DNA of 64,000 bases from Nautilus pompilius (Eukaryota > Mollusca > Cephalopoda > Nautilida > Nautilidae): assembly GCA_018389105.1 (NCBI GenBank), contig JACATO010001530.1:20268-84267 (forward strand), in the 5' to 3' direction. Every line of letters starts with the position of its first letter. Position 1 is the first letter of the stretch. Of the stretch, positions 1 to 64,000 are shown in pieces. Both the position numbers and the translations under genes were made by a program. The notes beneath the pieces were generated by a model that saw only the letters and a program-made list of their open reading frames with translations, was not told the DNA's origin and ran no database searches.

Positions 1-718
1 TTTTAAAAATAAATTTTAAAAATTCGTTTTTCTCTTAGTTTTTCTGAGTTTTTGTTACACAAATTTAAATAAATGTTTGACGTTTTGGGCTCTAATTGTT
101 TTTTTGTTTTTTCCTATACGATGCGATATATATATATAACTGATGTGCAATTCCGTATTGTTTTAAACTATTTTAGCACTATGTATTTGAATTATTTACT
201 ACTCACAAATATTATGTATTTATTGGCATTTTGCAAGTCAATTTGGTAAAAGAATAAAATTTTTATTTTACATAAGTTATTGATTTCCTTCTTTCCTTCA
301 GTGAAATATCGAGATGCAAGCATTCAAATGCGCTGGAAAATACTGTAATCAGTAGTTAGCAGACACCAGTTGTTCTCTCGATGTTGTACATGAGAGGAAG
401 TAGTCCTGTGATTTTATGGTACAAAACTACTGACTAATTTCACACTTGTTCTTTTAGCTGTAATGATACAGAGCTGCTGTGCGTAACTGCTATTAGTCGT
501 CATGAAAATCCATATAACTGATCCCCTTACACTGCAGGATATCTGATATACTGAGAAAAGCATCCAAAACTTATACCACCTGAAACAGCTAGGATGCGTT
601 CTTTGAATATCCACGAGAAATCGTAAAGAAAAGGTCCAATAAACACTTGCAGGAGACAAGCCGCATGATCTAATAAATAAAACAAAGTATATTTATGTTC
701 CTTTCTGCAGGCATAAGG
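1..718 (+). repeat. 3' flank of a neighbouring plus-strand lectin gene lying left of the window
   Basis: This stretch is nearly identical to 16421-17137 and 46650-47367, which lie about 400 bp beyond the stop codons of genes 1 and 3. Homology stops abruptly after the shared ATAAGG at about 713-718. By inference another plus-strand PAN-PAN-CTLD gene, or its 3' end, lies just outside the window on the left. No coding sequence was found inside. Confidence 0.7.
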
Positions 719-2082
719 AATTGTGTACATTTCCAGTCTCGCTCTCTTTTCTCTCTGTTTCAGTCTCCTGCGAAAACAAGAAAAGTCTTCACCTTAGAAA
801 CGCTACGCAGTCATACGAGACAAATGAACTTTCGGAAAGGATGGGACTGACCTTAGTTCTGTGTCGTTTTGATTGGATTTAAGTAGGCAACAAAAAGAAA
901 TGAATACTGGCAGAAATTAAAAATCTGGACACTTGATGAGTAGCATAGGATGCAAAATTTGAATGTTTTGGAAGAAAATGAAGAATTTGTACGGAACACA
1001 GAAGTAGAGAGATAACACAGTAAGTGTTTAATACCAGTCAGACGTGCGGTTGAATACGTTAAGGAAATTCTGTGGTTTGTTGACTGGATTAGATTTGGGA
1101 ACCTGGTCAGAATTTGCAATAAATTGATTGATAAAGAGCAGAAGAGAGTTCCTTTCAGGCGGTGTCATTCAAATTGGAAAATGTAAAATATTATTTTTAA
1201 AACAAGATAAGAGCCCCAATATCAGGCCCAGGAACCAAACCCCCTCGAATGGCCCTATAAAATCACCTATATAGATACAGGTAAAAGCAGCTCCACTGTC
1301 GAACGACACCAATCGGTTACGTTAGATTGGGGCGATTACTGGTCAGGCAGCTGTGCAATCTACAAACGGTATGAAATGATGCTGGATTTCATCCTCACAT
1401 CACGAATGTATGGAAGCAAAATTTAAAACCTGTCTGCCACATGTGTAGTGTCAGTCAAATTTGTGCCCTAAATATGCAAACCTGTTTACTAATCTTAATG
1501 AATACTTTTTTAAAAAAATTGTATCTTTATTTGAAAAAATAACTTATTAAAATAAATAAATAATTTTCCATATTTACTTTTTATATTCTGTTTTTGTCCC
1601 TTCGCATTTTTACTTAAATTCTATAATTGTCGGGAAGCGTATTCCAGGAACCTAAATGTCTCCCGCTGTGCTGTACTCACCTGCCACACGATCACAGGGG
1701 GGGGGGTGGGGTGGTAAAGAGAAGTTAGATGGGGTACGCTACCCATCGCCATTAATTATTCATTCTTCGATCTGGGCGGCGAGAAAAGATCGTTTGCAAT
1801 GTTTACTCCGGTCCTAAGGAACAACAAACATTAGATTCAAAAGTATACGTTTATATTTATTACAGTTAAGTGAATATAACTAACAGTGTACGAAAGTAGT
1901 TATACCATTTCTAATTTTATGCTGATATTTAATCAAGTAATTACCTTTAATTTTAATGTGTATTTTTGTTTTACCTGACTTGCGTTTTCTTAACTCTCAA
2001 TGGGCGCATCCAGGTATAAAAGGTTCAAGTCTGGAACTTTCGAGATCTACAGGTATTTAGACACCAATGCAACAACGACCAC
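719..2082. other. Spacer without recognised gene
   Basis: This sequence has no counterpart that I can see elsewhere in the window. Open frames are short and AT-biased and none resembles a known domain. It contains a G-run near 1696-1710 and a good TATA-like motif (TATAAAAG) at 2015-2022, just before the shared upstream repeat begins at about 2083. Confidence 0.5.
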
Positions 2083-2639
2083 GAAGATCAGTCCGTGGTG
2101 ATATCGTTCACATTGATCGTTGTTTCTATTTTCCTTGGGGTTTTTGCTTAAGTTATGATGGCTTCCTGCCCCCTTTACGTGATGATCTAAACTGACAGTA
2201 TTCCTAAAGAATTAAATCACTGACTCCCAGCTCCTGTTTGACCGGATCTTCTGTGTTACAGAGTACATCCATAGAATGCAGCTAATTTTGTGTCTGATCT
2301 GTGAGCAAGGTTGAGAAGTTTCGTCTTAAATATTAGCACTAAGTTAGGACAACACAAATTTATTTTTGTAGTTTTATCCTACAAATGTCCACCACGTGAC
2401 CAGTGACTGCATTAAAAATATATATATATCTGGCTTAATTCAGTGTTCGCTTGAAACCGACTGGAGGGTAAAATAGATCTTCTTTCTCTCATCTTAAAAG
2501 CTGATATAAAATTTTATTAGAAATCATCATTAAGTGACATTTGCATAACTTTAATTATTATTAATTAATTTGATTTAATCAGCTAACAAATATTTTATCT
2601 ATAAGTAGTTCCGTTTGATTTTTCAATGATAATCGGTGT

Positions 2640-3030
2640 AGGTCTGCGATAGTGTATGTATAACTGTGTAAGTGGATATGTGTACGTGTGGGAAGTGAGT
2701 GTGTACGTGTGTGATTGTGTATTTGTAGGACTGTAAGTATGTATGTGTACGTGTGGGAAGTGAGTGTGTACTTGTATGACTGTGTATTTGTAGGAGTGTA
2801 AGTATGTATGTGTACATGTGTAAATATGTATGTGTACCTGCGTAAGTGTGTATGTGTACGTGTGGGAGGTGAGTGAGTAGTGTGTGACTGTGTATTTGTA
2901 GGTGTGTAAGTATGTATGTGTACGTGTGGGAGGTGTGTGCATATGTGTGTGACTGTGTACTTGTAGGTGTGTAATTATGTATACGTGTGTATTTCTGTTT
3001 CAGTGAGTAAGTGTGTGAATGTTATCGTGT
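2640..3030. repeat. TG/CA-rich microsatellite-like tract
   Basis: The plus strand is an irregular run of GTGTA, GTATG and TGTGTACGTG words. Related CA-rich tracts occur in inverted orientation at 32930-33235 and 63280-63430. Long open frames across it are low-complexity artefacts. Confidence 0.85.
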
Positions 3031-5460
3031 GTCTGTTTGTGCAAACTTTGCATACAGCTCATTACTACTAATATCTGTACAGCTACAAAAAACAATTTCC
3101 CGTTGTCCTAATTAACCCTAATACATTTTCTCACCTACAGCAATTAAAAGATAAATAAATGGAAAGACATAAATCAATTCTCTGGTTTTCTTCTGACCTG
3201 ACACTAATCTCCTCGGTAGAAATCGTTGGTCAGTTGTAGTAATGTCCAGACGGCGGTCATTTGAATGAATTCCTAAGTAAACTGACTAAGACCGTGTATT
3301 ATGGACAGGCTGGACACCATAAGAGAACCTGTCCCCCTTCAAGATTTGGGCCTCACCCGAGCTACAGATGAAGATTAGGTGACCACGTGATGTGAAGGAT
3401 GTCGCTCCATATCTGACTCGTACAGGTCACATTTTCCGTCGGTCTAACAGAGAAGGGGAAATAAAGAGCATGGCGGCAGTCCAGTGAGAATGAAGGCAAA
3501 TCACTGATGGGTACAGAGCCGGCGATCAACAGAGGAATGAGGAAGAACAGAGGGTATTAAATACTGAACTGTCGACGGCGCCACAAATTACATAATAAAT
3601 GGTAACCCGAAGAATAATCTGTTCATGAATAATAGGAAAATATGATTAATGCCAAATATCCGGAGTCTTGATTAAGGTCTTTGGAGTAGAAACTATGGTC
3701 GATCATGTAAAATGTAGGTATATTTGCCGTTATCCTTCGTATAACTGAGATAATTATTTCAAGGTTGGACATGATGGGGTTAATCCATGTTTGTTTTTTT
3801 TTAATACTTCAGAGAGCCGCGGATCTTATGGAATCAATTATCCACGTCCACTAATTAATAAAAAGGTGAGAGAGGTTCACCGATCGCAGGGAAAGGCCAT
3901 CATTATGTGGTAAAACACAAACAAAAGAACACCTGAGCAGGTGCTTTGATCCATCTATATTTACTTTTTTGTGGGAATTCTTTTATCAGAGGTTTGTTAC
4001 GCTTCCTTGAATACTGTTCTAGAATATTCTCCTGTTGATACAAATTAGCACATATAAGAATTTCGATAATTTTACTTTATAAAGAAGAGTTATGACTGGA
4101 AAGGTTGAAAAATTAAAGATTAGTTTACTTTAAATACGAGAGGAAAACACAGAGAGGGAGAAGTTATAATTTGTTAAGGATTTTTTCAAAGTAACTGATA
4201 AAAAACTATCGTAGTTTAATTAAGGATTTTGCTTCAGTTCTTCCCCATCATAATTACAAAATCTTTGGTTAATTACATTGAGCGATACTTTCACACATTG
4301 AGATAATAACTGTACAATTGTGAAGTCACCTCCTGCACTGAAGGAGAACAGGTGAGTATCCGACTACCTGGCGAATGTTTACCTCATCGCCATCGCTGTC
4401 CACAGAAAGAGAAGTCTGCGATTTACAGGTTTTCCTCTTTGCAAATTAACATGATCCTTTTTTATACCCCGACCGTTGTGTTCAACATTCCGACCAGGTC
4501 TGTGGTTAGGGAAGACTGCCCCCTACTACACTAAGGGTTAATGTCTTCCTAAAATCCCTCAAGATTTAAGATAATTTGTCCTCATCGATAGCACAGAAGT
4601 GGGATGAAAATCAAGGTCGCTTAAGAACTTTACTCCAGACAGAAGTGTCCAGCTGTCAGGCGATCATCATACAGAAGAATGGCGATTGTCTACTAAATTC
4701 TATTCGTTACACTAACTCAATTTACTGACTGTTTTCCAACAAGAGGATCGCATGTCAATAATGGCGGACTGTTCACTCTATAATGTCGCATCGGTTACAG
4801 GAAAATCCTTCGCCTTTCAGACAACCAGCTCAGTTTGCGACGTCCGTTTAGTGTGGGGAATGTAATCTGGAATGTTCTGTGCCGTCGGTGGAATATGAAT
4901 CAGCTGTTGTGATCAGATCGGCTACAGATGCAGCACGAGCTTGAGATCATGTCGGTCGGCGCCAATGTAGACGAGAGATTGCAGCCCATTAGTGCGCTGG
5001 ACAGGAACAGAGAGGGTGCCACCAACTATTAACTGTACATGAAAGAGTTAAATTACCACTGTCAAATCTCTTGTGTATACGATACCTTGCTCGTTAGCAG
5101 AAGAGATAGAAAGAGACCGATAGAGATTTCGCAGAATGCGAATACAATTTTTATTTCCTATATCCGCCAAAAATCCTCTCTCCTGTCCACGGAAGTTCGG
5201 TTGTTGATGCGGGCACCGACTTCGTGAACAGGAACTGCAGCATCAGAAGAGCGGAAAGTGCCGCTGATGATATTTATTAGCATTTGATCTCTATGTGACA
5301 TCGCAAACACAGGTTTATCCTTAATCTGAGTGTATATAAATTGTCTTTTATTGTACTTCCGTCCAGTAATCGCCCAGCCATTGCTGAGCAGAGTTACGGT
5401 GGGCGGAAGGTTCTTGGCTTCATCGGAACTCACACGAGAGAATGCGAGAAACCTGAGCGC

Positions 5461-5482
5461 ATTATTATTATTATTATTATTT
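5461..5482. repeat. (ATT)n microsatellite in the gene 1 promoter
   Basis: A short ATT trinucleotide run lies just upstream of the CRE-like site. The same position upstream of genes 2, 3 and 4 carries longer ATT/AAT runs. Confidence 0.9.
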
Positions 5483-5509
5483 ATAGTACCAGCGCCGCCT
5501 GTCGTTAAC

Positions 5510-5517
5510 TGACGTCA
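5510..5517. promoter_or_regulatory. CRE-like site upstream of gene 1
   Basis: The perfect palindrome TGACGTCA, the CREB/ATF consensus, lies about 155 bp before the gene 1 start codon. The octamer is kept at the equivalent position upstream of genes 2, 3 and 4. Function is inferred from the motif and its conservation only. Confidence 0.5.
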
Positions 5518-5671
5518 ATATGTTAATGAGCAGCGGAATCTAATCAATGAAATCTGTCTGATCACCGCCGTGAGAGATTCCAGTCCTGTCTAGAAAACAT
5601 CTCAGGTACATTTCTAAATAGATCAACGACAGTGGAAGACCATCAATTGGATGTCGGTTCTATCTCTGGAG

Positions 5672-5730
5672 ATGAAGAAACGGATATTGTTTACTGCAGC
5701 TTTTCTCCTTTCTCTTTATAGTGCGCACGG
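5672..5730 (+). CDS. Gene 1 exon 1: signal peptide
   Basis: The exon encodes MKKRILFTAAFLLSLYSAHG: a basic start, a hydrophobic core and small residues before the likely cleavage site. The donor GTAAGA is at 5731. The two leftover bases GG join the T that opens exon 2 to make Gly. The same 59-bp exon occurs in genes 3 and 4. Confidence 0.85.
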
Positions 5731-7015
5731 GTAAGATGTTTTATGTTTTATACGCAATTAATTTACATATCAATTATTTGAAATAAAGCTTTTGTACGCA
5801 GGATAAATCGGATTAAGTAGATGTACGAAATTATATGCTTTTATCTGCTGTAATTATGCGTGAATACACATCGTCTGAATGCACAACTACACGAGGACAT
5901 CAGTAAAAATATTATATACAGTATATTTTCACCAGTAACTGTTATGTGAAACTTGTTTCACTTCTGTATAATACAATGAGATCTCTAGTCCAGAGACCGC
6001 AAACAGTCTAGACCCCGTCAGCCATACTACATCACAAGATCATTTAATTGACGCTGCCGTTTAATCTAAAAATAATCATTATTTACCTTTTGTGGAGATC
6101 TACATAAAAGATCTGACAAATCGACTGGTGACATTAGAGGGATATGATGCACTCGGCTCGTGTTATCCGACGCCACATTTCCCAACCTCCAAAATGCTAA
6201 CACAAATAAGGAATTTACACAGGTGAGTGAAAATTGTGTCTGTTTCGACTTTTGCTGATACTCACCTTTAAGTCCTCACTGTTTGGAGCATTTTGAGCCC
6301 GGATGCTGGAAGGATGAGCTTTTGAAGAATAAAGATGAGATGTGGCAGATATACATGTGATGAGATGTTACAGGTGGTGAGAGTCTGAACCGGTCAGTCT
6401 GAGAATGTATGGGGATGGTGAATATATATATCGATAGCACGAGGATGGCAGATAATCGGGATTGAAAACTACTGGCTCACCTGTAGAAACAAGGAGACGG
6501 ATCAAACATCACCAAACATCAGTCGTCGGGAATAGCGTTGAGAGGAAACCTTTGTTAAGAATACCGCTGAACTTTGGCAGTCGTACGGAACGAGTGGACC
6601 AGGATTTCACACGTAGCGTGCGATGTCTATTGAGCAGTGAATTGATGTGTGAATAAATTATTCTTCAAAGGGAGGAAGTTGACCCGATACGGACACTAAA
6701 GATGGATGGCCATCGAGCTCCGAGGAAATTAAGTGATACTTTTGCTGTTCAAGACTCAGGATACTTCGAAATTCGTGCGCTGTATAACAATACTTTTCTG
6801 GGCAGAGCCACTTTGCGGTTGTTCCTGACTTTTCTACATTTTGTTGAATTGTACAGGGAAATAAACAGGTGTCGTCAGTTAATCTTTTATTGTCTTCGAG
6901 AGCTTTCCTGGGTCGGTCATTTGAATAACATTTTAAACTGCAGATCTCTGCAGGAGACTATTTCTTAGAATATCGAGTGCTGATAACTTATAATAATAAT
7001 AATAATAATAATAAA

Positions 7016-7063
<48 letters not shown>

Positions 7064-7362
7064 CATACAGCTCATTTTGTTTTCTTACTCGATCGTTCAA
7101 TTTCCTTTAATTCAGTGAAGTCTTGATTTTATAAAAGCATAAATACAGCATCATTCACATCTTCTACAGGTGCATATCTATTTAAGAAGCAGATGTAGTG
7201 TAAGGTAACTTGTTTAAGTTTGACCGAGAACCACACAGTGAGAGGAGATTAACATATATCTACTTTATGGATCTACTGTAGTTTTTAGTTGCATTATCCG
7301 ATTATTTGAAGCAGCTCCAAAATCGTTCGCTCTACATGATCTCTGATCTTTTTCACCTCCAG
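5731..7362 (+). other. Gene 1 intron 1
   Basis: The intron begins GTAAGA and ends CCTCCAG. It contains an (AAT)n microsatellite at about 6990-7062. Much of it aligns, inverted, with intron 1 of genes 2 and 4 (for example the block around 6480-6560 against about 29340-29400). Frames such as 6462-6656 and 6702-6968 have no family likeness. Confidence 0.7.
6990..7062. repeat. (AAT)n microsatellite
   Basis: A nearly pure AAT trinucleotide run in intron 1 of gene 1. The unit 2 counterpart at 36934-37080 is about twice as long. Confidence 0.95.
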
Positions 7363-7630
7363 TAAAGACCACAAAGGACAACTGGTGTCAAATTACGGTA
7401 GGCGAGACCCGAGGCTCGACGACAAGCTAGGGAGGTCTCCGGCGTTTTCGAAGAATGGCGTACGCAGCCTAATCACCTGTGCTGCCATCTGTGAGCAAGA
7501 CGACTCTTGTATGTCCTTCTTCTACAACACAACAGAAAGACCAAGCAATGTCAGGGCCACAACCTCAATCTTGACCACACCGGAACTTATGACAAATACA
7601 AAGGCAGCAAATATTACAAAATGTATCAAA
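7363..7630 (+). pseudogene. Gene 1 exon 2: PAN/apple domain 1, frameshifted
   Basis: The exon is 268 bp, against 263 bp in genes 3 and 4. It begins GKDHKGQLVSNYGRRD and keeps the PAN core CAAICEQDDSC (Cys-x3-Cys-x5-Cys). An extra ACAAC-like repeat of 5 bp after FFYN throws the frame. The original frame continues after it, but with Cys to Tyr near the end. Confidence 0.85.
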
Positions 7631-8820
7631 GTAAGAAACATTCCTATATAAATAGTAGTCGATTTGTTGATTATTCTGCCTCGTAAATGGTATTTCATTT
7701 TATAACCATTTGAAAATTTAAAAAATAGTAGCAAGATGACCACTCTTTCAATTGTGTTCAGTAAGTGAGCACTGGAACCTAAAATCTTGGTTTTCTTAAT
7801 AAATATTTAGTGTAGGAAAATTATGTGAAGAAAGTAAATCAGTATGTAAAATATTTTTGTCAAGATTTTCCGAAGATAGAAACCGTTTTTTTTCTCTATT
7901 TTCCGAATCAATTCCACAATATTCACTAAATTAGTTAATCTTAAATTTAAAATCGGGGAGAAAATAAGACGATTAATTTATGGTGACTTTCTGAATATTC
8001 TTTTGTATATAAATGTCCTTATCAGTGAAATTTTCTATGAGGAAACTCTACTATTCAGGTCGTGAAAATACCTTTTGCCTTAGTGCTGATAGCTGGTGCA
8101 CTAATATCTTCATGGTAGAGGTTCAGTTACCTTTGTATTTTTTGGTATTTTAATGTTTTTGTATGCTATACCATGTAAATGATTGTGCAGTATATTATGA
8201 AAGTCGACTGGACAGGGTTTGACAAGTTGTACCTTTTCCTGCTTTTATTAACATCTTTGATGGTATGCTAGTACATCGATTTCTCCACACGTGTTCCCTC
8301 TCATTGTTTTACAAAATCCTACCAGTTTATGCGAAGAAAATAATTTCTATGCCTAATTAAGTTGAAGGTTTCTTACTTTAGGCACAAATCTTGTTAAACT
8401 TTCCTGATATTCAAATTTCGTTTAGTTTAATTTTATAACTCGGCCGATACAGAAGTTGAAATCATCCAATCGACATTCTGGTTCACGTTTTGAGCCAAGA
8501 TGCCAAGTGCAGAAGAAAGCAATGAACCTTACTATTTTAATAATAGTTTTAAAAGGGTTTTCCTTTTTAACAGGTTTCAAAACTGTAGCCATTTCATTGA
8601 ATATTGACTGATGATGAGAGCTGGAAAATTAATTTGGAAAGATCATCATTGCATCATCCGAACATCCGTCAGTCCATCAGTGTTGGTGAAGTCTCGTAGT
8701 AAACCATCTGTTGTATTGAGAAGGTGGAAAGTTCTTTATTTAAGTCATGTAAACTCTTTGGTGTTAAAACTGGTTTTGAAATCAGTAAAAACAAAGTCTT
8801 AATTTTTGCATTTATTCCAG
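7631..8820 (+). other. Gene 1 intron 2
   Basis: A phase-1 intron, GTAAGA to TTCCAG. It is AT-rich, with no repeat family or second gene recognised. It is nearly identical to 37644-38832 in gene 3. Confidence 0.75.
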
Positions 8821-9078
8821 AACCAAGAATCAGAAACACAAGCAAACACCTCACGGAATTTTCCAATAAAAAGCTTTCCACAAATTTAATGAACGTATTG
8901 AAAGGCATTACAGGTGTGAAAGAATGCATTAAGAAGTGCGGTGAGACAGCGGCTTGTGTGTTCCTCTCCTTTAACCAGAAAAATAGGAACGAATGCCAAT
9001 TTTTCGATGCGGTGTTTCTCAAAGACATTCAGTTTATAGGGGAGAAACAAGGAAATGAATACTACAGGCATGTCAAGA
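8821..9078 (+). CDS. Gene 1 exon 3: PAN/apple domain 2
   Basis: The 258-bp exon reads open in its own frame and keeps the PAN pattern VKECIKKCGETAACVFLSF (Cys-x3-Cys-x5-Cys) followed by NECQFF. It ends at a GTAAGT donor. It differs strongly from the PAN2 exon of genes 2 and 4 and is close to that of gene 3. Confidence 0.85.
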
Positions 9079-10132
9079 GTAAGTAAACAGAATATATGGT
9101 AACCTGTATTCCTTTCTTGAATTAATGATTATTGTGCTTCCATACTTTCAGGATGAATGCTCTCTTGTTGTCATGACACTGCTTTGATTTTGGCCAACCA
9201 ACTTGTTCCATCCATCCTAAAAAGGGTAAAAATCAATTGCCAGTTTAGCATATTGCTACAATTTTCTCTAAAGCTGGAGAATAGATTTCTCTTGTATTTA
9301 ATATCATAATCGATTTATGCCGCCCAAATTCCGTTCTTACCGAAAAAATTTTAAGAACGTAATTTGTAAGTATTCTCATTCACGCCATTTGTCCTGGTAA
9401 CTCTGTTAAAGAAGAATTCTATACATTTCATGCCATTTTTATTAAGTAACCATGAAATCTAACTTCAGCAATTCCGTAAGATCCGGGGTAAAATAACAAA
9501 GATTTCTCTTAAAAAAAGATAATGAACATTTTTCGGAAGGAAGGACGGATGATATTTGGCTGCGGGAGTCACGATTGTTCTGAACTCGCTAAGAACCAAC
9601 TTTAATGCGCTATTAAAGCTGAACCTTCATCGTCACGAACGTTTAAATCAGACGTCGGTTTTATTTACCACAAAATCCTTTGGTGTTCTAAAAATAGCAC
9701 ATTTAGATCATCGGGATTTAAAAAAGATTTTTGGTTGTTTTATTTTGGAAATTTAAACGTTTATTTTTTTCTGGATAAAGTAAATCAGATAAATATATAT
9801 GAATATAATATTTATATTTGCTAGAATTCGTCTGTAATAGGAAGAGGTAACATCAGCAGTTTGTGTGAACACATTCCACTCAAAGTCCAATAACAGGTTT
9901 GCACAGCAGTACAAGAAGGTATCGTTTGATATGCAGAAGTCATCTCGAAATTCCAACGGTTTCCCAATCCAGAGTATCTCTGAGGCATATATTAAAATAA
10001 CGGTCCAGCGAGGTTCAGGAGTCCAGATATTCCATTTGGTATAAATGAGACGAAAATTGAAATTACTTCTCGTTGTTACAGCGATATTTACCAATATTAA
10101 CAGTTTCTATTGGTATTGAAACTGTCTAGAGA

Positions 10133-12737
10133 CAGACATGAGCACCCGCGGCCGCCGACATCCTAATGTGCGGCCCGTTGGGCTTTGGCAAAGTAATTTT
10201 AATTTTCCTGTTTTTCACCTGTCGCCCGCAGGCTCGTCTCTCCCACGGCAGGCACTGTCGTTTGCGTCATAGGCCTCTGCGGCAATCATCACACTGGCAT
10301 CACAGCTCCCGCTCCCCCGTGGCTCCCTGTCGCTCCGCCGCCCTGATGGAAGCGCGGACAATACAGGCAGGCGAAGGGAGCTGGAACTCTAACAGTTGCC
10401 GCAGTAGGACTGACGTAATCGAGCCGCGCTCCCATTGGCTAACCCCATTGGGGCCGGTGTAAAGACTTCAAGCTACCCCCGGTAATCTGAACGCGATGGT
10501 GACTAGGGGTAATCTGAAATTGCTACACTGGTAGCTACAAGACTGGGACCTCGACGCCTGCGGGGAGCACTCGGCAAGGAGTAGACAGGGACTCGGGCCG
10601 GACGCAAACTAGCCAGCTCAGCTCTTGGCCAACTTGGGCACCAACAACCGGCAACATTGTCACGTTTCCATTGCTAAGAGAGTGAGAATAGGGTGCATCA
10701 TCACGTGTAGCAAATTTGAGTGCATGTCGGGATGTTTCTGACCATCAGACATGGACTCAGAGAAGGAAAAGCGAAAAGTAGAGGATGGATCACGCAAATT
10801 CAACGATAGGTGGACCTCAGAGTGTTTCTTCACCAGTGTTAAGGAGACAGCAGAATGCTTAATTTGCAATGAATCTGTGGCTGTACTTAAAGAATATAAT
10901 GTCAGGAGACATTATGGTACAAAGCATGCATCTAAATATGGTACCCTTCAGAGCCAGATGCGGAAAGATAGAGTGAGGAAATTTGAAAAACATCTTGCAG
11001 GCCTACAAAATCTCTTCAAGAAATCCACTGCTGAGGCAGACATTTCGGTGCTTGCCGGTTATTTAGTCTCCAAAATCCTGGTGATGGTGAGATGGTGAAG
11101 GAATTCCTTGAAGTTGTGGCTGATGTATCATTTCCTGAGAAGAAGGCTATTATTTCAAAAATTAGCCTGTCAAGGTTTACTGTGGGTAGGAGGGTACACG
11201 ACTGTCAAAGAACATTGAAGATATCCTGAAATGCAGAGCATCAAATTTCAAGTGGTTTTCCATAGCATTGGACGATGGCACTGACGTGTCCCATTTAGCT
11301 CAACTGGTTGTCTTCATTCGAGGTATTGATACTAAATTTAACATAACCGATGATTTAGCGGGTATGGTGAGAATGATGGGCATAACAACCGGTGCGGATT
11401 TGAAAGAAGAGTTGGTGAAAGTACTGAAGCGGTTGGGGCTACCTTTAAAGAGGCTGAGTGGCATTGCAACTGATGGGCCCCATCAATGGTTGGAAAGAAC
11501 AACGGCTTAACAACTCTCATCTCTCAAGAAGCTAGGGCTCTGACTGGTCGTGAGTTAATTTTGTGTCACTGTTGCATCAAGAGCAGTTATGTACAAAATC
11601 ACTGGGGATGGAAAATGTTGTTGCAGTTATTGTGAAGCTTGTGAATTTCGTCAGATCAAATGGACTGAATCATCGCCAATTCAGAAAGTTGCTGAATGAC
11701 ATGGCATCTGATTATGGAGATGTGGTTTGTGATGCTGAATTGCGATGGCTAAGTCTTGGTCAGATAATCAAGCGAATTTATGATTTGAAGGAAGAAAGTG
11801 AACTTTCTTAGATATGAAGGGGAAGAAGCCAGTGAAGGAATTTGGCGATCGCGGTTGGATGTGCGATTTTGCATTTTTGATCGACCTTCCTAAGCATCTC
11901 TGTGAACTGAATCTGAGGCTCCAAGGAAAGGATCAGCTCATCCACGCCATGTTTGACAAGATCAAGGCATTTGAATCCATGTTGTCGCTGTAGGAATCAC
12001 AATTTCGCTCCAATAACCTTGTTCATTTTGAAAGTTTGAGGAAGGAGAATCCAGATGATTCTGCAAAATATGCAGGAGATTCGGAAACTGAAAGATAAAT
12101 TTCACTTCCGTATTGAAGATCTCAGAAGATGCGAGGACTTCAACATCTTTTCCATTCCTTTCGATGTCAGTGGTGAAAGTGCACCTCCAGAGCATCAAAT
12201 GGAGCTTCTTGATCTTCAGTGTAGCACTGAAATGAGAGCAAAATTCCGCGATGTGCCGCTCATTGACTTTTACAAGCTCTACCTACCAAGGAAGAGTTTT
12301 CCCGAATTGTCAACCCTCGCTTTGAAGATGGTAAGCCTGTTCGACAGCAATTACATCTGTGAGCAATTTTTTTCAAAACAGCAGGCGCTGAAAAACAAGC
12401 ACCGAAATCGGCTGTGAGGCGAACGCATGGAGAGCTCCTTGCGCATCGCAACGTCTCAGATCGAGCCGGACATAGAAAAACTTGTGAACGAAAAGAGTCT
12501 AGTGTCGCATTAAGCTGCTTACGAAGTAGTATTAATAAAAATCGTCAAACAATATATATATTTTCTTTTATTTTGGCATAAAAATAACTTTTATGTGTCA
12601 TAAAAGTGGTGGTTATGGAGGATGTTGGTACTCAGCAGGCTTAGAGCCTGCAACTCCGTAAGAAAAATGCATGTGGCCCTCCAGAAGCCTACGAAGTTCA
12701 CTAGTGGCCCGCATCATGAAAAAGTTGCTCATCACTG
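10133..12737 (+). mobile_element. Degraded hAT element with GTF2IRD2/ZBED-like transposase, unit 1
   Basis: The right end is a hAT-like terminus, ending ...GCTCATCACTG at 12737. The left end, proposed at CAGACATGAGCA (10133), is a weak match to it, and no 8-bp target duplication is seen, so the left boundary is uncertain. Inside is a broken transposase at about 10751-12417. The 10205-10460 part resembles the reverse complement of the hAT MITE at 20050-20764, so both may derive from one family. Confidence 0.65.
10751..12417 (+). pseudogene. hAT transposase pseudogene (GTF2IRD2/ZBED-like), unit 1
   Basis: The frame starts at ATG 10751 with a BED-like zinc finger near residues 35-56 (CLIC followed by HYGTKH). 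The frame then breaks several times. Recognisable stretches continue at 11268-11510, 11563-11811 and 12055-12417. The C-terminal part (LFDSNYICEQFFS, then HRNRL) fits the hAT dimerisation region. A stop inside the 11.9-12.0 kb part and several indels rule out a working enzyme. The family call rests on remembered similarity to GTF2IRD2/ZBED5-type proteins. Confidence 0.75.
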
Positions 12738-12766
12738 GTTTAAAAGATGGACACTGTTTCTATATA

Positions 12767-13367
12767 CAGTCGACCCCAGCGTAATCGCGGTTCGGCATTC
12801 GTGGCCCCGGTTATTCGCGGAATTTTCTTTAAAACCTACCTAATAATTGTTCGTGGAAACCCTCGCAAATTCGCGGAATCGCAAATATCTTCCCCGATTT
12901 TCATATGAATTTTTTCGTGGCAATATATATTTTTTTCAAGTTTTTTAACGCTAAATTATTAATACCAATATAATTTACTAATTTTGTAATATAAATACTA
13001 ACGTAAATTCAGCAAAATATGAATATAAAATATACGCTATTGGCTGGAGGTTTGAAAGTAGCCAATCCGAGAGCGTTATCCATTTCTCTTCGCTGCTGAT
13101 TGGCTGCTGCTCACGAGGCGCTGTCTCAGGCAGATGCAGCCCAGCATCATCCCAGTTTACCGCGTCTAGCTATCACGAGTGTTTCTCTGAGTGTTGTATT
13201 TTTTATTAAATTATTATTATATATTTACTTATATTTTTAAATTATAATTTACGTTATATTTTGACGTTTATAGACATTTTTATGGACGACGTCCAATATT
13301 CGCGGTTTTTTCACTCTTCGCGGGTGCTCAAGGGACGTAACTCCCCGCGAATACCGGGGGACAACTG
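12767..13367. mobile_element. Pogo/Tigger-like MITE, unit 1
   Basis: The element runs from CAGTCGACCCC to GGGGGACAACTG and is flanked by TA on both sides (12765-12766 and 13368-13369). The termini are imperfect inverted repeats rich in CGCGG/CCGCG words. There is no transposase. The TA duplication and CAGT...ACTG ends fit the pogo/Tigger group of Tc1/mariner elements. Confidence 0.75.
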
Positions 13368-14593
13368 TATACACCAAAGTTTTCCACACGTAGTCTACAG
13401 CTGATTAAGATCTCTATGACTGAAAACCATCGTCCGAACTGCTAACTCTGACTCGTGGCCTTATGATTTTACTCTAGGTATATGATGCCATAGTGCCTTA
13501 TCTACCTGTGGTATTATTACCTGAGCTTTATCGTTAGACACTGAAACCTTTGAATCTAGCGATGGTAGGGTCACGAGCGTGTACACCTCGAATCTCGCAT
13601 AATTTAATAAGTCGGACAGCGATGGATGGGGACAGTGAGAGCTTAGTCGTTGAATAGAATTAGTCTTCTGCAACCGTTGAAACTGACAGTGTTTTCGCAG
13701 TTTGTCGGCTCACAGATTTATGTCCACGATGAGTAATGTCAGCTGAATAGAATTATTCTATTAGCTGCTGCCAGAGGATAACTTCTAGCATTTACACGGC
13801 TTAGGAGACGAATCTCTCTCTACATAGCAAAGACCGAACAGGTTAAGCTGGAAAAACGTGTACGGACTCTACCAGGAGGAGAATGATGGTGATTTTAGAG
13901 GTGAACATAACCAACGATACACTTAGTGTCAAAACTGCAGAAAGTGAAGACATCCAGGTAAATGAATCAGTATTTTCAACTATTTGACAACAGTTGGGTG
14001 AATTTACTCTACAATTTTTTTTGGACCTTCTGCTCTATAAATTGAAATATTTCTTTCGCCTCTGGACGCATTTTCTTTACATCTGGATTACTGAGCTATT
14101 TGCATCTTATATGCTGCCTGGGTCGTCCGACAACTCTTTAGTGTTTTTCTAATAATTTTTTTCAGGATTTACGAATATATTATTTGGTTTATATATTGGC
14201 TCTAACAAATCCTTAACACAGGCCAAAATGTTGTTCTCATCATTAAGTAGTCTTTACCGAACAATCTGTCGTTTGTTTCTTTCATAAGAGTCATATACGG
14301 GTATAATGATATATTTTGCTGAGTTCAGATATAAACATGTTATCTAAGATCCACTATTTGGATTCTAAAATGCATACATCGGTTAGTGAGAAAAACACTC
14401 TTCCTTTCAGAAATATAAAACTCTACCCTGCAAAGATGAGAAATATATCACTGAACTCTCTACACATCATGAGGTGTCACCATACTTTGATGCTGCTACA
14501 CCTTCTGTCCCGTGTCCATCCATCCTCTCTTGCTGATGTTGAAAATTTCCTGTTTTTTATTATAAATTAACAAGAATGATTATTAATGTATAG

Positions 14594-14779
14594 GTTTCTG
14601 TGATGAAGACGAAAGCTTCATCAGCTATCCTAATGCAAAGACCTGCTTCAAATTTTACCTGGACAATCTTACCTGGGAAGAAGCGAAAGCTAAATGTGAA
14701 TCTCTGGATGGTCATCTTATTACATTAGAGGGTGAGAATGAAGATAACGCTGTGCAGTACACCATAGGATATGCCGGAT
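14594..14779 (+). CDS. Gene 1 exon 4: CTLD first part
   Basis: The 186-bp exon carries the first three CTLD cysteines: FCDEDES, KTCFKFY and KAKCESL. TWEEAKAKC is the usual alpha-helix motif. The first two cysteines mark a long-form CTLD. The exon ends IGYAG at donor GTAAGC with one base carried over. Confidence 0.9.
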
Positions 14780-15781
14780 GTAAGCAGCAGTTTTTCCTCT
14801 TTTAATTCACTTTTTCTTGCAGTTAAAGTTTGCGAAATTAAACTTTTCGAACATCACGCATTTTAACAACTGAATTCCGCTGAGCTACATATTTTTGTCC
14901 TTTTATTCGCGATGCGATGCCGTTGGTAGACCGATTGTCCTGTAGTGTCTCACTAAAGTAAATACTATAGAAAATAAATTGGTGGAGATTCGACCACGTA
15001 AGGGTTAATACAATCGAATCTGTTCTTTACCGAGAGACCTGATGCGTTTAATGCCTCGAACTTTCGGATGAACTAAAAGATAGATCAGCTGTGGTATCTG
15101 ATTAAAAGAAAAGGGAATATAAATTTAATGCGACGAAACTGTGGTGAAAAATTTCAAGCCAGTTTTGTTAATTTACCCATGATGTTACCAGTCTGGAAAT
15201 AAGAGAAATGAACAGGGACATTAATAATATTTCACGGTTAGGAAAATTTGAACTAAACCTATAAAATATAGAGAAACAAGTAAAATAACGTTGACATTTT
15301 GAGGGAAATTTTGATTCTCGGCTACACTCACAGAAGCTAATTTCATAAACATACTTTCTAAACATTTAGTTAATTTGAAGTTTAAATAAATAGATTCCTA
15401 CATTCTAGTCTCGCATGCATTGTTTAAACAAAATAGTATTGGTTGGAGTTTTACTGTCGGTTTCTTTTTGAGTATAAAACCTACTTAAAGATTCGTAAAT
15501 GTCTTCAGATAGTTTTATAAATCTCGTGGTGCCTAAAACCTTATATTGAATGATATATAAAGACATTAACCGAATGACGTAAGTAAACAGGCTTAAAATC
15601 ACAGAAAGGGTTTCTAAATCATTCTTATTACTATCGATGTATAATTCTTATTTTAATAGTTAAAATTTATTTTAACATAAAATACTTACAGTATTTTTTA
15701 GGTAAAACAAAAACTATCTACTTTAAAATGTTAGCCATTTAGGTTACTTAGTCTGTTATTATGCCTGTCTGTTTCTATTAG
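14780..15781 (+). other. Gene 1 intron 4
   Basis: A phase-1 intron inside the CTLD, ending TTCTATTAG. It is AT-rich with no repeat or gene recognised. Gene 3 carries the same intron at 45006-46008. Confidence 0.8.
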
Positions 15782-16017
15782 ATGATTACAGGAGTTATCA
15801 TATTGGAACAAGGAGGAATAATGCTGGGCAGTATGTATACCTGAATGGTGATCCAATTGTCTACAGCAACTGGAAAAACGGCAAACCTGGAGAGGGAGAC
15901 GACCGACGCTGTGTGCACCTTAAGTTTGGTTTCTACAGAGGTAAATGGGAACCTGTTGACTGTTACACTGTCCGAGAGAACTTCATCTGCGAAAAAGATT
16001 TCAAATCGCCTTATTAA
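15782..16017 (+). CDS. Gene 1 exon 5: CTLD second part and stop
   Basis: The exon encodes the CTLD C-terminal half. HIGTRR stands where the WIGL-type motif normally sits, then come DPIVYSNWKNGKP, RRCV, KWEPVDC and NFICEK, and the protein ends KSPY. Three cysteines complete the six-cysteine long-form set. The usual EPN or QPD sugar-site triplet is absent (KPGEGDD instead). Confidence 0.9.
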
Positions 16018-16194
16018 CATGTCAGTAGTACTCTTATTGGCGATCATTACAAAAGATATGTATTTGATAGGATGTGACAAACTTTGGTATCCATGGGAAT
16101 TTTCTGTGAACCTCAGGTGCACCATTCAATCTCAAGCTTCTGGAAAGAAGTTTCAGAGACCAAGTGGATGCAATCTGTGCCTGATGTAATCCCT

Positions 16195-16200
16195 AATAAA
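16195..16200 (+). terminator. Polyadenylation signal of gene 1
   Basis: AATAAA lies 178 bp after the stop codon and is conserved after gene 3. Confidence 0.55.
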
Positions 16201-17544
16201 ACTGTTTAGTTGTTTCACTGTTCTGTTCAGACGTTAAATGATTGTGAAAACATTGAAGATGAACAGTTCAAACTGTCGTAACAAACTTAATGATGTATTT
16301 TAGGAAATTAAATTCAAAGTGAATTCTTGCATAAAATTACGGCTTTATACTTGTTTTTTATTGTAAAACATTTTATGAATATTAAATAATTTTGTCATTT
16401 AAATGAAGATGGATCACCACTTTTAAAAATAAATTTTAAAAATTCGTTTTTCACTTAGTTTTGTGAGTTTTTGTTACACAAATTTAAATAAATGTTTGAC
16501 GTTTTGGGCGCTAATTGTTTTTTGTTTTTTCCTTTACAATGCGATATATATATATAAGTGATGTGCAATTCCGTATTGTTTTAGACAATTTTAGCACTAT
16601 GTATTTGAATTATTTACTACTCACAAATATTAAATATTTATTGGCATTTTGCAAGTCAATTTGGCAAAAGAGTAAAATTTTTATTTTACATAAGTTATTG
16701 ATTTCCTTCTTTCCTTCAGTGAAATATCGAGATGCAAGCATTCAAATGCGCTGGAAAAAACTGTAATCAGTAGTTAGCAGACACCAGTTGTTCTCTCGAT
16801 GTTGGACATGACAGGAAGGAGTCCTATAATTTTATAGTAGAAACTACTGACTAATTTCACACTTGTTCTTTTAGCTGTAGTGATAAAGAGCTGCGTGCGT
16901 AACTGCTATTAGTCGTTGTGACAATGCATTAAACTGATCTCCTTACAGTGCAGGATATCTGATATAAAGAGAAAAGCATCCAAAACTTATACCACCTGAA
17001 ACAAGCTAGGATGCGTTCTTTGAATATCCACGAGAAATCGTAAAGAAAAGGTCACAATAAACACTTGCAGGAGACAAGCCGCTTGATCTAATAAATAAAA
17101 ACAAAGTATATTTTGGTTCCTTTCTGCAGGTATAAGGTCTCCATCAATAGTGATTTTTCAGATTGTTGTTTATGAGGAGAGTTTTCTGTCCTTATTACCG
17201 ATAAACCAAGTATATCTAACATTTGAAATGCACCTACTATGTAAGTTAAATGCGTTCCATATCTTCCATACTGCTTTTATCAGTCTTTCTCATGCATCTG
17301 TTGTCTGATCATGACAAATATGTTCACATTAAGCATCTGAATACCAAACATTGTTGTTCAAGATTTATATAGTTCATATTACATAAGTCATAATATAGCG
17401 CTGGTGGTGGAATTCCTCCATATCAAAAACCTGACGTCCCAGCCAAATTCTGATCACAGATTTGAAATCAACACCCAGAATTTAGCTAAGATCACCCACA
17501 TTTTGCTCAGTGGCAGACAAAAAGTTCCATTTTGTTGTCCAGTT

Positions 17545-18500
17545 TTATCTGCCATGTTCGTGCTGTCGTTATAGGACACCATGGCCATACATTCTCAGCT
17601 TGACCGGTTAACACTCTCAATACCTATAATTCCTTACCACTTATCGCAGCTATTTATTCCACATCATCTTATTATTTTTCAAAAGTAAATCCTTTCTCGC
17701 ATCCGCACACAACATGATCCAAGCAGACGAGAATTTCTCATGAATATATAAGCAAAAATCAAAACAGATATGTTTCCACTCACCTGTGAAAATTCTTTAT
17801 CGGTATAAACCCTTTACAGGTAACAAATAAATGTAGTGATGTTTGGCATGAGCGGAGTGGATATTTATCTAATGTCACCAGTAGATTTTATATCTTTTGT
17901 GCAGATCTCCACAAAAGGTGAAATGATTTTGGGGCAAACAACAACGTTAGCAAATTGATTATATGATTTGATTTGGCTGATGCTGAACTAGACTATGTAC
18001 GATCACTGTTCTAAATGTCTTATTCTTTATAGAGAAGTGAAATAGATTTTATAACTTTTGCTGGTGAAAATGTAGTTTTTACAATATATAAACTGATGTC
18101 CTTCAGTAGTTTTTATTCATATGATGTTTTTCATGTGTGATTTCAGTAGATGCAATCATATATTTAGGCTATTGTACCTAATCAAATTTATCCTGACTAC
18201 AAAAGCATTAACTTAAATAATTCATAAGAGAATGTAACCAATCTTACCCATGTCCATTATAAAGTGTCAAGATAAATGCTACAGTAAACAATAATTGTTT
18301 CTTCTTCTACAGTGAGAGATCCGATAACCAAGTTGATGCTCTCTTGAAATGTACCTGAGATTTGTTTGAGTGAGGTTTGCAAGCCTCTATGTCTGCAGTG
18401 ATTGGACCGATTCTTCTGACTGATTTACTCTGCTCATTAAAAGACTGAGATCAGTTAAGGAAAGGTTCCGCTCTTGTTCTGACAGTAGAAACAATATAAA
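17545..18500 (-). pseudogene. Truncated lectin gene head (promoter, exon 1, part of intron 1), unit 1
   Basis: On the minus strand this block aligns with the promoter, exon 1 and intron 1 of genes 2 and 4 (compare 29450-30400). The exon 1 equivalent at 18248-18306 is 59 bp long, stays open (KKQLLFTVAFILTLYNGHG) and keeps a GTAAGA donor. The start codon is AAG instead of ATG, and a TAG precedes it. The CRE octamer has decayed. No PAN or CTLD exons follow, because gene 1 3' flank begins by 17137. It is a fragment of a fifth gene. Confidence 0.7.
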
Positions 18501-20049
18501 GTTTCACTTAATTGACCACGGAAGCAAAGATCTGATTTTCCAGTAATTCTTAACATTCCGACTACCCTGGTACATTTCCAATCTAATTGGGTGTTCAAAA
18601 CTGGTTGATGACACAACGAAAATCGATATGATTTCAGATATTCTAGATTTAGCTATATATTTTTTGAATTGATTATAGAATGATAATATTTTGAAGGGTA
18701 ACATAAAAATTGTTCGTGTCCAGGAAACTAATAAATGTGATATACACATTAAATACCGGAGTGTATAATACATGCAAAGCTGTAATCAGTCGCCCCTACA
18801 TACTGGTGATCAATGATCAATTCGATAACAACACCTCTTCTTCTATCTTGTGCAAACAAAGGTACTTCCCTTCTGCAGGGAGGGCTATTGTGTCGAACAG
18901 ACAGACATGGTAACTAATGACGTATACACCACGTGCTTCAGATGTGCGCGCCTTTGTCCAGCAGAAGATGATTCAAAACCACCTCATCAATGGTCGCCGA
19001 TTGACCAATGACCAGGTGGTACAAAGAGCTGTTTTATGTTCTGGATGTCATACTGATATGACTGTGATCTGTCAGCGGGCATCACTTCACGTTTCAAGTC
19101 AATTACCGCTGATCAGCCAACTTCGGTAAAAGGAATCCAGAGAAGCGAGTAGTCCGTGTATACTGCACGAGAGCAGACACGTGGTCAGAATGATATGAGC
19201 GATTGTGATAGAATAGTAGATAAACAAGCTTTTGTTTGCAATTCATTTTACTTTTTACTTTTACATAAAAGCAAAAAAAAAAATTTTAAAAAGAAGACGA
19301 TTTTAAATTTTCCATAAATTTTGTGTAAAAAGGGAATAATTCGGAGTGTGGAAATATCCCTTGATTCTGTTAGCAAAGAATAGAAGTTTTTAAAAGATTT
19401 CGAAGATAATTTAATATGAAACAATATTTTCTTATTCCATCATTAATATTAACATCAGAGACGGACAAAAAGGAATCCCCTGATGGTAATAAAGCAAATA
19501 GTGGTATTTTCATTGCTTCTTTCTAACGGATTTTTAAAAAGTATTTTATGGATTCAAAACTGCGTATCGCCTTGAACATTAAAGTCGACAGCACTGGCGA
19601 AGCGCGAGGTGAAAATAAATTAAGTCATCGTTTCTTACATCATGGAAAAAAAAACATTTTTATAATTGTGAGAAAGTGAATACTCCTGCTCTGTGATAGC
19701 GAATAGTATTTACATAATATTCTCAGGATATCGCTCTGATGTACCTACTGAGAATATACAAAATATGAATTAAGAGAACGTATACTATGAATACTTGAAG
19801 AGATTTCATGGAACTGTATAGAACATATGTGTGAAACTGTTAACGTCGCTTGATCTCTCAGAGTACGAGATTCCCTAATCAACTTAAACAAATCCATAGG
19901 TCTCTATCTATTATTATATGCTCCATGAGCATTTAATTTAGTTTAGTAGTGACTCTGTCTTCCAGTCTCACAATTACTTCCTTGAGTTTAGGTTTGAATT
20001 TCGTTATTGATGTTGATGATGTTTTTTATTATTGCTAAAGAGTATAAGG

Positions 20050-20764
20050 CAGTGGTTCCAAACCTTTTGACTCGTGGACCTTTTGCTAATACTCAAAAGA
20101 CCTGCGGACCCCTGCTACATTTCCGTAATTGAAGAAAAATCACATAAATAAGAGTTTTATTTGAATATATTGAGTTTGGTTCCCAAAGTTTGCCTAAAAT
20201 CGAGCAGGCTGGTGTGCATCCGGCCGAAGTCACAGCCCAGTCCTTGTAGTGTGCTCTGCCCCATGTGTCGTGGTCCGAGTCTTTTGGCTGCAGGCCCCAA
20301 TGGCGTTAGCCAATGGGAGCGTGGCTCGATTGCGTCAGTCTTACTGTGGTAACAGTTAGAGTTCCGGCCTTTGTCGCCAGCGTGTATTGTCCGTGTTTCT
20401 ATGAGGGTGGCACAGCGACAGAAATCTGCAGGGTACCGGTGATGCAAGTGTGTTACCACAGAGGTCTGTGATGCAACTGGGAGTGCCTGCCGTGGGAGAC
20501 AAGCCTTGTACCTTTGGCGTCCGGCCTCCCATCGGTGATACCGCTGTATTGGACGCAGGGTAATTTTTGTATACTTTTTTCTGGAAAAAGTGCGTCTTAT
20601 AAACCGGCAAACATGGTACATATAAACAAAACAGACACATACTGATGAACAGTTTGCTTGACTCAGTCTTACGACAGAAAGTGATACTTCCAGGGTTCCG
20701 CGACCCCGCAGAAAAGACTTGGCGACTCCATCAGGGGTCCCGACCCACTAGATGGGAATCACTG
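20050..20764 (-). mobile_element. Non-autonomous hAT element with 8-bp target duplication, unit 1
   Basis: The terminal inverted repeats are CAGTGGTTCC and GGGAATCACTG. The flanks are perfect copies of GTATAAGG (20042-20049 and 20765-20772), the 8-bp duplication expected of hAT transposition. There is no transposase. The interior, read on the minus strand, resembles 10205-10460 of the larger hAT element. Frames in it (20157-20621) are not genes. Confidence 0.9.
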
Positions 20765-22069
20765 GTATAAGGCGTCGGTTATTCCTCGCTATGGTAAACA
20801 GATCGTGCATGGATGCGTACAAAAATGTTCTGAAGCACGCAGCTGTATCCGTTTTCATCCAACAGCCAAGTCAGCCGCCTGAATTATCACCAGGAATCGC
20901 CCGCGTAGCTGCCTTTCCTATAATGGCAATGAAATATAAGCCGCCTCATGTTAAGTTGTCATTCAAATTTGTAAACTTTACAAGCGCAACTTTAATTATT
21001 GAACACCTGATTATGGATTTTGTTTTGCCAACATTTACAGATCAAACACGAGAAAGTCAATAATAGATACAAGGTGACGGAGATTTTCCACTTCATCAAA
21101 CATAAACCGTAAATTCCTGGTTATTCTGCTGCATAAACTCGACCTCTGTTTCTCTATATTTTCGTCTACTCAGCTGTAGGGGAATTAAACTAAATTTGTA
21201 TTCAGGAGCTAACGATCTCCAGCACAGAGGAGAGGAAATAAAATCAAAGGTTACTCGACCTCTTCGATGTATCAACGAAGGTGATGTTGACGTATCCATG
21301 AATGCACAAAACGAGTTTATAAGAGCAAAAGAAATCGGGGGAATGCATATACCCGGATCCACAAAGCTTCCACCCGATCAGCCGCAAACAACACGGAAGC
21401 CTCCACCTAACCTCATGACACCGAGTGGTTATTCATAAGATCCAAAATTAAAATTTATTAGACAGAACATTAAAAAAAATTCTATTATTTTTACCTCGAA
21501 AAATGCTTGACGAAGTTGATGGTTCTGTGCAGAAATATAACGGTTAACTTAACGTTTCCTTCCTCTCTGTCTGCGGTCGTGTATAAGGAATACAAAGAGG
21601 CGCAAGGATTTACCCGAAATATCGCATCCGTATTATTAAATATGGATAATAACCTCACCTCCATTCTTCACCTGTGGCTGAATGTCAGTTATTTCCAGAG
21701 TTTATTTCGCTATTTATTAGAAAGTTATGCATTTGTTTCCGTTTGGTCGTAAGCTGTGGATTCCTTATTTCCTGACACGAACGCCGAAGTTTGTCCAAAT
21801 CGCCTGATTCCTACGGGCGGAGAAAGGTTCTTTCCGAACTCTGTTGCCTGGAGCGCGTGCGTAAAGCCGGTGGTCCGACCCACTGTCATCACGCGAGATA
21901 AAATATACCAAAGATTCCTTTACAATTGTAGCTTTTAAAACGGATTTTTAATATTGTAGATTGATTTTTCTGAGGTAGCGTTTAGCGGCTCGTTTTTCAA
22001 AAAATCATTCCAAGAATCTTTGTCAGGCTAATCGCTATGTCAGAGGGCGGAGGCAGTGGACGGGGAAGT

Positions 22070-22083
22070 GAAACTCAAGTTTC
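22070..22083. promoter_or_regulatory. IRF-like inverted repeat in a promoter-like block, unit 1
   Basis: GAAACT and AGTTTC form a perfect inverted repeat separated by CA, resembling interferon-regulatory-factor half sites. A CACGTG E-box is at 22093-22098 and TATAAA at 22210-22215. All three are kept at 52305-52318, 52328-52333 and 52445-52450. No transcript is identified. Confidence 0.3.
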
Positions 22084-22292
22084 CGCCCTCAGCACGTGAT
22101 GTTTCACGGTCTGTCTAAGTCTGCAGGCGAGTCCTATGATACAGCATCATGCACCGGTTTGACGCACAGACGTTGATTTGTTGTCGAATCACTGACAGAT
22201 CTGTGTTTGTATAAACAGAAGACGGATTTAGGTTCTAATCTTGGGAAAATAGAAATAAATTATAAGGAATTTAACATGAATTATGAGAGAGG

Positions 22293-22440
22293 GACACACA
22301 CATACACAGACACTCACTCACTCACTCATACTCACGCATACACTCACATACACATACTCACTCACTCATACTCACGCCTACACTCAAATGCACAAACTCA
22401 CTCACTCATACTCATTCATATTCTCACGCACATGTTATCA
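22293..22440. repeat. CA/CTCA-rich tract, unit 1
   Basis: Repeated ACTCACTC, ACACAT and ACTCACGC words. The unit 2 counterpart at 52527-52672 differs in length. Confidence 0.9.
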
Positions 22441-23855
22441 CAGAGAGAGAAAGCAGTAGATGAATGGTGCTAAATCGTATGCGCTCAACTTTAGACTGGC
22501 ATTATTTTAAACTATTGCATATATGTGCTTAGATTTAGACAAATTTCCAATAGTGAATTAATTTTTTTAAATGCTTAAACTTTACATATTTTTTATTGAT
22601 ATGTAATAGTTTATTGGCATCATGCTGACTGTTTCCATGCTCTCATTATTACTGATAACATTCTAATAACTGACCTAAATGTTTTTCAGAAAAACTGTAC
22701 GAATTCGTTGTTGTGTAATAATAAATAAATAAGCCAAGATTATGAAGCTTCTTTTGCTGCTGTCTTCAGCTTATTTTGAATGTTTCTTTATTTTCTATAT
22801 GTTCGAGGTCAGAATCTGGCGATAAATTGCTAAAAGTCGATTTTTAGTTTCCGTGCCATCGAACAGACGGGTGACATTTTCCTTTGTTACCAATGAACTC
22901 CGTCTGCTAAATACTGCTTCGTGAGACGATAGTTTTTCGATCGAATCCAATCGCTTGCCACGTGATATTTTATTCCGAAAAGCAACTGATTTCTTTGCAT
23001 CAACACAAATCATTTGTTCTTTTCCCAAAATTGTCAACTATTTAATGAAATAATCGATTTGGAATTTATATTTTTGTTATGTAAATTATTGGCTATTATG
23101 AGTTCTATTTTTTATCTCTAGAACAATTCAATATAACGAGAATTTTAAAAAAAAACAACAAAATTTCAGTTGAGATTTCAATTCTAATTTAATGCAAAAT
23201 ACCTATTGTTAAATTAATTGACAACAAAAATAGCAAATTATAGGTAATTTGCACAAATATTGCGCTTTACTATTTAACAAAAGTTTAATTGTGTGTACCT
23301 CTACATATATATTTAGCATCATATAGGAAAAACCTCTAAAACAACAATTATAGACCAAAACTTTAAACATTTTATAAATTTAGAGTGAAACAAAAACTGA
23401 CGAAACTATATGAGAACAGATTTCACAAATTTTAACAAGAAAATCTTTCTTCATCTTCATTATATAATAAAACGATTTAATTTTTATTCAGGTTTTATAA
23501 AAAAAACAGAAGAAGAAAAATGTCTTGCTCTGTAGGAATTCATATTGAAATTAATGGGCTAAAACTGATAATTAAGTTTGTCAAATGTGCTTGAACTGTT
23601 TATCATTAACAATAAAACATTTAAAAAGAAATTTGGACGCAGAACAGTGGAACGTCTTTTACGATTTCATCACTGGTTACATCAGTCAGAGAACATCACC
23701 TGGTGTCGTGGGACTTCTTTCCGGATGCTAAAGATTGCATGGTGCGGCTGGTGTCCACGAGAAATTCGCTTGAACACCAATATTTGTTACATCATATATG
23801 ACATATAGTTCCTGTAGTGTTTGCAAACATGAGTTCTAATATCTTAGTGAAGTGA

Positions 23856-24079
23856 TTAAAATTTTTTTTCACAAATATATTGCGTATAGACTGCGTCACA
23901 GCTAACAGCTTCCCAGGAACATTTATAACTGGTGCACAGAATAGACACACAGCGTCGGTTGTCATCTCCTTGCGGTTTCCCGTCTTTCCAGTCGCTGTAC
24001 AGAATAGGATCTCCATTTACGGAAACATATTGCCCTCCATCGTTCCTTCTTATTCCAATATGGTAATGCATATAACTAT
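23856..24079 (-). CDS. Gene 2 exon 5: CTLD second part and stop
   Basis: The exon reads open: YHIGIRRNDGG, DPILYSDWKDGKPQ, RRCV, SWEAVSC, YICEKKF, stop. Besides the three usual cysteines it has an extra pair (ILCTSYKCSW) not found in genes 1 and 3. The sugar-site triplet is not EPN or QPD. Confidence 0.88.
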
Positions 24080-25490
24080 CTAACAAAGACAGAAAAGACA
24101 GATTGGTCTTATAAACAGAAATCGAGAAACTTCTGAAATAATAATATAAAAAATTTGATTTCTAACCCTTTGCTCCACTATAGGCAAATTTAACAATATT
24201 CAATTTGTAATCGATCTAACAGCATAAAAGTTAATATCAGATAAGGAAATTACCTGGATAATTTTCGAAAGTAAATACTTTTATGTAATCTTAGAGAAAT
24301 CCAAAAACTGTTTCCTGCTTTGACGCCTTGGCAGTAAGAAAATAAAGGTAATGATGGAATATCAGTGATGAGAAAAGTCTGAAGAGTCCTCTCTGTGTTT
24401 TGAAGCCTATTTCATTACATACTCTGGTTAACGGGTTTAGACCTCTTTCAATATAAGGCTTTGTCCGTCAAGTCTTTTTATGCATATTATCAAATTCATT
24501 TATTTCTGAAGAATCGGAAAGAGTTTACATAAAACTAACAATTTCTAAAGTTTTCACCAGTATTATTCGATCAAACCAGTTATCTCCAGTCTCAAAGTTA
24601 CCACAATTTAAGGAGTAATAATTTTGATACTAGTTCCGATAAGAGTAGATGAGAACGAACATTTACCTTCAAGCGTCGCTACTTTTTAAGCCGTATCTCC
24701 ACCTTTTATAGGTCTAATAACAGTTATCTAAAATTAATATTACTTTTGTATATTTGTAATTTTCTAAATTTTTATGATTTCAAACTGGCTTTATATCATT
24801 TAATAGTTAACAAAACTCGTTACAAATTTCAAGTTTCGGTGCGACATTAAGAGTGTATGCAATTCTCTAAGAATGCCAAGTATAACAGGTGAATCGTCTT
24901 CCTAGAACTTGAAGAGTTGGAGCAACAAGGGCATTAACCCCTTAACTAACCAACAGATGTTCGTCAAGTCATTTCAGAATTAATATGATTATTATGCTAA
25001 TAGTAACGCCAATTAATTACCAACAGATGTTCGTCAAGTCATTTCAGAAATATGTATTAGATTAGTAACAAGATCAACAATTAACCCCTTAACTAACCAA
25101 CAGATGTTCGTCAAGTTCACAGAGATTAGTCAAGATCAATTAACTTAACTAACCAACAGATGTTGTCAGGTCATTTCAGAATTATATGATTATTATTGCT
25201 ACTTTATTAGTAACAAGGATCAACAATAACCCCTTAACTAACCAACAGATGTTCGTCAAGTCATTTCAGAATTAAATATTATTGCTACTTATTAGTAACA
25301 AGGATCAACAATAACCCTTAACTAACCAACAGATGTTCGTCAAGTCATTTCAGAATTAATATGATTATTATTGCTACTTTATTAGTAACAAGGAGCAACA
25401 GGTATGCTAACTGCACAAGTAATAATTCAAGCTACCACAGTTCGATCGATACAAATAGGAGATATGAAAAAGAGAAAAGATGCTTCTTAC
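24080..25490 (-). other. Gene 2 intron 4
   Basis: A phase-1 intron within the CTLD containing minisatellite A (24934-25400). The remainder is AT-rich, with nothing else recognised. Confidence 0.75.
24934..25400. repeat. Minisatellite A, about 6 units
   Basis: Tandem units of about 70-90 bp, each containing CCAACAGATGTTCGTCAAG (one copy altered). Several units are shortened internally. Unit 2 has four longer copies at 55165-55522. Confidence 0.9.
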
Positions 25491-25676
25491 ATCCTGAATT
25501 TAGTATAGTGTTTTCCACCAAATTCTCTACTTCTTCAGTATCGATTGCAATCAGTTGTTCATTCCTGGTCTGGCATTTTAGTTTCGCTTCTCCCCAACTA
25601 CGACTTATCTGGTATAACTTAAGGCAAGTGTTTGCAGCAGGATATTTGACGTAGTTTGGGTCTTCGACACAATAAC
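25491..25676 (-). CDS. Gene 2 exon 4: CTLD first part
   Basis: 186 bp, the same length and phase as gene 1 exon 4. It carries YCVEDPNYVKYP, NTCLKLY and SWGEAKLKC, the first three CTLD cysteines, and ends ILNSG at a GTAAGA donor. Sequence identity to gene 1 is low apart from these positions. Confidence 0.88.
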
Positions 25677-27181
25677 CTAAACGATAAGAAGGTTATCTTA
25701 TTTAATAATTTGTTAACCCTTTCGAGACCACTGACATACATGTCAAACCTTCAACACCAGCAATAAGAGGGGATAGAAGAAACCCTAGAACCTGGCGCAA
25801 CCTTTTCTGTTTGCAAACAGTTCGAAAAGCGCGAAGATTCGAGTAGTTAATCGACACCTTTTTCTCACCTTTGTGACATAAAATTCATATAAAGACTTTG
25901 TGAAACAATTATATATTTATTTTGTTTTGAGAACGGCAAAGGTAATTTTTGGAGAAAGGTCGATGATTTTTATTTGAAAGTCTAACCCGGTGATAGTTCA
26001 CGTGGTGCACATCCTTTTAACTATGCAGAGGACACGGAACGTCTGTAGACTGTCTGTAAACAGGGCATTCAGCTTAATGTGGCAACACCTGACTGATGAT
26101 GTGTGGCTCCTAGTAGGCAGCTACCAGGTCATCCTAGCTGATGCATTTACTAACTGTATCAAAATATATATGATAATTTCCCTGGTAAATCTGTCATTTA
26201 TTTGCTTCAAAAGGGGAATATAATCGCATTATTATTATTATTCATTTCAAAGTTTTCTATAACTCTCGAGCCAAAACCTATTGGAAAATGGTCGATACGG
26301 TTCACAGGTATCCCTAGCACCCCGCATGCAGATCCCCCTCTTCCCATTGCCATGTAACCGACATACAGACTTACTCCTCCAGCAAAATGTTTATTTCTGC
26401 ACTGAGGTGAACTTCGAAATGGTCAGTTATTTTATTTCGGCCTCCACGGGGTTTCTGTATCTAAACTTGTCAGGTTTATTCACCAAAAATACACTGAAGC
26501 AGAATTTTATTAAACAACATTAACAGAACAAATGGTGCTAATAGGGATATTTACTGGTGAAGATTTCAAACTTTCTTATGAAGTAAAAGGATTTGTACAG
26601 CATAAAATGAGGGTGTTGTTATGCAATAAGAAACAGAGACATCCTAGCATAACATGGACCTGGCAATAAGAGAAGATTAGGATCAGAAGGTAAAGGATAA
26701 AGGAATGATTGATTACAGGGAAGGACTAGCATAACATGGACTGGCAATAATGGAAGATTAGGATCAGAAGATAAAGAATAAAGGAATGAATGATTACAGG
26801 GAAGGAGTAGCATAACATGGACTGGCAATAAGAGAAGATTAGGATCAGAAGGTAAAGGATAAAGGAATGACTGATTACAGGGAAGAACTAGCATAACATG
26901 GACTGGCAATAGGGGAAGATTAGAGCCCCAAGGTAACATGAAGCCATGAGAGAATCATTATAATATTATTTTAGATTCATCTGTGATTCCATTTTTAAAG
27001 TTTGTACGATTAAAGAAAATACGAGTCTGAAGTTCTTTTACATTTATTATTATTTTAAGAATAATTATCAAACTAAATCTTCAACTGAACAAACTTCAAC
27101 TTTATACAACAAATTATGAAAATTATCGAGTTTGCTAATTGAAAGTGGGGAAACATGACTGGGGAATTTTTGCTTACTTAC
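25677..27181 (-). other. Gene 2 intron 3
   Basis: A phase-1 intron holding minisatellite B (26629-26935). No transposon or gene is recognised. It is much shorter than intron 3 of genes 1 and 3 because it lacks the hAT and pogo-like insertions. Confidence 0.75.
26629..26935. repeat. Minisatellite B, about 4 units
   Basis: Units of about 80 bp built around TAGCATAACATGGACTGGCA and GATTAGGATCAGAAGG. Unit 2 has about seven copies at 56755-57290. Open frames through it are artefacts of the repeat. Confidence 0.92.
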
Positions 27182-27438
27182 TTTTGTTATGTCTGTAAAA
27201 TTCCGATCCAGGCCATAATAAGTAAGCCTGTAATCCTGAGAGATACACGTGTAAATACATTTTGCAGGTTTCTCTGTCTCTTTGGTTGTAATAGACGGAC
27301 ACACATCTCGGTTTTACCCCACACTCCTTCAAGCATTCTGCTGCACTTGGCACGTAGTGCAATTCTGTGAGTACACCTCCGGTATGTTGCGGCCAGAAAA
27401 CACCGAAAGGCGTTTCCCCGCAGGTTTAACGTCCGACT
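27182..27438 (-). pseudogene. Gene 2 exon 3: PAN/apple domain 2, one-base deletion
   Basis: 257 bp against 258 in gene 4. The PAN pattern AECLKECGVKPRC and ETCKMY is present, but one T is missing near 27377, so the entry frame ends at a stop within the exon. The remainder is open in the other frame up to YRHNK and a GTAAGT donor. Confidence 0.85.
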
Positions 27439-28704
27439 CTAATAAAAATTTTAAAAAAATGAGAATTATTTTCACACTGATTCTAAAAATCCGAAAGATC
27501 ATCCAGGTGGCATGACTGCAGTAAAAAACAGAGCACCTGATGAAAATGTCAGGATGGTCTACTGATGGCGCCTTACAAGTTACTTGCCAGCTCACAAGGA
27601 CAGTAATTGGATCCGGAAGTGTTGGAATATTCTAGAGGTTCCTTTTGAAGCGATAATAAAATCAGTAATAGATTTGTCAGTTCGTATAATATGTTAGGCG
27701 CACTCGGTGATCGGCCCGTCTCTGACGTCAGCACTGTGCTCTTCAAAGCGAGGCTGGGAAATCTGACTTCAATTTTGTGCTCGCAATGGCGTATAAAGCG
27801 AGGAGATGTCAACACGGCCGGCCTCCCGAGCTTATATAAGCCCTGTTCAGATTAAATTATTGAGGTCTCTGCTGCTCTAAATTCTCGGTGGACCGATAAA
27901 GAAAGCGTTCGATTAGTGACCACAGGTAGATTCGCTGGCTCATTTTCAGCCGTTTAAATATAATTTTTTTAAGTGACGTCAGAGGAGTCGGTTAGCGATA
28001 ATTGTCTTCACATGGACCGGAGAGATCTTATCTGGTCTGTCTTGAGAGCAACCACGAGGTGAAAGGCTTGTGGAAACTGTCGTAGCTCTAATACAGCGAA
28101 GCTGAAGATAGGAGCTTGACAGCTTGCAATATACTCGATAACGTTGAGAGTTCCTAGTAAGAATAATAGTGGCGTTTCGATAAGAAATAATGGTACATAT
28201 AACATAAATATAGCAGTACATTCGGAACAATGGCTAAAGTAAATGTATATTCCCGATTGGAGAAGTAGATTATTCACACAGTAAACTTTACTGACTGAAC
28301 ATTTTCTCTTAAAAGTGTTTGTAAAATGGATAAGAATCTTCGTTTTTTGACATGCCTGCTTTTTAAAACATTTTTGAATACCTAATTAAGCTAAAATCAT
28401 AGGCTATTTCTTGTAAAATAAATAAGGACTAGTTTCCAATTATGTACACTATTATAATATGCATATACGAAAAATCTGGGCAGAAAGCGGATACATGTCG
28501 ATCATCTCTCCTGACAACTTTGCAGCATTACATTATTTGTTGGAGAAAGAGCAATGTTAACTCTTTCATGCTGAATGATTGCAATTAGCAGAGGAGATTT
28601 TTGACGTTTTAACGATCTGACAAAGTCTATTAATTAGAGTAATAACAATTATTATAAAATCTAAACAGCAAAGCGTCTAGAAAGAAATTATGAAGGGTTC
28701 TTAC
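27439..28704 (-). other. Gene 2 intron 2 with a plus-strand promoter-like block
   Basis: It contains two TGACGTCA octamers (27723-27730 and 27974-27981) around a TATATAAG motif (27833-27840) in locally GC-richer DNA. The rest is AT-rich. Confidence 0.6.
27723..27981 (+). promoter_or_regulatory. Promoter-like block in gene 2 intron 2
   Basis: The order is TGACGTCA, TATAAAG (27792-27798), TATATAAG (27833-27840), then a donor-like CACAG/GTAGAT about 90 bp later and a second TGACGTCA. It is conserved at 58076-58338. It would drive transcription antisense to gene 2. No downstream gene is established. Confidence 0.35.
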
Positions 28705-28966
28705 TTTCATACATTCTGTAATTTGGTGCCCTCACATTTCTCAAAGTGTTCTCGTGTAGTCGAGACTGCGGTCGTGGCCCTGACATTGTCTGGACATTTT
28801 GTTGTAGAAGAAGGACGTACAGGAGTCGTCCTGCTCACAGATGGCAGCACAGATCGGAAGACTGCGTACGTCATGTATTGAAAACGCCCGGAGTTGTTCC
28901 GATTTGTCGTCCAAAGTCAGGTCTCGCCTCCCGTACTTTGACACCATCACTCCTTTCTTGTCCCTG
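28705..28966 (-). pseudogene. Gene 2 exon 2: PAN/apple domain 1, frameshifted
   Basis: The exon opens GVMVSKYGRRD and keeps CAAICEQDDSC and RQCQGH. A nearly compensating pair of indels changes LGTTP to SEQLR. An extra C near 28753 then gives a stop soon after LDYT. Gene 4 shows the open version. Confidence 0.85.
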
Positions 28967-30173
28967 CTGAGAAGAAACAGGAAACCTGGTGTCATGTATT
29001 GAAAAATAGAATAAAGCAATAGGAATAAAAGGAGACCTATATGCTAGATGTATGTATAATTCAGAACTCTGTATAAACGTTAGGACCAACAGAAAAGAGG
29101 ATGTGTCCGGAAACGTATTGTAGTGGAGCCGAGATGGTCAAAGCATCTTGAGTCGGATCCAAAAAAATGTCACATAAGTTCCTGGAAGCTCGACCAGAGT
29201 CTATAATGTCAATGTCGGGTACACCTGCTCCCATTATAGAATGTAATCTGCTCACACACCAACTAGCTGCTCATGAAACATCGCACGCCACGTGTGAAAT
29301 CCGACCACCCATTTCATAAGGCCGCCGAACTTCAACGGTATTCTTTCTATACATGAGATTCCTCTCATCGTTATTCCCGACGACTGATGATCCGGTCATG
29401 GTTGACCTGCCGAGTAGCATTTCTTTATTTCTACGGGAGCCAATAGATTTCTATCCCAATTAATCTGCCATCTTTGTGCTGTCGCTATAGTTCACCCTGC
29501 CCATACTTTCTCAGACTGACCGTTTAAACCTCTCAACCTCGTATAATTAATTACCTTTTATCGCAGGTGTGTCTGCCCATATCATATCTTTATTAATCAA
29601 AGTCCCATCCTCCTCAGCATCCGCACTCAACACGCTCCAGACGGCGAGAATGGCACGTGAACATACGCAAAAGTCGAAACAGGTATGCTTCCACTCACCT
29701 GTGAAATCCTCTATTGGTATATACCCTTTAAAGGTAGAAAGATGTGGTGTTAACACGAGCCGAGTGCATATTTTTGTGTACCGTCACCAGACTATCGTCT
29801 GTGCAGGTCTCCACAAAGAATAGAATGATTTTTGGGTAACACAACAAAGTTACCAATCAATTATGTGATTTAATTTTTGATGATGCAGGAATAGACAGTG
29901 TACCCCTCTGGAATGAAGGGTCTAATTAATTATGCAAAAGTGAAACAAGTTTTACATAACAGTTATTGGTGAAAATATACTGTATATAATATTTCTACTG
30001 ATGTCCTCGTGTAGTGTTGTAGTATCAGACGATGTGTATACACGCATAATTACAGCAGATACAAGTATAATTTCGAAAATCTACTTAATCCGATTTATCC
30101 TGCGTACAAAAGCTTTATTTCAAATAATTGATATGTAAATTAATTGCGTATAAAAACAAAAAAACATCCTAAC
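28967..30173 (-). other. Gene 2 intron 1
   Basis: It aligns with gene 4 intron 1, inverted with intron 1 of genes 1 and 3, and with the truncated gene head at about 17545-18247. No separate gene is recognised. Confidence 0.7.
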
Positions 30174-30233
30174 CCGTGCGCACTATAAAGAGAAAGGAAA
30201 AAAGCTGCAGTAAACAATCTCTGTTTTCTTCAT
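30174..30233 (-). pseudogene. Gene 2 exon 1: signal peptide exon, frameshifted
   Basis: 60 bp against 59 in the other genes. An extra base after MKK shifts the frame, giving a TAG at codon 17. The donor is GTTAGG rather than GTAAGA. Confidence 0.75.
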
Positions 30234-30390
30234 TCTTCCAGAGATAGAACCGACATCCAATTGATGGTCTTCCACTGTCGTTGATCTCTTTAGAAATATA
30301 CCTGAGATGTTTTTATAGACAGGACTGGAATCTCTCACGGCGGTGATCAGACAGATTTCATTGATTAGATTCCGCTTCTCATTAATATAA

Positions 30391-30398
30391 TGACGTCA
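30391..30398. promoter_or_regulatory. CRE-like site upstream of gene 2
   Basis: TGACGTCA about 158 bp before the gene 2 start, at the position conserved in all four genes. Confidence 0.5.
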
Positions 30399-30429
30399 GT
30401 TAACGTCAGGTGGCGCTGGCATTAGAAAT

Positions 30430-30502
30430 TAATAATATAATAATAATAATAATAATAATATAATAATAATATAATAATAATAATAATAATAATAATATAA
30501 TG
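30430..30502. repeat. (AAT)n microsatellite in the gene 2 promoter
   Basis: An AAT run interrupted by single-base losses, at the same place as the ATT tract upstream of gene 1. Confidence 0.9.
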
Positions 30503-32929
30503 CGCTCAGATTTCTCACAAACTCTCGTGTGAGTTCAGATGAAGCCCAGACCCTTCCTCCCACCGTAACACTGCTCAGCAATGGCTGGGCGATTACTGGA
30601 CGGAAGTACAATAAAAGACAATTTATATACACTCAGATTAACGATAAACCTGTGTTTGCGATGTCACATAGAGATCAAATGCTAATAAATATCATCAGCG
30701 GCACTTTCCGCTCTTCTGATGCTGCAGTTCCTGTTCACGAAGTCGGTCCCCGCATCAACAACCGAACTTACGTGGACAGGGGAGAGGATTTTTGGCTGAT
30801 ATAGGAAATAAAAATTGTATTCGCATTCTGCGAAATCTCTATCGTTCTCTTTCTATCTCTTCTGCTAACGAGCAAGGTATCGTATATACAAGAGATTTGA
30901 CAGTGGTAATTTAACTCTTTCGTGTACAGTTAATAGTTGGTGGCACCCTCTCTGTCCCAGTCCAACGCACTAATGGGCAAAGACCTCTCGTCTACATTGG
31001 CGCCGACCGACATGATCTCAAGCTCGTGCTGCACCTCTAGCCGATCTGACCACAAAAGCTGATTCATATTCCACCAACGGCACAGAACATTCCAGATTAC
31101 ATTCCCCACACTAACGGACGTCGCAAACTGAGCTGGTTGTCTGACAGGCGAAGGATTTTCGTGTAACTGATGCGACATTATAGAGTCAACAGTCCGCCAT
31201 TATTGACATGCGATCCTCTTGTTGGAAACAAGCCAGTAAATTGAGTTAATGTAACGAATAGAATTTAGTAACAATCGCCATTCTTCTGTATGATGATCGC
31301 CTGACAGCTGGACACTTCTGGCTGGAGTAAAGTTCTTAAGCGACCTTGATTTTCATCCCATGTCTGTGCCATCGATGTGGACAAATTATCTTAAATCCTG
31401 AGGGATATTAGGAAGACATTAAACCCTTAGTGTAGTAGGGGGCAGTCTTCCCTAACCACAGACCTGGTCGGTGTTGAACACAACGGTCGGGGTATGAAAA
31501 GGGTCATGTTATTGCAAAGGGAAAACCTGTAAATCGCAGACTTCTCTTTCTGTGGAGAGCGATGGCGATGAGGTAAACATTCGGCAGGTAGTCGGATACT
31601 CACCTGTTCTCCTTCAGTGCAGGAGGAGACTTCACAATTGTACACTTATTTTCTCATAGTGTGAAAGTATCGCTCAATGTAATTAACCGAAGATTTTGTA
31701 AATATGATGGGGAAGAAATGAAGCAAAATCCATAATTAAACTACGATAGTTTTTTCATCAGTTAATTAGAAAAAATCCTTAACAAATTATAACTTCTCCC
31801 TCTCTGTGTTTTCCTCTCATATTTAAAGTAAACTAACCTTTTATCTTTCAATCTTTCCAGTCATAACTCTACATTATAAACTAAAATTATCGAAATTCTA
31901 ATATCTGCTAATTTGTATCTACAGGAGAATATTCTAGAACAGTCTTCAAGGAAGCGTAACGAACCTCTGATAAAAGAATTCCAACAAAAAAGTAAATATA
32001 GATGGAACAAAGCACCTGCTCAGGTGTTCTTTTGTTTGTGTTTTACCACATAATGTTGGCCTTTCCCTGCGATCGGTGAACCTCTCTCACCTTTTTGTTA
32101 ATTAGTAGTCGTGGATAATTAATTCCAACAGATCGGCGGCTCTCTGAAGTATTTTAAAAAAACAAACCTGGATTAACCCCATCATGTCCAACCTTGAAAT
32201 AATTATCTCCGTTAAACGAAGGGTAACGGCAAATATACCTACATTTTACATGATCGACCATAGTTTCTACTCCAAAGACCTTAATCAAGACTCCGGATAT
32301 TGGGAATTAATCATGTTTTCCTATTATTCATGAACAGATTATTCTTCGGGTTGCCATTTATTATGTAGATTTGTGGCGCCGTCGACAGTTCCGTATTTAA
32401 TACCCTCTGTTCTTCCTCATTCCTCTGCTGATCGCCGGCTCTGTACCATCAATTATTTGCCTTCATTCTCACTCGACGGCCGCCACGCTCTTTATTTCCC
32501 CTTCTCTGTTAGACGGACGGAAAATGTGACCTGTACGAGTCAGATATGGGGCGACATCCTTCACATCACGTGGTTACCTAATCTTTATCTGTAGCTCGGG
32601 TGAGGCCCAAATCTTGAGGTGGGACAGGTCCTCTTAAGGTGTCCAACCAGTCAATTATACACGGTCTTAGTCAGTTTACTTAGGAATTCATTCAAATGGC
32701 CGCCGTCGGGACATTACTACAACTGACCAACGATTTCCACCGAGGAGATTAGTTTCAGGTCAGAAGAAAACCAGAGAATTGTTTTTACTGTCTTTCCATT
32801 ATTTATCTTTTTTTAATTGCTGTAGGTGAGAAAATGTATTAGGGTTAATTAGGACAACGGGAAATTGTTTTCTTGGCTGTACAGATATTAGTAGTAATGA
32901 GCTGTATGCAAAGTTTGCACAAACAGACA

Positions 32930-33235
32930 CACGATAACATTCACACACTATCTCACTGAAACACAAACACACAAGTATACATACTTACACACTTACAAAT
33001 ACACAGTCATACAAGTACACACTCACTTCCCACACGTACACATACACACTTACTCATGTACACATACATATTTACACATGTACACATACATACTTACACA
33101 CCTACAAATACACAGTCATACAAGTACACACTCACTTCCCACACGTACACATATTCACTTACACACGTACACACTCACCTCCCATACGTACACATACACA
33201 CTTACACAGGTATACATTCACTATCGCAGACCTAC
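32930..33235. repeat. CA-rich tract
   Basis: ACACATAC and TACACACTCACTTCCC words; the inverted counterpart of 2640-3030. Confidence 0.85.
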
Positions 33236-35359
33236 ACCGATTATCATTGAAAAATCAAACGGAATTTCTTAAAGATAAAATATTTTGTTAGCTGATTAAA
33301 TAAAATTAATTAATAATAATTAAAGTTATGCAAATGTCACTTAATGATGATTTCTAATAAAATTTTACATCAGCTTTTAAGATGAGAGAAAGAAGATCTA
33401 TTTTGCAGTTCAGTCTGTTGCAAGCGAACACTGAATTAAGCCAGATATATTATATATATATATTTAAATGCAGTCACTGGTCACGTGGTGGACATTTGTA
33501 GGATAACCCGAAGAATAATCTGTTCATGGATAATAGGAAAATATGATTAATGCCCAATATCCGGAGTCTTGATTAAGGTCTTTGGAGTAGAAACTATGGT
33601 CGATCAGTTGAAATGTAGGTATATTTGCCATTATCCTTCGTTTAACGGAGATAATTATTTCAATGTTGGACATGATGGGGTTAATCCAGGTTTGTTTTTT
33701 TTTTAATACTTCAGAGAGCTGCCGATTCGTTGGAATCAATTATCCACGTCCACTAATTAACAAAAAGGTGAGAGAGGTTCACCGATCGCAGGGAAAGGCC
33801 ATCATTATGTGGTAAAAACCAAACAAAAGAACCTGAGCAGGTGCTTTGTTCCATCTATATTTACTTTTTTGTTGGAATTCTTTTATCAGAGGTTCGTTAC
33901 GCTTCCTTGAAGACTGTTCTAGAATATTCTCCTGTTGATACAAATTAGCAGATATTAGAATTTCGATAATTTTACTTTATAAAGTAGAGTTATGACTGGA
34001 AAGGTTGAAAAATTAAAGATTAGTTTACTTTAAATATGAGAGGAAAACACAGAGAGGGAGAAGTTATAATTTGTTAAGGATTTTTTCAAATTAACTGATA
34101 AAAAAAGTAACGTCGTTTAATTAAGGATTTTGCTTCAGTTCTTCCCCATCATATTTACAAAATCTTCGGTTAATTACATTAAGCGATACTTTCACACTAT
34201 GAGAAAATAAGTGTACAATTGTGAAGTCTCCTCCTGCACTGAAGGAGAACAGGTGAGTATCCGACTACCTGCCGAATGTTTACCTCATCGCCATCGCTGT
34301 CCACAGAAAGAGAAGTCTGCGATTTACGGGTTTTCCTCTTTGCAACTTAACATGACCCTTTTTCATACCCCGAAAGTTTGGGTCTAAAATCCGACCAGGT
34401 CTGTGGTTAGGAAAGACTGCTCCCTACAACACTAAAGGTTAATGTCTTCCTAAAATCCCTCAGGATTTAAGATAATTTGTCCTCATCGATGGCACAGACG
34501 TGGGATGAAAATCAAGGTCGCTTAAGAACTTTACTCCAGACAGAAGTATCCAGCTGTCAGGCGATCACCATACAGAAGAATGGCGATTGTGTACTAAATT
34601 CTATTCGTTACATTAACTGAATTTACTGGCTGTTTTCCAACAAGAGGATCGCTTGTCAATAATGGCGGACTGTTCACTCTATAATGTAGCATCGGTTACA
34701 CGAAAATCCTTCGCCTGTCAGACAACCAGCTCAGTTTGCGACGTCCGTTTAGTGTGGGGAATGTAATCTGGAATGTTCTGTGCCGTTGGTGGAATATGAA
34801 TCAGCTGTTGTGGTCAGATCGGCTACAGGTGCAGCACGAGCTTGAGATCATGTCGGTCGGCGCCAATGTAGACGAGAGATTGCAGCCCATTAGTGCGCTG
34901 ACAGGAACAGAGAGGGTGCCACCAACTATTAACTGTACATGAAAGAGTTAAATTACCACTGTCAAATCTCTTGTATATACGATACCTTGCTCGTTAGCAG
35001 AAGAGATAGAAAGAGACCGATAGAGATTTCGCAGAATGCGAATACAATTTTTATTTCCTATATCCGCCAAAAATCCTCTCCCCTGTCCACGGAAGTTCGG
35101 TTGTTGATGCGGGGACCGACTTCGTGAACAGGAACTGCAGCATCAGAAGAGCGGAAAGTGCCGCTGATGATATTTATTAGCATTTGATCTCTATGTGACA
35201 TCGCAAACACAGGTTTATCCTTAATCTGAGTGTATATAAATTGTCTTTTATTGTACTTCCGTCCAGTAATCGCCCAGCCATTGCTGAGCAGTGCTACGGT
35301 GGGAGGAAGGATCTGGGCTTCATCCGAACTCAAACGAGACTTTGTGAGAAGCCTGAGCA

Positions 35360-35360
<1 letters not shown>

Positions 35361-35396
<36 letters not shown>

Positions 35397-35427
35397 TATT
35401 ATTATTATTATTATTATATTATTATTT
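35361..35427. repeat. (ATT)n microsatellite in the gene 3 promoter
   Basis: An ATT run with two interruptions, three times the length of that upstream of gene 1. Confidence 0.93.
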
Positions 35428-35454
35428 CTAGTGCCAGCGCCGCCTGTCGTTAAC

Positions 35455-35462
35455 TGACGTCA
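35455..35462. promoter_or_regulatory. CRE-like site upstream of gene 3
   Basis: TGACGTCA about 155 bp before the gene 3 start codon. Confidence 0.5.
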
Positions 35463-35616
35463 TTCTGTTAATGAGCAGCGGAATCTAATCAATGAAATCT
35501 GTCTGATCACCGCCGTGAGAGATTCCAGTCCTGTCTAGAAAACATCTCAGGTGCATTTCTAAAGAGATCAACGACAGTCGAAGACCATCAATAGGATTTC
35601 GGATCTATCTCTGGAG

Positions 35617-35675
35617 ATGAAGAAACAGATATTGTTTACTGCAGCTTTTCTCCTTTCTCTATATAGTGCGCACGG
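35617..35675 (+). CDS. Gene 3 exon 1: signal peptide
   Basis: MKKQILFTAAFLLSLYSAHG, with donor GTAAGA. The peptide is identical to gene 4 although the two gene bodies are diverged. Confidence 0.88.
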
Positions 35676-36951
35676 GTAAGATGTTTTATGTTTTATACGC
35701 AATTAATTTACATATGAATTATTTGAAATAAAGCTTTTGTACGCAGGATAAATCGGATTAAGTAGATTTTCGAAATTATATGCTTGTATCTGCTGTAATT
35801 ATGCCTGAATACACATCGTCTGAATACACAACTACACGAGGACATCAGTAAAAATATTATATACAGTATATTTTCACCAGTAACTGTTATGTGAAACTTA
35901 TTTCACTTCTGTATAATACAATGAGATCTCTAGTCCAGAGACCGCACACAGTCTAGACCCCGTCAGCCATACTAGATCACAAGATCATTTAGTTGACGCT
36001 GCCGTTTTATCTAAAAAAATCATTATTTACCTTTTGTGGAGATCTGCATAAAAGATCTGACAAATCGACTGGTGACATTAGAGGGATATGATGCACTCGG
36101 CTCGTGTTATCCGACGCCACATTTTCCAACCTCCAAAATGCTAACACAAATAACGAATTTACACAGATGAGAGAAAATTGTGTCTGTTTCGACTTTTGCT
36201 GATACTCACCTTTAAGCCCCCACTGTTTGGAGCATTTTGAGCGCGGATGCTGGAAGGATGAGCTTTTGAAGAATAAAGATGAGATGTGGCAGATATACCT
36301 GTGATGAAAGGTTACAGGTGGTGAGAGTCTGAACCGGTCAGTCTGAGAATGTATGGGGATGGTGAATATATATCGATAGCACGAGGATGGCAGATAATCG
36401 GGATTGAAAACACTACTGGCTCACCTGTAGAAACAAGGAGACGGATCAAACATCACCAAACATCAGTCGTCGGGAATAGCGTTGAGAGGAAACCTTTGTC
36501 AAGAATACCGCTGAACTTTGGCAGTCGTACGGAACGAGTGGACCAGGATTTCACACGTAGCGTGCGATGTCTATTGAGCAGTGACTTGATGTGTGAATAA
36601 ATTATTCTTCAAAGGGAGGAAGTTGACCCGATACGGACACTAATGATGGATGGTCATCGAGCTCCGAGGAAATTAAGTGATACTTTTGCTGTTCAAGACT
36701 CAGGATGCTTCGAAAATCGTGCGCTGTATAACAATACTTTTCTGGACAGAGCCACTTTGCGGTTGTTCCTGACTTTTCTACAAATTGTTGAGTTGTACAG
36801 GGAAATAAACAGGTGTCGTCAGTTAATCTTTTATTGTCTTCGAGAGCTTTCCTGGGTCGCTCATTTGAATAACATTTTAAACTGCAGATCTCTGCAGGAG
36901 ACTATTTCTTAGGATATCGAGTGCTGATAAGTTATAATAATAATAATAATA

Positions 36952-37002
<51 letters not shown>

Positions 37003-37019
37003 TAATAATAATAATAATA

Positions 37020-37052
<33 letters not shown>

Positions 37053-37380
37053 TAATAATAATAATAATAATATAATAAATACATACAGCTAATTTTGTTT
37101 CCTTACTCGATCGTTCAATATCCTTTAATTCAGTGAAGTCTTGATTTTATAAAGGCATAAATACATCATCATTCACATCTTCTACAGGTGCATATCTATT
37201 TCAGAAGCAGATGTAGTGTAAGGTAACTTGTTTAAGTTTGACCGAGAACCAGACAGTGAGAGGAGATTAACATATATCTACTTTATGGATCTACTGTACT
37301 TTCTGTTTGCATTATCCGATTATTTGAAGCAGCTCCAAAATCGGTCGCTCTACATGATCTCTTATATTTTTCACCTCCAG
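35676..37380 (+). other. Gene 3 intron 1
   Basis: Counterpart of 5731-7362, with an expanded AAT tract (36934-37080). No gene is recognised. Confidence 0.75.
36934..37080. repeat. (AAT)n microsatellite
   Basis: About 145 bp of AAT repeats with a short AT interruption near the start. The unit 1 version is about 73 bp. Confidence 0.95.
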
Positions 37381-37643
37381 TAAAGACCAGAAAGGACAGC
37401 TGATGTCAAATTACGGTAGTCGAGACCCGAGGCTCGACGACAAGCTAGGAAGGTCTCCGGCGTTTTCGAAGAATGGCGTACGCAGCCTAATCACCTGTGC
37501 TGCCATCTGTGAGCAAGACGACTCTTGTATGTCCTTCTTCTACAACAGAAAGACCAAGCAATGTCAGGGCCACGACCTCAATCTTGACCACACCGGAACT
37601 TATGACAAATGCAAAGGCAGCAAATATTACAAAATGTATCAAA
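37381..37643 (+). CDS. Gene 3 exon 2: PAN/apple domain 1
   Basis: 263 bp and open. It has CAAICEQDDSC, KQCQGHD and YDKCKGSKYY, so all five cysteines are kept, in contrast to gene 1. Donor GTAAGA. Confidence 0.9.
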
Positions 37644-38832
37644 GTAAGAAACATTCCTATATAAATATTAGTCGATTTGTTGATTATTCTGCCTCGAAAA
37701 TGGTATTTCATTTTATAACCATTTGAAAATTTAAAAAATACTAGCAAGTTGACCTCTCTTTCAATTGTGTTCAGTAAGTGAGCACTGGAACCTAAAATCT
37801 TGGTTTTCTTAATAAATATTTAGTGTAGGAAAATTATGTGAAGAAAGTAAATCAGTATGTATAATATTTTCGTCAAGATTTGCCGAAGATAGAAACCGTT
37901 TTTTTTCTCTATTTTCCGAATCAATTCCACAATATTCACTAAATTAGTTAATCGTAAATTTAAAAGCGGGGAGAAAATAAGACGATTAATTTATGGTGAC
38001 TTTCTGAAAATTCTTTTGTATATAAATGTCCTTATCAGTGAAATTCTCTATGAGGAAACTCTACTATTCAGGTCGTGAAAATACCTTTACCTTAGTGCTG
38101 ATAGCTGGTGCACTAATATCTTCATGGTAGAGGTTCAGTTATCTTTGTATTTTTTGGTATTTTAATGTTTTTGTATGCTATACCATGTAAATGATTGTGC
38201 AGTATATTATGAAAGTCGACTGGACAGGGTTTGACAAGTTGTACCTTTTCCTGCTTTTATTAACATCTTTGATGGTATGCTAGTACATCGATTTCTCCAC
38301 ACGTGTTCCCTCTCATTGTTTTACAAAAAATCTTACCAGTTTATCTGAAGAAAATAATTTCTATGCCTAATTAAGGTGAAGGTTTATTACTTTAGGCACA
38401 AATCTTGTTAAACTTTCCTGATATTCAAATTTCGTTTAGTTTAATTTCATAACTCCACCGATACAGAAGTTGAAATCATCCAATCGACATTCTGGTTCAC
38501 GTTTTGAGCCAAGATGCCAAGTGCAGAAGAAAGCAATGAACCTTTCTATTTAAATAATAGTTTTAAAAGGGGATTTCTTTTACAGGTTTCAAAACTGCTG
38601 CCATTTCATTGAATATTGACTGATGATGAGAGCTGGAAAATTAATTTGGAAAGATCATCATTGCATCAACCGAACATCAGTCAGTCCATCAGTGTTGGTG
38701 AAGTCTCGTAGTAAACCATCTGTTGTATTGAGAAGGTGGAAAGTTCTTTATTTAAGTCATGTAAACTCTTTGGTGTTAAAACTGGTTTTGAGATCAGATT
38801 AAACAAAGTCTTAATTTTTGCAGTTATTCCAG
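37644..38832 (+). other. Gene 3 intron 2
   Basis: Nearly identical to 7631-8820 and AT-rich, with no recognised content. Confidence 0.78.
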
Positions 38833-39090
38833 AACCAAGCATCAGAAACACAAGCAAACACCTCACGGAATTTTCCAATAGACGGCTTTCCACAAATCTA
38901 ATAAGGACATTGTACGGCATTCCAGGTGTGAAAGAATGCATTAAGAAGTGCGGTGAGAAAGCGGCTTGTGTGTTCCTCTCCTTTAACCAGAAAAATAGGA
39001 ACGAATGCCAATTTTTCGATGCGGTGTTTCTCAAAGACGTTCAGTTTCTGGAGGAGAGACAAGGAAATGAATACTACAGACATGTCAAGA
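38833..39090 (+). CDS. Gene 3 exon 3: PAN/apple domain 2
   Basis: 258 bp and open. It has VKECIKKCGEKAACVFLSF and NECQFF, and ends YYRHVK before a GTAAGT donor. An upstream ORF extension through the acceptor is intronic. Confidence 0.88.
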
Positions 39091-40363
39091 GTAAGTAAAC
39101 AGAATATATGGTAACCTGTTTTCCTTTCTTGAATTAATGATATTTCTTTCTCTTTTCATCTCGAATTTCAGAAGCAGAAACTTTTCGCTTTGATTTAGGA
39201 TTTACTTCCATTATTACCTCTGTTAGAAATACTGAGACTAAAAGAAAACTAAAATCGTAAAGCAACCACCAATAAAAAGAGATTTTCTTTAGTCGTACAA
39301 CCTTCAGATCTGAAATGATGGATCAACCTGAAATACCAGCACCAGATCCTCTCATTGGTTACTGTGCTTCCATACTTTCAGGATGAATGCTGTCTTGTTG
39401 TCATGACACTGCTTTGATTTTGGCCAACCAACTTGTTCCATCCATCCTAAAAAGGGTAAAAATCAAATGCCAGTTTAGCATATTGCTACAATTTTCTCTA
39501 AAGCTGGAGAATAGATTTCTCTTGTATTTAATATCATATCGATTTATGTCGCCCAAAATCCGTTCTTACCGAAAGGAATTTTAAGAACGTAATTTGTAAG
39601 GATTCTCATTCGCGCCATTTGTCCTGGTAACTCTGTTAAAGAAGAATTCTATACATTTCATGCCATTTTTATTAAGTAACCATGAAATCTAACTTCAGCA
39701 ATTCCATAAGATCCGGTGTAAAATAACAAAGATTTCTCGTAAAAAAAGATAATGAACATTTTTCGGAAGGAAGGACGGATGATATTTGGCTGCGGGAGTC
39801 ACGATTGTTCTGAACTCGCTAAGAACCAACTTTAATGCACTATTAAAGCTGAACCTTCATCGTCACGAACGTTTAAATCAGACGTCGGTTTTATTTTACC
39901 ACAAAATCCATTGATGTTCTAAAAATAGCACATTTAGATCATCAGAATTTAAAAAAGATTTTTGGTTGTTTTATTTTGGAAATTTAAACGTTTATTTTTT
40001 CTGGATAAAGTAAATCAGATAAATATATATGAATATAATATTTATATTTCCCAGAATTCGTCTGTAATAGGAAGAGGTAAAGTCAGCAGTTTGTGTGAAC
40101 ACATTCCACTCAAAGTCCAATAACAGGTTTGCACAGCAGTACAAGAAGGTATCGTTTGATATGCAGAAGTCATCTCGAAATTCCAACGGTTTCCCAAATC
40201 CAGAGTATCTCTGAGGCATATATTTAAAATAACGGTCCAGCGAGGTTCAGGAGTCCAGATATTCCATTTGGTATAAATGAGACGAAAATTGAAATTGCTT
40301 GTTGTGGTTACAGCGATATTTACCAATATTAACAGTTTCTATTGGTATTGAAACTGTCTAGAA

Positions 40364-42963
40364 CAGACATGAGCACCCGCGGCCGCCGACATCCTAATGT
40401 GCGGCCCGTTGGGCTTTGGCAAAGTAATTTTATTTTCCTGTTTTTCACCTGTCGCCCGCAGGCTCGTCTCCCACGGCAGGCACTGTCGTTTGCGTCACAG
40501 GCCTCTGCGGCAAATCACACTGGCATCACAGCTCCCCCGTGGCTCCCTGTCGCTCCGCCGCCCTGATGGAAGCGCGGACAATACAGGCAGGCGAAGGGAG
40601 CTGGAACTCTAACAGTTACTGCACTAGGAGTGACGTAATCGAGCCGCGCTCCCATTGGCTAACCCCATTGGGCCAAGGGTAAACACTTCAAGCTACTCCC
40701 GGTAATTTGAAATCGATTTGAATGAAGCTACCGGAGGGATAAGGTGAAGAGGGGTGATCTGAAATTGCTACACCGGCAGCTAAAAGACTGGGACCTCGAC
40801 GCCTGAGGAGAACACGCGACAAGGACTAGACAGGGACTCAGGCCGGACGCGCACTAGCCAGCTCATCTCTACGTCAACTTGGGCACCAACAACCGGCAAC
40901 ATTGTCACATTTCCATAGCTAGGAGAGTGACGATAGGGTGCATCATCACGTGTAGCAAATTTGTGTGCATGCGGGATTTTTCTGACCATCAGACATGGCC
41001 TCAGAGAAGGAAAAGCGAAAAGTAGAGGATGGATCACACAAATTCAACAATAGGTGGATCTCAAAGTGCTTCTTCACCAATGGTAAGGAGACCGCAGAAT
41101 GCTTAATTTGCAATTTATCTGTGGCTGTCCTTAAAGAATATAATGTCAGGAGAATTATGGTACAAAGCATGCATCTAAATATGGTACCCTTCAGGGACAG
41201 ATGCGGAAAGAAAAGGAGCGGGAATTTGAAAAACGTCTTTCAAGCCAAAAAAATCTCTTCATGAAAGCCACTGCTGAGGCAGACATTTCGCTGCTTGCCG
41301 GTTATTTGGTCTCCATAATCCTGGTGATGGCGAGATGGTGAAGGAATGCCTTGAAGCTGTATTGGTGTAGCATTACCTTAGAAAAACCTATTATTTAAAA
41401 ATTAGCCTGTCCAGGTTTACTGTGGGTAGGAGGGTAGACGACTGTCAAAGAACAATGAAGACATCCTGAAATGCAGAGCATCAAATTTCAAGTGGTTTTC
41501 CATAGCATTGGACGAGGGCACTGACGTGTCCCATGTAGCTCAACTGGTTGACTTCATTCGAGGCATTGATGCTAAATTTAACATAACCGAGGAGTTAGCG
41601 GGTATGGTGAGAATGATGGGCATAACAACCGGTGCGGATTTGAAAGAAGAGTTGGTGAAAGTACTGAAGCGGTTGGGGCTACCTTTAAAGAGGCTGAGTG
41701 GCATTGCAACTGATGGGCCCCCATCAATGGTTGGAAAGAACAACGGCTCAACAACTCTCATCTCTCAAGATGCTAGAGCTCTGACTGGTCGTGAGTTAAT
41801 TTTGTGTGACAGTGTTTTTTGCATCAAGAGCAGTTATGTACAAAATCTCTGGGGATGGAAAATGTTGTTGCAGGTATTGTGAAGCTTGTGAATTTCATCA
41901 GATCAAATGGACTGAATCATAGCCAATTCAGAGAGTTGCTGAGTGACATGGCATCTGATTATGGAGATGTGGTTTGCGATGCTGAATTGCGATGGCTAAG
42001 CCTTGGTCAGATGCTCAAGCGAGTTTATGATTTGAAGGAAGAAAATGAACTCTTCTTAGATATGAAGGGGAAGCCAGTGAAGGAATTTGGCGATCCCGAG
42101 TGGATGTGCGATTTTGCGTTTTTGATCGAGCTTCCTAAGCATCTCAGTGAACTGAATCTGAGGCTCCCAGGAAAGGATCAGCTCATCCACGCCATGTTTG
42201 ACAAGATCAAGGCATTTGAATCCATGTTATCGCTGAAGGAATCACAACTTCGCTCCAATAACCTTGTTCATTTTGAAACGTTGAGGAAGGAGAATCCAGA
42301 TGATTCTGCAAAATATGCAAAAGAGATTCGGAAACTGAAAGATAAATTTCACTTCCGTATTCAAGATCTAAGAATATGCGAGGACTTCAACATCTTTTCC
42401 ATTCCTTTCGATGTCAGTGGTGAAAGTTCACCTCCAGAGCTTCAAATGGAACTTCTTGATCTTCAGTGTAGCACTGAAATGAGAGCAAAATTCCGCGATG
42501 TGCCGCTCCTTGACTTTTACAAGCTCTACCCTACCAAGGAAGAGTTTTCCCGAATTGTCAACCATCGCTTTGAAGATGGTAAGCCTGTTTGGCAGCACTT
42601 ACATCTATGAGCATTTTTTTTTCAAAAATGCAGGTGCTGAAAAACAAGCATCGAAATCGGCTGTGAGGCGAACGCATGGAGAGATCCTTGCGCATCGCAA
42701 CGTCTCAGATCGAGCCGGACATAGAAAAACTTGTGAACGAAAAGAGTCAAGTGTCGCATTGAGCTGCTTAAAAGTAGTATTAATAAAAATCGTCATACAA
42801 TATATATATTTTCTTTTATGTGTCATAAAAGGGGTGGTTATGGAGTATGTTTGGTACTCACCAGGCTTAGAGCCTGCAACTCCGTAAGAAAAATGCATTT
42901 GGCCCTCCAGAGGCCTACGAAGTTCACTAGTGGCCCGCATCCTGAAAAGGTTGCTCATCACTG
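40364..42963 (+). mobile_element. Degraded hAT element, unit 2
   Basis: The duplicate of 10133-12737, with the right terminus ...GCTCATCACTG at 42963. The left boundary is equally uncertain and there is no target duplication. Confidence 0.65.
40995..42661 (+). pseudogene. hAT transposase pseudogene (GTF2IRD2/ZBED-like), unit 2
   Basis: Starts at ATG 40995 with the CLIC half of a BED-like finger. A one-base loss then disrupts the His pair near 41150. Open stretches follow at 41508-41882 and 41819-42610; the last is 263 codons and is the best preserved part of the protein in the window. The dimerisation-like end (LFGSTYI, then HRNRL) is in a further frame. Breaks differ partly from unit 1, so some decay came after duplication. 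Confidence 0.75.
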
Positions 42964-42992
42964 GTTTAAAAGATGGACACTGTTTCTATATA

Positions 42993-43599
42993 CAGTCGAC
43001 CCCCGCGTAATCGCGGTTCGGCATTCGTGGCCCCGGTTATTCGCGGAATTTTCTTTAGAACCTACCTAATAATTGTTCGTGGAAACCCCTCGCAAATTCG
43101 CGGAATCGCAAATATCTTCCCCGATTTTCATATGAATTTTTTCGTGGCAATATATATTTTTCATGCTTTTTAACGCTAAATTATTAATACCAATATAATT
43201 TACTAATTTTGTAATATAAATACTAACGTAAATTCAGCAAAATATGAATATAAAATAAACGCTATTGGCTGGAGGTTTGAAAGTAGCCAATCCGAGAGCG
43301 TTATTCATTTCTCCTCGCTGCTGATTGGCTGCTGCTCTCACGAGGCGCTGTCTCAGGCAGACAGCCAGCAGCCCCGCATCATCCCAGTTTACCGCGTGTA
43401 GCTATCTCGAGTGTTTCGCTGAGTGTTGTATTTTTTATTAAATTATTATTATATATTTACTTATATTTTTAAATTATAATTTACGTTATATTTTGACGTT
43501 TATAGGCATTTTTATGGACCACGTCCAATATTCGCGGTTTTTTCACTCTTCACGGGTGCTCAAGGGACGTAACTTCCCGCGAATACCGGGGGACAACTG
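42993..43599. mobile_element. Pogo/Tigger-like MITE, unit 2
   Basis: Same ends as the unit 1 copy (CAGTCGACCCC to GGGGGACAACTG) with flanking TA at 42991-42992 and 43600-43601. Confidence 0.75.
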
Positions 43600-44819
43600 T
43601 ATACACCAAAGTTTTCCTCACGTAGTCTACACCTGATTAAGATCTCTATGACTGAAAACCATCGTCCGAACTGCTAACTCTGACTCGTGGCCTTATGATT
43701 TTACTCTAGGTATATGATGCCATAGTGCCTTATCTACCTGTGGTATTATTACCTGAGCTTTATCGTTAGACACAGAAACCTTTGAATCTAGCGATGGTAG
43801 GGTCACGAGCGTGTACACCTCGAATCTCGCATAATTTAATAAGTCGGACAGCGATGGATGGGGACAGTGAGAGCTTAGTCGTTGAATAGAATTAGTCTTC
43901 TGCAACCGTTGAAACTGACAGTGTTTTCGCAGTTTCTCGGCTCACAGATTTATTTCCACGATGAGTAATGTCAGCTGAATAGAATTATTCTATTAGCTGC
44001 TGCCAGAGGATAACTTCTAGCATTTACACGGCTTAGGAGACGAATCTCTCTCTACATAGCAAAGACCGAACAGGTTAAGCTGGAAAAACGTGTACGGGCT
44101 CTACCAGGAGGAGAATGATGGTGATTTTAGAGGTGAACATAACCAACGATACACTTGGTGTCAAAACTGCAGAAAGTGAAGACATCCAGGTAAATGAATC
44201 AGTATTTTCAACTATTTGACAACAGTTGGGTGAATTTACTCTACAATTTTTTTGGACTTTCTGCTCTATAAATTGAAATATTTCTTTCGCCTCTGGACGC
44301 ATTTTCTTTACATCTGGATTACTGAGCTGTTTGCATAATCTATTATGCTGCCTGGGTCATCCGACGACTCTTTAGTGTTTTTCTAATAATTTTTTTCAGT
44401 ATTTACGAATATATTTATTTGTTTATATATTGGCTCTAACAAATCCTTAACACAGGCCAAAATGTTGTTCTCATCATTAAGTAGTCTTTACCGAACATTC
44501 TGTCGGTTTGTTTCTTTCATAAGAGTCATATACGGATATAATGATATATTTTGCTGAGTTCAGAAATAAACATGTTATCTAAGATCCACTATTTGGATTC
44601 TAAAATGCATACATCTGTTAGTGAGAAAAACACTCTTCCTTTCAGAAATATAAAACGGTACCCTGCAAAGATATCACTGAACTCTTTACACATCATGAGG
44701 TGTCATCAAACTTTGATGCTGCTACACCTTCTGTCCTGTGTCCATCCATCCTCTCTTGCTGATGTTGAAAATTTCCTGTTTTTTATTATAAATTAACAAG
44801 AATGATTATTAATGTATAG

Positions 44820-45005
44820 GTTTCTGTGATGAAGACGAAAGCTTCATCAGCTATCCTAATGCAAAGACCTGCTTCAAATTTTACCTGGACAGTCTTACCT
44901 GGGAAGAAGCGAAAGCTAAATGTGAATCTCTGGATAGTCATCTTATTACATTAGAGGGTGAGAATGAAGATAACGCTGTGCAGTACACCATCGGATATGC
45001 CGGAT
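44820..45005 (+). CDS. Gene 3 exon 4: CTLD first part
   Basis: 186 bp and open. It differs from gene 1 by only a few residues (for example DSL for DNL and SLDSH for SLDGH). All three cysteines are kept. Confidence 0.9.
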
Positions 45006-46008
45006 GTAAGCAGCAGGTTTTCCTCTTTTAATTCACTTTTTCTTGCAGTTAAAGTTTGCGAAATTAAACTTTTCGAACATCACGCATTTTAACAACCGAA
45101 TTCCGCTGAGATACATATTTTTGTCCTTTTATTCGCGATGCGATGCCGTTGATAGACCGATTGTCCTGTAGTGTCTCACTAAAGTAAATACTATAGAAAA
45201 TAAATTGGTGGTGATTCGACCGCGTAAGGGTTAATACAATCGAATCTGTTCTTTACCGAGAGACCTGATGCGTTTAATGTATCGAACTTTCGGATGAACA
45301 AAAAGATAGATCAGCTGTGGTATCTGATTAAAAGAAAAGGGAATATAAATTTAATGCGACGAAACTGTGGTGAAAAATTTCAAGCCAGTTTTGTTAATTT
45401 ACCCATGATGTTACCAGTCTGGAAATAAGAGAAATGAACAGGGACATTAATAATATTCCACGGTTAGGAGAATTTGAACTAAACCTATAAATATAGAGAA
45501 ACAAGTAAAATAACGTTGGGTTTTTCAGGGAAGTTTTGATTCTCGGCTACACTCACAGATGCTAATTTCAAAAACATACTTTCTAAACATTTGGTTAATT
45601 TGAAGTTTAATTAAATAGATTCCTACATCCTAGTCTCGCATGCATTGTTTCAACAAAATAGTATTGGTTGGAGTTTTACTATCGGTTTCTTTTTGAGTAT
45701 AAAAATATTTAAAGATTCGTAAATGTCTTCAGATAGTTTTATAAATCTCGTGGTGCCTAAAACCTTATATTGATTGATATATAAACACATTAACCGAATG
45801 ACGTAAGTAAACAGGCTTAAAATCACAGAAAGGGGTTTCTAAATCTTTCTTATTACTATCGATGTATAATTCCTTTTTTTTAATAGTTAAAATTTATTTT
45901 AACATAAAATACTTACAGTATTTTTTAGGTAAAACAAAAACTATCTACTTTAAAATGTTAGCCATTTAGGTTACTTAGTCTGTTATTATGCCTGTCTGTT
46001 TCTATTAG
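45006..46008 (+). other. Gene 3 intron 4
   Basis: Counterpart of 14780-15781; nothing else recognised. Confidence 0.78.
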
Positions 46009-46245
46009 ATGATTACAGGAGTTATCATATTGGAACAAGGAGGAATAATGCTGGGCAGTATGTATACCTGAATGGTGATCCAATTGTCTACAGCAACTGG
46101 AAAAACGGCAAACCTGGAGAGGGAGACGACCGACGCTGTGTGCACCTTAAGTTTGGTTTCTACACAGAGTAAATGGGAACCTGTTGACTGTTACACTGTC
46201 CGAGAGAACTTCATCTGCGAAAAAGATTTCAAATCGCCTTATTAA
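46009..46245 (+). pseudogene. Gene 3 exon 5: CTLD second part, truncated
   Basis: 237 bp against 236 in gene 1. It is identical up to FGFY, then reads Thr-Glu-stop at 46170-46172. The KWEPVDC and NFICEK segments remain downstream in another frame. Confidence 0.88.
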
Positions 46246-46422
46246 CATGTCAGTAGTACTCTTATTGGCGATCATTACAAAAGATATGTATTTGATAGGA
46301 TGTGACAAACTTTGGTATCCATGGGAATTTTCTGTGAACCTCAGGTGCACCATTCAATCTCAAGCTTCTGGAAAGAAGTTTCAGAGACCAAGTGGATGCA
46401 ATCTGTGCCTGATGTAATCCCT

Positions 46423-46428
46423 AATAAA
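46423..46428 (+). terminator. Polyadenylation signal of gene 3
   Basis: AATAAA 178 bp after the old stop, as in gene 1. Confidence 0.5.
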
Positions 46429-47769
46429 ACTGTTTAGTTGTTTCACTGTTCTGTTCAGACGTTAAATGATTTGTGAAAACATTGAAGATGAACAGTTCAA
46501 ACTGTCGTAACAAACTTAATGATGTATTTTAGGAAATTAAATTCAAAGTGAATTCTTGCATAAAATTACGGCTTTATACTTGTTTTTTATGGTAAAACAT
46601 TTTATGAATATTAAATAATTTTGTCATTTAAATGAAGATGGATCACCACTTTTAAAAATAAATTTTAAAAATTCGTTTTTCACTTAGTTTTGTGAGTTTT
46701 TGTTACACAAATTTAAATAAATGTTTGACGTTTTGGGCTCCAATTGTTTTTTTGTTTTTTCCTATATGATGCGATATATATATATATATAACTGATGTGC
46801 AATTCCGTATTGTTTTAGACAATTTTAGCACTATGTATTTGAATTATTTACTACTCACAAATATTAATTTTATTGGCATTTTGCAAGTCAATTTGGCAAA
46901 AGAATAAAATTTTTATTTTACATAAGTTATTGATTTCCTTCTTTCCTTCAGTGAAATATCGAGATGCAAGCATTCAAATGCGCTGGAAAAAACTGTAATC
47001 AGTAGTTAGCAGACACCAGTCGTTCTCTCGATGTTGGACATGACAGGAAGTAGTCCTGTGATTTTATGGTAGAAACTACTGACTAATTTCACACTTGTAC
47101 TTTTAGCTGTAGTGATACAGAGCTGTGTGCGTAACTGCTATTAGTCGTTGTGACAATGCATTAAACTGATCCCCTTACACTGCAGGATATCTGATATATA
47201 GAGAAAAGCATCCAAAACTTATACCACCTGAAACAAGCTAGGATGCGTTCTTTGAATATCCACGAGAAATCGTAAAGAAAAGGTCACAATAAACACTTGC
47301 AGGAGACAAGCCGCTTGCTCTAATAAATAAAACAAGCTATATTTATGTTCCTTTCTGCAGGTATAAGGTCTCCATCAATAGTGATTTTTCAGATTGTAGT
47401 TTCTGAGGAGAGTTTTCTGTCCTTATTACCGATAAACCAAGTATGTCTAACATTAGAAATGCACCTACTATGTAAGTTAAATGCGTTCCATATCTTCCAT
47501 ACTGCTTTTATCAGTCTTTCTCATGCATCTGTTGTCTGATCATGACAAATATGTTTCACATTAAGCATCTGAATACCAAATATTGTTGTTCAAGATTTAT
47601 ATAGTTCATATTACATAAGTCATAATATAGCGCTGGTGGTGGAATTCCTCCATATCAAAAACCTGACGTCCCAGCCAAATTCTGATCACAGATTTGAAAT
47701 CAACACCCAGAATTTAGCTAAGATCACCCACATTTTGCTCAGTGGTAGATAAAAAGTTTCATCTTGTTG

Positions 47770-48730
47770 TCCAGTTTTATCTGCCATCATCGTGCTGTCG
47801 TTATAGGACACCATGGCCATACATTCTCAGCTTGACCGGTTAACACTCTCAATACCTATAATTCCTTACCACTTATCGCAGCTATTTATTCCACATCATA
47901 TTTTATTTTTCAAAAGTAAATCCTTTCTAGCATCCGCACAAAACATGATCCAAGCAGACGAGAATGTCTCATGAATATATAAGCAAAAATCAAAACAGAT
48001 ATGTTTCCACTCACCTGTGAATATTCTTTATCGGTTTAAACCCTTTACAGGTAACAAATAAATGTAGTGATGTTTAGCATGAGCGGAGTGGATATTTATC
48101 TAATGTCACCAGTAGATTTTGTATCTTTTGTGCAGATCTCCACAAAAGGTTAAATGATTTTGGGGCAAACAACAACGTTAGCAAATTGATTATATGATTT
48201 GATTTGGCTGATGCTGAACTAGACTATGTACGATCACTGTTCTAAATGTCTTATTTTTTATAGAGAAGTGAAATAGATTTTATAACTTTTGCTGGTGAAA
48301 ATGTAGTTCTTACAATATATAAACTGATGTCCTTCAGTAGTTTTTTATTCATATGATGTTTATTCATGTATGATTTCAGTAGATGCAATCATATATTTAG
48401 GCTATTGTACCTAATCAAATTTATCCTGAGTACAAAAGCATTAGCTTAAATAATTCATAAGAGAATGTAACCAATCTTACCCATGTCCACTATAAAGAGT
48501 CAAGATAAATGCTACAGTAAACAATAATTGTTTCTTCTTCTACAGTGAGAGATCCGATATCCAAGTTGATGCTCTCTTGAAATGTACCTGAGATTTGTTT
48601 GAGTGAGGTTTGCAAGCTTCTATGTCTGCAGTGATTGGACCGATTCTTCTGACTGATTTACTCTGCTCATTAAAAGACTGAGATCAGTTAAGGAAAGGTT
48701 CCGCTCTTGTTCTGACAGTAGAAACAATAT
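47770..48730 (-). pseudogene. Truncated lectin gene head, unit 2
   Basis: The duplicate of 17545-18500. The exon 1 equivalent at 48481-48539 again has AAG in place of ATG with a TAG (48540-48542) before it, and an open hydrophobic signal-like frame ending LYSGHG. The donor GTAAGA is kept. Confidence 0.7.
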
Positions 48731-50276
48731 AAAGTTTCGCTTAATTGACCACGAATCAAAGATCTGATTTTCCAGTAATTCTTAACATTCCGACTACCCT
48801 GGTACATTTCCAATCTAAGGGTGTTCAAAACTGGTTGAAGACACAACGAAAATCGATATGATTTCAGATATTCTAGATTTAGCTATATATTTTGAATTGA
48901 TTATAGAATGATAATATTTTGAAGGGTAACATAAAAATTGTTCGTGTCCAGGAAACTAATAAATGTGATATACACATTAAATACCGGAGTGTATAATACA
49001 TGCAAAGCTGTAATCAGTCGCCCCTACATACTGGTGATCAATGAGCAATTCGATAACAACACCTCTTCTTCTATCTTGTGCAAACAAAGGTACTTCCCTT
49101 CTGCAGGGAGGGCTATTGTGTCGAACAGACAGACATGGTAACTAATGACGTATACACCACGTGCTTCAGATGTGCGCGCCTTTGTCCAGCAGAAGATGAT
49201 TCAAAACCACCTCATCAATGGTCGCCGATTGACCAATGACCAGGTGGTACAAAGAGCTGTTTTATGTTCTGGCTGTCATACTGATATGACTGTGATCTGT
49301 CAGCGGGAATCACTTCACGTTTCAAGTCAATTCGCTGATCAGCCAACTTCGGTAAAAGGAATCCAGAGAAGCGAGTAGTCCGTGTATACTGCACGAGAGC
49401 AGACACGTGGTCAGAATGATATGAGCGATTGTGATAGAATAGTAGATAAACAAGCTTTTGTTTGCAATTCATTTTACTTTTTACTTTTACATAAAAGCAA
49501 AAAAAATTGTTTAAAAAGAAGACGATTTAAAATTTTCCATAAATTTTGTGTAAAAAGGGAATAATTCGGAGTGTGGAAATATCCCTTGATTCTGTTAGCA
49601 AAGAATAGAATTTTTTAAAAGATTTCGAAGATAATTTAATATGAAACAATATTTTCCTATTCCATCATTAATATTAACATCAGAGACGGACAAAAAGGAA
49701 TCCCCTAATGGTAATAAAGCAAAAAGTGGTATTTTTATTGCTTCTTTCTAACGGATTTTTAAAAAAGTATTTTATGGATTCAAAACTGCGTATCGCCTTG
49801 AACATTAAAGTCGACAGCACTGGCGAAGCGCGAGGTGAAAATTAAGTCATCGTTTTCTTACATCATGGTAAAAAAAAAACATTTTTATAATTGTGAGAAA
49901 GTGAATACCTCCTGCTCTGAGATAGCGAATAGTATTTACATATATTCTCAGGATATCGCTCTGATGTACCTACTGAGAATATACAAAATATGAATTAAGA
50001 GAACGTATACTATGAATACTTGAAGAGATTTCATGGAACTGTATAGAACATATGTGTGAAACTGTTAACGTCGCTTGATCTCTCAGAGTACGAGATTCCC
50101 TAATCAACTTAAACAAATCCATAGGTCTCTATCTATTATTATATGCTCCAATGAGCATTTAATTTAGTTTAGTAGTGACTCTGTCTTCCAGTCTCACAAT
50201 TACTTCCTTGAGTTTAGGTTTGAATTTCGTTATTGATGTTGATGATGTTTTTTTATTATTGCTAAGGAGTATAAGG

Positions 50277-50994
50277 CAGTGGTTCCCAGCCTTTTGGACT
50301 CGTGGACCTTTTTCTAATACTCAAAAGACCTTCGGACCCCTGCTACATTTCCGTAATTGAAGAAAAATCACATAAATAAGAGTTTTATTTGAATATATTG
50401 ACAGTTTGGTTCCAAAGTTTGCCTAAAATCGAGCAGGCTGGTGTGCATCCGGCCGAAGTCACAGTCCAGTCCTTGTAGTGTGCTCTGCCCCATGTGTCGT
50501 GGTCCGAGTCTTTTGGCTGCAGGCCCCAATGGCGTTAGCCAATAGGAGCGTGGCTCGATTGCGTCAGTCTTACTGTGGTAACAGTTAGAGTTCCGGCCTT
50601 TGTCGCCAGCGTGTGTTGTCCGTGTTTCTATGAGGGTGGCACAGCGACAGAAATCTGCAGGGTACCGGTGATGCAAGTGTGTTACCACAGAGGTCTGTGA
50701 TGCAACTGGGAGTGCCTGCCGTGGGAGACAAGCCTTATACCTTTGGCGTCCGGCCTCCCATCGGTGATACCGCTGTATTGGACGCAGGGTAATTTTTGTA
50801 TAGTTTTTTTCTGGAAAAAGTGCGTCTTATAAGCCGGCAAACATTGTTCATATAAACAAAACAGATACATACTGATGAACAGTTTCCTTGACTCAGTCTT
50901 ACGACAGAAACTGAAACTTCCAGGGTTCCGCGACCCCGCAGAAAAGACTTGGCGACTCCATCAGGGGTCCCGACCCACTAGATGGGAATCACTG
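50277..50994 (-). mobile_element. Non-autonomous hAT element with 8-bp target duplication, unit 2
   Basis: CAGTGGTTCCC to GGGAATCACTG, flanked by GTATAAGG at 50269-50276 and 50995-51002. Same site as in unit 1. Confidence 0.9.
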
Positions 50995-52304
50995 GTATAA
51001 GGCGTCGGTTATTCCTCGCTATGGTAAACAGATCGTGCATGGATGCGTACAAAAATGTTCTGAAGCACGCAGCTGTATCCGTTTTCATCCAACAGCCAAG
51101 TCAGCCGCCTGAATTATCACCAGGAATCGCCCGCGTAGCTGCCTTTCCTATAATGGCAATGAAATATAAGCCGCCTCATGTTAAGTTGTCATTCAAATTT
51201 GTAAACTTTACAAGCGCAACTTTAATTATTGAACACCTGATTATGGATTTTGTTTTGCCAACATTTACAGATCAAACACGAGAGAAGTCAATAATAGATA
51301 CAAGAGTGACGGAGATTTTCCACTTCATCAAACATAAACCGTAAATTCCTGGTTATTCTGCTGCATAAACTCGACCTCTGTTTCTCTATATTTTCGTCTA
51401 CTCAGCTGTAGGGGGAATTAAACTAAATTTGTATTCAGGAGCTAACGATCTCCAGCACAGAGGAGAGGAAATAAAATCAAGGTTACTCGACCTCTTCGAT
51501 GTATCAACGAAGGTGATGTTGACGTATCCATGAATGCACAAAACGAGTTTATAAGAGCAAAAGAAATCGGGGGAATGCATATACCCGGATCCACAAAGCT
51601 TCCACCCGATCAGCCGCAAACAACACGGAAGCCTCCAGCTACCCTCATAACACCGAGTGGTTATTCATAAGATCCAAAATTAAAATTTATTAGACGGAAC
51701 ATTAAAAAAAATTCTCCTATTATTTTTACTTCGAAAAATGCTTGACGAAGTTGATGGTTCTGTGCAGAAATATAACGGTTAACTTAACGTTTCCTTTCTC
51801 TCTGTCTGCGGTCGTGTATAAGGAATACAAAGAGGCGCAAGGATTTACCCGAAATATCGCATCCGTATTATTAAATTTGGATAATAACCTCACCTCCATT
51901 CTTCACCTCTGGTTGAATGTCAGTTATTTACAGAGTTTATTTCGCTATTTATTAGAAAGTTATGCATTTGTTTCCGTTTGGTCGTAAGCTGTGGATTCCT
52001 TATTTCCTGACACGAACGCCGAAGTTTGTCCAAATCGCCTGATTCCTACGGGCGGAGAAAGGTTCTTTCCGAACTCTGTTGCCTGGAGCGCGTGCGTAAA
52101 GCCGGTGGTCCGACCCACTGTCATCACGCGAGATAAAATATACCAAAGATTCCTTTACAATTGTGGCCTTTAAAACGGATTTTTACTATTGTAGATTGAA
52201 TTTCCTGCCGTAGCGTTTAGCGGCTCGTTTTTCAAAAAATCATTCCAAGAATCTTTGTCTGGCTAATCGCTATGTCAGAGGGCGGAGGCAGTGGACGGGG
52301 AAGT

Positions 52305-52318
52305 GAAACTCAAGTTTC
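52305..52318. promoter_or_regulatory. IRF-like inverted repeat, unit 2
   Basis: GAAACT-CA-AGTTTC as in unit 1, with CACGTG at 52328-52333 and TATAAA at 52445-52450. Confidence 0.3.
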
Positions 52319-52526
52319 CGCCCTCAGCACGTGATGTTTCACGGTCTGTCTGAGTCTGCAGGCGAGTCCTATGATACAGCATCATGCACCGGTTTGACGC
52401 ACAGACGTTGATTTGTTGTAGAATCACTGACAGATCTGTGTTTGTATAAACAGAAGACGGATTTAGGTTCTAATCTTGGGAAAATAGAAATAAATTATAA
52501 GGAATTTAACATGAATTATGAGAAAG

Positions 52527-52672
52527 GGACACACACACACAAACACTCACTCACTCACTCACTCACGCAAACACTCACATACATACTCACTCACTCACTC
52601 ATACTCACGCCTACACTCAAATGCACAAACTCACTCACTCATACTCATTCATATTCTCACGCACATGTTATC
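52527..52672. repeat. CA/CTCA-rich tract, unit 2
   Basis: Low-complexity CACTCACTC words; open frames across it are artefacts. Confidence 0.9.
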
Positions 52673-54084
52673 ACAGAGAGAGAAAGCAGTAGATGCATGG
52701 TGCTAAATCGTATGCGCTCAACTTTAGACTGGCATTATTTTAAACTATTGCATATATGTGCTTAGATTTAGACAAATTTCCAATAGTGAATTAATTTTTT
52801 TAAATGCTTAAACTTTACATTCTTTTTATTGATATGTAATAGTTTATTGGCATCATGCTGACTGTTTCCATGCTCTCATTATTACTGATAACATTCTAAT
52901 AACTGACCTAAATGTTTTTCAGAAAAACTGTACGAATTCGTTGTTGTGTAATAATAAATAAATAAGCCAAGATTATGAAGCTTCTTTTGCTGCTGTCTTC
53001 AGCTTATTTTGAATGTTTCTTTATTTTCTATATTTTCGAGGTCAGAATCTGGCGATAAATTGCTAAAAGTCGATTTTTAGTTTCCGTGCCATCGAACAGA
53101 CGGGTGACATTTTCCTTTGTTACCAATGAACTCCGTCTGCTAAATACTGCTTCGTGAGACGATAGTTTTTCGATCGAATCCAATCGCTTGCCACGTGATA
53201 TTTTATTCCGAAAAGCAACTGATTTTTTGCATCAACACAAATCATTTGTTCTTTTCCCAAAATTGTCAAAACTATTTTAATAAATAATCGATTTGGAATT
53301 TATATTTTTGTTATGTAAATTATTGGCTATTATGAGTTCTATTTGATCTCTATACAATTCTATAAACACAGAAATTTTAATTTTAAAAAAACAACAAAAT
53401 TTCAGTTAAGATTTCAATTCTAATTTAATGCAAAATACCTATTGTTAAATTAATTGACAACAAAAATAGCAAATTACAGGTAATTTGCACAAATATTGCG
53501 CTTTACTATTTAACAAAAGTTTAATTGTGTGTACCTCTACATATATATTTAGCATCATATAGGAAAAAACCTCTAAAACAACAATTATAGACCAAAACTT
53601 TAAACATTTTATAAATTTAGAGTGAAACAAAAACTGACGAAACTATATGAGAACAGGATTTCACAAATTTTAACAAGAAAATCTTTCTTCATCTTCATTT
53701 ATATAATAAAACGATTTAATTTTTATTCAGGTTTTATAAAAAAAACAGAAGAAGAAAAATGTCTTGCTCTGTAGGAATTCATATTGAAATTAATGGGCTA
53801 AAACTGATAATTAAGTTTGTCAAATGTGCTTGAACTGTTTATCATTAACAATAAAACATTTAAAAAGAAATTTGGACGCAGAACAGCGGAACGTCTTTTA
53901 CGATTTCATCACTGGTTACATCAGTCAGAGAACATCAACTGGTATCGTGGGACTTCTTTCCGGATGCTAAAGATTGCATGGTGCGGCTGGTGTCCACGAG
54001 AAATTCGCTTGAGCACCAATATTTGTTACATCATATATGACATATAGTTCCTGTAGTGTTTGCAAACATATCTTAGTGAAGTGA

Positions 54085-54304
54085 TTAAAATTTTTTTTCA
54101 CAAATATATTGCGTATAGACTGCGTCACAGCTAACAGCTTCCCAGGAACATTTATAACTGGTGCACAGAATAGACACACAGCGTCGGTTGTCCTTTGCGG
54201 TTTCCCGTCTTTCCAGTCGCTGTACAGAATAGGATCTCCATTTACGGAAACATATTGTCCTCCATCGTTCCTTCTTATTCCAATATGGTAATGCATATAA
54301 CTAT
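54085..54304 (-). pseudogene. Gene 4 exon 5: CTLD second part, frameshifted
   Basis: 220 bp against 224 in gene 2. YHIGIRRNDGG and DPILYSDWKDGKPQ are kept, then a 4-bp loss changes the frame before RRCV. Confidence 0.88.
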
Positions 54305-55613
54305 CTAACAAAGACAGAAAAGACAGATTGGTCTTATAAACAGAAATCGAGAAACTTCTGAAATCATAATATAAAAAATTGATTTCTAACCCTTTGCTCC
54401 ACTGTAGACAAATTTAACAATATTCAATTTGTAATCGATCTATCAGCATAAAAGTTAATATCAGATAAGGAAATTACCTGGATAATTTTCGAAAGTAATT
54501 ACTTTTATGTAATCTTAGAGAAATCCAAAAACTGTTTCCTGCTTTGACGCCTTGGCAGTAAGAAAATAAAGGTAATGATGGAATATCAGTGATGAGAAAA
54601 GTCTGAAGAGTCCTCTCTGTGTTTTGAAGCCTATTTCATTACATACTCTGGTTAACGGGTTTAGACCTCTTTCAATATAAGGCTTTGTCCGTCAAGTCTT
54701 TTTATGCATATTATCAAATTCATTTATTTCTGAAGAATCGGAAAGAGTTTACATAAAACTAACAATTTCTACAGTTTTCACCAGTATTATTCGATCAAAC
54801 CAGTTATCTCCAGTCTCAAAGATTACCACAATTTTAAGGAGTAATAATTTTGATACTAGTTCCGATAAGAGTAGATGAGAACGAACATTTACCTTCAAGC
54901 GTCGCTACTTTTTAAACCGTATCTCCACCTTTTATAGGTCTAATAACAGTTATCTAAAATTAATATTACTTTTGTATATTTGTAAATTTTCTAAATTTTT
55001 ATGATTTTCAAACTGGCTTTATATCATTTAATAGTTAACAAAACTCGTTAACAAATTCAAGTTTCGGTGCGACATTAGAGTGTATGCAATTCTCTAAGAA
55101 TGCCAAGTATAAACAGGTGAATCGTCTGCCTAGAAACTTGAAGAGTTGGAGCAAACAAGGGCATTAACCCCTTAACTAACCAACAGATGTTCGTCAAGTC
55201 ATTTCAGAATTAATGTGATTATTATTGCTACTTATTAGTAACAAGGAGCAACAATTAACCCCTTAACTAACCAACAGATGTTCGTCAAGTCATTTCAGAA
55301 TTAATATGATTGTTATTGCTACTTATTAGTAAGATCAACAATTAACCCTTAACTACCAACAGATGTTCGTCAAGTCATTTCAGAATTAATATGATTATTA
55401 TTGCTACTTTATTAGTAACAAGGATCAACAATTAACCCCTTAACTAACCAACAGATGTTCGTCAAGTCATTTCAGAATTAATATGATTATTATGCTACTT
55501 TATTAGTAACAAGGATCAACAGGTATGCTAAGTGCACAAGTAATAATTCAAGCTACCACAGTTCGATCGATACAAATAGGAGATATGAAAAAAAGAGAAA
55601 AGATGCTTCTTAC
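54305..55613 (-). other. Gene 4 intron 4
   Basis: Contains minisatellite A (55165-55522); otherwise AT-rich. Confidence 0.75.
55165..55522. repeat. Minisatellite A, about 4 units
   Basis: Units of about 85-92 bp with CCAACAGATGTTCGTCAAG. Fewer but more regular than in unit 1. Confidence 0.9.
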
Positions 55614-55799
55614 ATCCTGAATTTAGTATAGTGTTTTCCACAAAATTCTCTACTTCTTCAGTATCGATTGCAATCAGTTGTTCATTCCTGGTCTGGCATT
55701 TTAGTTTCGCTTCTCCCCAACTACGACTTATCTGGTATAACTTAAAGCAAGTGTTTGCAGCAGGATATTTGACGTAGTTTGGGTCTTCGACACAAAAAC
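55614..55799 (-). CDS. Gene 4 exon 4: CTLD first part
   Basis: 186 bp and open. Begins FCVEDPNY (YCVEDPNY in gene 2), with NTCFKLY and SWGEAKLKC; donor GTAAGA. Confidence 0.88.
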
Positions 55800-57531
55800 C
55801 TAAACGATAAGAAGGTTATCTTATTTAATAATTTGTTAACCCTTTCGAGACCACTGACATACATGTCAAACCTTCAACACCAGCAATAAGAGGGGATGAG
55901 AAGAACCCTAGAACCTGACGCAACCTTTTCTGTTTGCAAACAGTTCGAAAAGCGCGAAGATTCGAGTAGTTAGATCGACACCTTTTTCTCACCTGTTGAC
56001 ATAAAATTCATATAAAGACTTTGTGAAACAATTATATATTTATTTTGTTTTGAGAACGGCAAAGGTAATTTTTGGAGAAAGGTCGATGATTTTTTATTTG
56101 AAAGTCTAACCCGGTGATAGTTCACGTGGTGCACATCCTTTTAACTATGCAGAGGACACGGAACGTCTGTAGACTGTCTGTAAACAGGGCATTCAGCTTA
56201 ATGTGGCAACACCTGACTGATGATGTGTCGCTCCTAGTAGGCAGCTACCAGGTCATACTAGCTGATGCATTTACTAACTGTATCAAAATATATTTGATAA
56301 TTTCCCTGGTAAATCTGTCATTTATTTGCTTCGAAAGGGAATATAATAATCGCATTATTATTATTATTCATTTCAAAGTTTTCTATAACTCTCGAGCCAA
56401 AACCTATTGGAAAATGGTAGATACAGTTCACAGGTAACCATAGCATCCCCGCATGCAGATCCCCCTCTTCCCATTGCCATGTAACCGACATACAGACTTA
56501 CTCCTCCAGCAAAATGTTTATTTCTGCACTGAGGTGAACTTCGAAATGGTCAGTTATTTTATTTCGGCCTCCACGTGGTTTCTGTATTTAAACGTGTCAG
56601 GTTTATTCACCAAAAATAAACTGAAGCAGAATTTTATTAAACAACATTAACAGAACAAATGGTGCTAATAGGGATATTTACTGGTGAAGATTTCAAACTT
56701 TCTTATGGAGTAAAAGGATTTGTACAGCATAAAATGAGGGTGTTGTTATGCATAAGAAACAGGGACATCCTAACATGGACCTGGCAATAGGGACGATTAG
56801 GGCCAAAAGGTAAAGGGATATCCTGCTTACAGGAAGACCTAGCATAACATGGACCTGGCAATAAGGGATGATTAGGATCAGATGAATAAAGGATAAAGGA
56901 ATGATTGACTACAGGGAAGGAGTAGCATAACATGGACTGGCAATAAGAGAAGTTTAGGATCAGAAGGTAAAGGATAAAGGAATGACTGATTACAGGGAAG
57001 AACTAGCATAACATGGACTGGCAATAGGGGAAGATTAGAGCCCCAAGGTAAAGGGATATCCTGCTTATAGGGAAGACCTAGTATAACATGGACCTGGCAA
57101 TAATAGAAGATTAGGATCAGAAGGTAAAGGATAAAGGAATGACTGATTACAGGGAAGGACTAGCATAACATGGACTGGCAATAAGAGAAGATTAGGATCA
57201 GAAGGTTAAGGATAAAGGAATGACTGATTACAGGAAGAACTAGCATAACATGGACTGGCAATAGGGGAAGATTAGAGCCAAGGTAACATGAAGCCATGAG
57301 AGAATCATTATAATATTATTTTAGATTCATCTGTGATTCCATTTTTAAAGTTTGTACGATTAAAGAAAATACGAGTCTGAAGTTCTTTTACATTTATTAT
57401 TATTTTAAGAATAATTATCAAACTAAATCTTCAACTGAACAAATTTCAACTTTATACAACAAATTATGAAAATTATCGAGTTTGCTAATTGAAAGTGGGG
57501 AAACATGACTGGGGAATTTTTGCTTACTTAC
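55800..57531 (-). other. Gene 4 intron 3
   Basis: Contains minisatellite B (56755-57290); nothing else recognised. Confidence 0.75.
56755..57290. repeat. Minisatellite B, about 7 units
   Basis: Units of about 80 bp with TAGCATAACATGGACTGGCA variants. Longer than the four-unit version in unit 1. Confidence 0.92.
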
Positions 57532-57789
57532 TTTTGTTATGTCTGTAAAATTCCGATCCAGGCCATACTAAGTAAGCCTGTAATCCTGAGAGATACACGT
57601 GTAAATACATTTTGCAGGTTTCTCTGTCTCTTTGGTTGTAATAGACGGACACACATCTCGGTTTTACCCCACACTCCTTCAAGCATTCTGCTGCACTTGG
57701 CACGTAGTGCAATTCTGTGAGTACACCTTCCGGTATGTTGCGGCCAGAAAACACCGAAAGGCGTTTCCCCGCAGGTTTAACGTCCGACT
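57532..57789 (-). CDS. Gene 4 exon 3: PAN/apple domain 2
   Basis: 258 bp and open: SGRNIPEGVL, AECLKECGVKPRC, ETCKMY, YRHNK. The PAN cysteine spacing is kept while most other residues differ from gene 3. Confidence 0.88.
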
Positions 57790-59064
57790 CTAATAAAAAT
57801 TTAAAAAAAAAATGAGAATTAATTTCATACTGATTCTAAAAATCCGAAAGATCGTCCAGGTGGCATGACTGCAGTAAATAACAGAGCACCTGATGAAAAT
57901 GTCAGGATGGTCTACTGATGGCGCCTTACAAGTTACTTGCCAGCTCACAAGGACAGTAATTGGATCCGGAAGTGTTGGAATATTCTAGAGGTTCCCTTTG
58001 AAGCGATAATAAAATCAGTAATAGATTTGTCAGTTCGTATAATATCTGAGGCGCACTCGGTGATCGGCCCGTCTCTGACGTCAGCACGTATTTACTGTGC
58101 TCTTCAAAGCGAGGCTGGGAAATCTGACTTCAATTTTGTGCTCGCAATGGCGTATAAAGCGGAGATGTCAACACGGCCGGCCTCCCGAGCTTATATAAGC
58201 CCTGTTCAGATAAATTATTGAGGTCTCTGCTGCTCGAAATTCTCGGTGGACCGATAAAGAAAGCGTTCGATTAGTGACCACAGGTAGATTCGCTGGCTCA
58301 TTTTCAGTCGTTTAAAAAAAATTTTTTAAGTGACGTCAGAGGAGTCGGTTAGCGATAATTGTCTTCACATGGACCGGAGAGCTCTTATCTGGTCTGTCTT
58401 GAGAGCCACCACGAGGTGAAAGGTTTGTGGAAACTGTCGTAGCTCTAATACAGCGAAGAAGAAGATAGGAGCTTGACAGCTTGCAATATACTCGATAACG
58501 TTGAGAGTTCCTAGTAAGAATAATAGTAGCGTTTCGATAAGAAATAATGGTACATATAACATAAATATAGCAGTACATTCGGAACAATGGCTAAAGTAAA
58601 TGTATATTCCCGATTGGAGAAGTAGATTATTCACACAGTAAACTTTACTGACTGAACATTTTCTCTTAAAAGTGTTTGTAAAATGGATAAGAATCTTCGT
58701 TTTTTGACTTTCCTGCTGGTTTTTAAAACATTTTTGAATACCTAATTAAGCTAAAATCATAGGCTATTTCTTTTAAAAAATAAAAAGGACTGGTTTCCAA
58801 TTATGTACACTCTTATAATGCATATACGAAAAATCTGGGCAGAAAGCGGATAGTTGTCGATCATCTCTCCTGACAACTTTGCTGCACTACATTATTTGTT
58901 GGAGAAAGAGCAATGTTAACTCTTTCATGCTGACTGATTGCAATTAGCAGAGAGATTATTTTGACGTTTTACGATCTGACAAAGTCTATTAATTAAAGTA
59001 ATAACAATTATTATGCAATCTAAACAGCAAAGCGTCTAGAAAGAAATATATGAAGGGTTCTTAC
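57790..59064 (-). other. Gene 4 intron 2 with a plus-strand promoter-like block
   Basis: Counterpart of 27439-28704. The promoter-like motifs are at 58076-58338. Confidence 0.6.
58076..58338 (+). promoter_or_regulatory. Promoter-like block in gene 4 intron 2
   Basis: TGACGTCA 58076-58083, TATATAAG 58192-58199 and TGACGTCA 58331-58338. About 340 bp after the last octamer a short plus-strand frame begins MDKNLRFLTFLLVFKTFLNT, which looks like a signal peptide but stops at once. Confidence 0.35.
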
Positions 59065-59327
59065 TTTCATACATTCTGTAATATTTGGTGCCCTCACATT
59101 TCTCAAAGTGTTCTGTGTAGTCGAGACTGCGGTCGTGGCCCTGACATTGTCTGGACATTTTGTTGTAGAAGAAGGACGTACAGGAGTCGTCCTGCTCACA
59201 GATGGCAGCACAGATCGGAAGACTGCGTACGTCATGTATTGAAAACGCCGGAGTTGTTCCGAGTTTGTCGTCCAAAGTCAGGTCTCGCCTCCCGTACTTT
59301 GACACCATCACTCCTTTCTTGTCCCTG
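59065..59327 (-). CDS. Gene 4 exon 2: PAN/apple domain 1
   Basis: 263 bp and open: VSKYGRRDLTLDDKLG, CAAICEQDDSC, RQCQGHD, EKCEGTKYYRMYE. Acceptor TTCTCAG (a 3-nt alternative is possible), donor GTAAGA. Confidence 0.9.
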
Positions 59328-60535
59328 CTGAGAAGAAACAGGAAACCTGGTGTCATGTATTGAAAAATAGAATAAAGCAAATAGGAATTAAAGGAGACCT
59401 ATATGCTAGAGTATGTATAATAATTCAGAACTCTGTATAAACGTTAGGACCAACAGAAAAGAGGCTCTGTCCGGAAACGTATTGTAGTGGAGCGAGATGG
59501 TCAAAGCATCTTGAGTCTGGATCCAAAAAAATGTCACATAATTTCCTGGAAGCTCGACCAGAGTCTATAATGTCAATGTCGGGTACATCCTGCTCCCATT
59601 ATAGAATATAATCTGCTCACACACCAACTAGCTGCTCATGAAACATCGCACGCCACGTGTGAAATCCGAACCACCCATTTCATAAGGCCGCCGAACTTCA
59701 GCGGTATTCTTTCTATACATGAGATTCCTCTCATCGTTATTCCCGACGACTGATGATCCGGTCGTGGTTGACCTACCGAGTAGCATTTATTTATTTCTAC
59801 AGGTGAGCCAATAGATTTTTATCCCAATTATCTGCCATCTTTGTGCTGTCGCTATAGTTCACCCTGCCCATACTTTCTCAGACTGACCGTTTAAACCTCT
59901 CAACTCGTATAATTAATTACCTTTTATCGCAGGTGTATCTGCCATATCATATCCTTATTAATCAAAGTCCCATCCTTCGCAGCATCCGCACTCAACACGA
60001 TCCACACAGGCGAGAATGGCACGTGAACATACGCAAAAGTCGAAACAGGTATGCTTCCACTCACCTGTGAAAATCCTCTATTGGTATATACCCTTTAAAG
60101 GTAGAAAGATGTGGTGTTTAACACGAGCCGAGTGCATATTTTTTGAACCGTCACCAGACTATCGTCTGTGCAGGTTTCCACAAAGAATAGAATAATTTTT
60201 TGGTAAACAACAAAGTTACCAATCAATTATATGATTTAATTTTGATGATGCAGGAATAGACAGTGTACCATCTCTGGAATGAGGGTCTAATTATATATGC
60301 AAAAGTGAAACAAGTTCCACATAACAGTTACTGGTGAAAATATACTGTATATAATATTTCTACTGATGTCCTCGTGTAGTTGTGTATTCAGACGATGTGT
60401 ATTCACGCATAATTACAGCAGATACAAGCATATAATTTCGAAAATCTACTTAATCCGATTTATCCTGCGTACAAAAGCTTTATTTCAAATAATTGATATG
60501 TAAATTAATTGCGTATAAAACATAAAACATCTTAC
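59328..60535 (-). other. Gene 4 intron 1
   Basis: Counterpart of 28967-30173; no gene or transposon recognised. Confidence 0.75.
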
Positions 60536-60594
60536 CCGTGCGCACTATATAGAGAAAGGAGAAAAGCTGCAGTAAACAATATCTGTTTCTTCAT
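60536..60594 (-). CDS. Gene 4 exon 1: signal peptide
   Basis: MKKQILFTAAFLLSLYSAHG, identical to gene 3 exon 1; donor GTAAGA. Confidence 0.88.
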
Positions 60595-60746
60595 CTCCAG
60601 AGATAGAACCGACATCCAATTGATGGTCTTCCACTGTCGTTGATCTCTTTAGAAATGCACCTGAGATGTTTTCTAGACAGGACTGGAATCTCTCACGGCG
60701 GTGATCAGACAGATTTCATTGATTAGATTCCGCTGCTCATAAATAA

Positions 60747-60754
60747 TGACGTCA
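60747..60754. promoter_or_regulatory. CRE-like site upstream of gene 4
   Basis: TGACGTCA about 153 bp before the gene 4 start codon. Confidence 0.5.
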
Positions 60755-60782
60755 GTTAACGACAGGCGGCGCTGGCACTAGA

Positions 60783-60839
<57 letters not shown>

Positions 60840-60855
60840 TAATAATAATAATAAT
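60783..60855. repeat. (AAT)n microsatellite in the gene 4 promoter
   Basis: An almost pure AAT run next to the CRE-like site. Confidence 0.95.
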
Positions 60856-63279
60856 GCGCTCAGGTTTCTCGCAAACTCTCGTTTGAGTTCCGATGAAGCC
60901 CAGACCTTCCTCCCACCGTAACTCTGCTCAGCAATGGCTGGGCGATTACTGGACGGAAGTACAATAAAAGACAATTTATATACACTCAGATTAACGATAA
61001 ACCTGTGTTTGCGATGTCACATAGAGATCAAATGCTAATAAATATCATCAGCGGCACTTTCCGCTCTTCTAATGCTGCAGATCCTGTTCACGAAGTCGGT
61101 CCCCGCATCAACAACCGATCTTCCGTGGACAAGGGAGAGGATTTTTGGCTGATATAGGAAATAAAAATTGTATTCGCATTCTGCGAAATCTCTATCGGTC
61201 TCTTTCTATCTCTTCTGCTAACGAGCAAGGTATCGTATATACAAGAGATTTGACAGTGGTAATTTAACTCTTTCATGTACAGTTAATAGTTGGTGGCACC
61301 CTCTCTGTTCCTGTCAGCGCACTAATGGGCAGCAATCTCTCGTCTACATTGGCACCGACCGACATGATCTCAAGCTCGTGCTGCACCTGTAGCCGATCTG
61401 ACCACAACAGCTGATTCATATTCCACCAACGGCACAGAACATTCCAGATTACATTCCCCACACTAAACGGACGTCGCAAACTGAGCTGGTTGTCTGACAG
61501 GCGAAGGATTTTCCTGTAACCGATGCGACATTATAGAGTGAACAGTCCGCCATTATTGACATGTGATCCTCTTGTTGGAAAAAAAGCCAGTAAATTGAGT
61601 TAATGTAACGAATAGAATTTAGTACACAATCGCCATTCTTCTGTATGATGATCGCCTGACAGCTGGACACTTCTGTCTGGAGTAAAGTTCTTAAGCGACC
61701 TTGATTTTCATCCCACGTCTGTGCTATCGATGAGGACAAATTATCTTAAATCCTGAAAGATATTAGGAAGACATTAACCCTTAGTGTAGTAGGGGGCAGT
61801 CTTCCCTAACCACAGAACTGGTCGGAATGTTGACCACAACGGTCGGGGTACAAAAAAGGGTCATGTTAAGCTGCAAAGAGGAAAACCTGTAAATCGCAGA
61901 CTTCTCTTTCTGTGGACAGCGATGGCGATGAGGTAAACATTCGGCAGGTAGTCGGATACTCACCTGTTCTCCTTCAGTGCAGGAGGAGACTTCACAATTG
62001 TATACTTATTTTCTCATAGTGTAAAAGTATCGCTTAATGTAATTAACCAAAGATTTTGTAAATATGATGGGAAGAAATGAAGCAAAATCCATAATTAAAC
62101 TACGATAGTTTTTTCATCAGTTACTTTGAAAAAATCCTTAACAAATTATAACTTCTCCCTCTCTGTGTTTCCCTCTCATATTTAAAGTAAACTAATCTTT
62201 TATTTTTCAACCTTTCCAGTCATAACTCTACTTTATAATGTAAAATTATCGAAATTCTAATATCTGCTAATTTGTATCTACAGGAGAATATTCTAGAACA
62301 GTCTTCAAGGAAGCGTAACAAACCTCTGATAAAAGAATTCCAACAAAAAAAGTAAATATAGATGGAACAAAGCACCTGCTCAGGTGTTCTTTTGTTTGTG
62401 TTTTACACATAATGATGGCCTTTCCCTGCGATCGGTGAACCTCTCTCACCTTTTTGTTAATTACTAGTCGTGGATAATTGATTCCAACAGATCGGTGGCT
62501 CTCTGAAGTATTAAAAAAAACAAACATGGATTAACCCCATCATGTCCAACCTTGAAATAATTTCTTCCGTTAAACGAACGATAACGGCAAATATACCTAC
62601 ATTTTACATGATCGACCATAGTTTCTACTCCAAAGACCTTAATCAAAACTCCGGATATTGGGCATTAATCATATTTTCCTATTATTCATGAACAGATTAT
62701 TCTTCGGGTTATCATTTATTATGTATATTTGTGGTGCCGTCGACAGTTCCGTATTTAATATCCTCTTTTCTTCCTCATTCCTCTGTTGATCGCCGGCTCT
62801 GTACCCATCAGTGATTTGCCTTCATTCTCACTGGACGGCCGCCCTGCTCTTTATTTCCCCTTCTCTGTTAGACCGACGGAAAATGTGACCGGTCCGAGTC
62901 AGTTATAGAGCGACATCCTTCACATCATGTGGTCACCTGATCTTCATCTGTAGTTCGGGTGAGGCCCAAATCTTGAAGGTGGACAGGTCCTCTTAAGGTG
63001 TCCAACCAGTCTATTATACACGGTCTTAGTCAGTTTACTTAGGAATTCATTCAAATGGCCGCCGTCGGGACATTACTACAACTGACCAACGATTTCTACC
63101 GAGGAGATTAGTTTCAGGTCAGAAGCAAACCAGAGAATTGTTTTTACTGTCTTTCCATTTATTTATCTTTAATTGCTGTAGGTGAGAGAAAATGTATTAG
63201 GGTTAATTAGGACAACGGGAAATTGTTTTCTTAGCTGTACAGATATTAGTAGTAATGAGCTGTATGCAAAGTTTGCACA

Positions 63280-63430
63280 AACAGACACACGATAACATTC
63301 ACACACTAAGTCACTGAAACAGAAACACACACGTATACATAATTACACACCAACAAATACACAGTCATACAAGTACACACTCACTTCCCACACGTACACA
63401 TACATACTTACACGGTACAATACACTATCG
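63280..63430. repeat. CA-rich tract
   Basis: A shorter counterpart of the tracts at 2640-3030 (inverted) and 32930-33235. Confidence 0.85.
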
Positions 63431-64000
63431 CAGACCTACATCGATTATCATTGAAAAATCAAACGGAACTTTTAAAGATAAAATATTTTGTTAGCTGATT
63501 AAATCAAATTATTAATAATAATTTAATTTATGCAAATGTCACTTAATGATGATTTCTAATAAAATTTTACATCAGCTTTTAAGATGAGAGAAAGAAGATC
63601 TATTTTACCGTTCAGTTGGTTGCAAGCGAACACTGAAATAACAGATATATAAATATATATATATATTTAAATGCAGTCACTGGTCACGTGTGGACATTTG
63701 TAGGATAAAACTACAAAAATAAATTTGTGTTGTCCTAATTAGTGCTAATAATTTAAGACGAAACTTCTCAACCTTGCTCACAGATCAGACACAAATTAGC
63801 TGCATTCTATGGGATGTACTCTGTAACAATGAAGATCCGGTCAAACAGGAGCTGGGAGTCAGTGATTTAATTCTTTAGGAATACTGTCAGTTTAGATCAT
63901 CACGTAAAGGGGGCAGGAAGCCATCATAACTTAAGCAAAAAACCCAAGGAAAATAGAAACAACGCGATCACTGTGAACGATATCACCACGGACTGATCTT

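Follow-up and report, generated by a model that had tools for sequence, protein, structure and literature searches.

A convergent pair of predicted secreted PAN-PAN-CTLD genes, probably duplicated in tandem, with near-identical inverted 5' arms in Nautilus pompilius

Do the four similar genes in a 64,000-nucleotide stretch of the Nautilus pompilius genome (the window; contig JACATO010001530.1) form an array of separate family members, or are they copies of fewer genes? A preliminary description had reported an array of four genes in convergent pairs, and all four loci were found in place. Self-comparison of the window, however, revealed a tandem duplication of ~30.2 kb with two units that are 95-96% identical, differing by about 2.5-4% substitutions and many short indels, and the loci are therefore one convergent pair present twice: gene A on the forward strand (A1, 5672-16017; A2, 35617-46245) and gene B on the reverse strand (B1, 30233-23856; B2, 60594-54085), each copy with five exons. 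The array had also been said to run past both edges of the window. Support for this is indirect: at the left edge, the gene A 3' flank recurs for a third time in bases 1-718 (+), matching 16421-17137 and 46650-47368 by blastn (94.0 and 94.6% identity), and on the right a repeated arm continues to the last base, but no further gene was seen in the window. That description mentioned neither the frameshifts nor the 30-kb duplication, nor the apparently homogenised 5' arms, all of which are discussed below. We consider it rather probable that a convergent paralogous pair, A/B, encoding secreted PAN-PAN-CTLD proteins was recently duplicated in tandem, with arms that recombine and with frameshifts that are in part consensus errors.

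The exon order is signal, PAN1, PAN2, CTLD-a and CTLD-b in four of four copies, all 16 modelled introns run GT...AG, and intron phases are concordant across copies (2, 1, 1, 1), which bears out the earlier claim of a single exon plan with the same phases and nearly fixed sizes. Intact exons of gene A measure 59, 263, 258, 186 and 236 nt, and the last exon of gene B measures 224 nt to the stop. In A1 (+) the signal-peptide exon (5672-5730; 59 nt, MKKRILFTAAFLLSLYSAH, donor phase 2) is followed by PAN1 (7363-7630; 268 nt instead of 263, a +5 frameshift in which ACAAC is repeated), PAN2 (8821-9078; 258 nt, open), CTLD-a (14594-14779; 186 nt, open) and CTLD-b with its stop (15782-16017; 236 nt, open). 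The A2 exons (+) are signal (35617-35675; 59 nt), PAN1 (37381-37643; 263 nt, open), PAN2 (38833-39090; 258 nt, open), CTLD-a (44820-45005; 186 nt, open) and CTLD-b (46009-46245; 237 nt, +1 frameshift). On the reverse strand, B1 comprises signal (30174-30233; 60 nt, +1 frameshift, in-frame stop), PAN1 (28705-28966; 262 nt, frameshifted by several indels, net -1), PAN2 (27182-27438; 257 nt, -1 frameshift), CTLD-a (25491-25676; 186 nt, open) and CTLD-b with its stop (23856-24079; 224 nt, open), and B2 comprises signal (60536-60594; 59 nt), PAN1 (59065-59327; 263 nt, open), PAN2 (57532-57789; 258 nt, open), CTLD-a (55614-55799; 186 nt, open) and CTLD-b (54085-54304; 220 nt, a -4 frameshift with an open frame into an altered tail). 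The +5 repeat in A1 and the -4 change in B2 are atypical of single-base errors.

The CTLD-a donor GGAT/GTAAG is present in all four copies and is the sole choice that gives the phase required by CTLD-b; another candidate donor, CAG/GTTTTC, was rejected because its phase is wrong for CTLD-b and it is not conserved in A1. Searching the window by tblastn with seven exon queries (E<=1) recovered each of the 16 PAN and CTLD exons that were expected, with no convincing addition. Since A1 and A2, like B1 and B2, share their plan because of recent duplication, agreement between A and B is the sole independent evidence for it. When an intact copy was taken for each exon, A and B had equal lengths for PAN1, PAN2, CTLD-a and CTLD-b to the B stop (263, 258, 186 and 224 nt) at an identity of only 53-78%, a choice of copies that favours an equal-length outcome. 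The mature exons differ with Ks ~0.9-1.0 and Ka/Ks 0.41 and, judged by these values, reflect an old A/B split; the equal lengths imply that the reading frame was kept over that divergence.

The proposed secreted PAN-PAN-CTLD architecture was supported by the exon joins and by Pfam. PAN_1 (PF00024; cut-off 21.4) scored 28.5, 26.8, 26.5 and 26.5 bits for the four of four intact PAN exons searched, and 20.4, slightly under the cut-off, for PAN2 within the A1 join; PAN_3 (cut-off 21.1) scored 22.2 in A2, 21.4 in B2 and, slightly low again, 20.9 in A1 PAN2. Joined CTLD exons matched Lectin_C (PF00059; cut-off 22.6) over profile positions 2-107 of 107, with 56.5 bits in A1 and 44.3 bits in B1. PAN1 of both genes contains C-x3-C-x5-C and further cysteines, which may form the two-disulfide core of a PAN/apple domain. 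A long-form CTLD has an extra N-terminal cysteine pair in addition to four canonical cysteines, and the A1 join contains all six, in FCDED, KTC, AKC, RRC, VDC and ICE. From its predicted translation, each gene would originally have specified a secreted, ~330-residue protein with a signal peptide, two PAN domains and a long-form CTLD.

Sugar binding, and with it the name lectin, is unproven for these proteins. C-type lectins that bind sugar in a Ca-dependent manner carry EPN or QPD, together with WND, at Ca site 2. These motifs are absent here: with positions placed by eye, such that the KP column lies opposite EP of a single mannose-receptor domain, the EPN/QPD position reads KPG in A and KPQ in B, and the WND position reads WEP or WEA. 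The best reading of the family is one of fast-turnover secreted recognition or adhesion proteins, and, going by domain knowledge, such recognition could plausibly serve immunity or the binding of mucus or surfaces.

The genes had further been described as fast-evolving, a claim that held in part. Besides the high A/B Ks, PAN2 is the most diverged exon between A and B (Ka 0.63-0.68), and A1 and A2 differ in PAN2 by 17 nonsynonymous and 3 synonymous changes, which exceeds a flank rate estimated by eye (P=0.0016). The balance of nonsynonymous to synonymous changes is, however, not significant alone (Fisher P=0.77). An ungapped comparison of this exon gives 20 differences; blastn inserts two cancelling gaps into it (17 substitutions, 2 indels). 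Over all exons, constraint is absent between A1 and A2, with a Ka/Ks of 1.02 and 30 substitutions where 28 are expected, which counts against our preferred explanation and would also fit dying genes. A Ka/Ks of 1.04 for B1 versus B2 was set aside, MAFFT having turned a slipped PAN1 stretch into substitutions; in the blastn alignment, PAN1 of B1 and B2 shows 0 substitutions and 4 indels.

As assembled, the reading frame is interrupted somewhere in the modelled exons of all four copies, and it must be asked whether the cluster is dying, with all four copies pseudogenes or null alleles and the working members elsewhere. Consistent with such decay, in addition to the A1-A2 Ka/Ks of 1.02, each unit holds a relic third 5' exon/intron-1 copy that has lost its start codon. 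The first (17545-18465, -) is 68-74% identical to the A/B 5' regions and is followed by no PAN or CTLD exon detectable by tblastn; the second lies at 47.7-48.7k. Several results speak against decay: intact A and B exons keep frame at Ks ~0.9-1.0, and no exon is broken in both A1 and A2, or in both B1 and B2. Moreover, when aligned with the relic at 47776-48575 (~780 aligned bases), B1 shows 18 one-base indels and B2 shows 5, although substitutions are equally frequent in both (232 and 232 per kb). An excess of one-base indels with no matching excess of substitutions suggests that some frameshifts, those of B1 above all, are consensus errors.

The exons of B1 and B2 differ by 8 substitutions and 9 indels in 982 nt, compared with 726 substitutions and 206 indels in sequence that is neither exon nor listed tandem repeat (Fisher P=0.006). 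The B half itself shows 17.6 substitutions and 14.1 indels per kb (mean of 12 windows, two tandem-repeat windows left out), and on this local rate the B exons have fewer substitutions than their surroundings (8 versus 17 expected, P=0.011), which again argues against decay, and 9 indels versus 14 expected. Because the B half is locally substitution-poor and indel-rich, the exon figures favour error less than the whole-unit figures do. An excess of indels also reaches 9-25k, so error is not restricted to B1. A low ts/tv (0.75) was discarded as proof of error, since older comparisons in the window likewise give 0.7-1.0. On balance, we regard a wholly dying cluster as rather doubtful; some of the frameshifts would be consensus errors in a repeat that is hard to assemble, B1 being the likeliest case, and others may reflect a true loss of function. 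In repeats of this sort a consensus error can pass for a dead gene and the reverse, which makes counts of copies and pseudogenes taken from draft assemblies unsafe.

Upstream of each gene lies a noncoding repeat, the 5' arm R, identified by blastn self-comparison. The arm of A1 (2084-5484, +) has inverted copies beside B1 (30482-33171, -) and B2 (60832-64000, -, reaching the right window edge), and those of B1 and A2 (33504-35381, +) form the left and right halves of a palindrome with a CA-rich tandem-repeat tract at its centre (about 33.0-33.5k). CA-rich tandem repeats also occur at the arm ends, and (ATT)n tracts lie directly upstream of three of the four gene starts (A2, B1, B2), and A1 is preceded by a shorter ATT run. 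In 250-base windows, A-B identity is 91-99% through the upstream region and signal exon until about 5.85k of A1 and then drops abruptly in intron 1 to 71-80%, where A1 and A2 are still 92-99% identical. The likeness spans the signal exon and splice donor and ends inside intron 1 in four of four A-B comparisons, and the signal exon is identical in A2 and B2 at all 59 sites.

A coding gene within the arms was considered and rejected: ORF 5161-5514 (-), which has counterparts in the other arms, gave equal pS and pN (0.043 and 0.043, 6 arm pairs) and no Pfam match at E<=1, and arm ORFs of at least 60 codons in the 3.6-5.7k part gave no coding signal. A frame at 5051-5242 (-) with pS 0.047 and pN 0.017 (13 and 15 changes) was taken as chance, seven frames having been tested.

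The second unit could instead be an allele, if the assembler had set one haplotype behind the other and each chromosome in truth carried a single A and a single B. The difference between the units, about 2.5-4% in substitutions along with numerous short indels, falls within the range between alleles of highly heterozygous invertebrates, and the unit junction falls in a tandem-repeat tract. We nevertheless think this unlikely, since the window contains 0 N, the flank copy at 1-718 is about equidistant from the other two, implying more than two copies of that part, and the four 5' arms are 91-99% alike whichever unit they belong to. It is similarly improbable that R is a dispersed repeat that lately supplied a new promoter and signal exon without palindrome gene conversion: the lack of coding signal in R and the relic 5' copy standing alone at 17.5-18.5k and 47.7-48.7k would fit it, but the likeness crosses the signal exon and donor to stop in intron 1 in every A-B comparison, and the lone relic, being ~70% alike, is not a recent donor.

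Returning to the recombining duplicated pair, we propose that neighbouring units meet head to head across the palindrome and that recombination between inverted arms, by gene conversion or unequal exchange, would keep the upstream region, 5' UTR and signal exon near-identical between the two genes, while the exons past intron 1, those of the mature protein, have diverged since the old A/B split. Control and secretion route would then be common to all copies, the PAN domains may have proteins or glycans as partners, and the CTLD may bind a surface ligand, probably not via the classical Ca-site-2 sugar mode; PAN2 would be the fastest-changing part, and copy number and copy integrity would turn over fast. 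The fuller version, a palindrome-driven cassette in which gene conversion holds the arms uniform up to intron 1, with a common promoter and signal, while PAN-PAN-CTLD parts diverge, PAN2 fastest, and 30-kb units are gained and lost, is offered tentatively, as a possibility short of an even chance. What is new here is the abrupt fall of A-B identity in intron 1 next to old mature exons, a pattern that would mark homogenised inverted arms beside diverged mature domains; a secreted recognition family of this type was not met in the literature searched. Should homogenisation of the arms as far as a position in intron 1 prove real, the locus would give a direct view of how a recognition family retains a single expression and secretion programme as its binding parts diverge.

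The combination of PAN and CTLD had been called unusual, a view weakened by the C. elegans class IV CTLD proteins, for which the available text gives 16 genes with one or two CTLDs and, as in the window, one or two PAN-type modules, there CW (PAN_3) (PMC5297725). Those modules are PAN_3, whereas the window proteins score best with PAN_1 and about at the cut-off with PAN_3, and the likeness is one of domain content in predicted genes. Bivalve molluscs likewise have multi-copy CTLD genes with lineage-specific expansion; the single occurrence of "PAN" in the available text is part of "pan-genome", and "apple" is absent (PMC10140915). The available account of sea urchin Sp185/333 clusters describes segmental duplications with short tandem repeats at their edges, genes that resemble one another and a locus hard to assemble, and proposes gene conversion (PMC5103432). 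The window resembles them in the short tandem repeats that edge its duplication, a likeness and not membership, but Sp185/333 proteins are different and, according to a section title, the clusters lack pseudogenes, whereas all assembled copies in the window are broken. Long inverted repeats in C. elegans, as far as the available text goes, also hold divergent or convergent homologous gene pairs in a structure seemingly actively maintained (PMC1803023); in the window, the 5' arms alone stay alike and the gene bodies have diverged. From sequence comparison, the locus looks like a young, repeat-rich recognition-gene family whose PAN and CTLD pairing is itself already known.

Among viral contigs, 107 stretches fitted the search pattern and 0 were confirmed. 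In prokaryote genomes, 2 of 75 stretches were confirmed, one (L001) covering CTLD residues only and the other (L002) query residues 168-300 in a bacterial kinase with Lectin_C and leucine-rich repeats and no PAN, and four Flavobacterium phage records matched the CTLD part only, at 28% identity. These matches have no bearing on the PAN-PAN-CTLD architecture.

Finally, searches of the window for RNA families and tRNAs found none. The A1 intron between PAN2 and CTLD contains transposon remains that we take to be hAT-like (10742-12414, +; ORF list, with Pfam zf-C2H2_12 at 10742-11095), and a second copy, with DUF4371 below the cut-off, lies at 40986-42884 (+; ORF list).

Comparison of the window with itself revealed that two tandem copies of one ~30.2 kb unit make up most of its 64,000 bases, which contain no N, and that the units are 95-96% identical over long runs. 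In the 20 repeat families listed, copies are spaced 29.9-30.35 kb apart, and one family has an extra copy at 219-518. Each unit carries a gene A on the plus strand and a gene B on the minus strand with their tails facing (A1, 5672-16017, and B1, 30233-23856, in unit 1; A2, 35617-46245, and B2, 60594-54085, in unit 2), and each gene is flanked on its outer side by a noncoding upstream arm, R, of which 1.9-3.4 kb is seen. The arms are inverted beside A and B, which places B1 and A2 in head-to-head orientation on either side of a palindrome, with a CA-rich tandem-repeat tract near its centre at 33.0-33.5 kb. The preliminary description had proposed an array of four genes; the genes are real and their outline was read correctly, but what is present is a duplicated unit rather than an established four-gene array, and the genes are broken as assembled. 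A segment at 719-2083, between a third copy of the 3' flank of A and an arm R, has no listed match of at least 250 bases elsewhere in the window and could hold a unit boundary.

With exon limits set by splice sites and the A-B alignment, the genes share a plan of signal, PAN1 and PAN2 exons followed by two exons for a C-type lectin-like domain (CTLD-a and CTLD-b), which when intact measure 59, 263, 258, 186 and 236 nt (224 nt to the stop for CTLD-b of B), with junction phases 2, 1, 1, 1 and a whole product of ~330 residues. All five exons are intact in none of the four copies. A tblastn search of the window with seven exon queries (E<=1) recovered all 16 PAN and CTLD exons that were expected, the remaining matches being weak. 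The domains named in the preliminary description were borne out by Pfam, with PAN_1 above cut-off in all four intact PAN exons submitted and Lectin_C at 56.5 bits in A1 and 44.3 bits in B1 for the joined CTLD exons; within the join, PAN2 of A1 fell slightly under the PAN_1 cut-off (20.4 versus 21.4). When the PAN2-CTLD join was compared with solved structures using phmmer, all of the best 60 of 137 matches covered the CTLD, the top one being a phospholipase A2 receptor and further ones mannose-receptor-type proteins and a collectin. Together with a signal peptide judged by eye, the domains point to a predicted secreted binding protein, with candidate roles in immunity, mucus or adhesion. Introns and domain types suggest an animal source. 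EPN/QPD and WND are calcium-dependent sugar-binding motifs; the predicted CTLDs carry KPG/KPQ and WEP/WEA in their place, and sugar binding is therefore not to be assumed.

A new point of this analysis is the uniformity of the 5' arms beside a diverged intron 1. Over windows of 250 bases, A and B are 91-99% identical from ~3.6 to 5.85 kb in A1 coordinates, a stretch that takes in upstream sequence, the 5' UTR and the signal exon, and identity drops to 71-80% in intron 1, while the same windows give 92-99% for A1-A2 and 91-100% for B1-B2. The signal exons of A2 and B2 are identical at 59/59 sites, and no coding signal was found in the longest frame of the arms. Such uniform 5' ends would be expected if gene conversion or recurrent exchange took place between the inverted arms.

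Other parts of the unit differ in their divergence. Divergence from the copy ~30.2 kb on is mostly lower in the middle of the unit (15500-25000), with 2-36 substitutions per kb in 500-base windows, than towards its ends, where the values are 22-60 per kb at 3.5-9k and 27-46 per kb at 30-33k, as if the middle were of mixed age or had been homogenised more recently. The highest unit-to-unit substitution count, 89 per kb, falls in the 500-base window at 10.5k. In each unit the intron of A between PAN2 and the CTLD contains hAT-like transposon remains (10742-12414 and 40986-42884), which score above the Pfam cut-off for zf-C2H2_12 and below it for DUF4371. Close to exons CTLD-a and PAN2 of B lie minisatellites whose periods are 84-91 and 81 bases (25144-25400, 55163-55521, 26644-26923 and 56771-57286), their copy number differing from unit to unit. 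A relic third 5' exon with its intron 1, ~70% like A and B, is found on the minus strand at 17545-18465 and 47777-48698; its start codon is lost, and tblastn of the window found no PAN or CTLD exon behind either copy.

As assembled, none of the four copies has an unbroken frame: A1 is shifted in PAN1 (+5), A2 in CTLD-b (+1), B2 in CTLD-b (-4), and B1 in the signal, PAN1 and PAN2 exons. The frameshifts of B1 are likely to be consensus errors, while those of the other three copies may be either errors or real decay. In favour of error, outside exons and listed tandem repeats the units differ by 726 substitutions and 206 indels, and 168 of the 219 indels outside tandem repeats, exons counted, are one base long. 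The ratio of substitutions to indels is uneven, at 13:1 in 3.6-9.1 kb and 2.7:1 in 26.6-33 kb; where tandem repeats abound, at 25.1-26.9 kb, it is 1.5:1. With the relic 5' copy at 47776-48575 as reference, one-base indels number 18 in B1 and 5 in B2 at an equal substitution rate; with the twin relic at 17544-18342 they number 21 and 6. Private substitutions and private short indels in the 5' arms stand at 117:8 in the A copies and 127:38 in the B copies (Fisher P=8.5e-5). The B exons hold 8 substitutions and 9 indels in 982 nt; however, the local B-half background predicts 17 substitutions (P=0.011) and 14 indels, indicating mild constraint on both alike, so that error is less strongly supported than by the whole-unit figure. 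Competing with consensus error is real decay of the genes, in favour of which the A1 insertion duplicates the adjoining 5-mer, Ka/Ks between A1 and A2 is 1.02, and the A exons are conserved no better than background (30 substitutions seen, 28 expected).

The split between A and B is old (Ks 0.91-0.99, Ka 0.37-0.41) and exon lengths in intact copies are equal, and the frame was therefore selected for most of that time. By exon, A-B divergence is highest in PAN2 (Ka 0.63-0.68) and lowest in PAN1 (0.20-0.24). Between A1 and A2, PAN2 carries 17 nonsynonymous and 3 synonymous changes, giving P=0.0016 when the reference is the local flank rate, estimated by eye at 36 per kb, and P=9e-5 when it is the whole-unit rate, with no significant excess of nonsynonymous over synonymous changes (Fisher P=0.77). 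Conversion from an unseen paralogue would be expected to produce the same PAN2 pattern.

Finally, our literature search on the architecture or its parts, with most subscription papers outside its scope, yielded no description of a PAN-PAN-CTLD array and 0 papers for phrases such as PAN-CTLD. According to PMC5297725, a CTLD joined with a PAN module had already been found in nematodes, with 16 C. elegans genes combining 1-2 CTLD and 1-2 CW (PAN_3) domains and none in six other nematodes. Other reports describe CTLD expansions in bivalves (PMC10140915) and rotifer lectins (PMC8878817). The cluster biology of Sp185/333 (PMC5103432) resembles that of this cluster, and C. elegans has inverted gene pairs comparable to those in the window (PMC1803023). 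A genome search with the family protein also reached a prokaryote locus, L002, where a single open frame of 1224 codons at 678-4352 encodes a Verrucomicrobiales-bin protein with a kinase domain, a Lectin_C domain and leucine-rich repeats.
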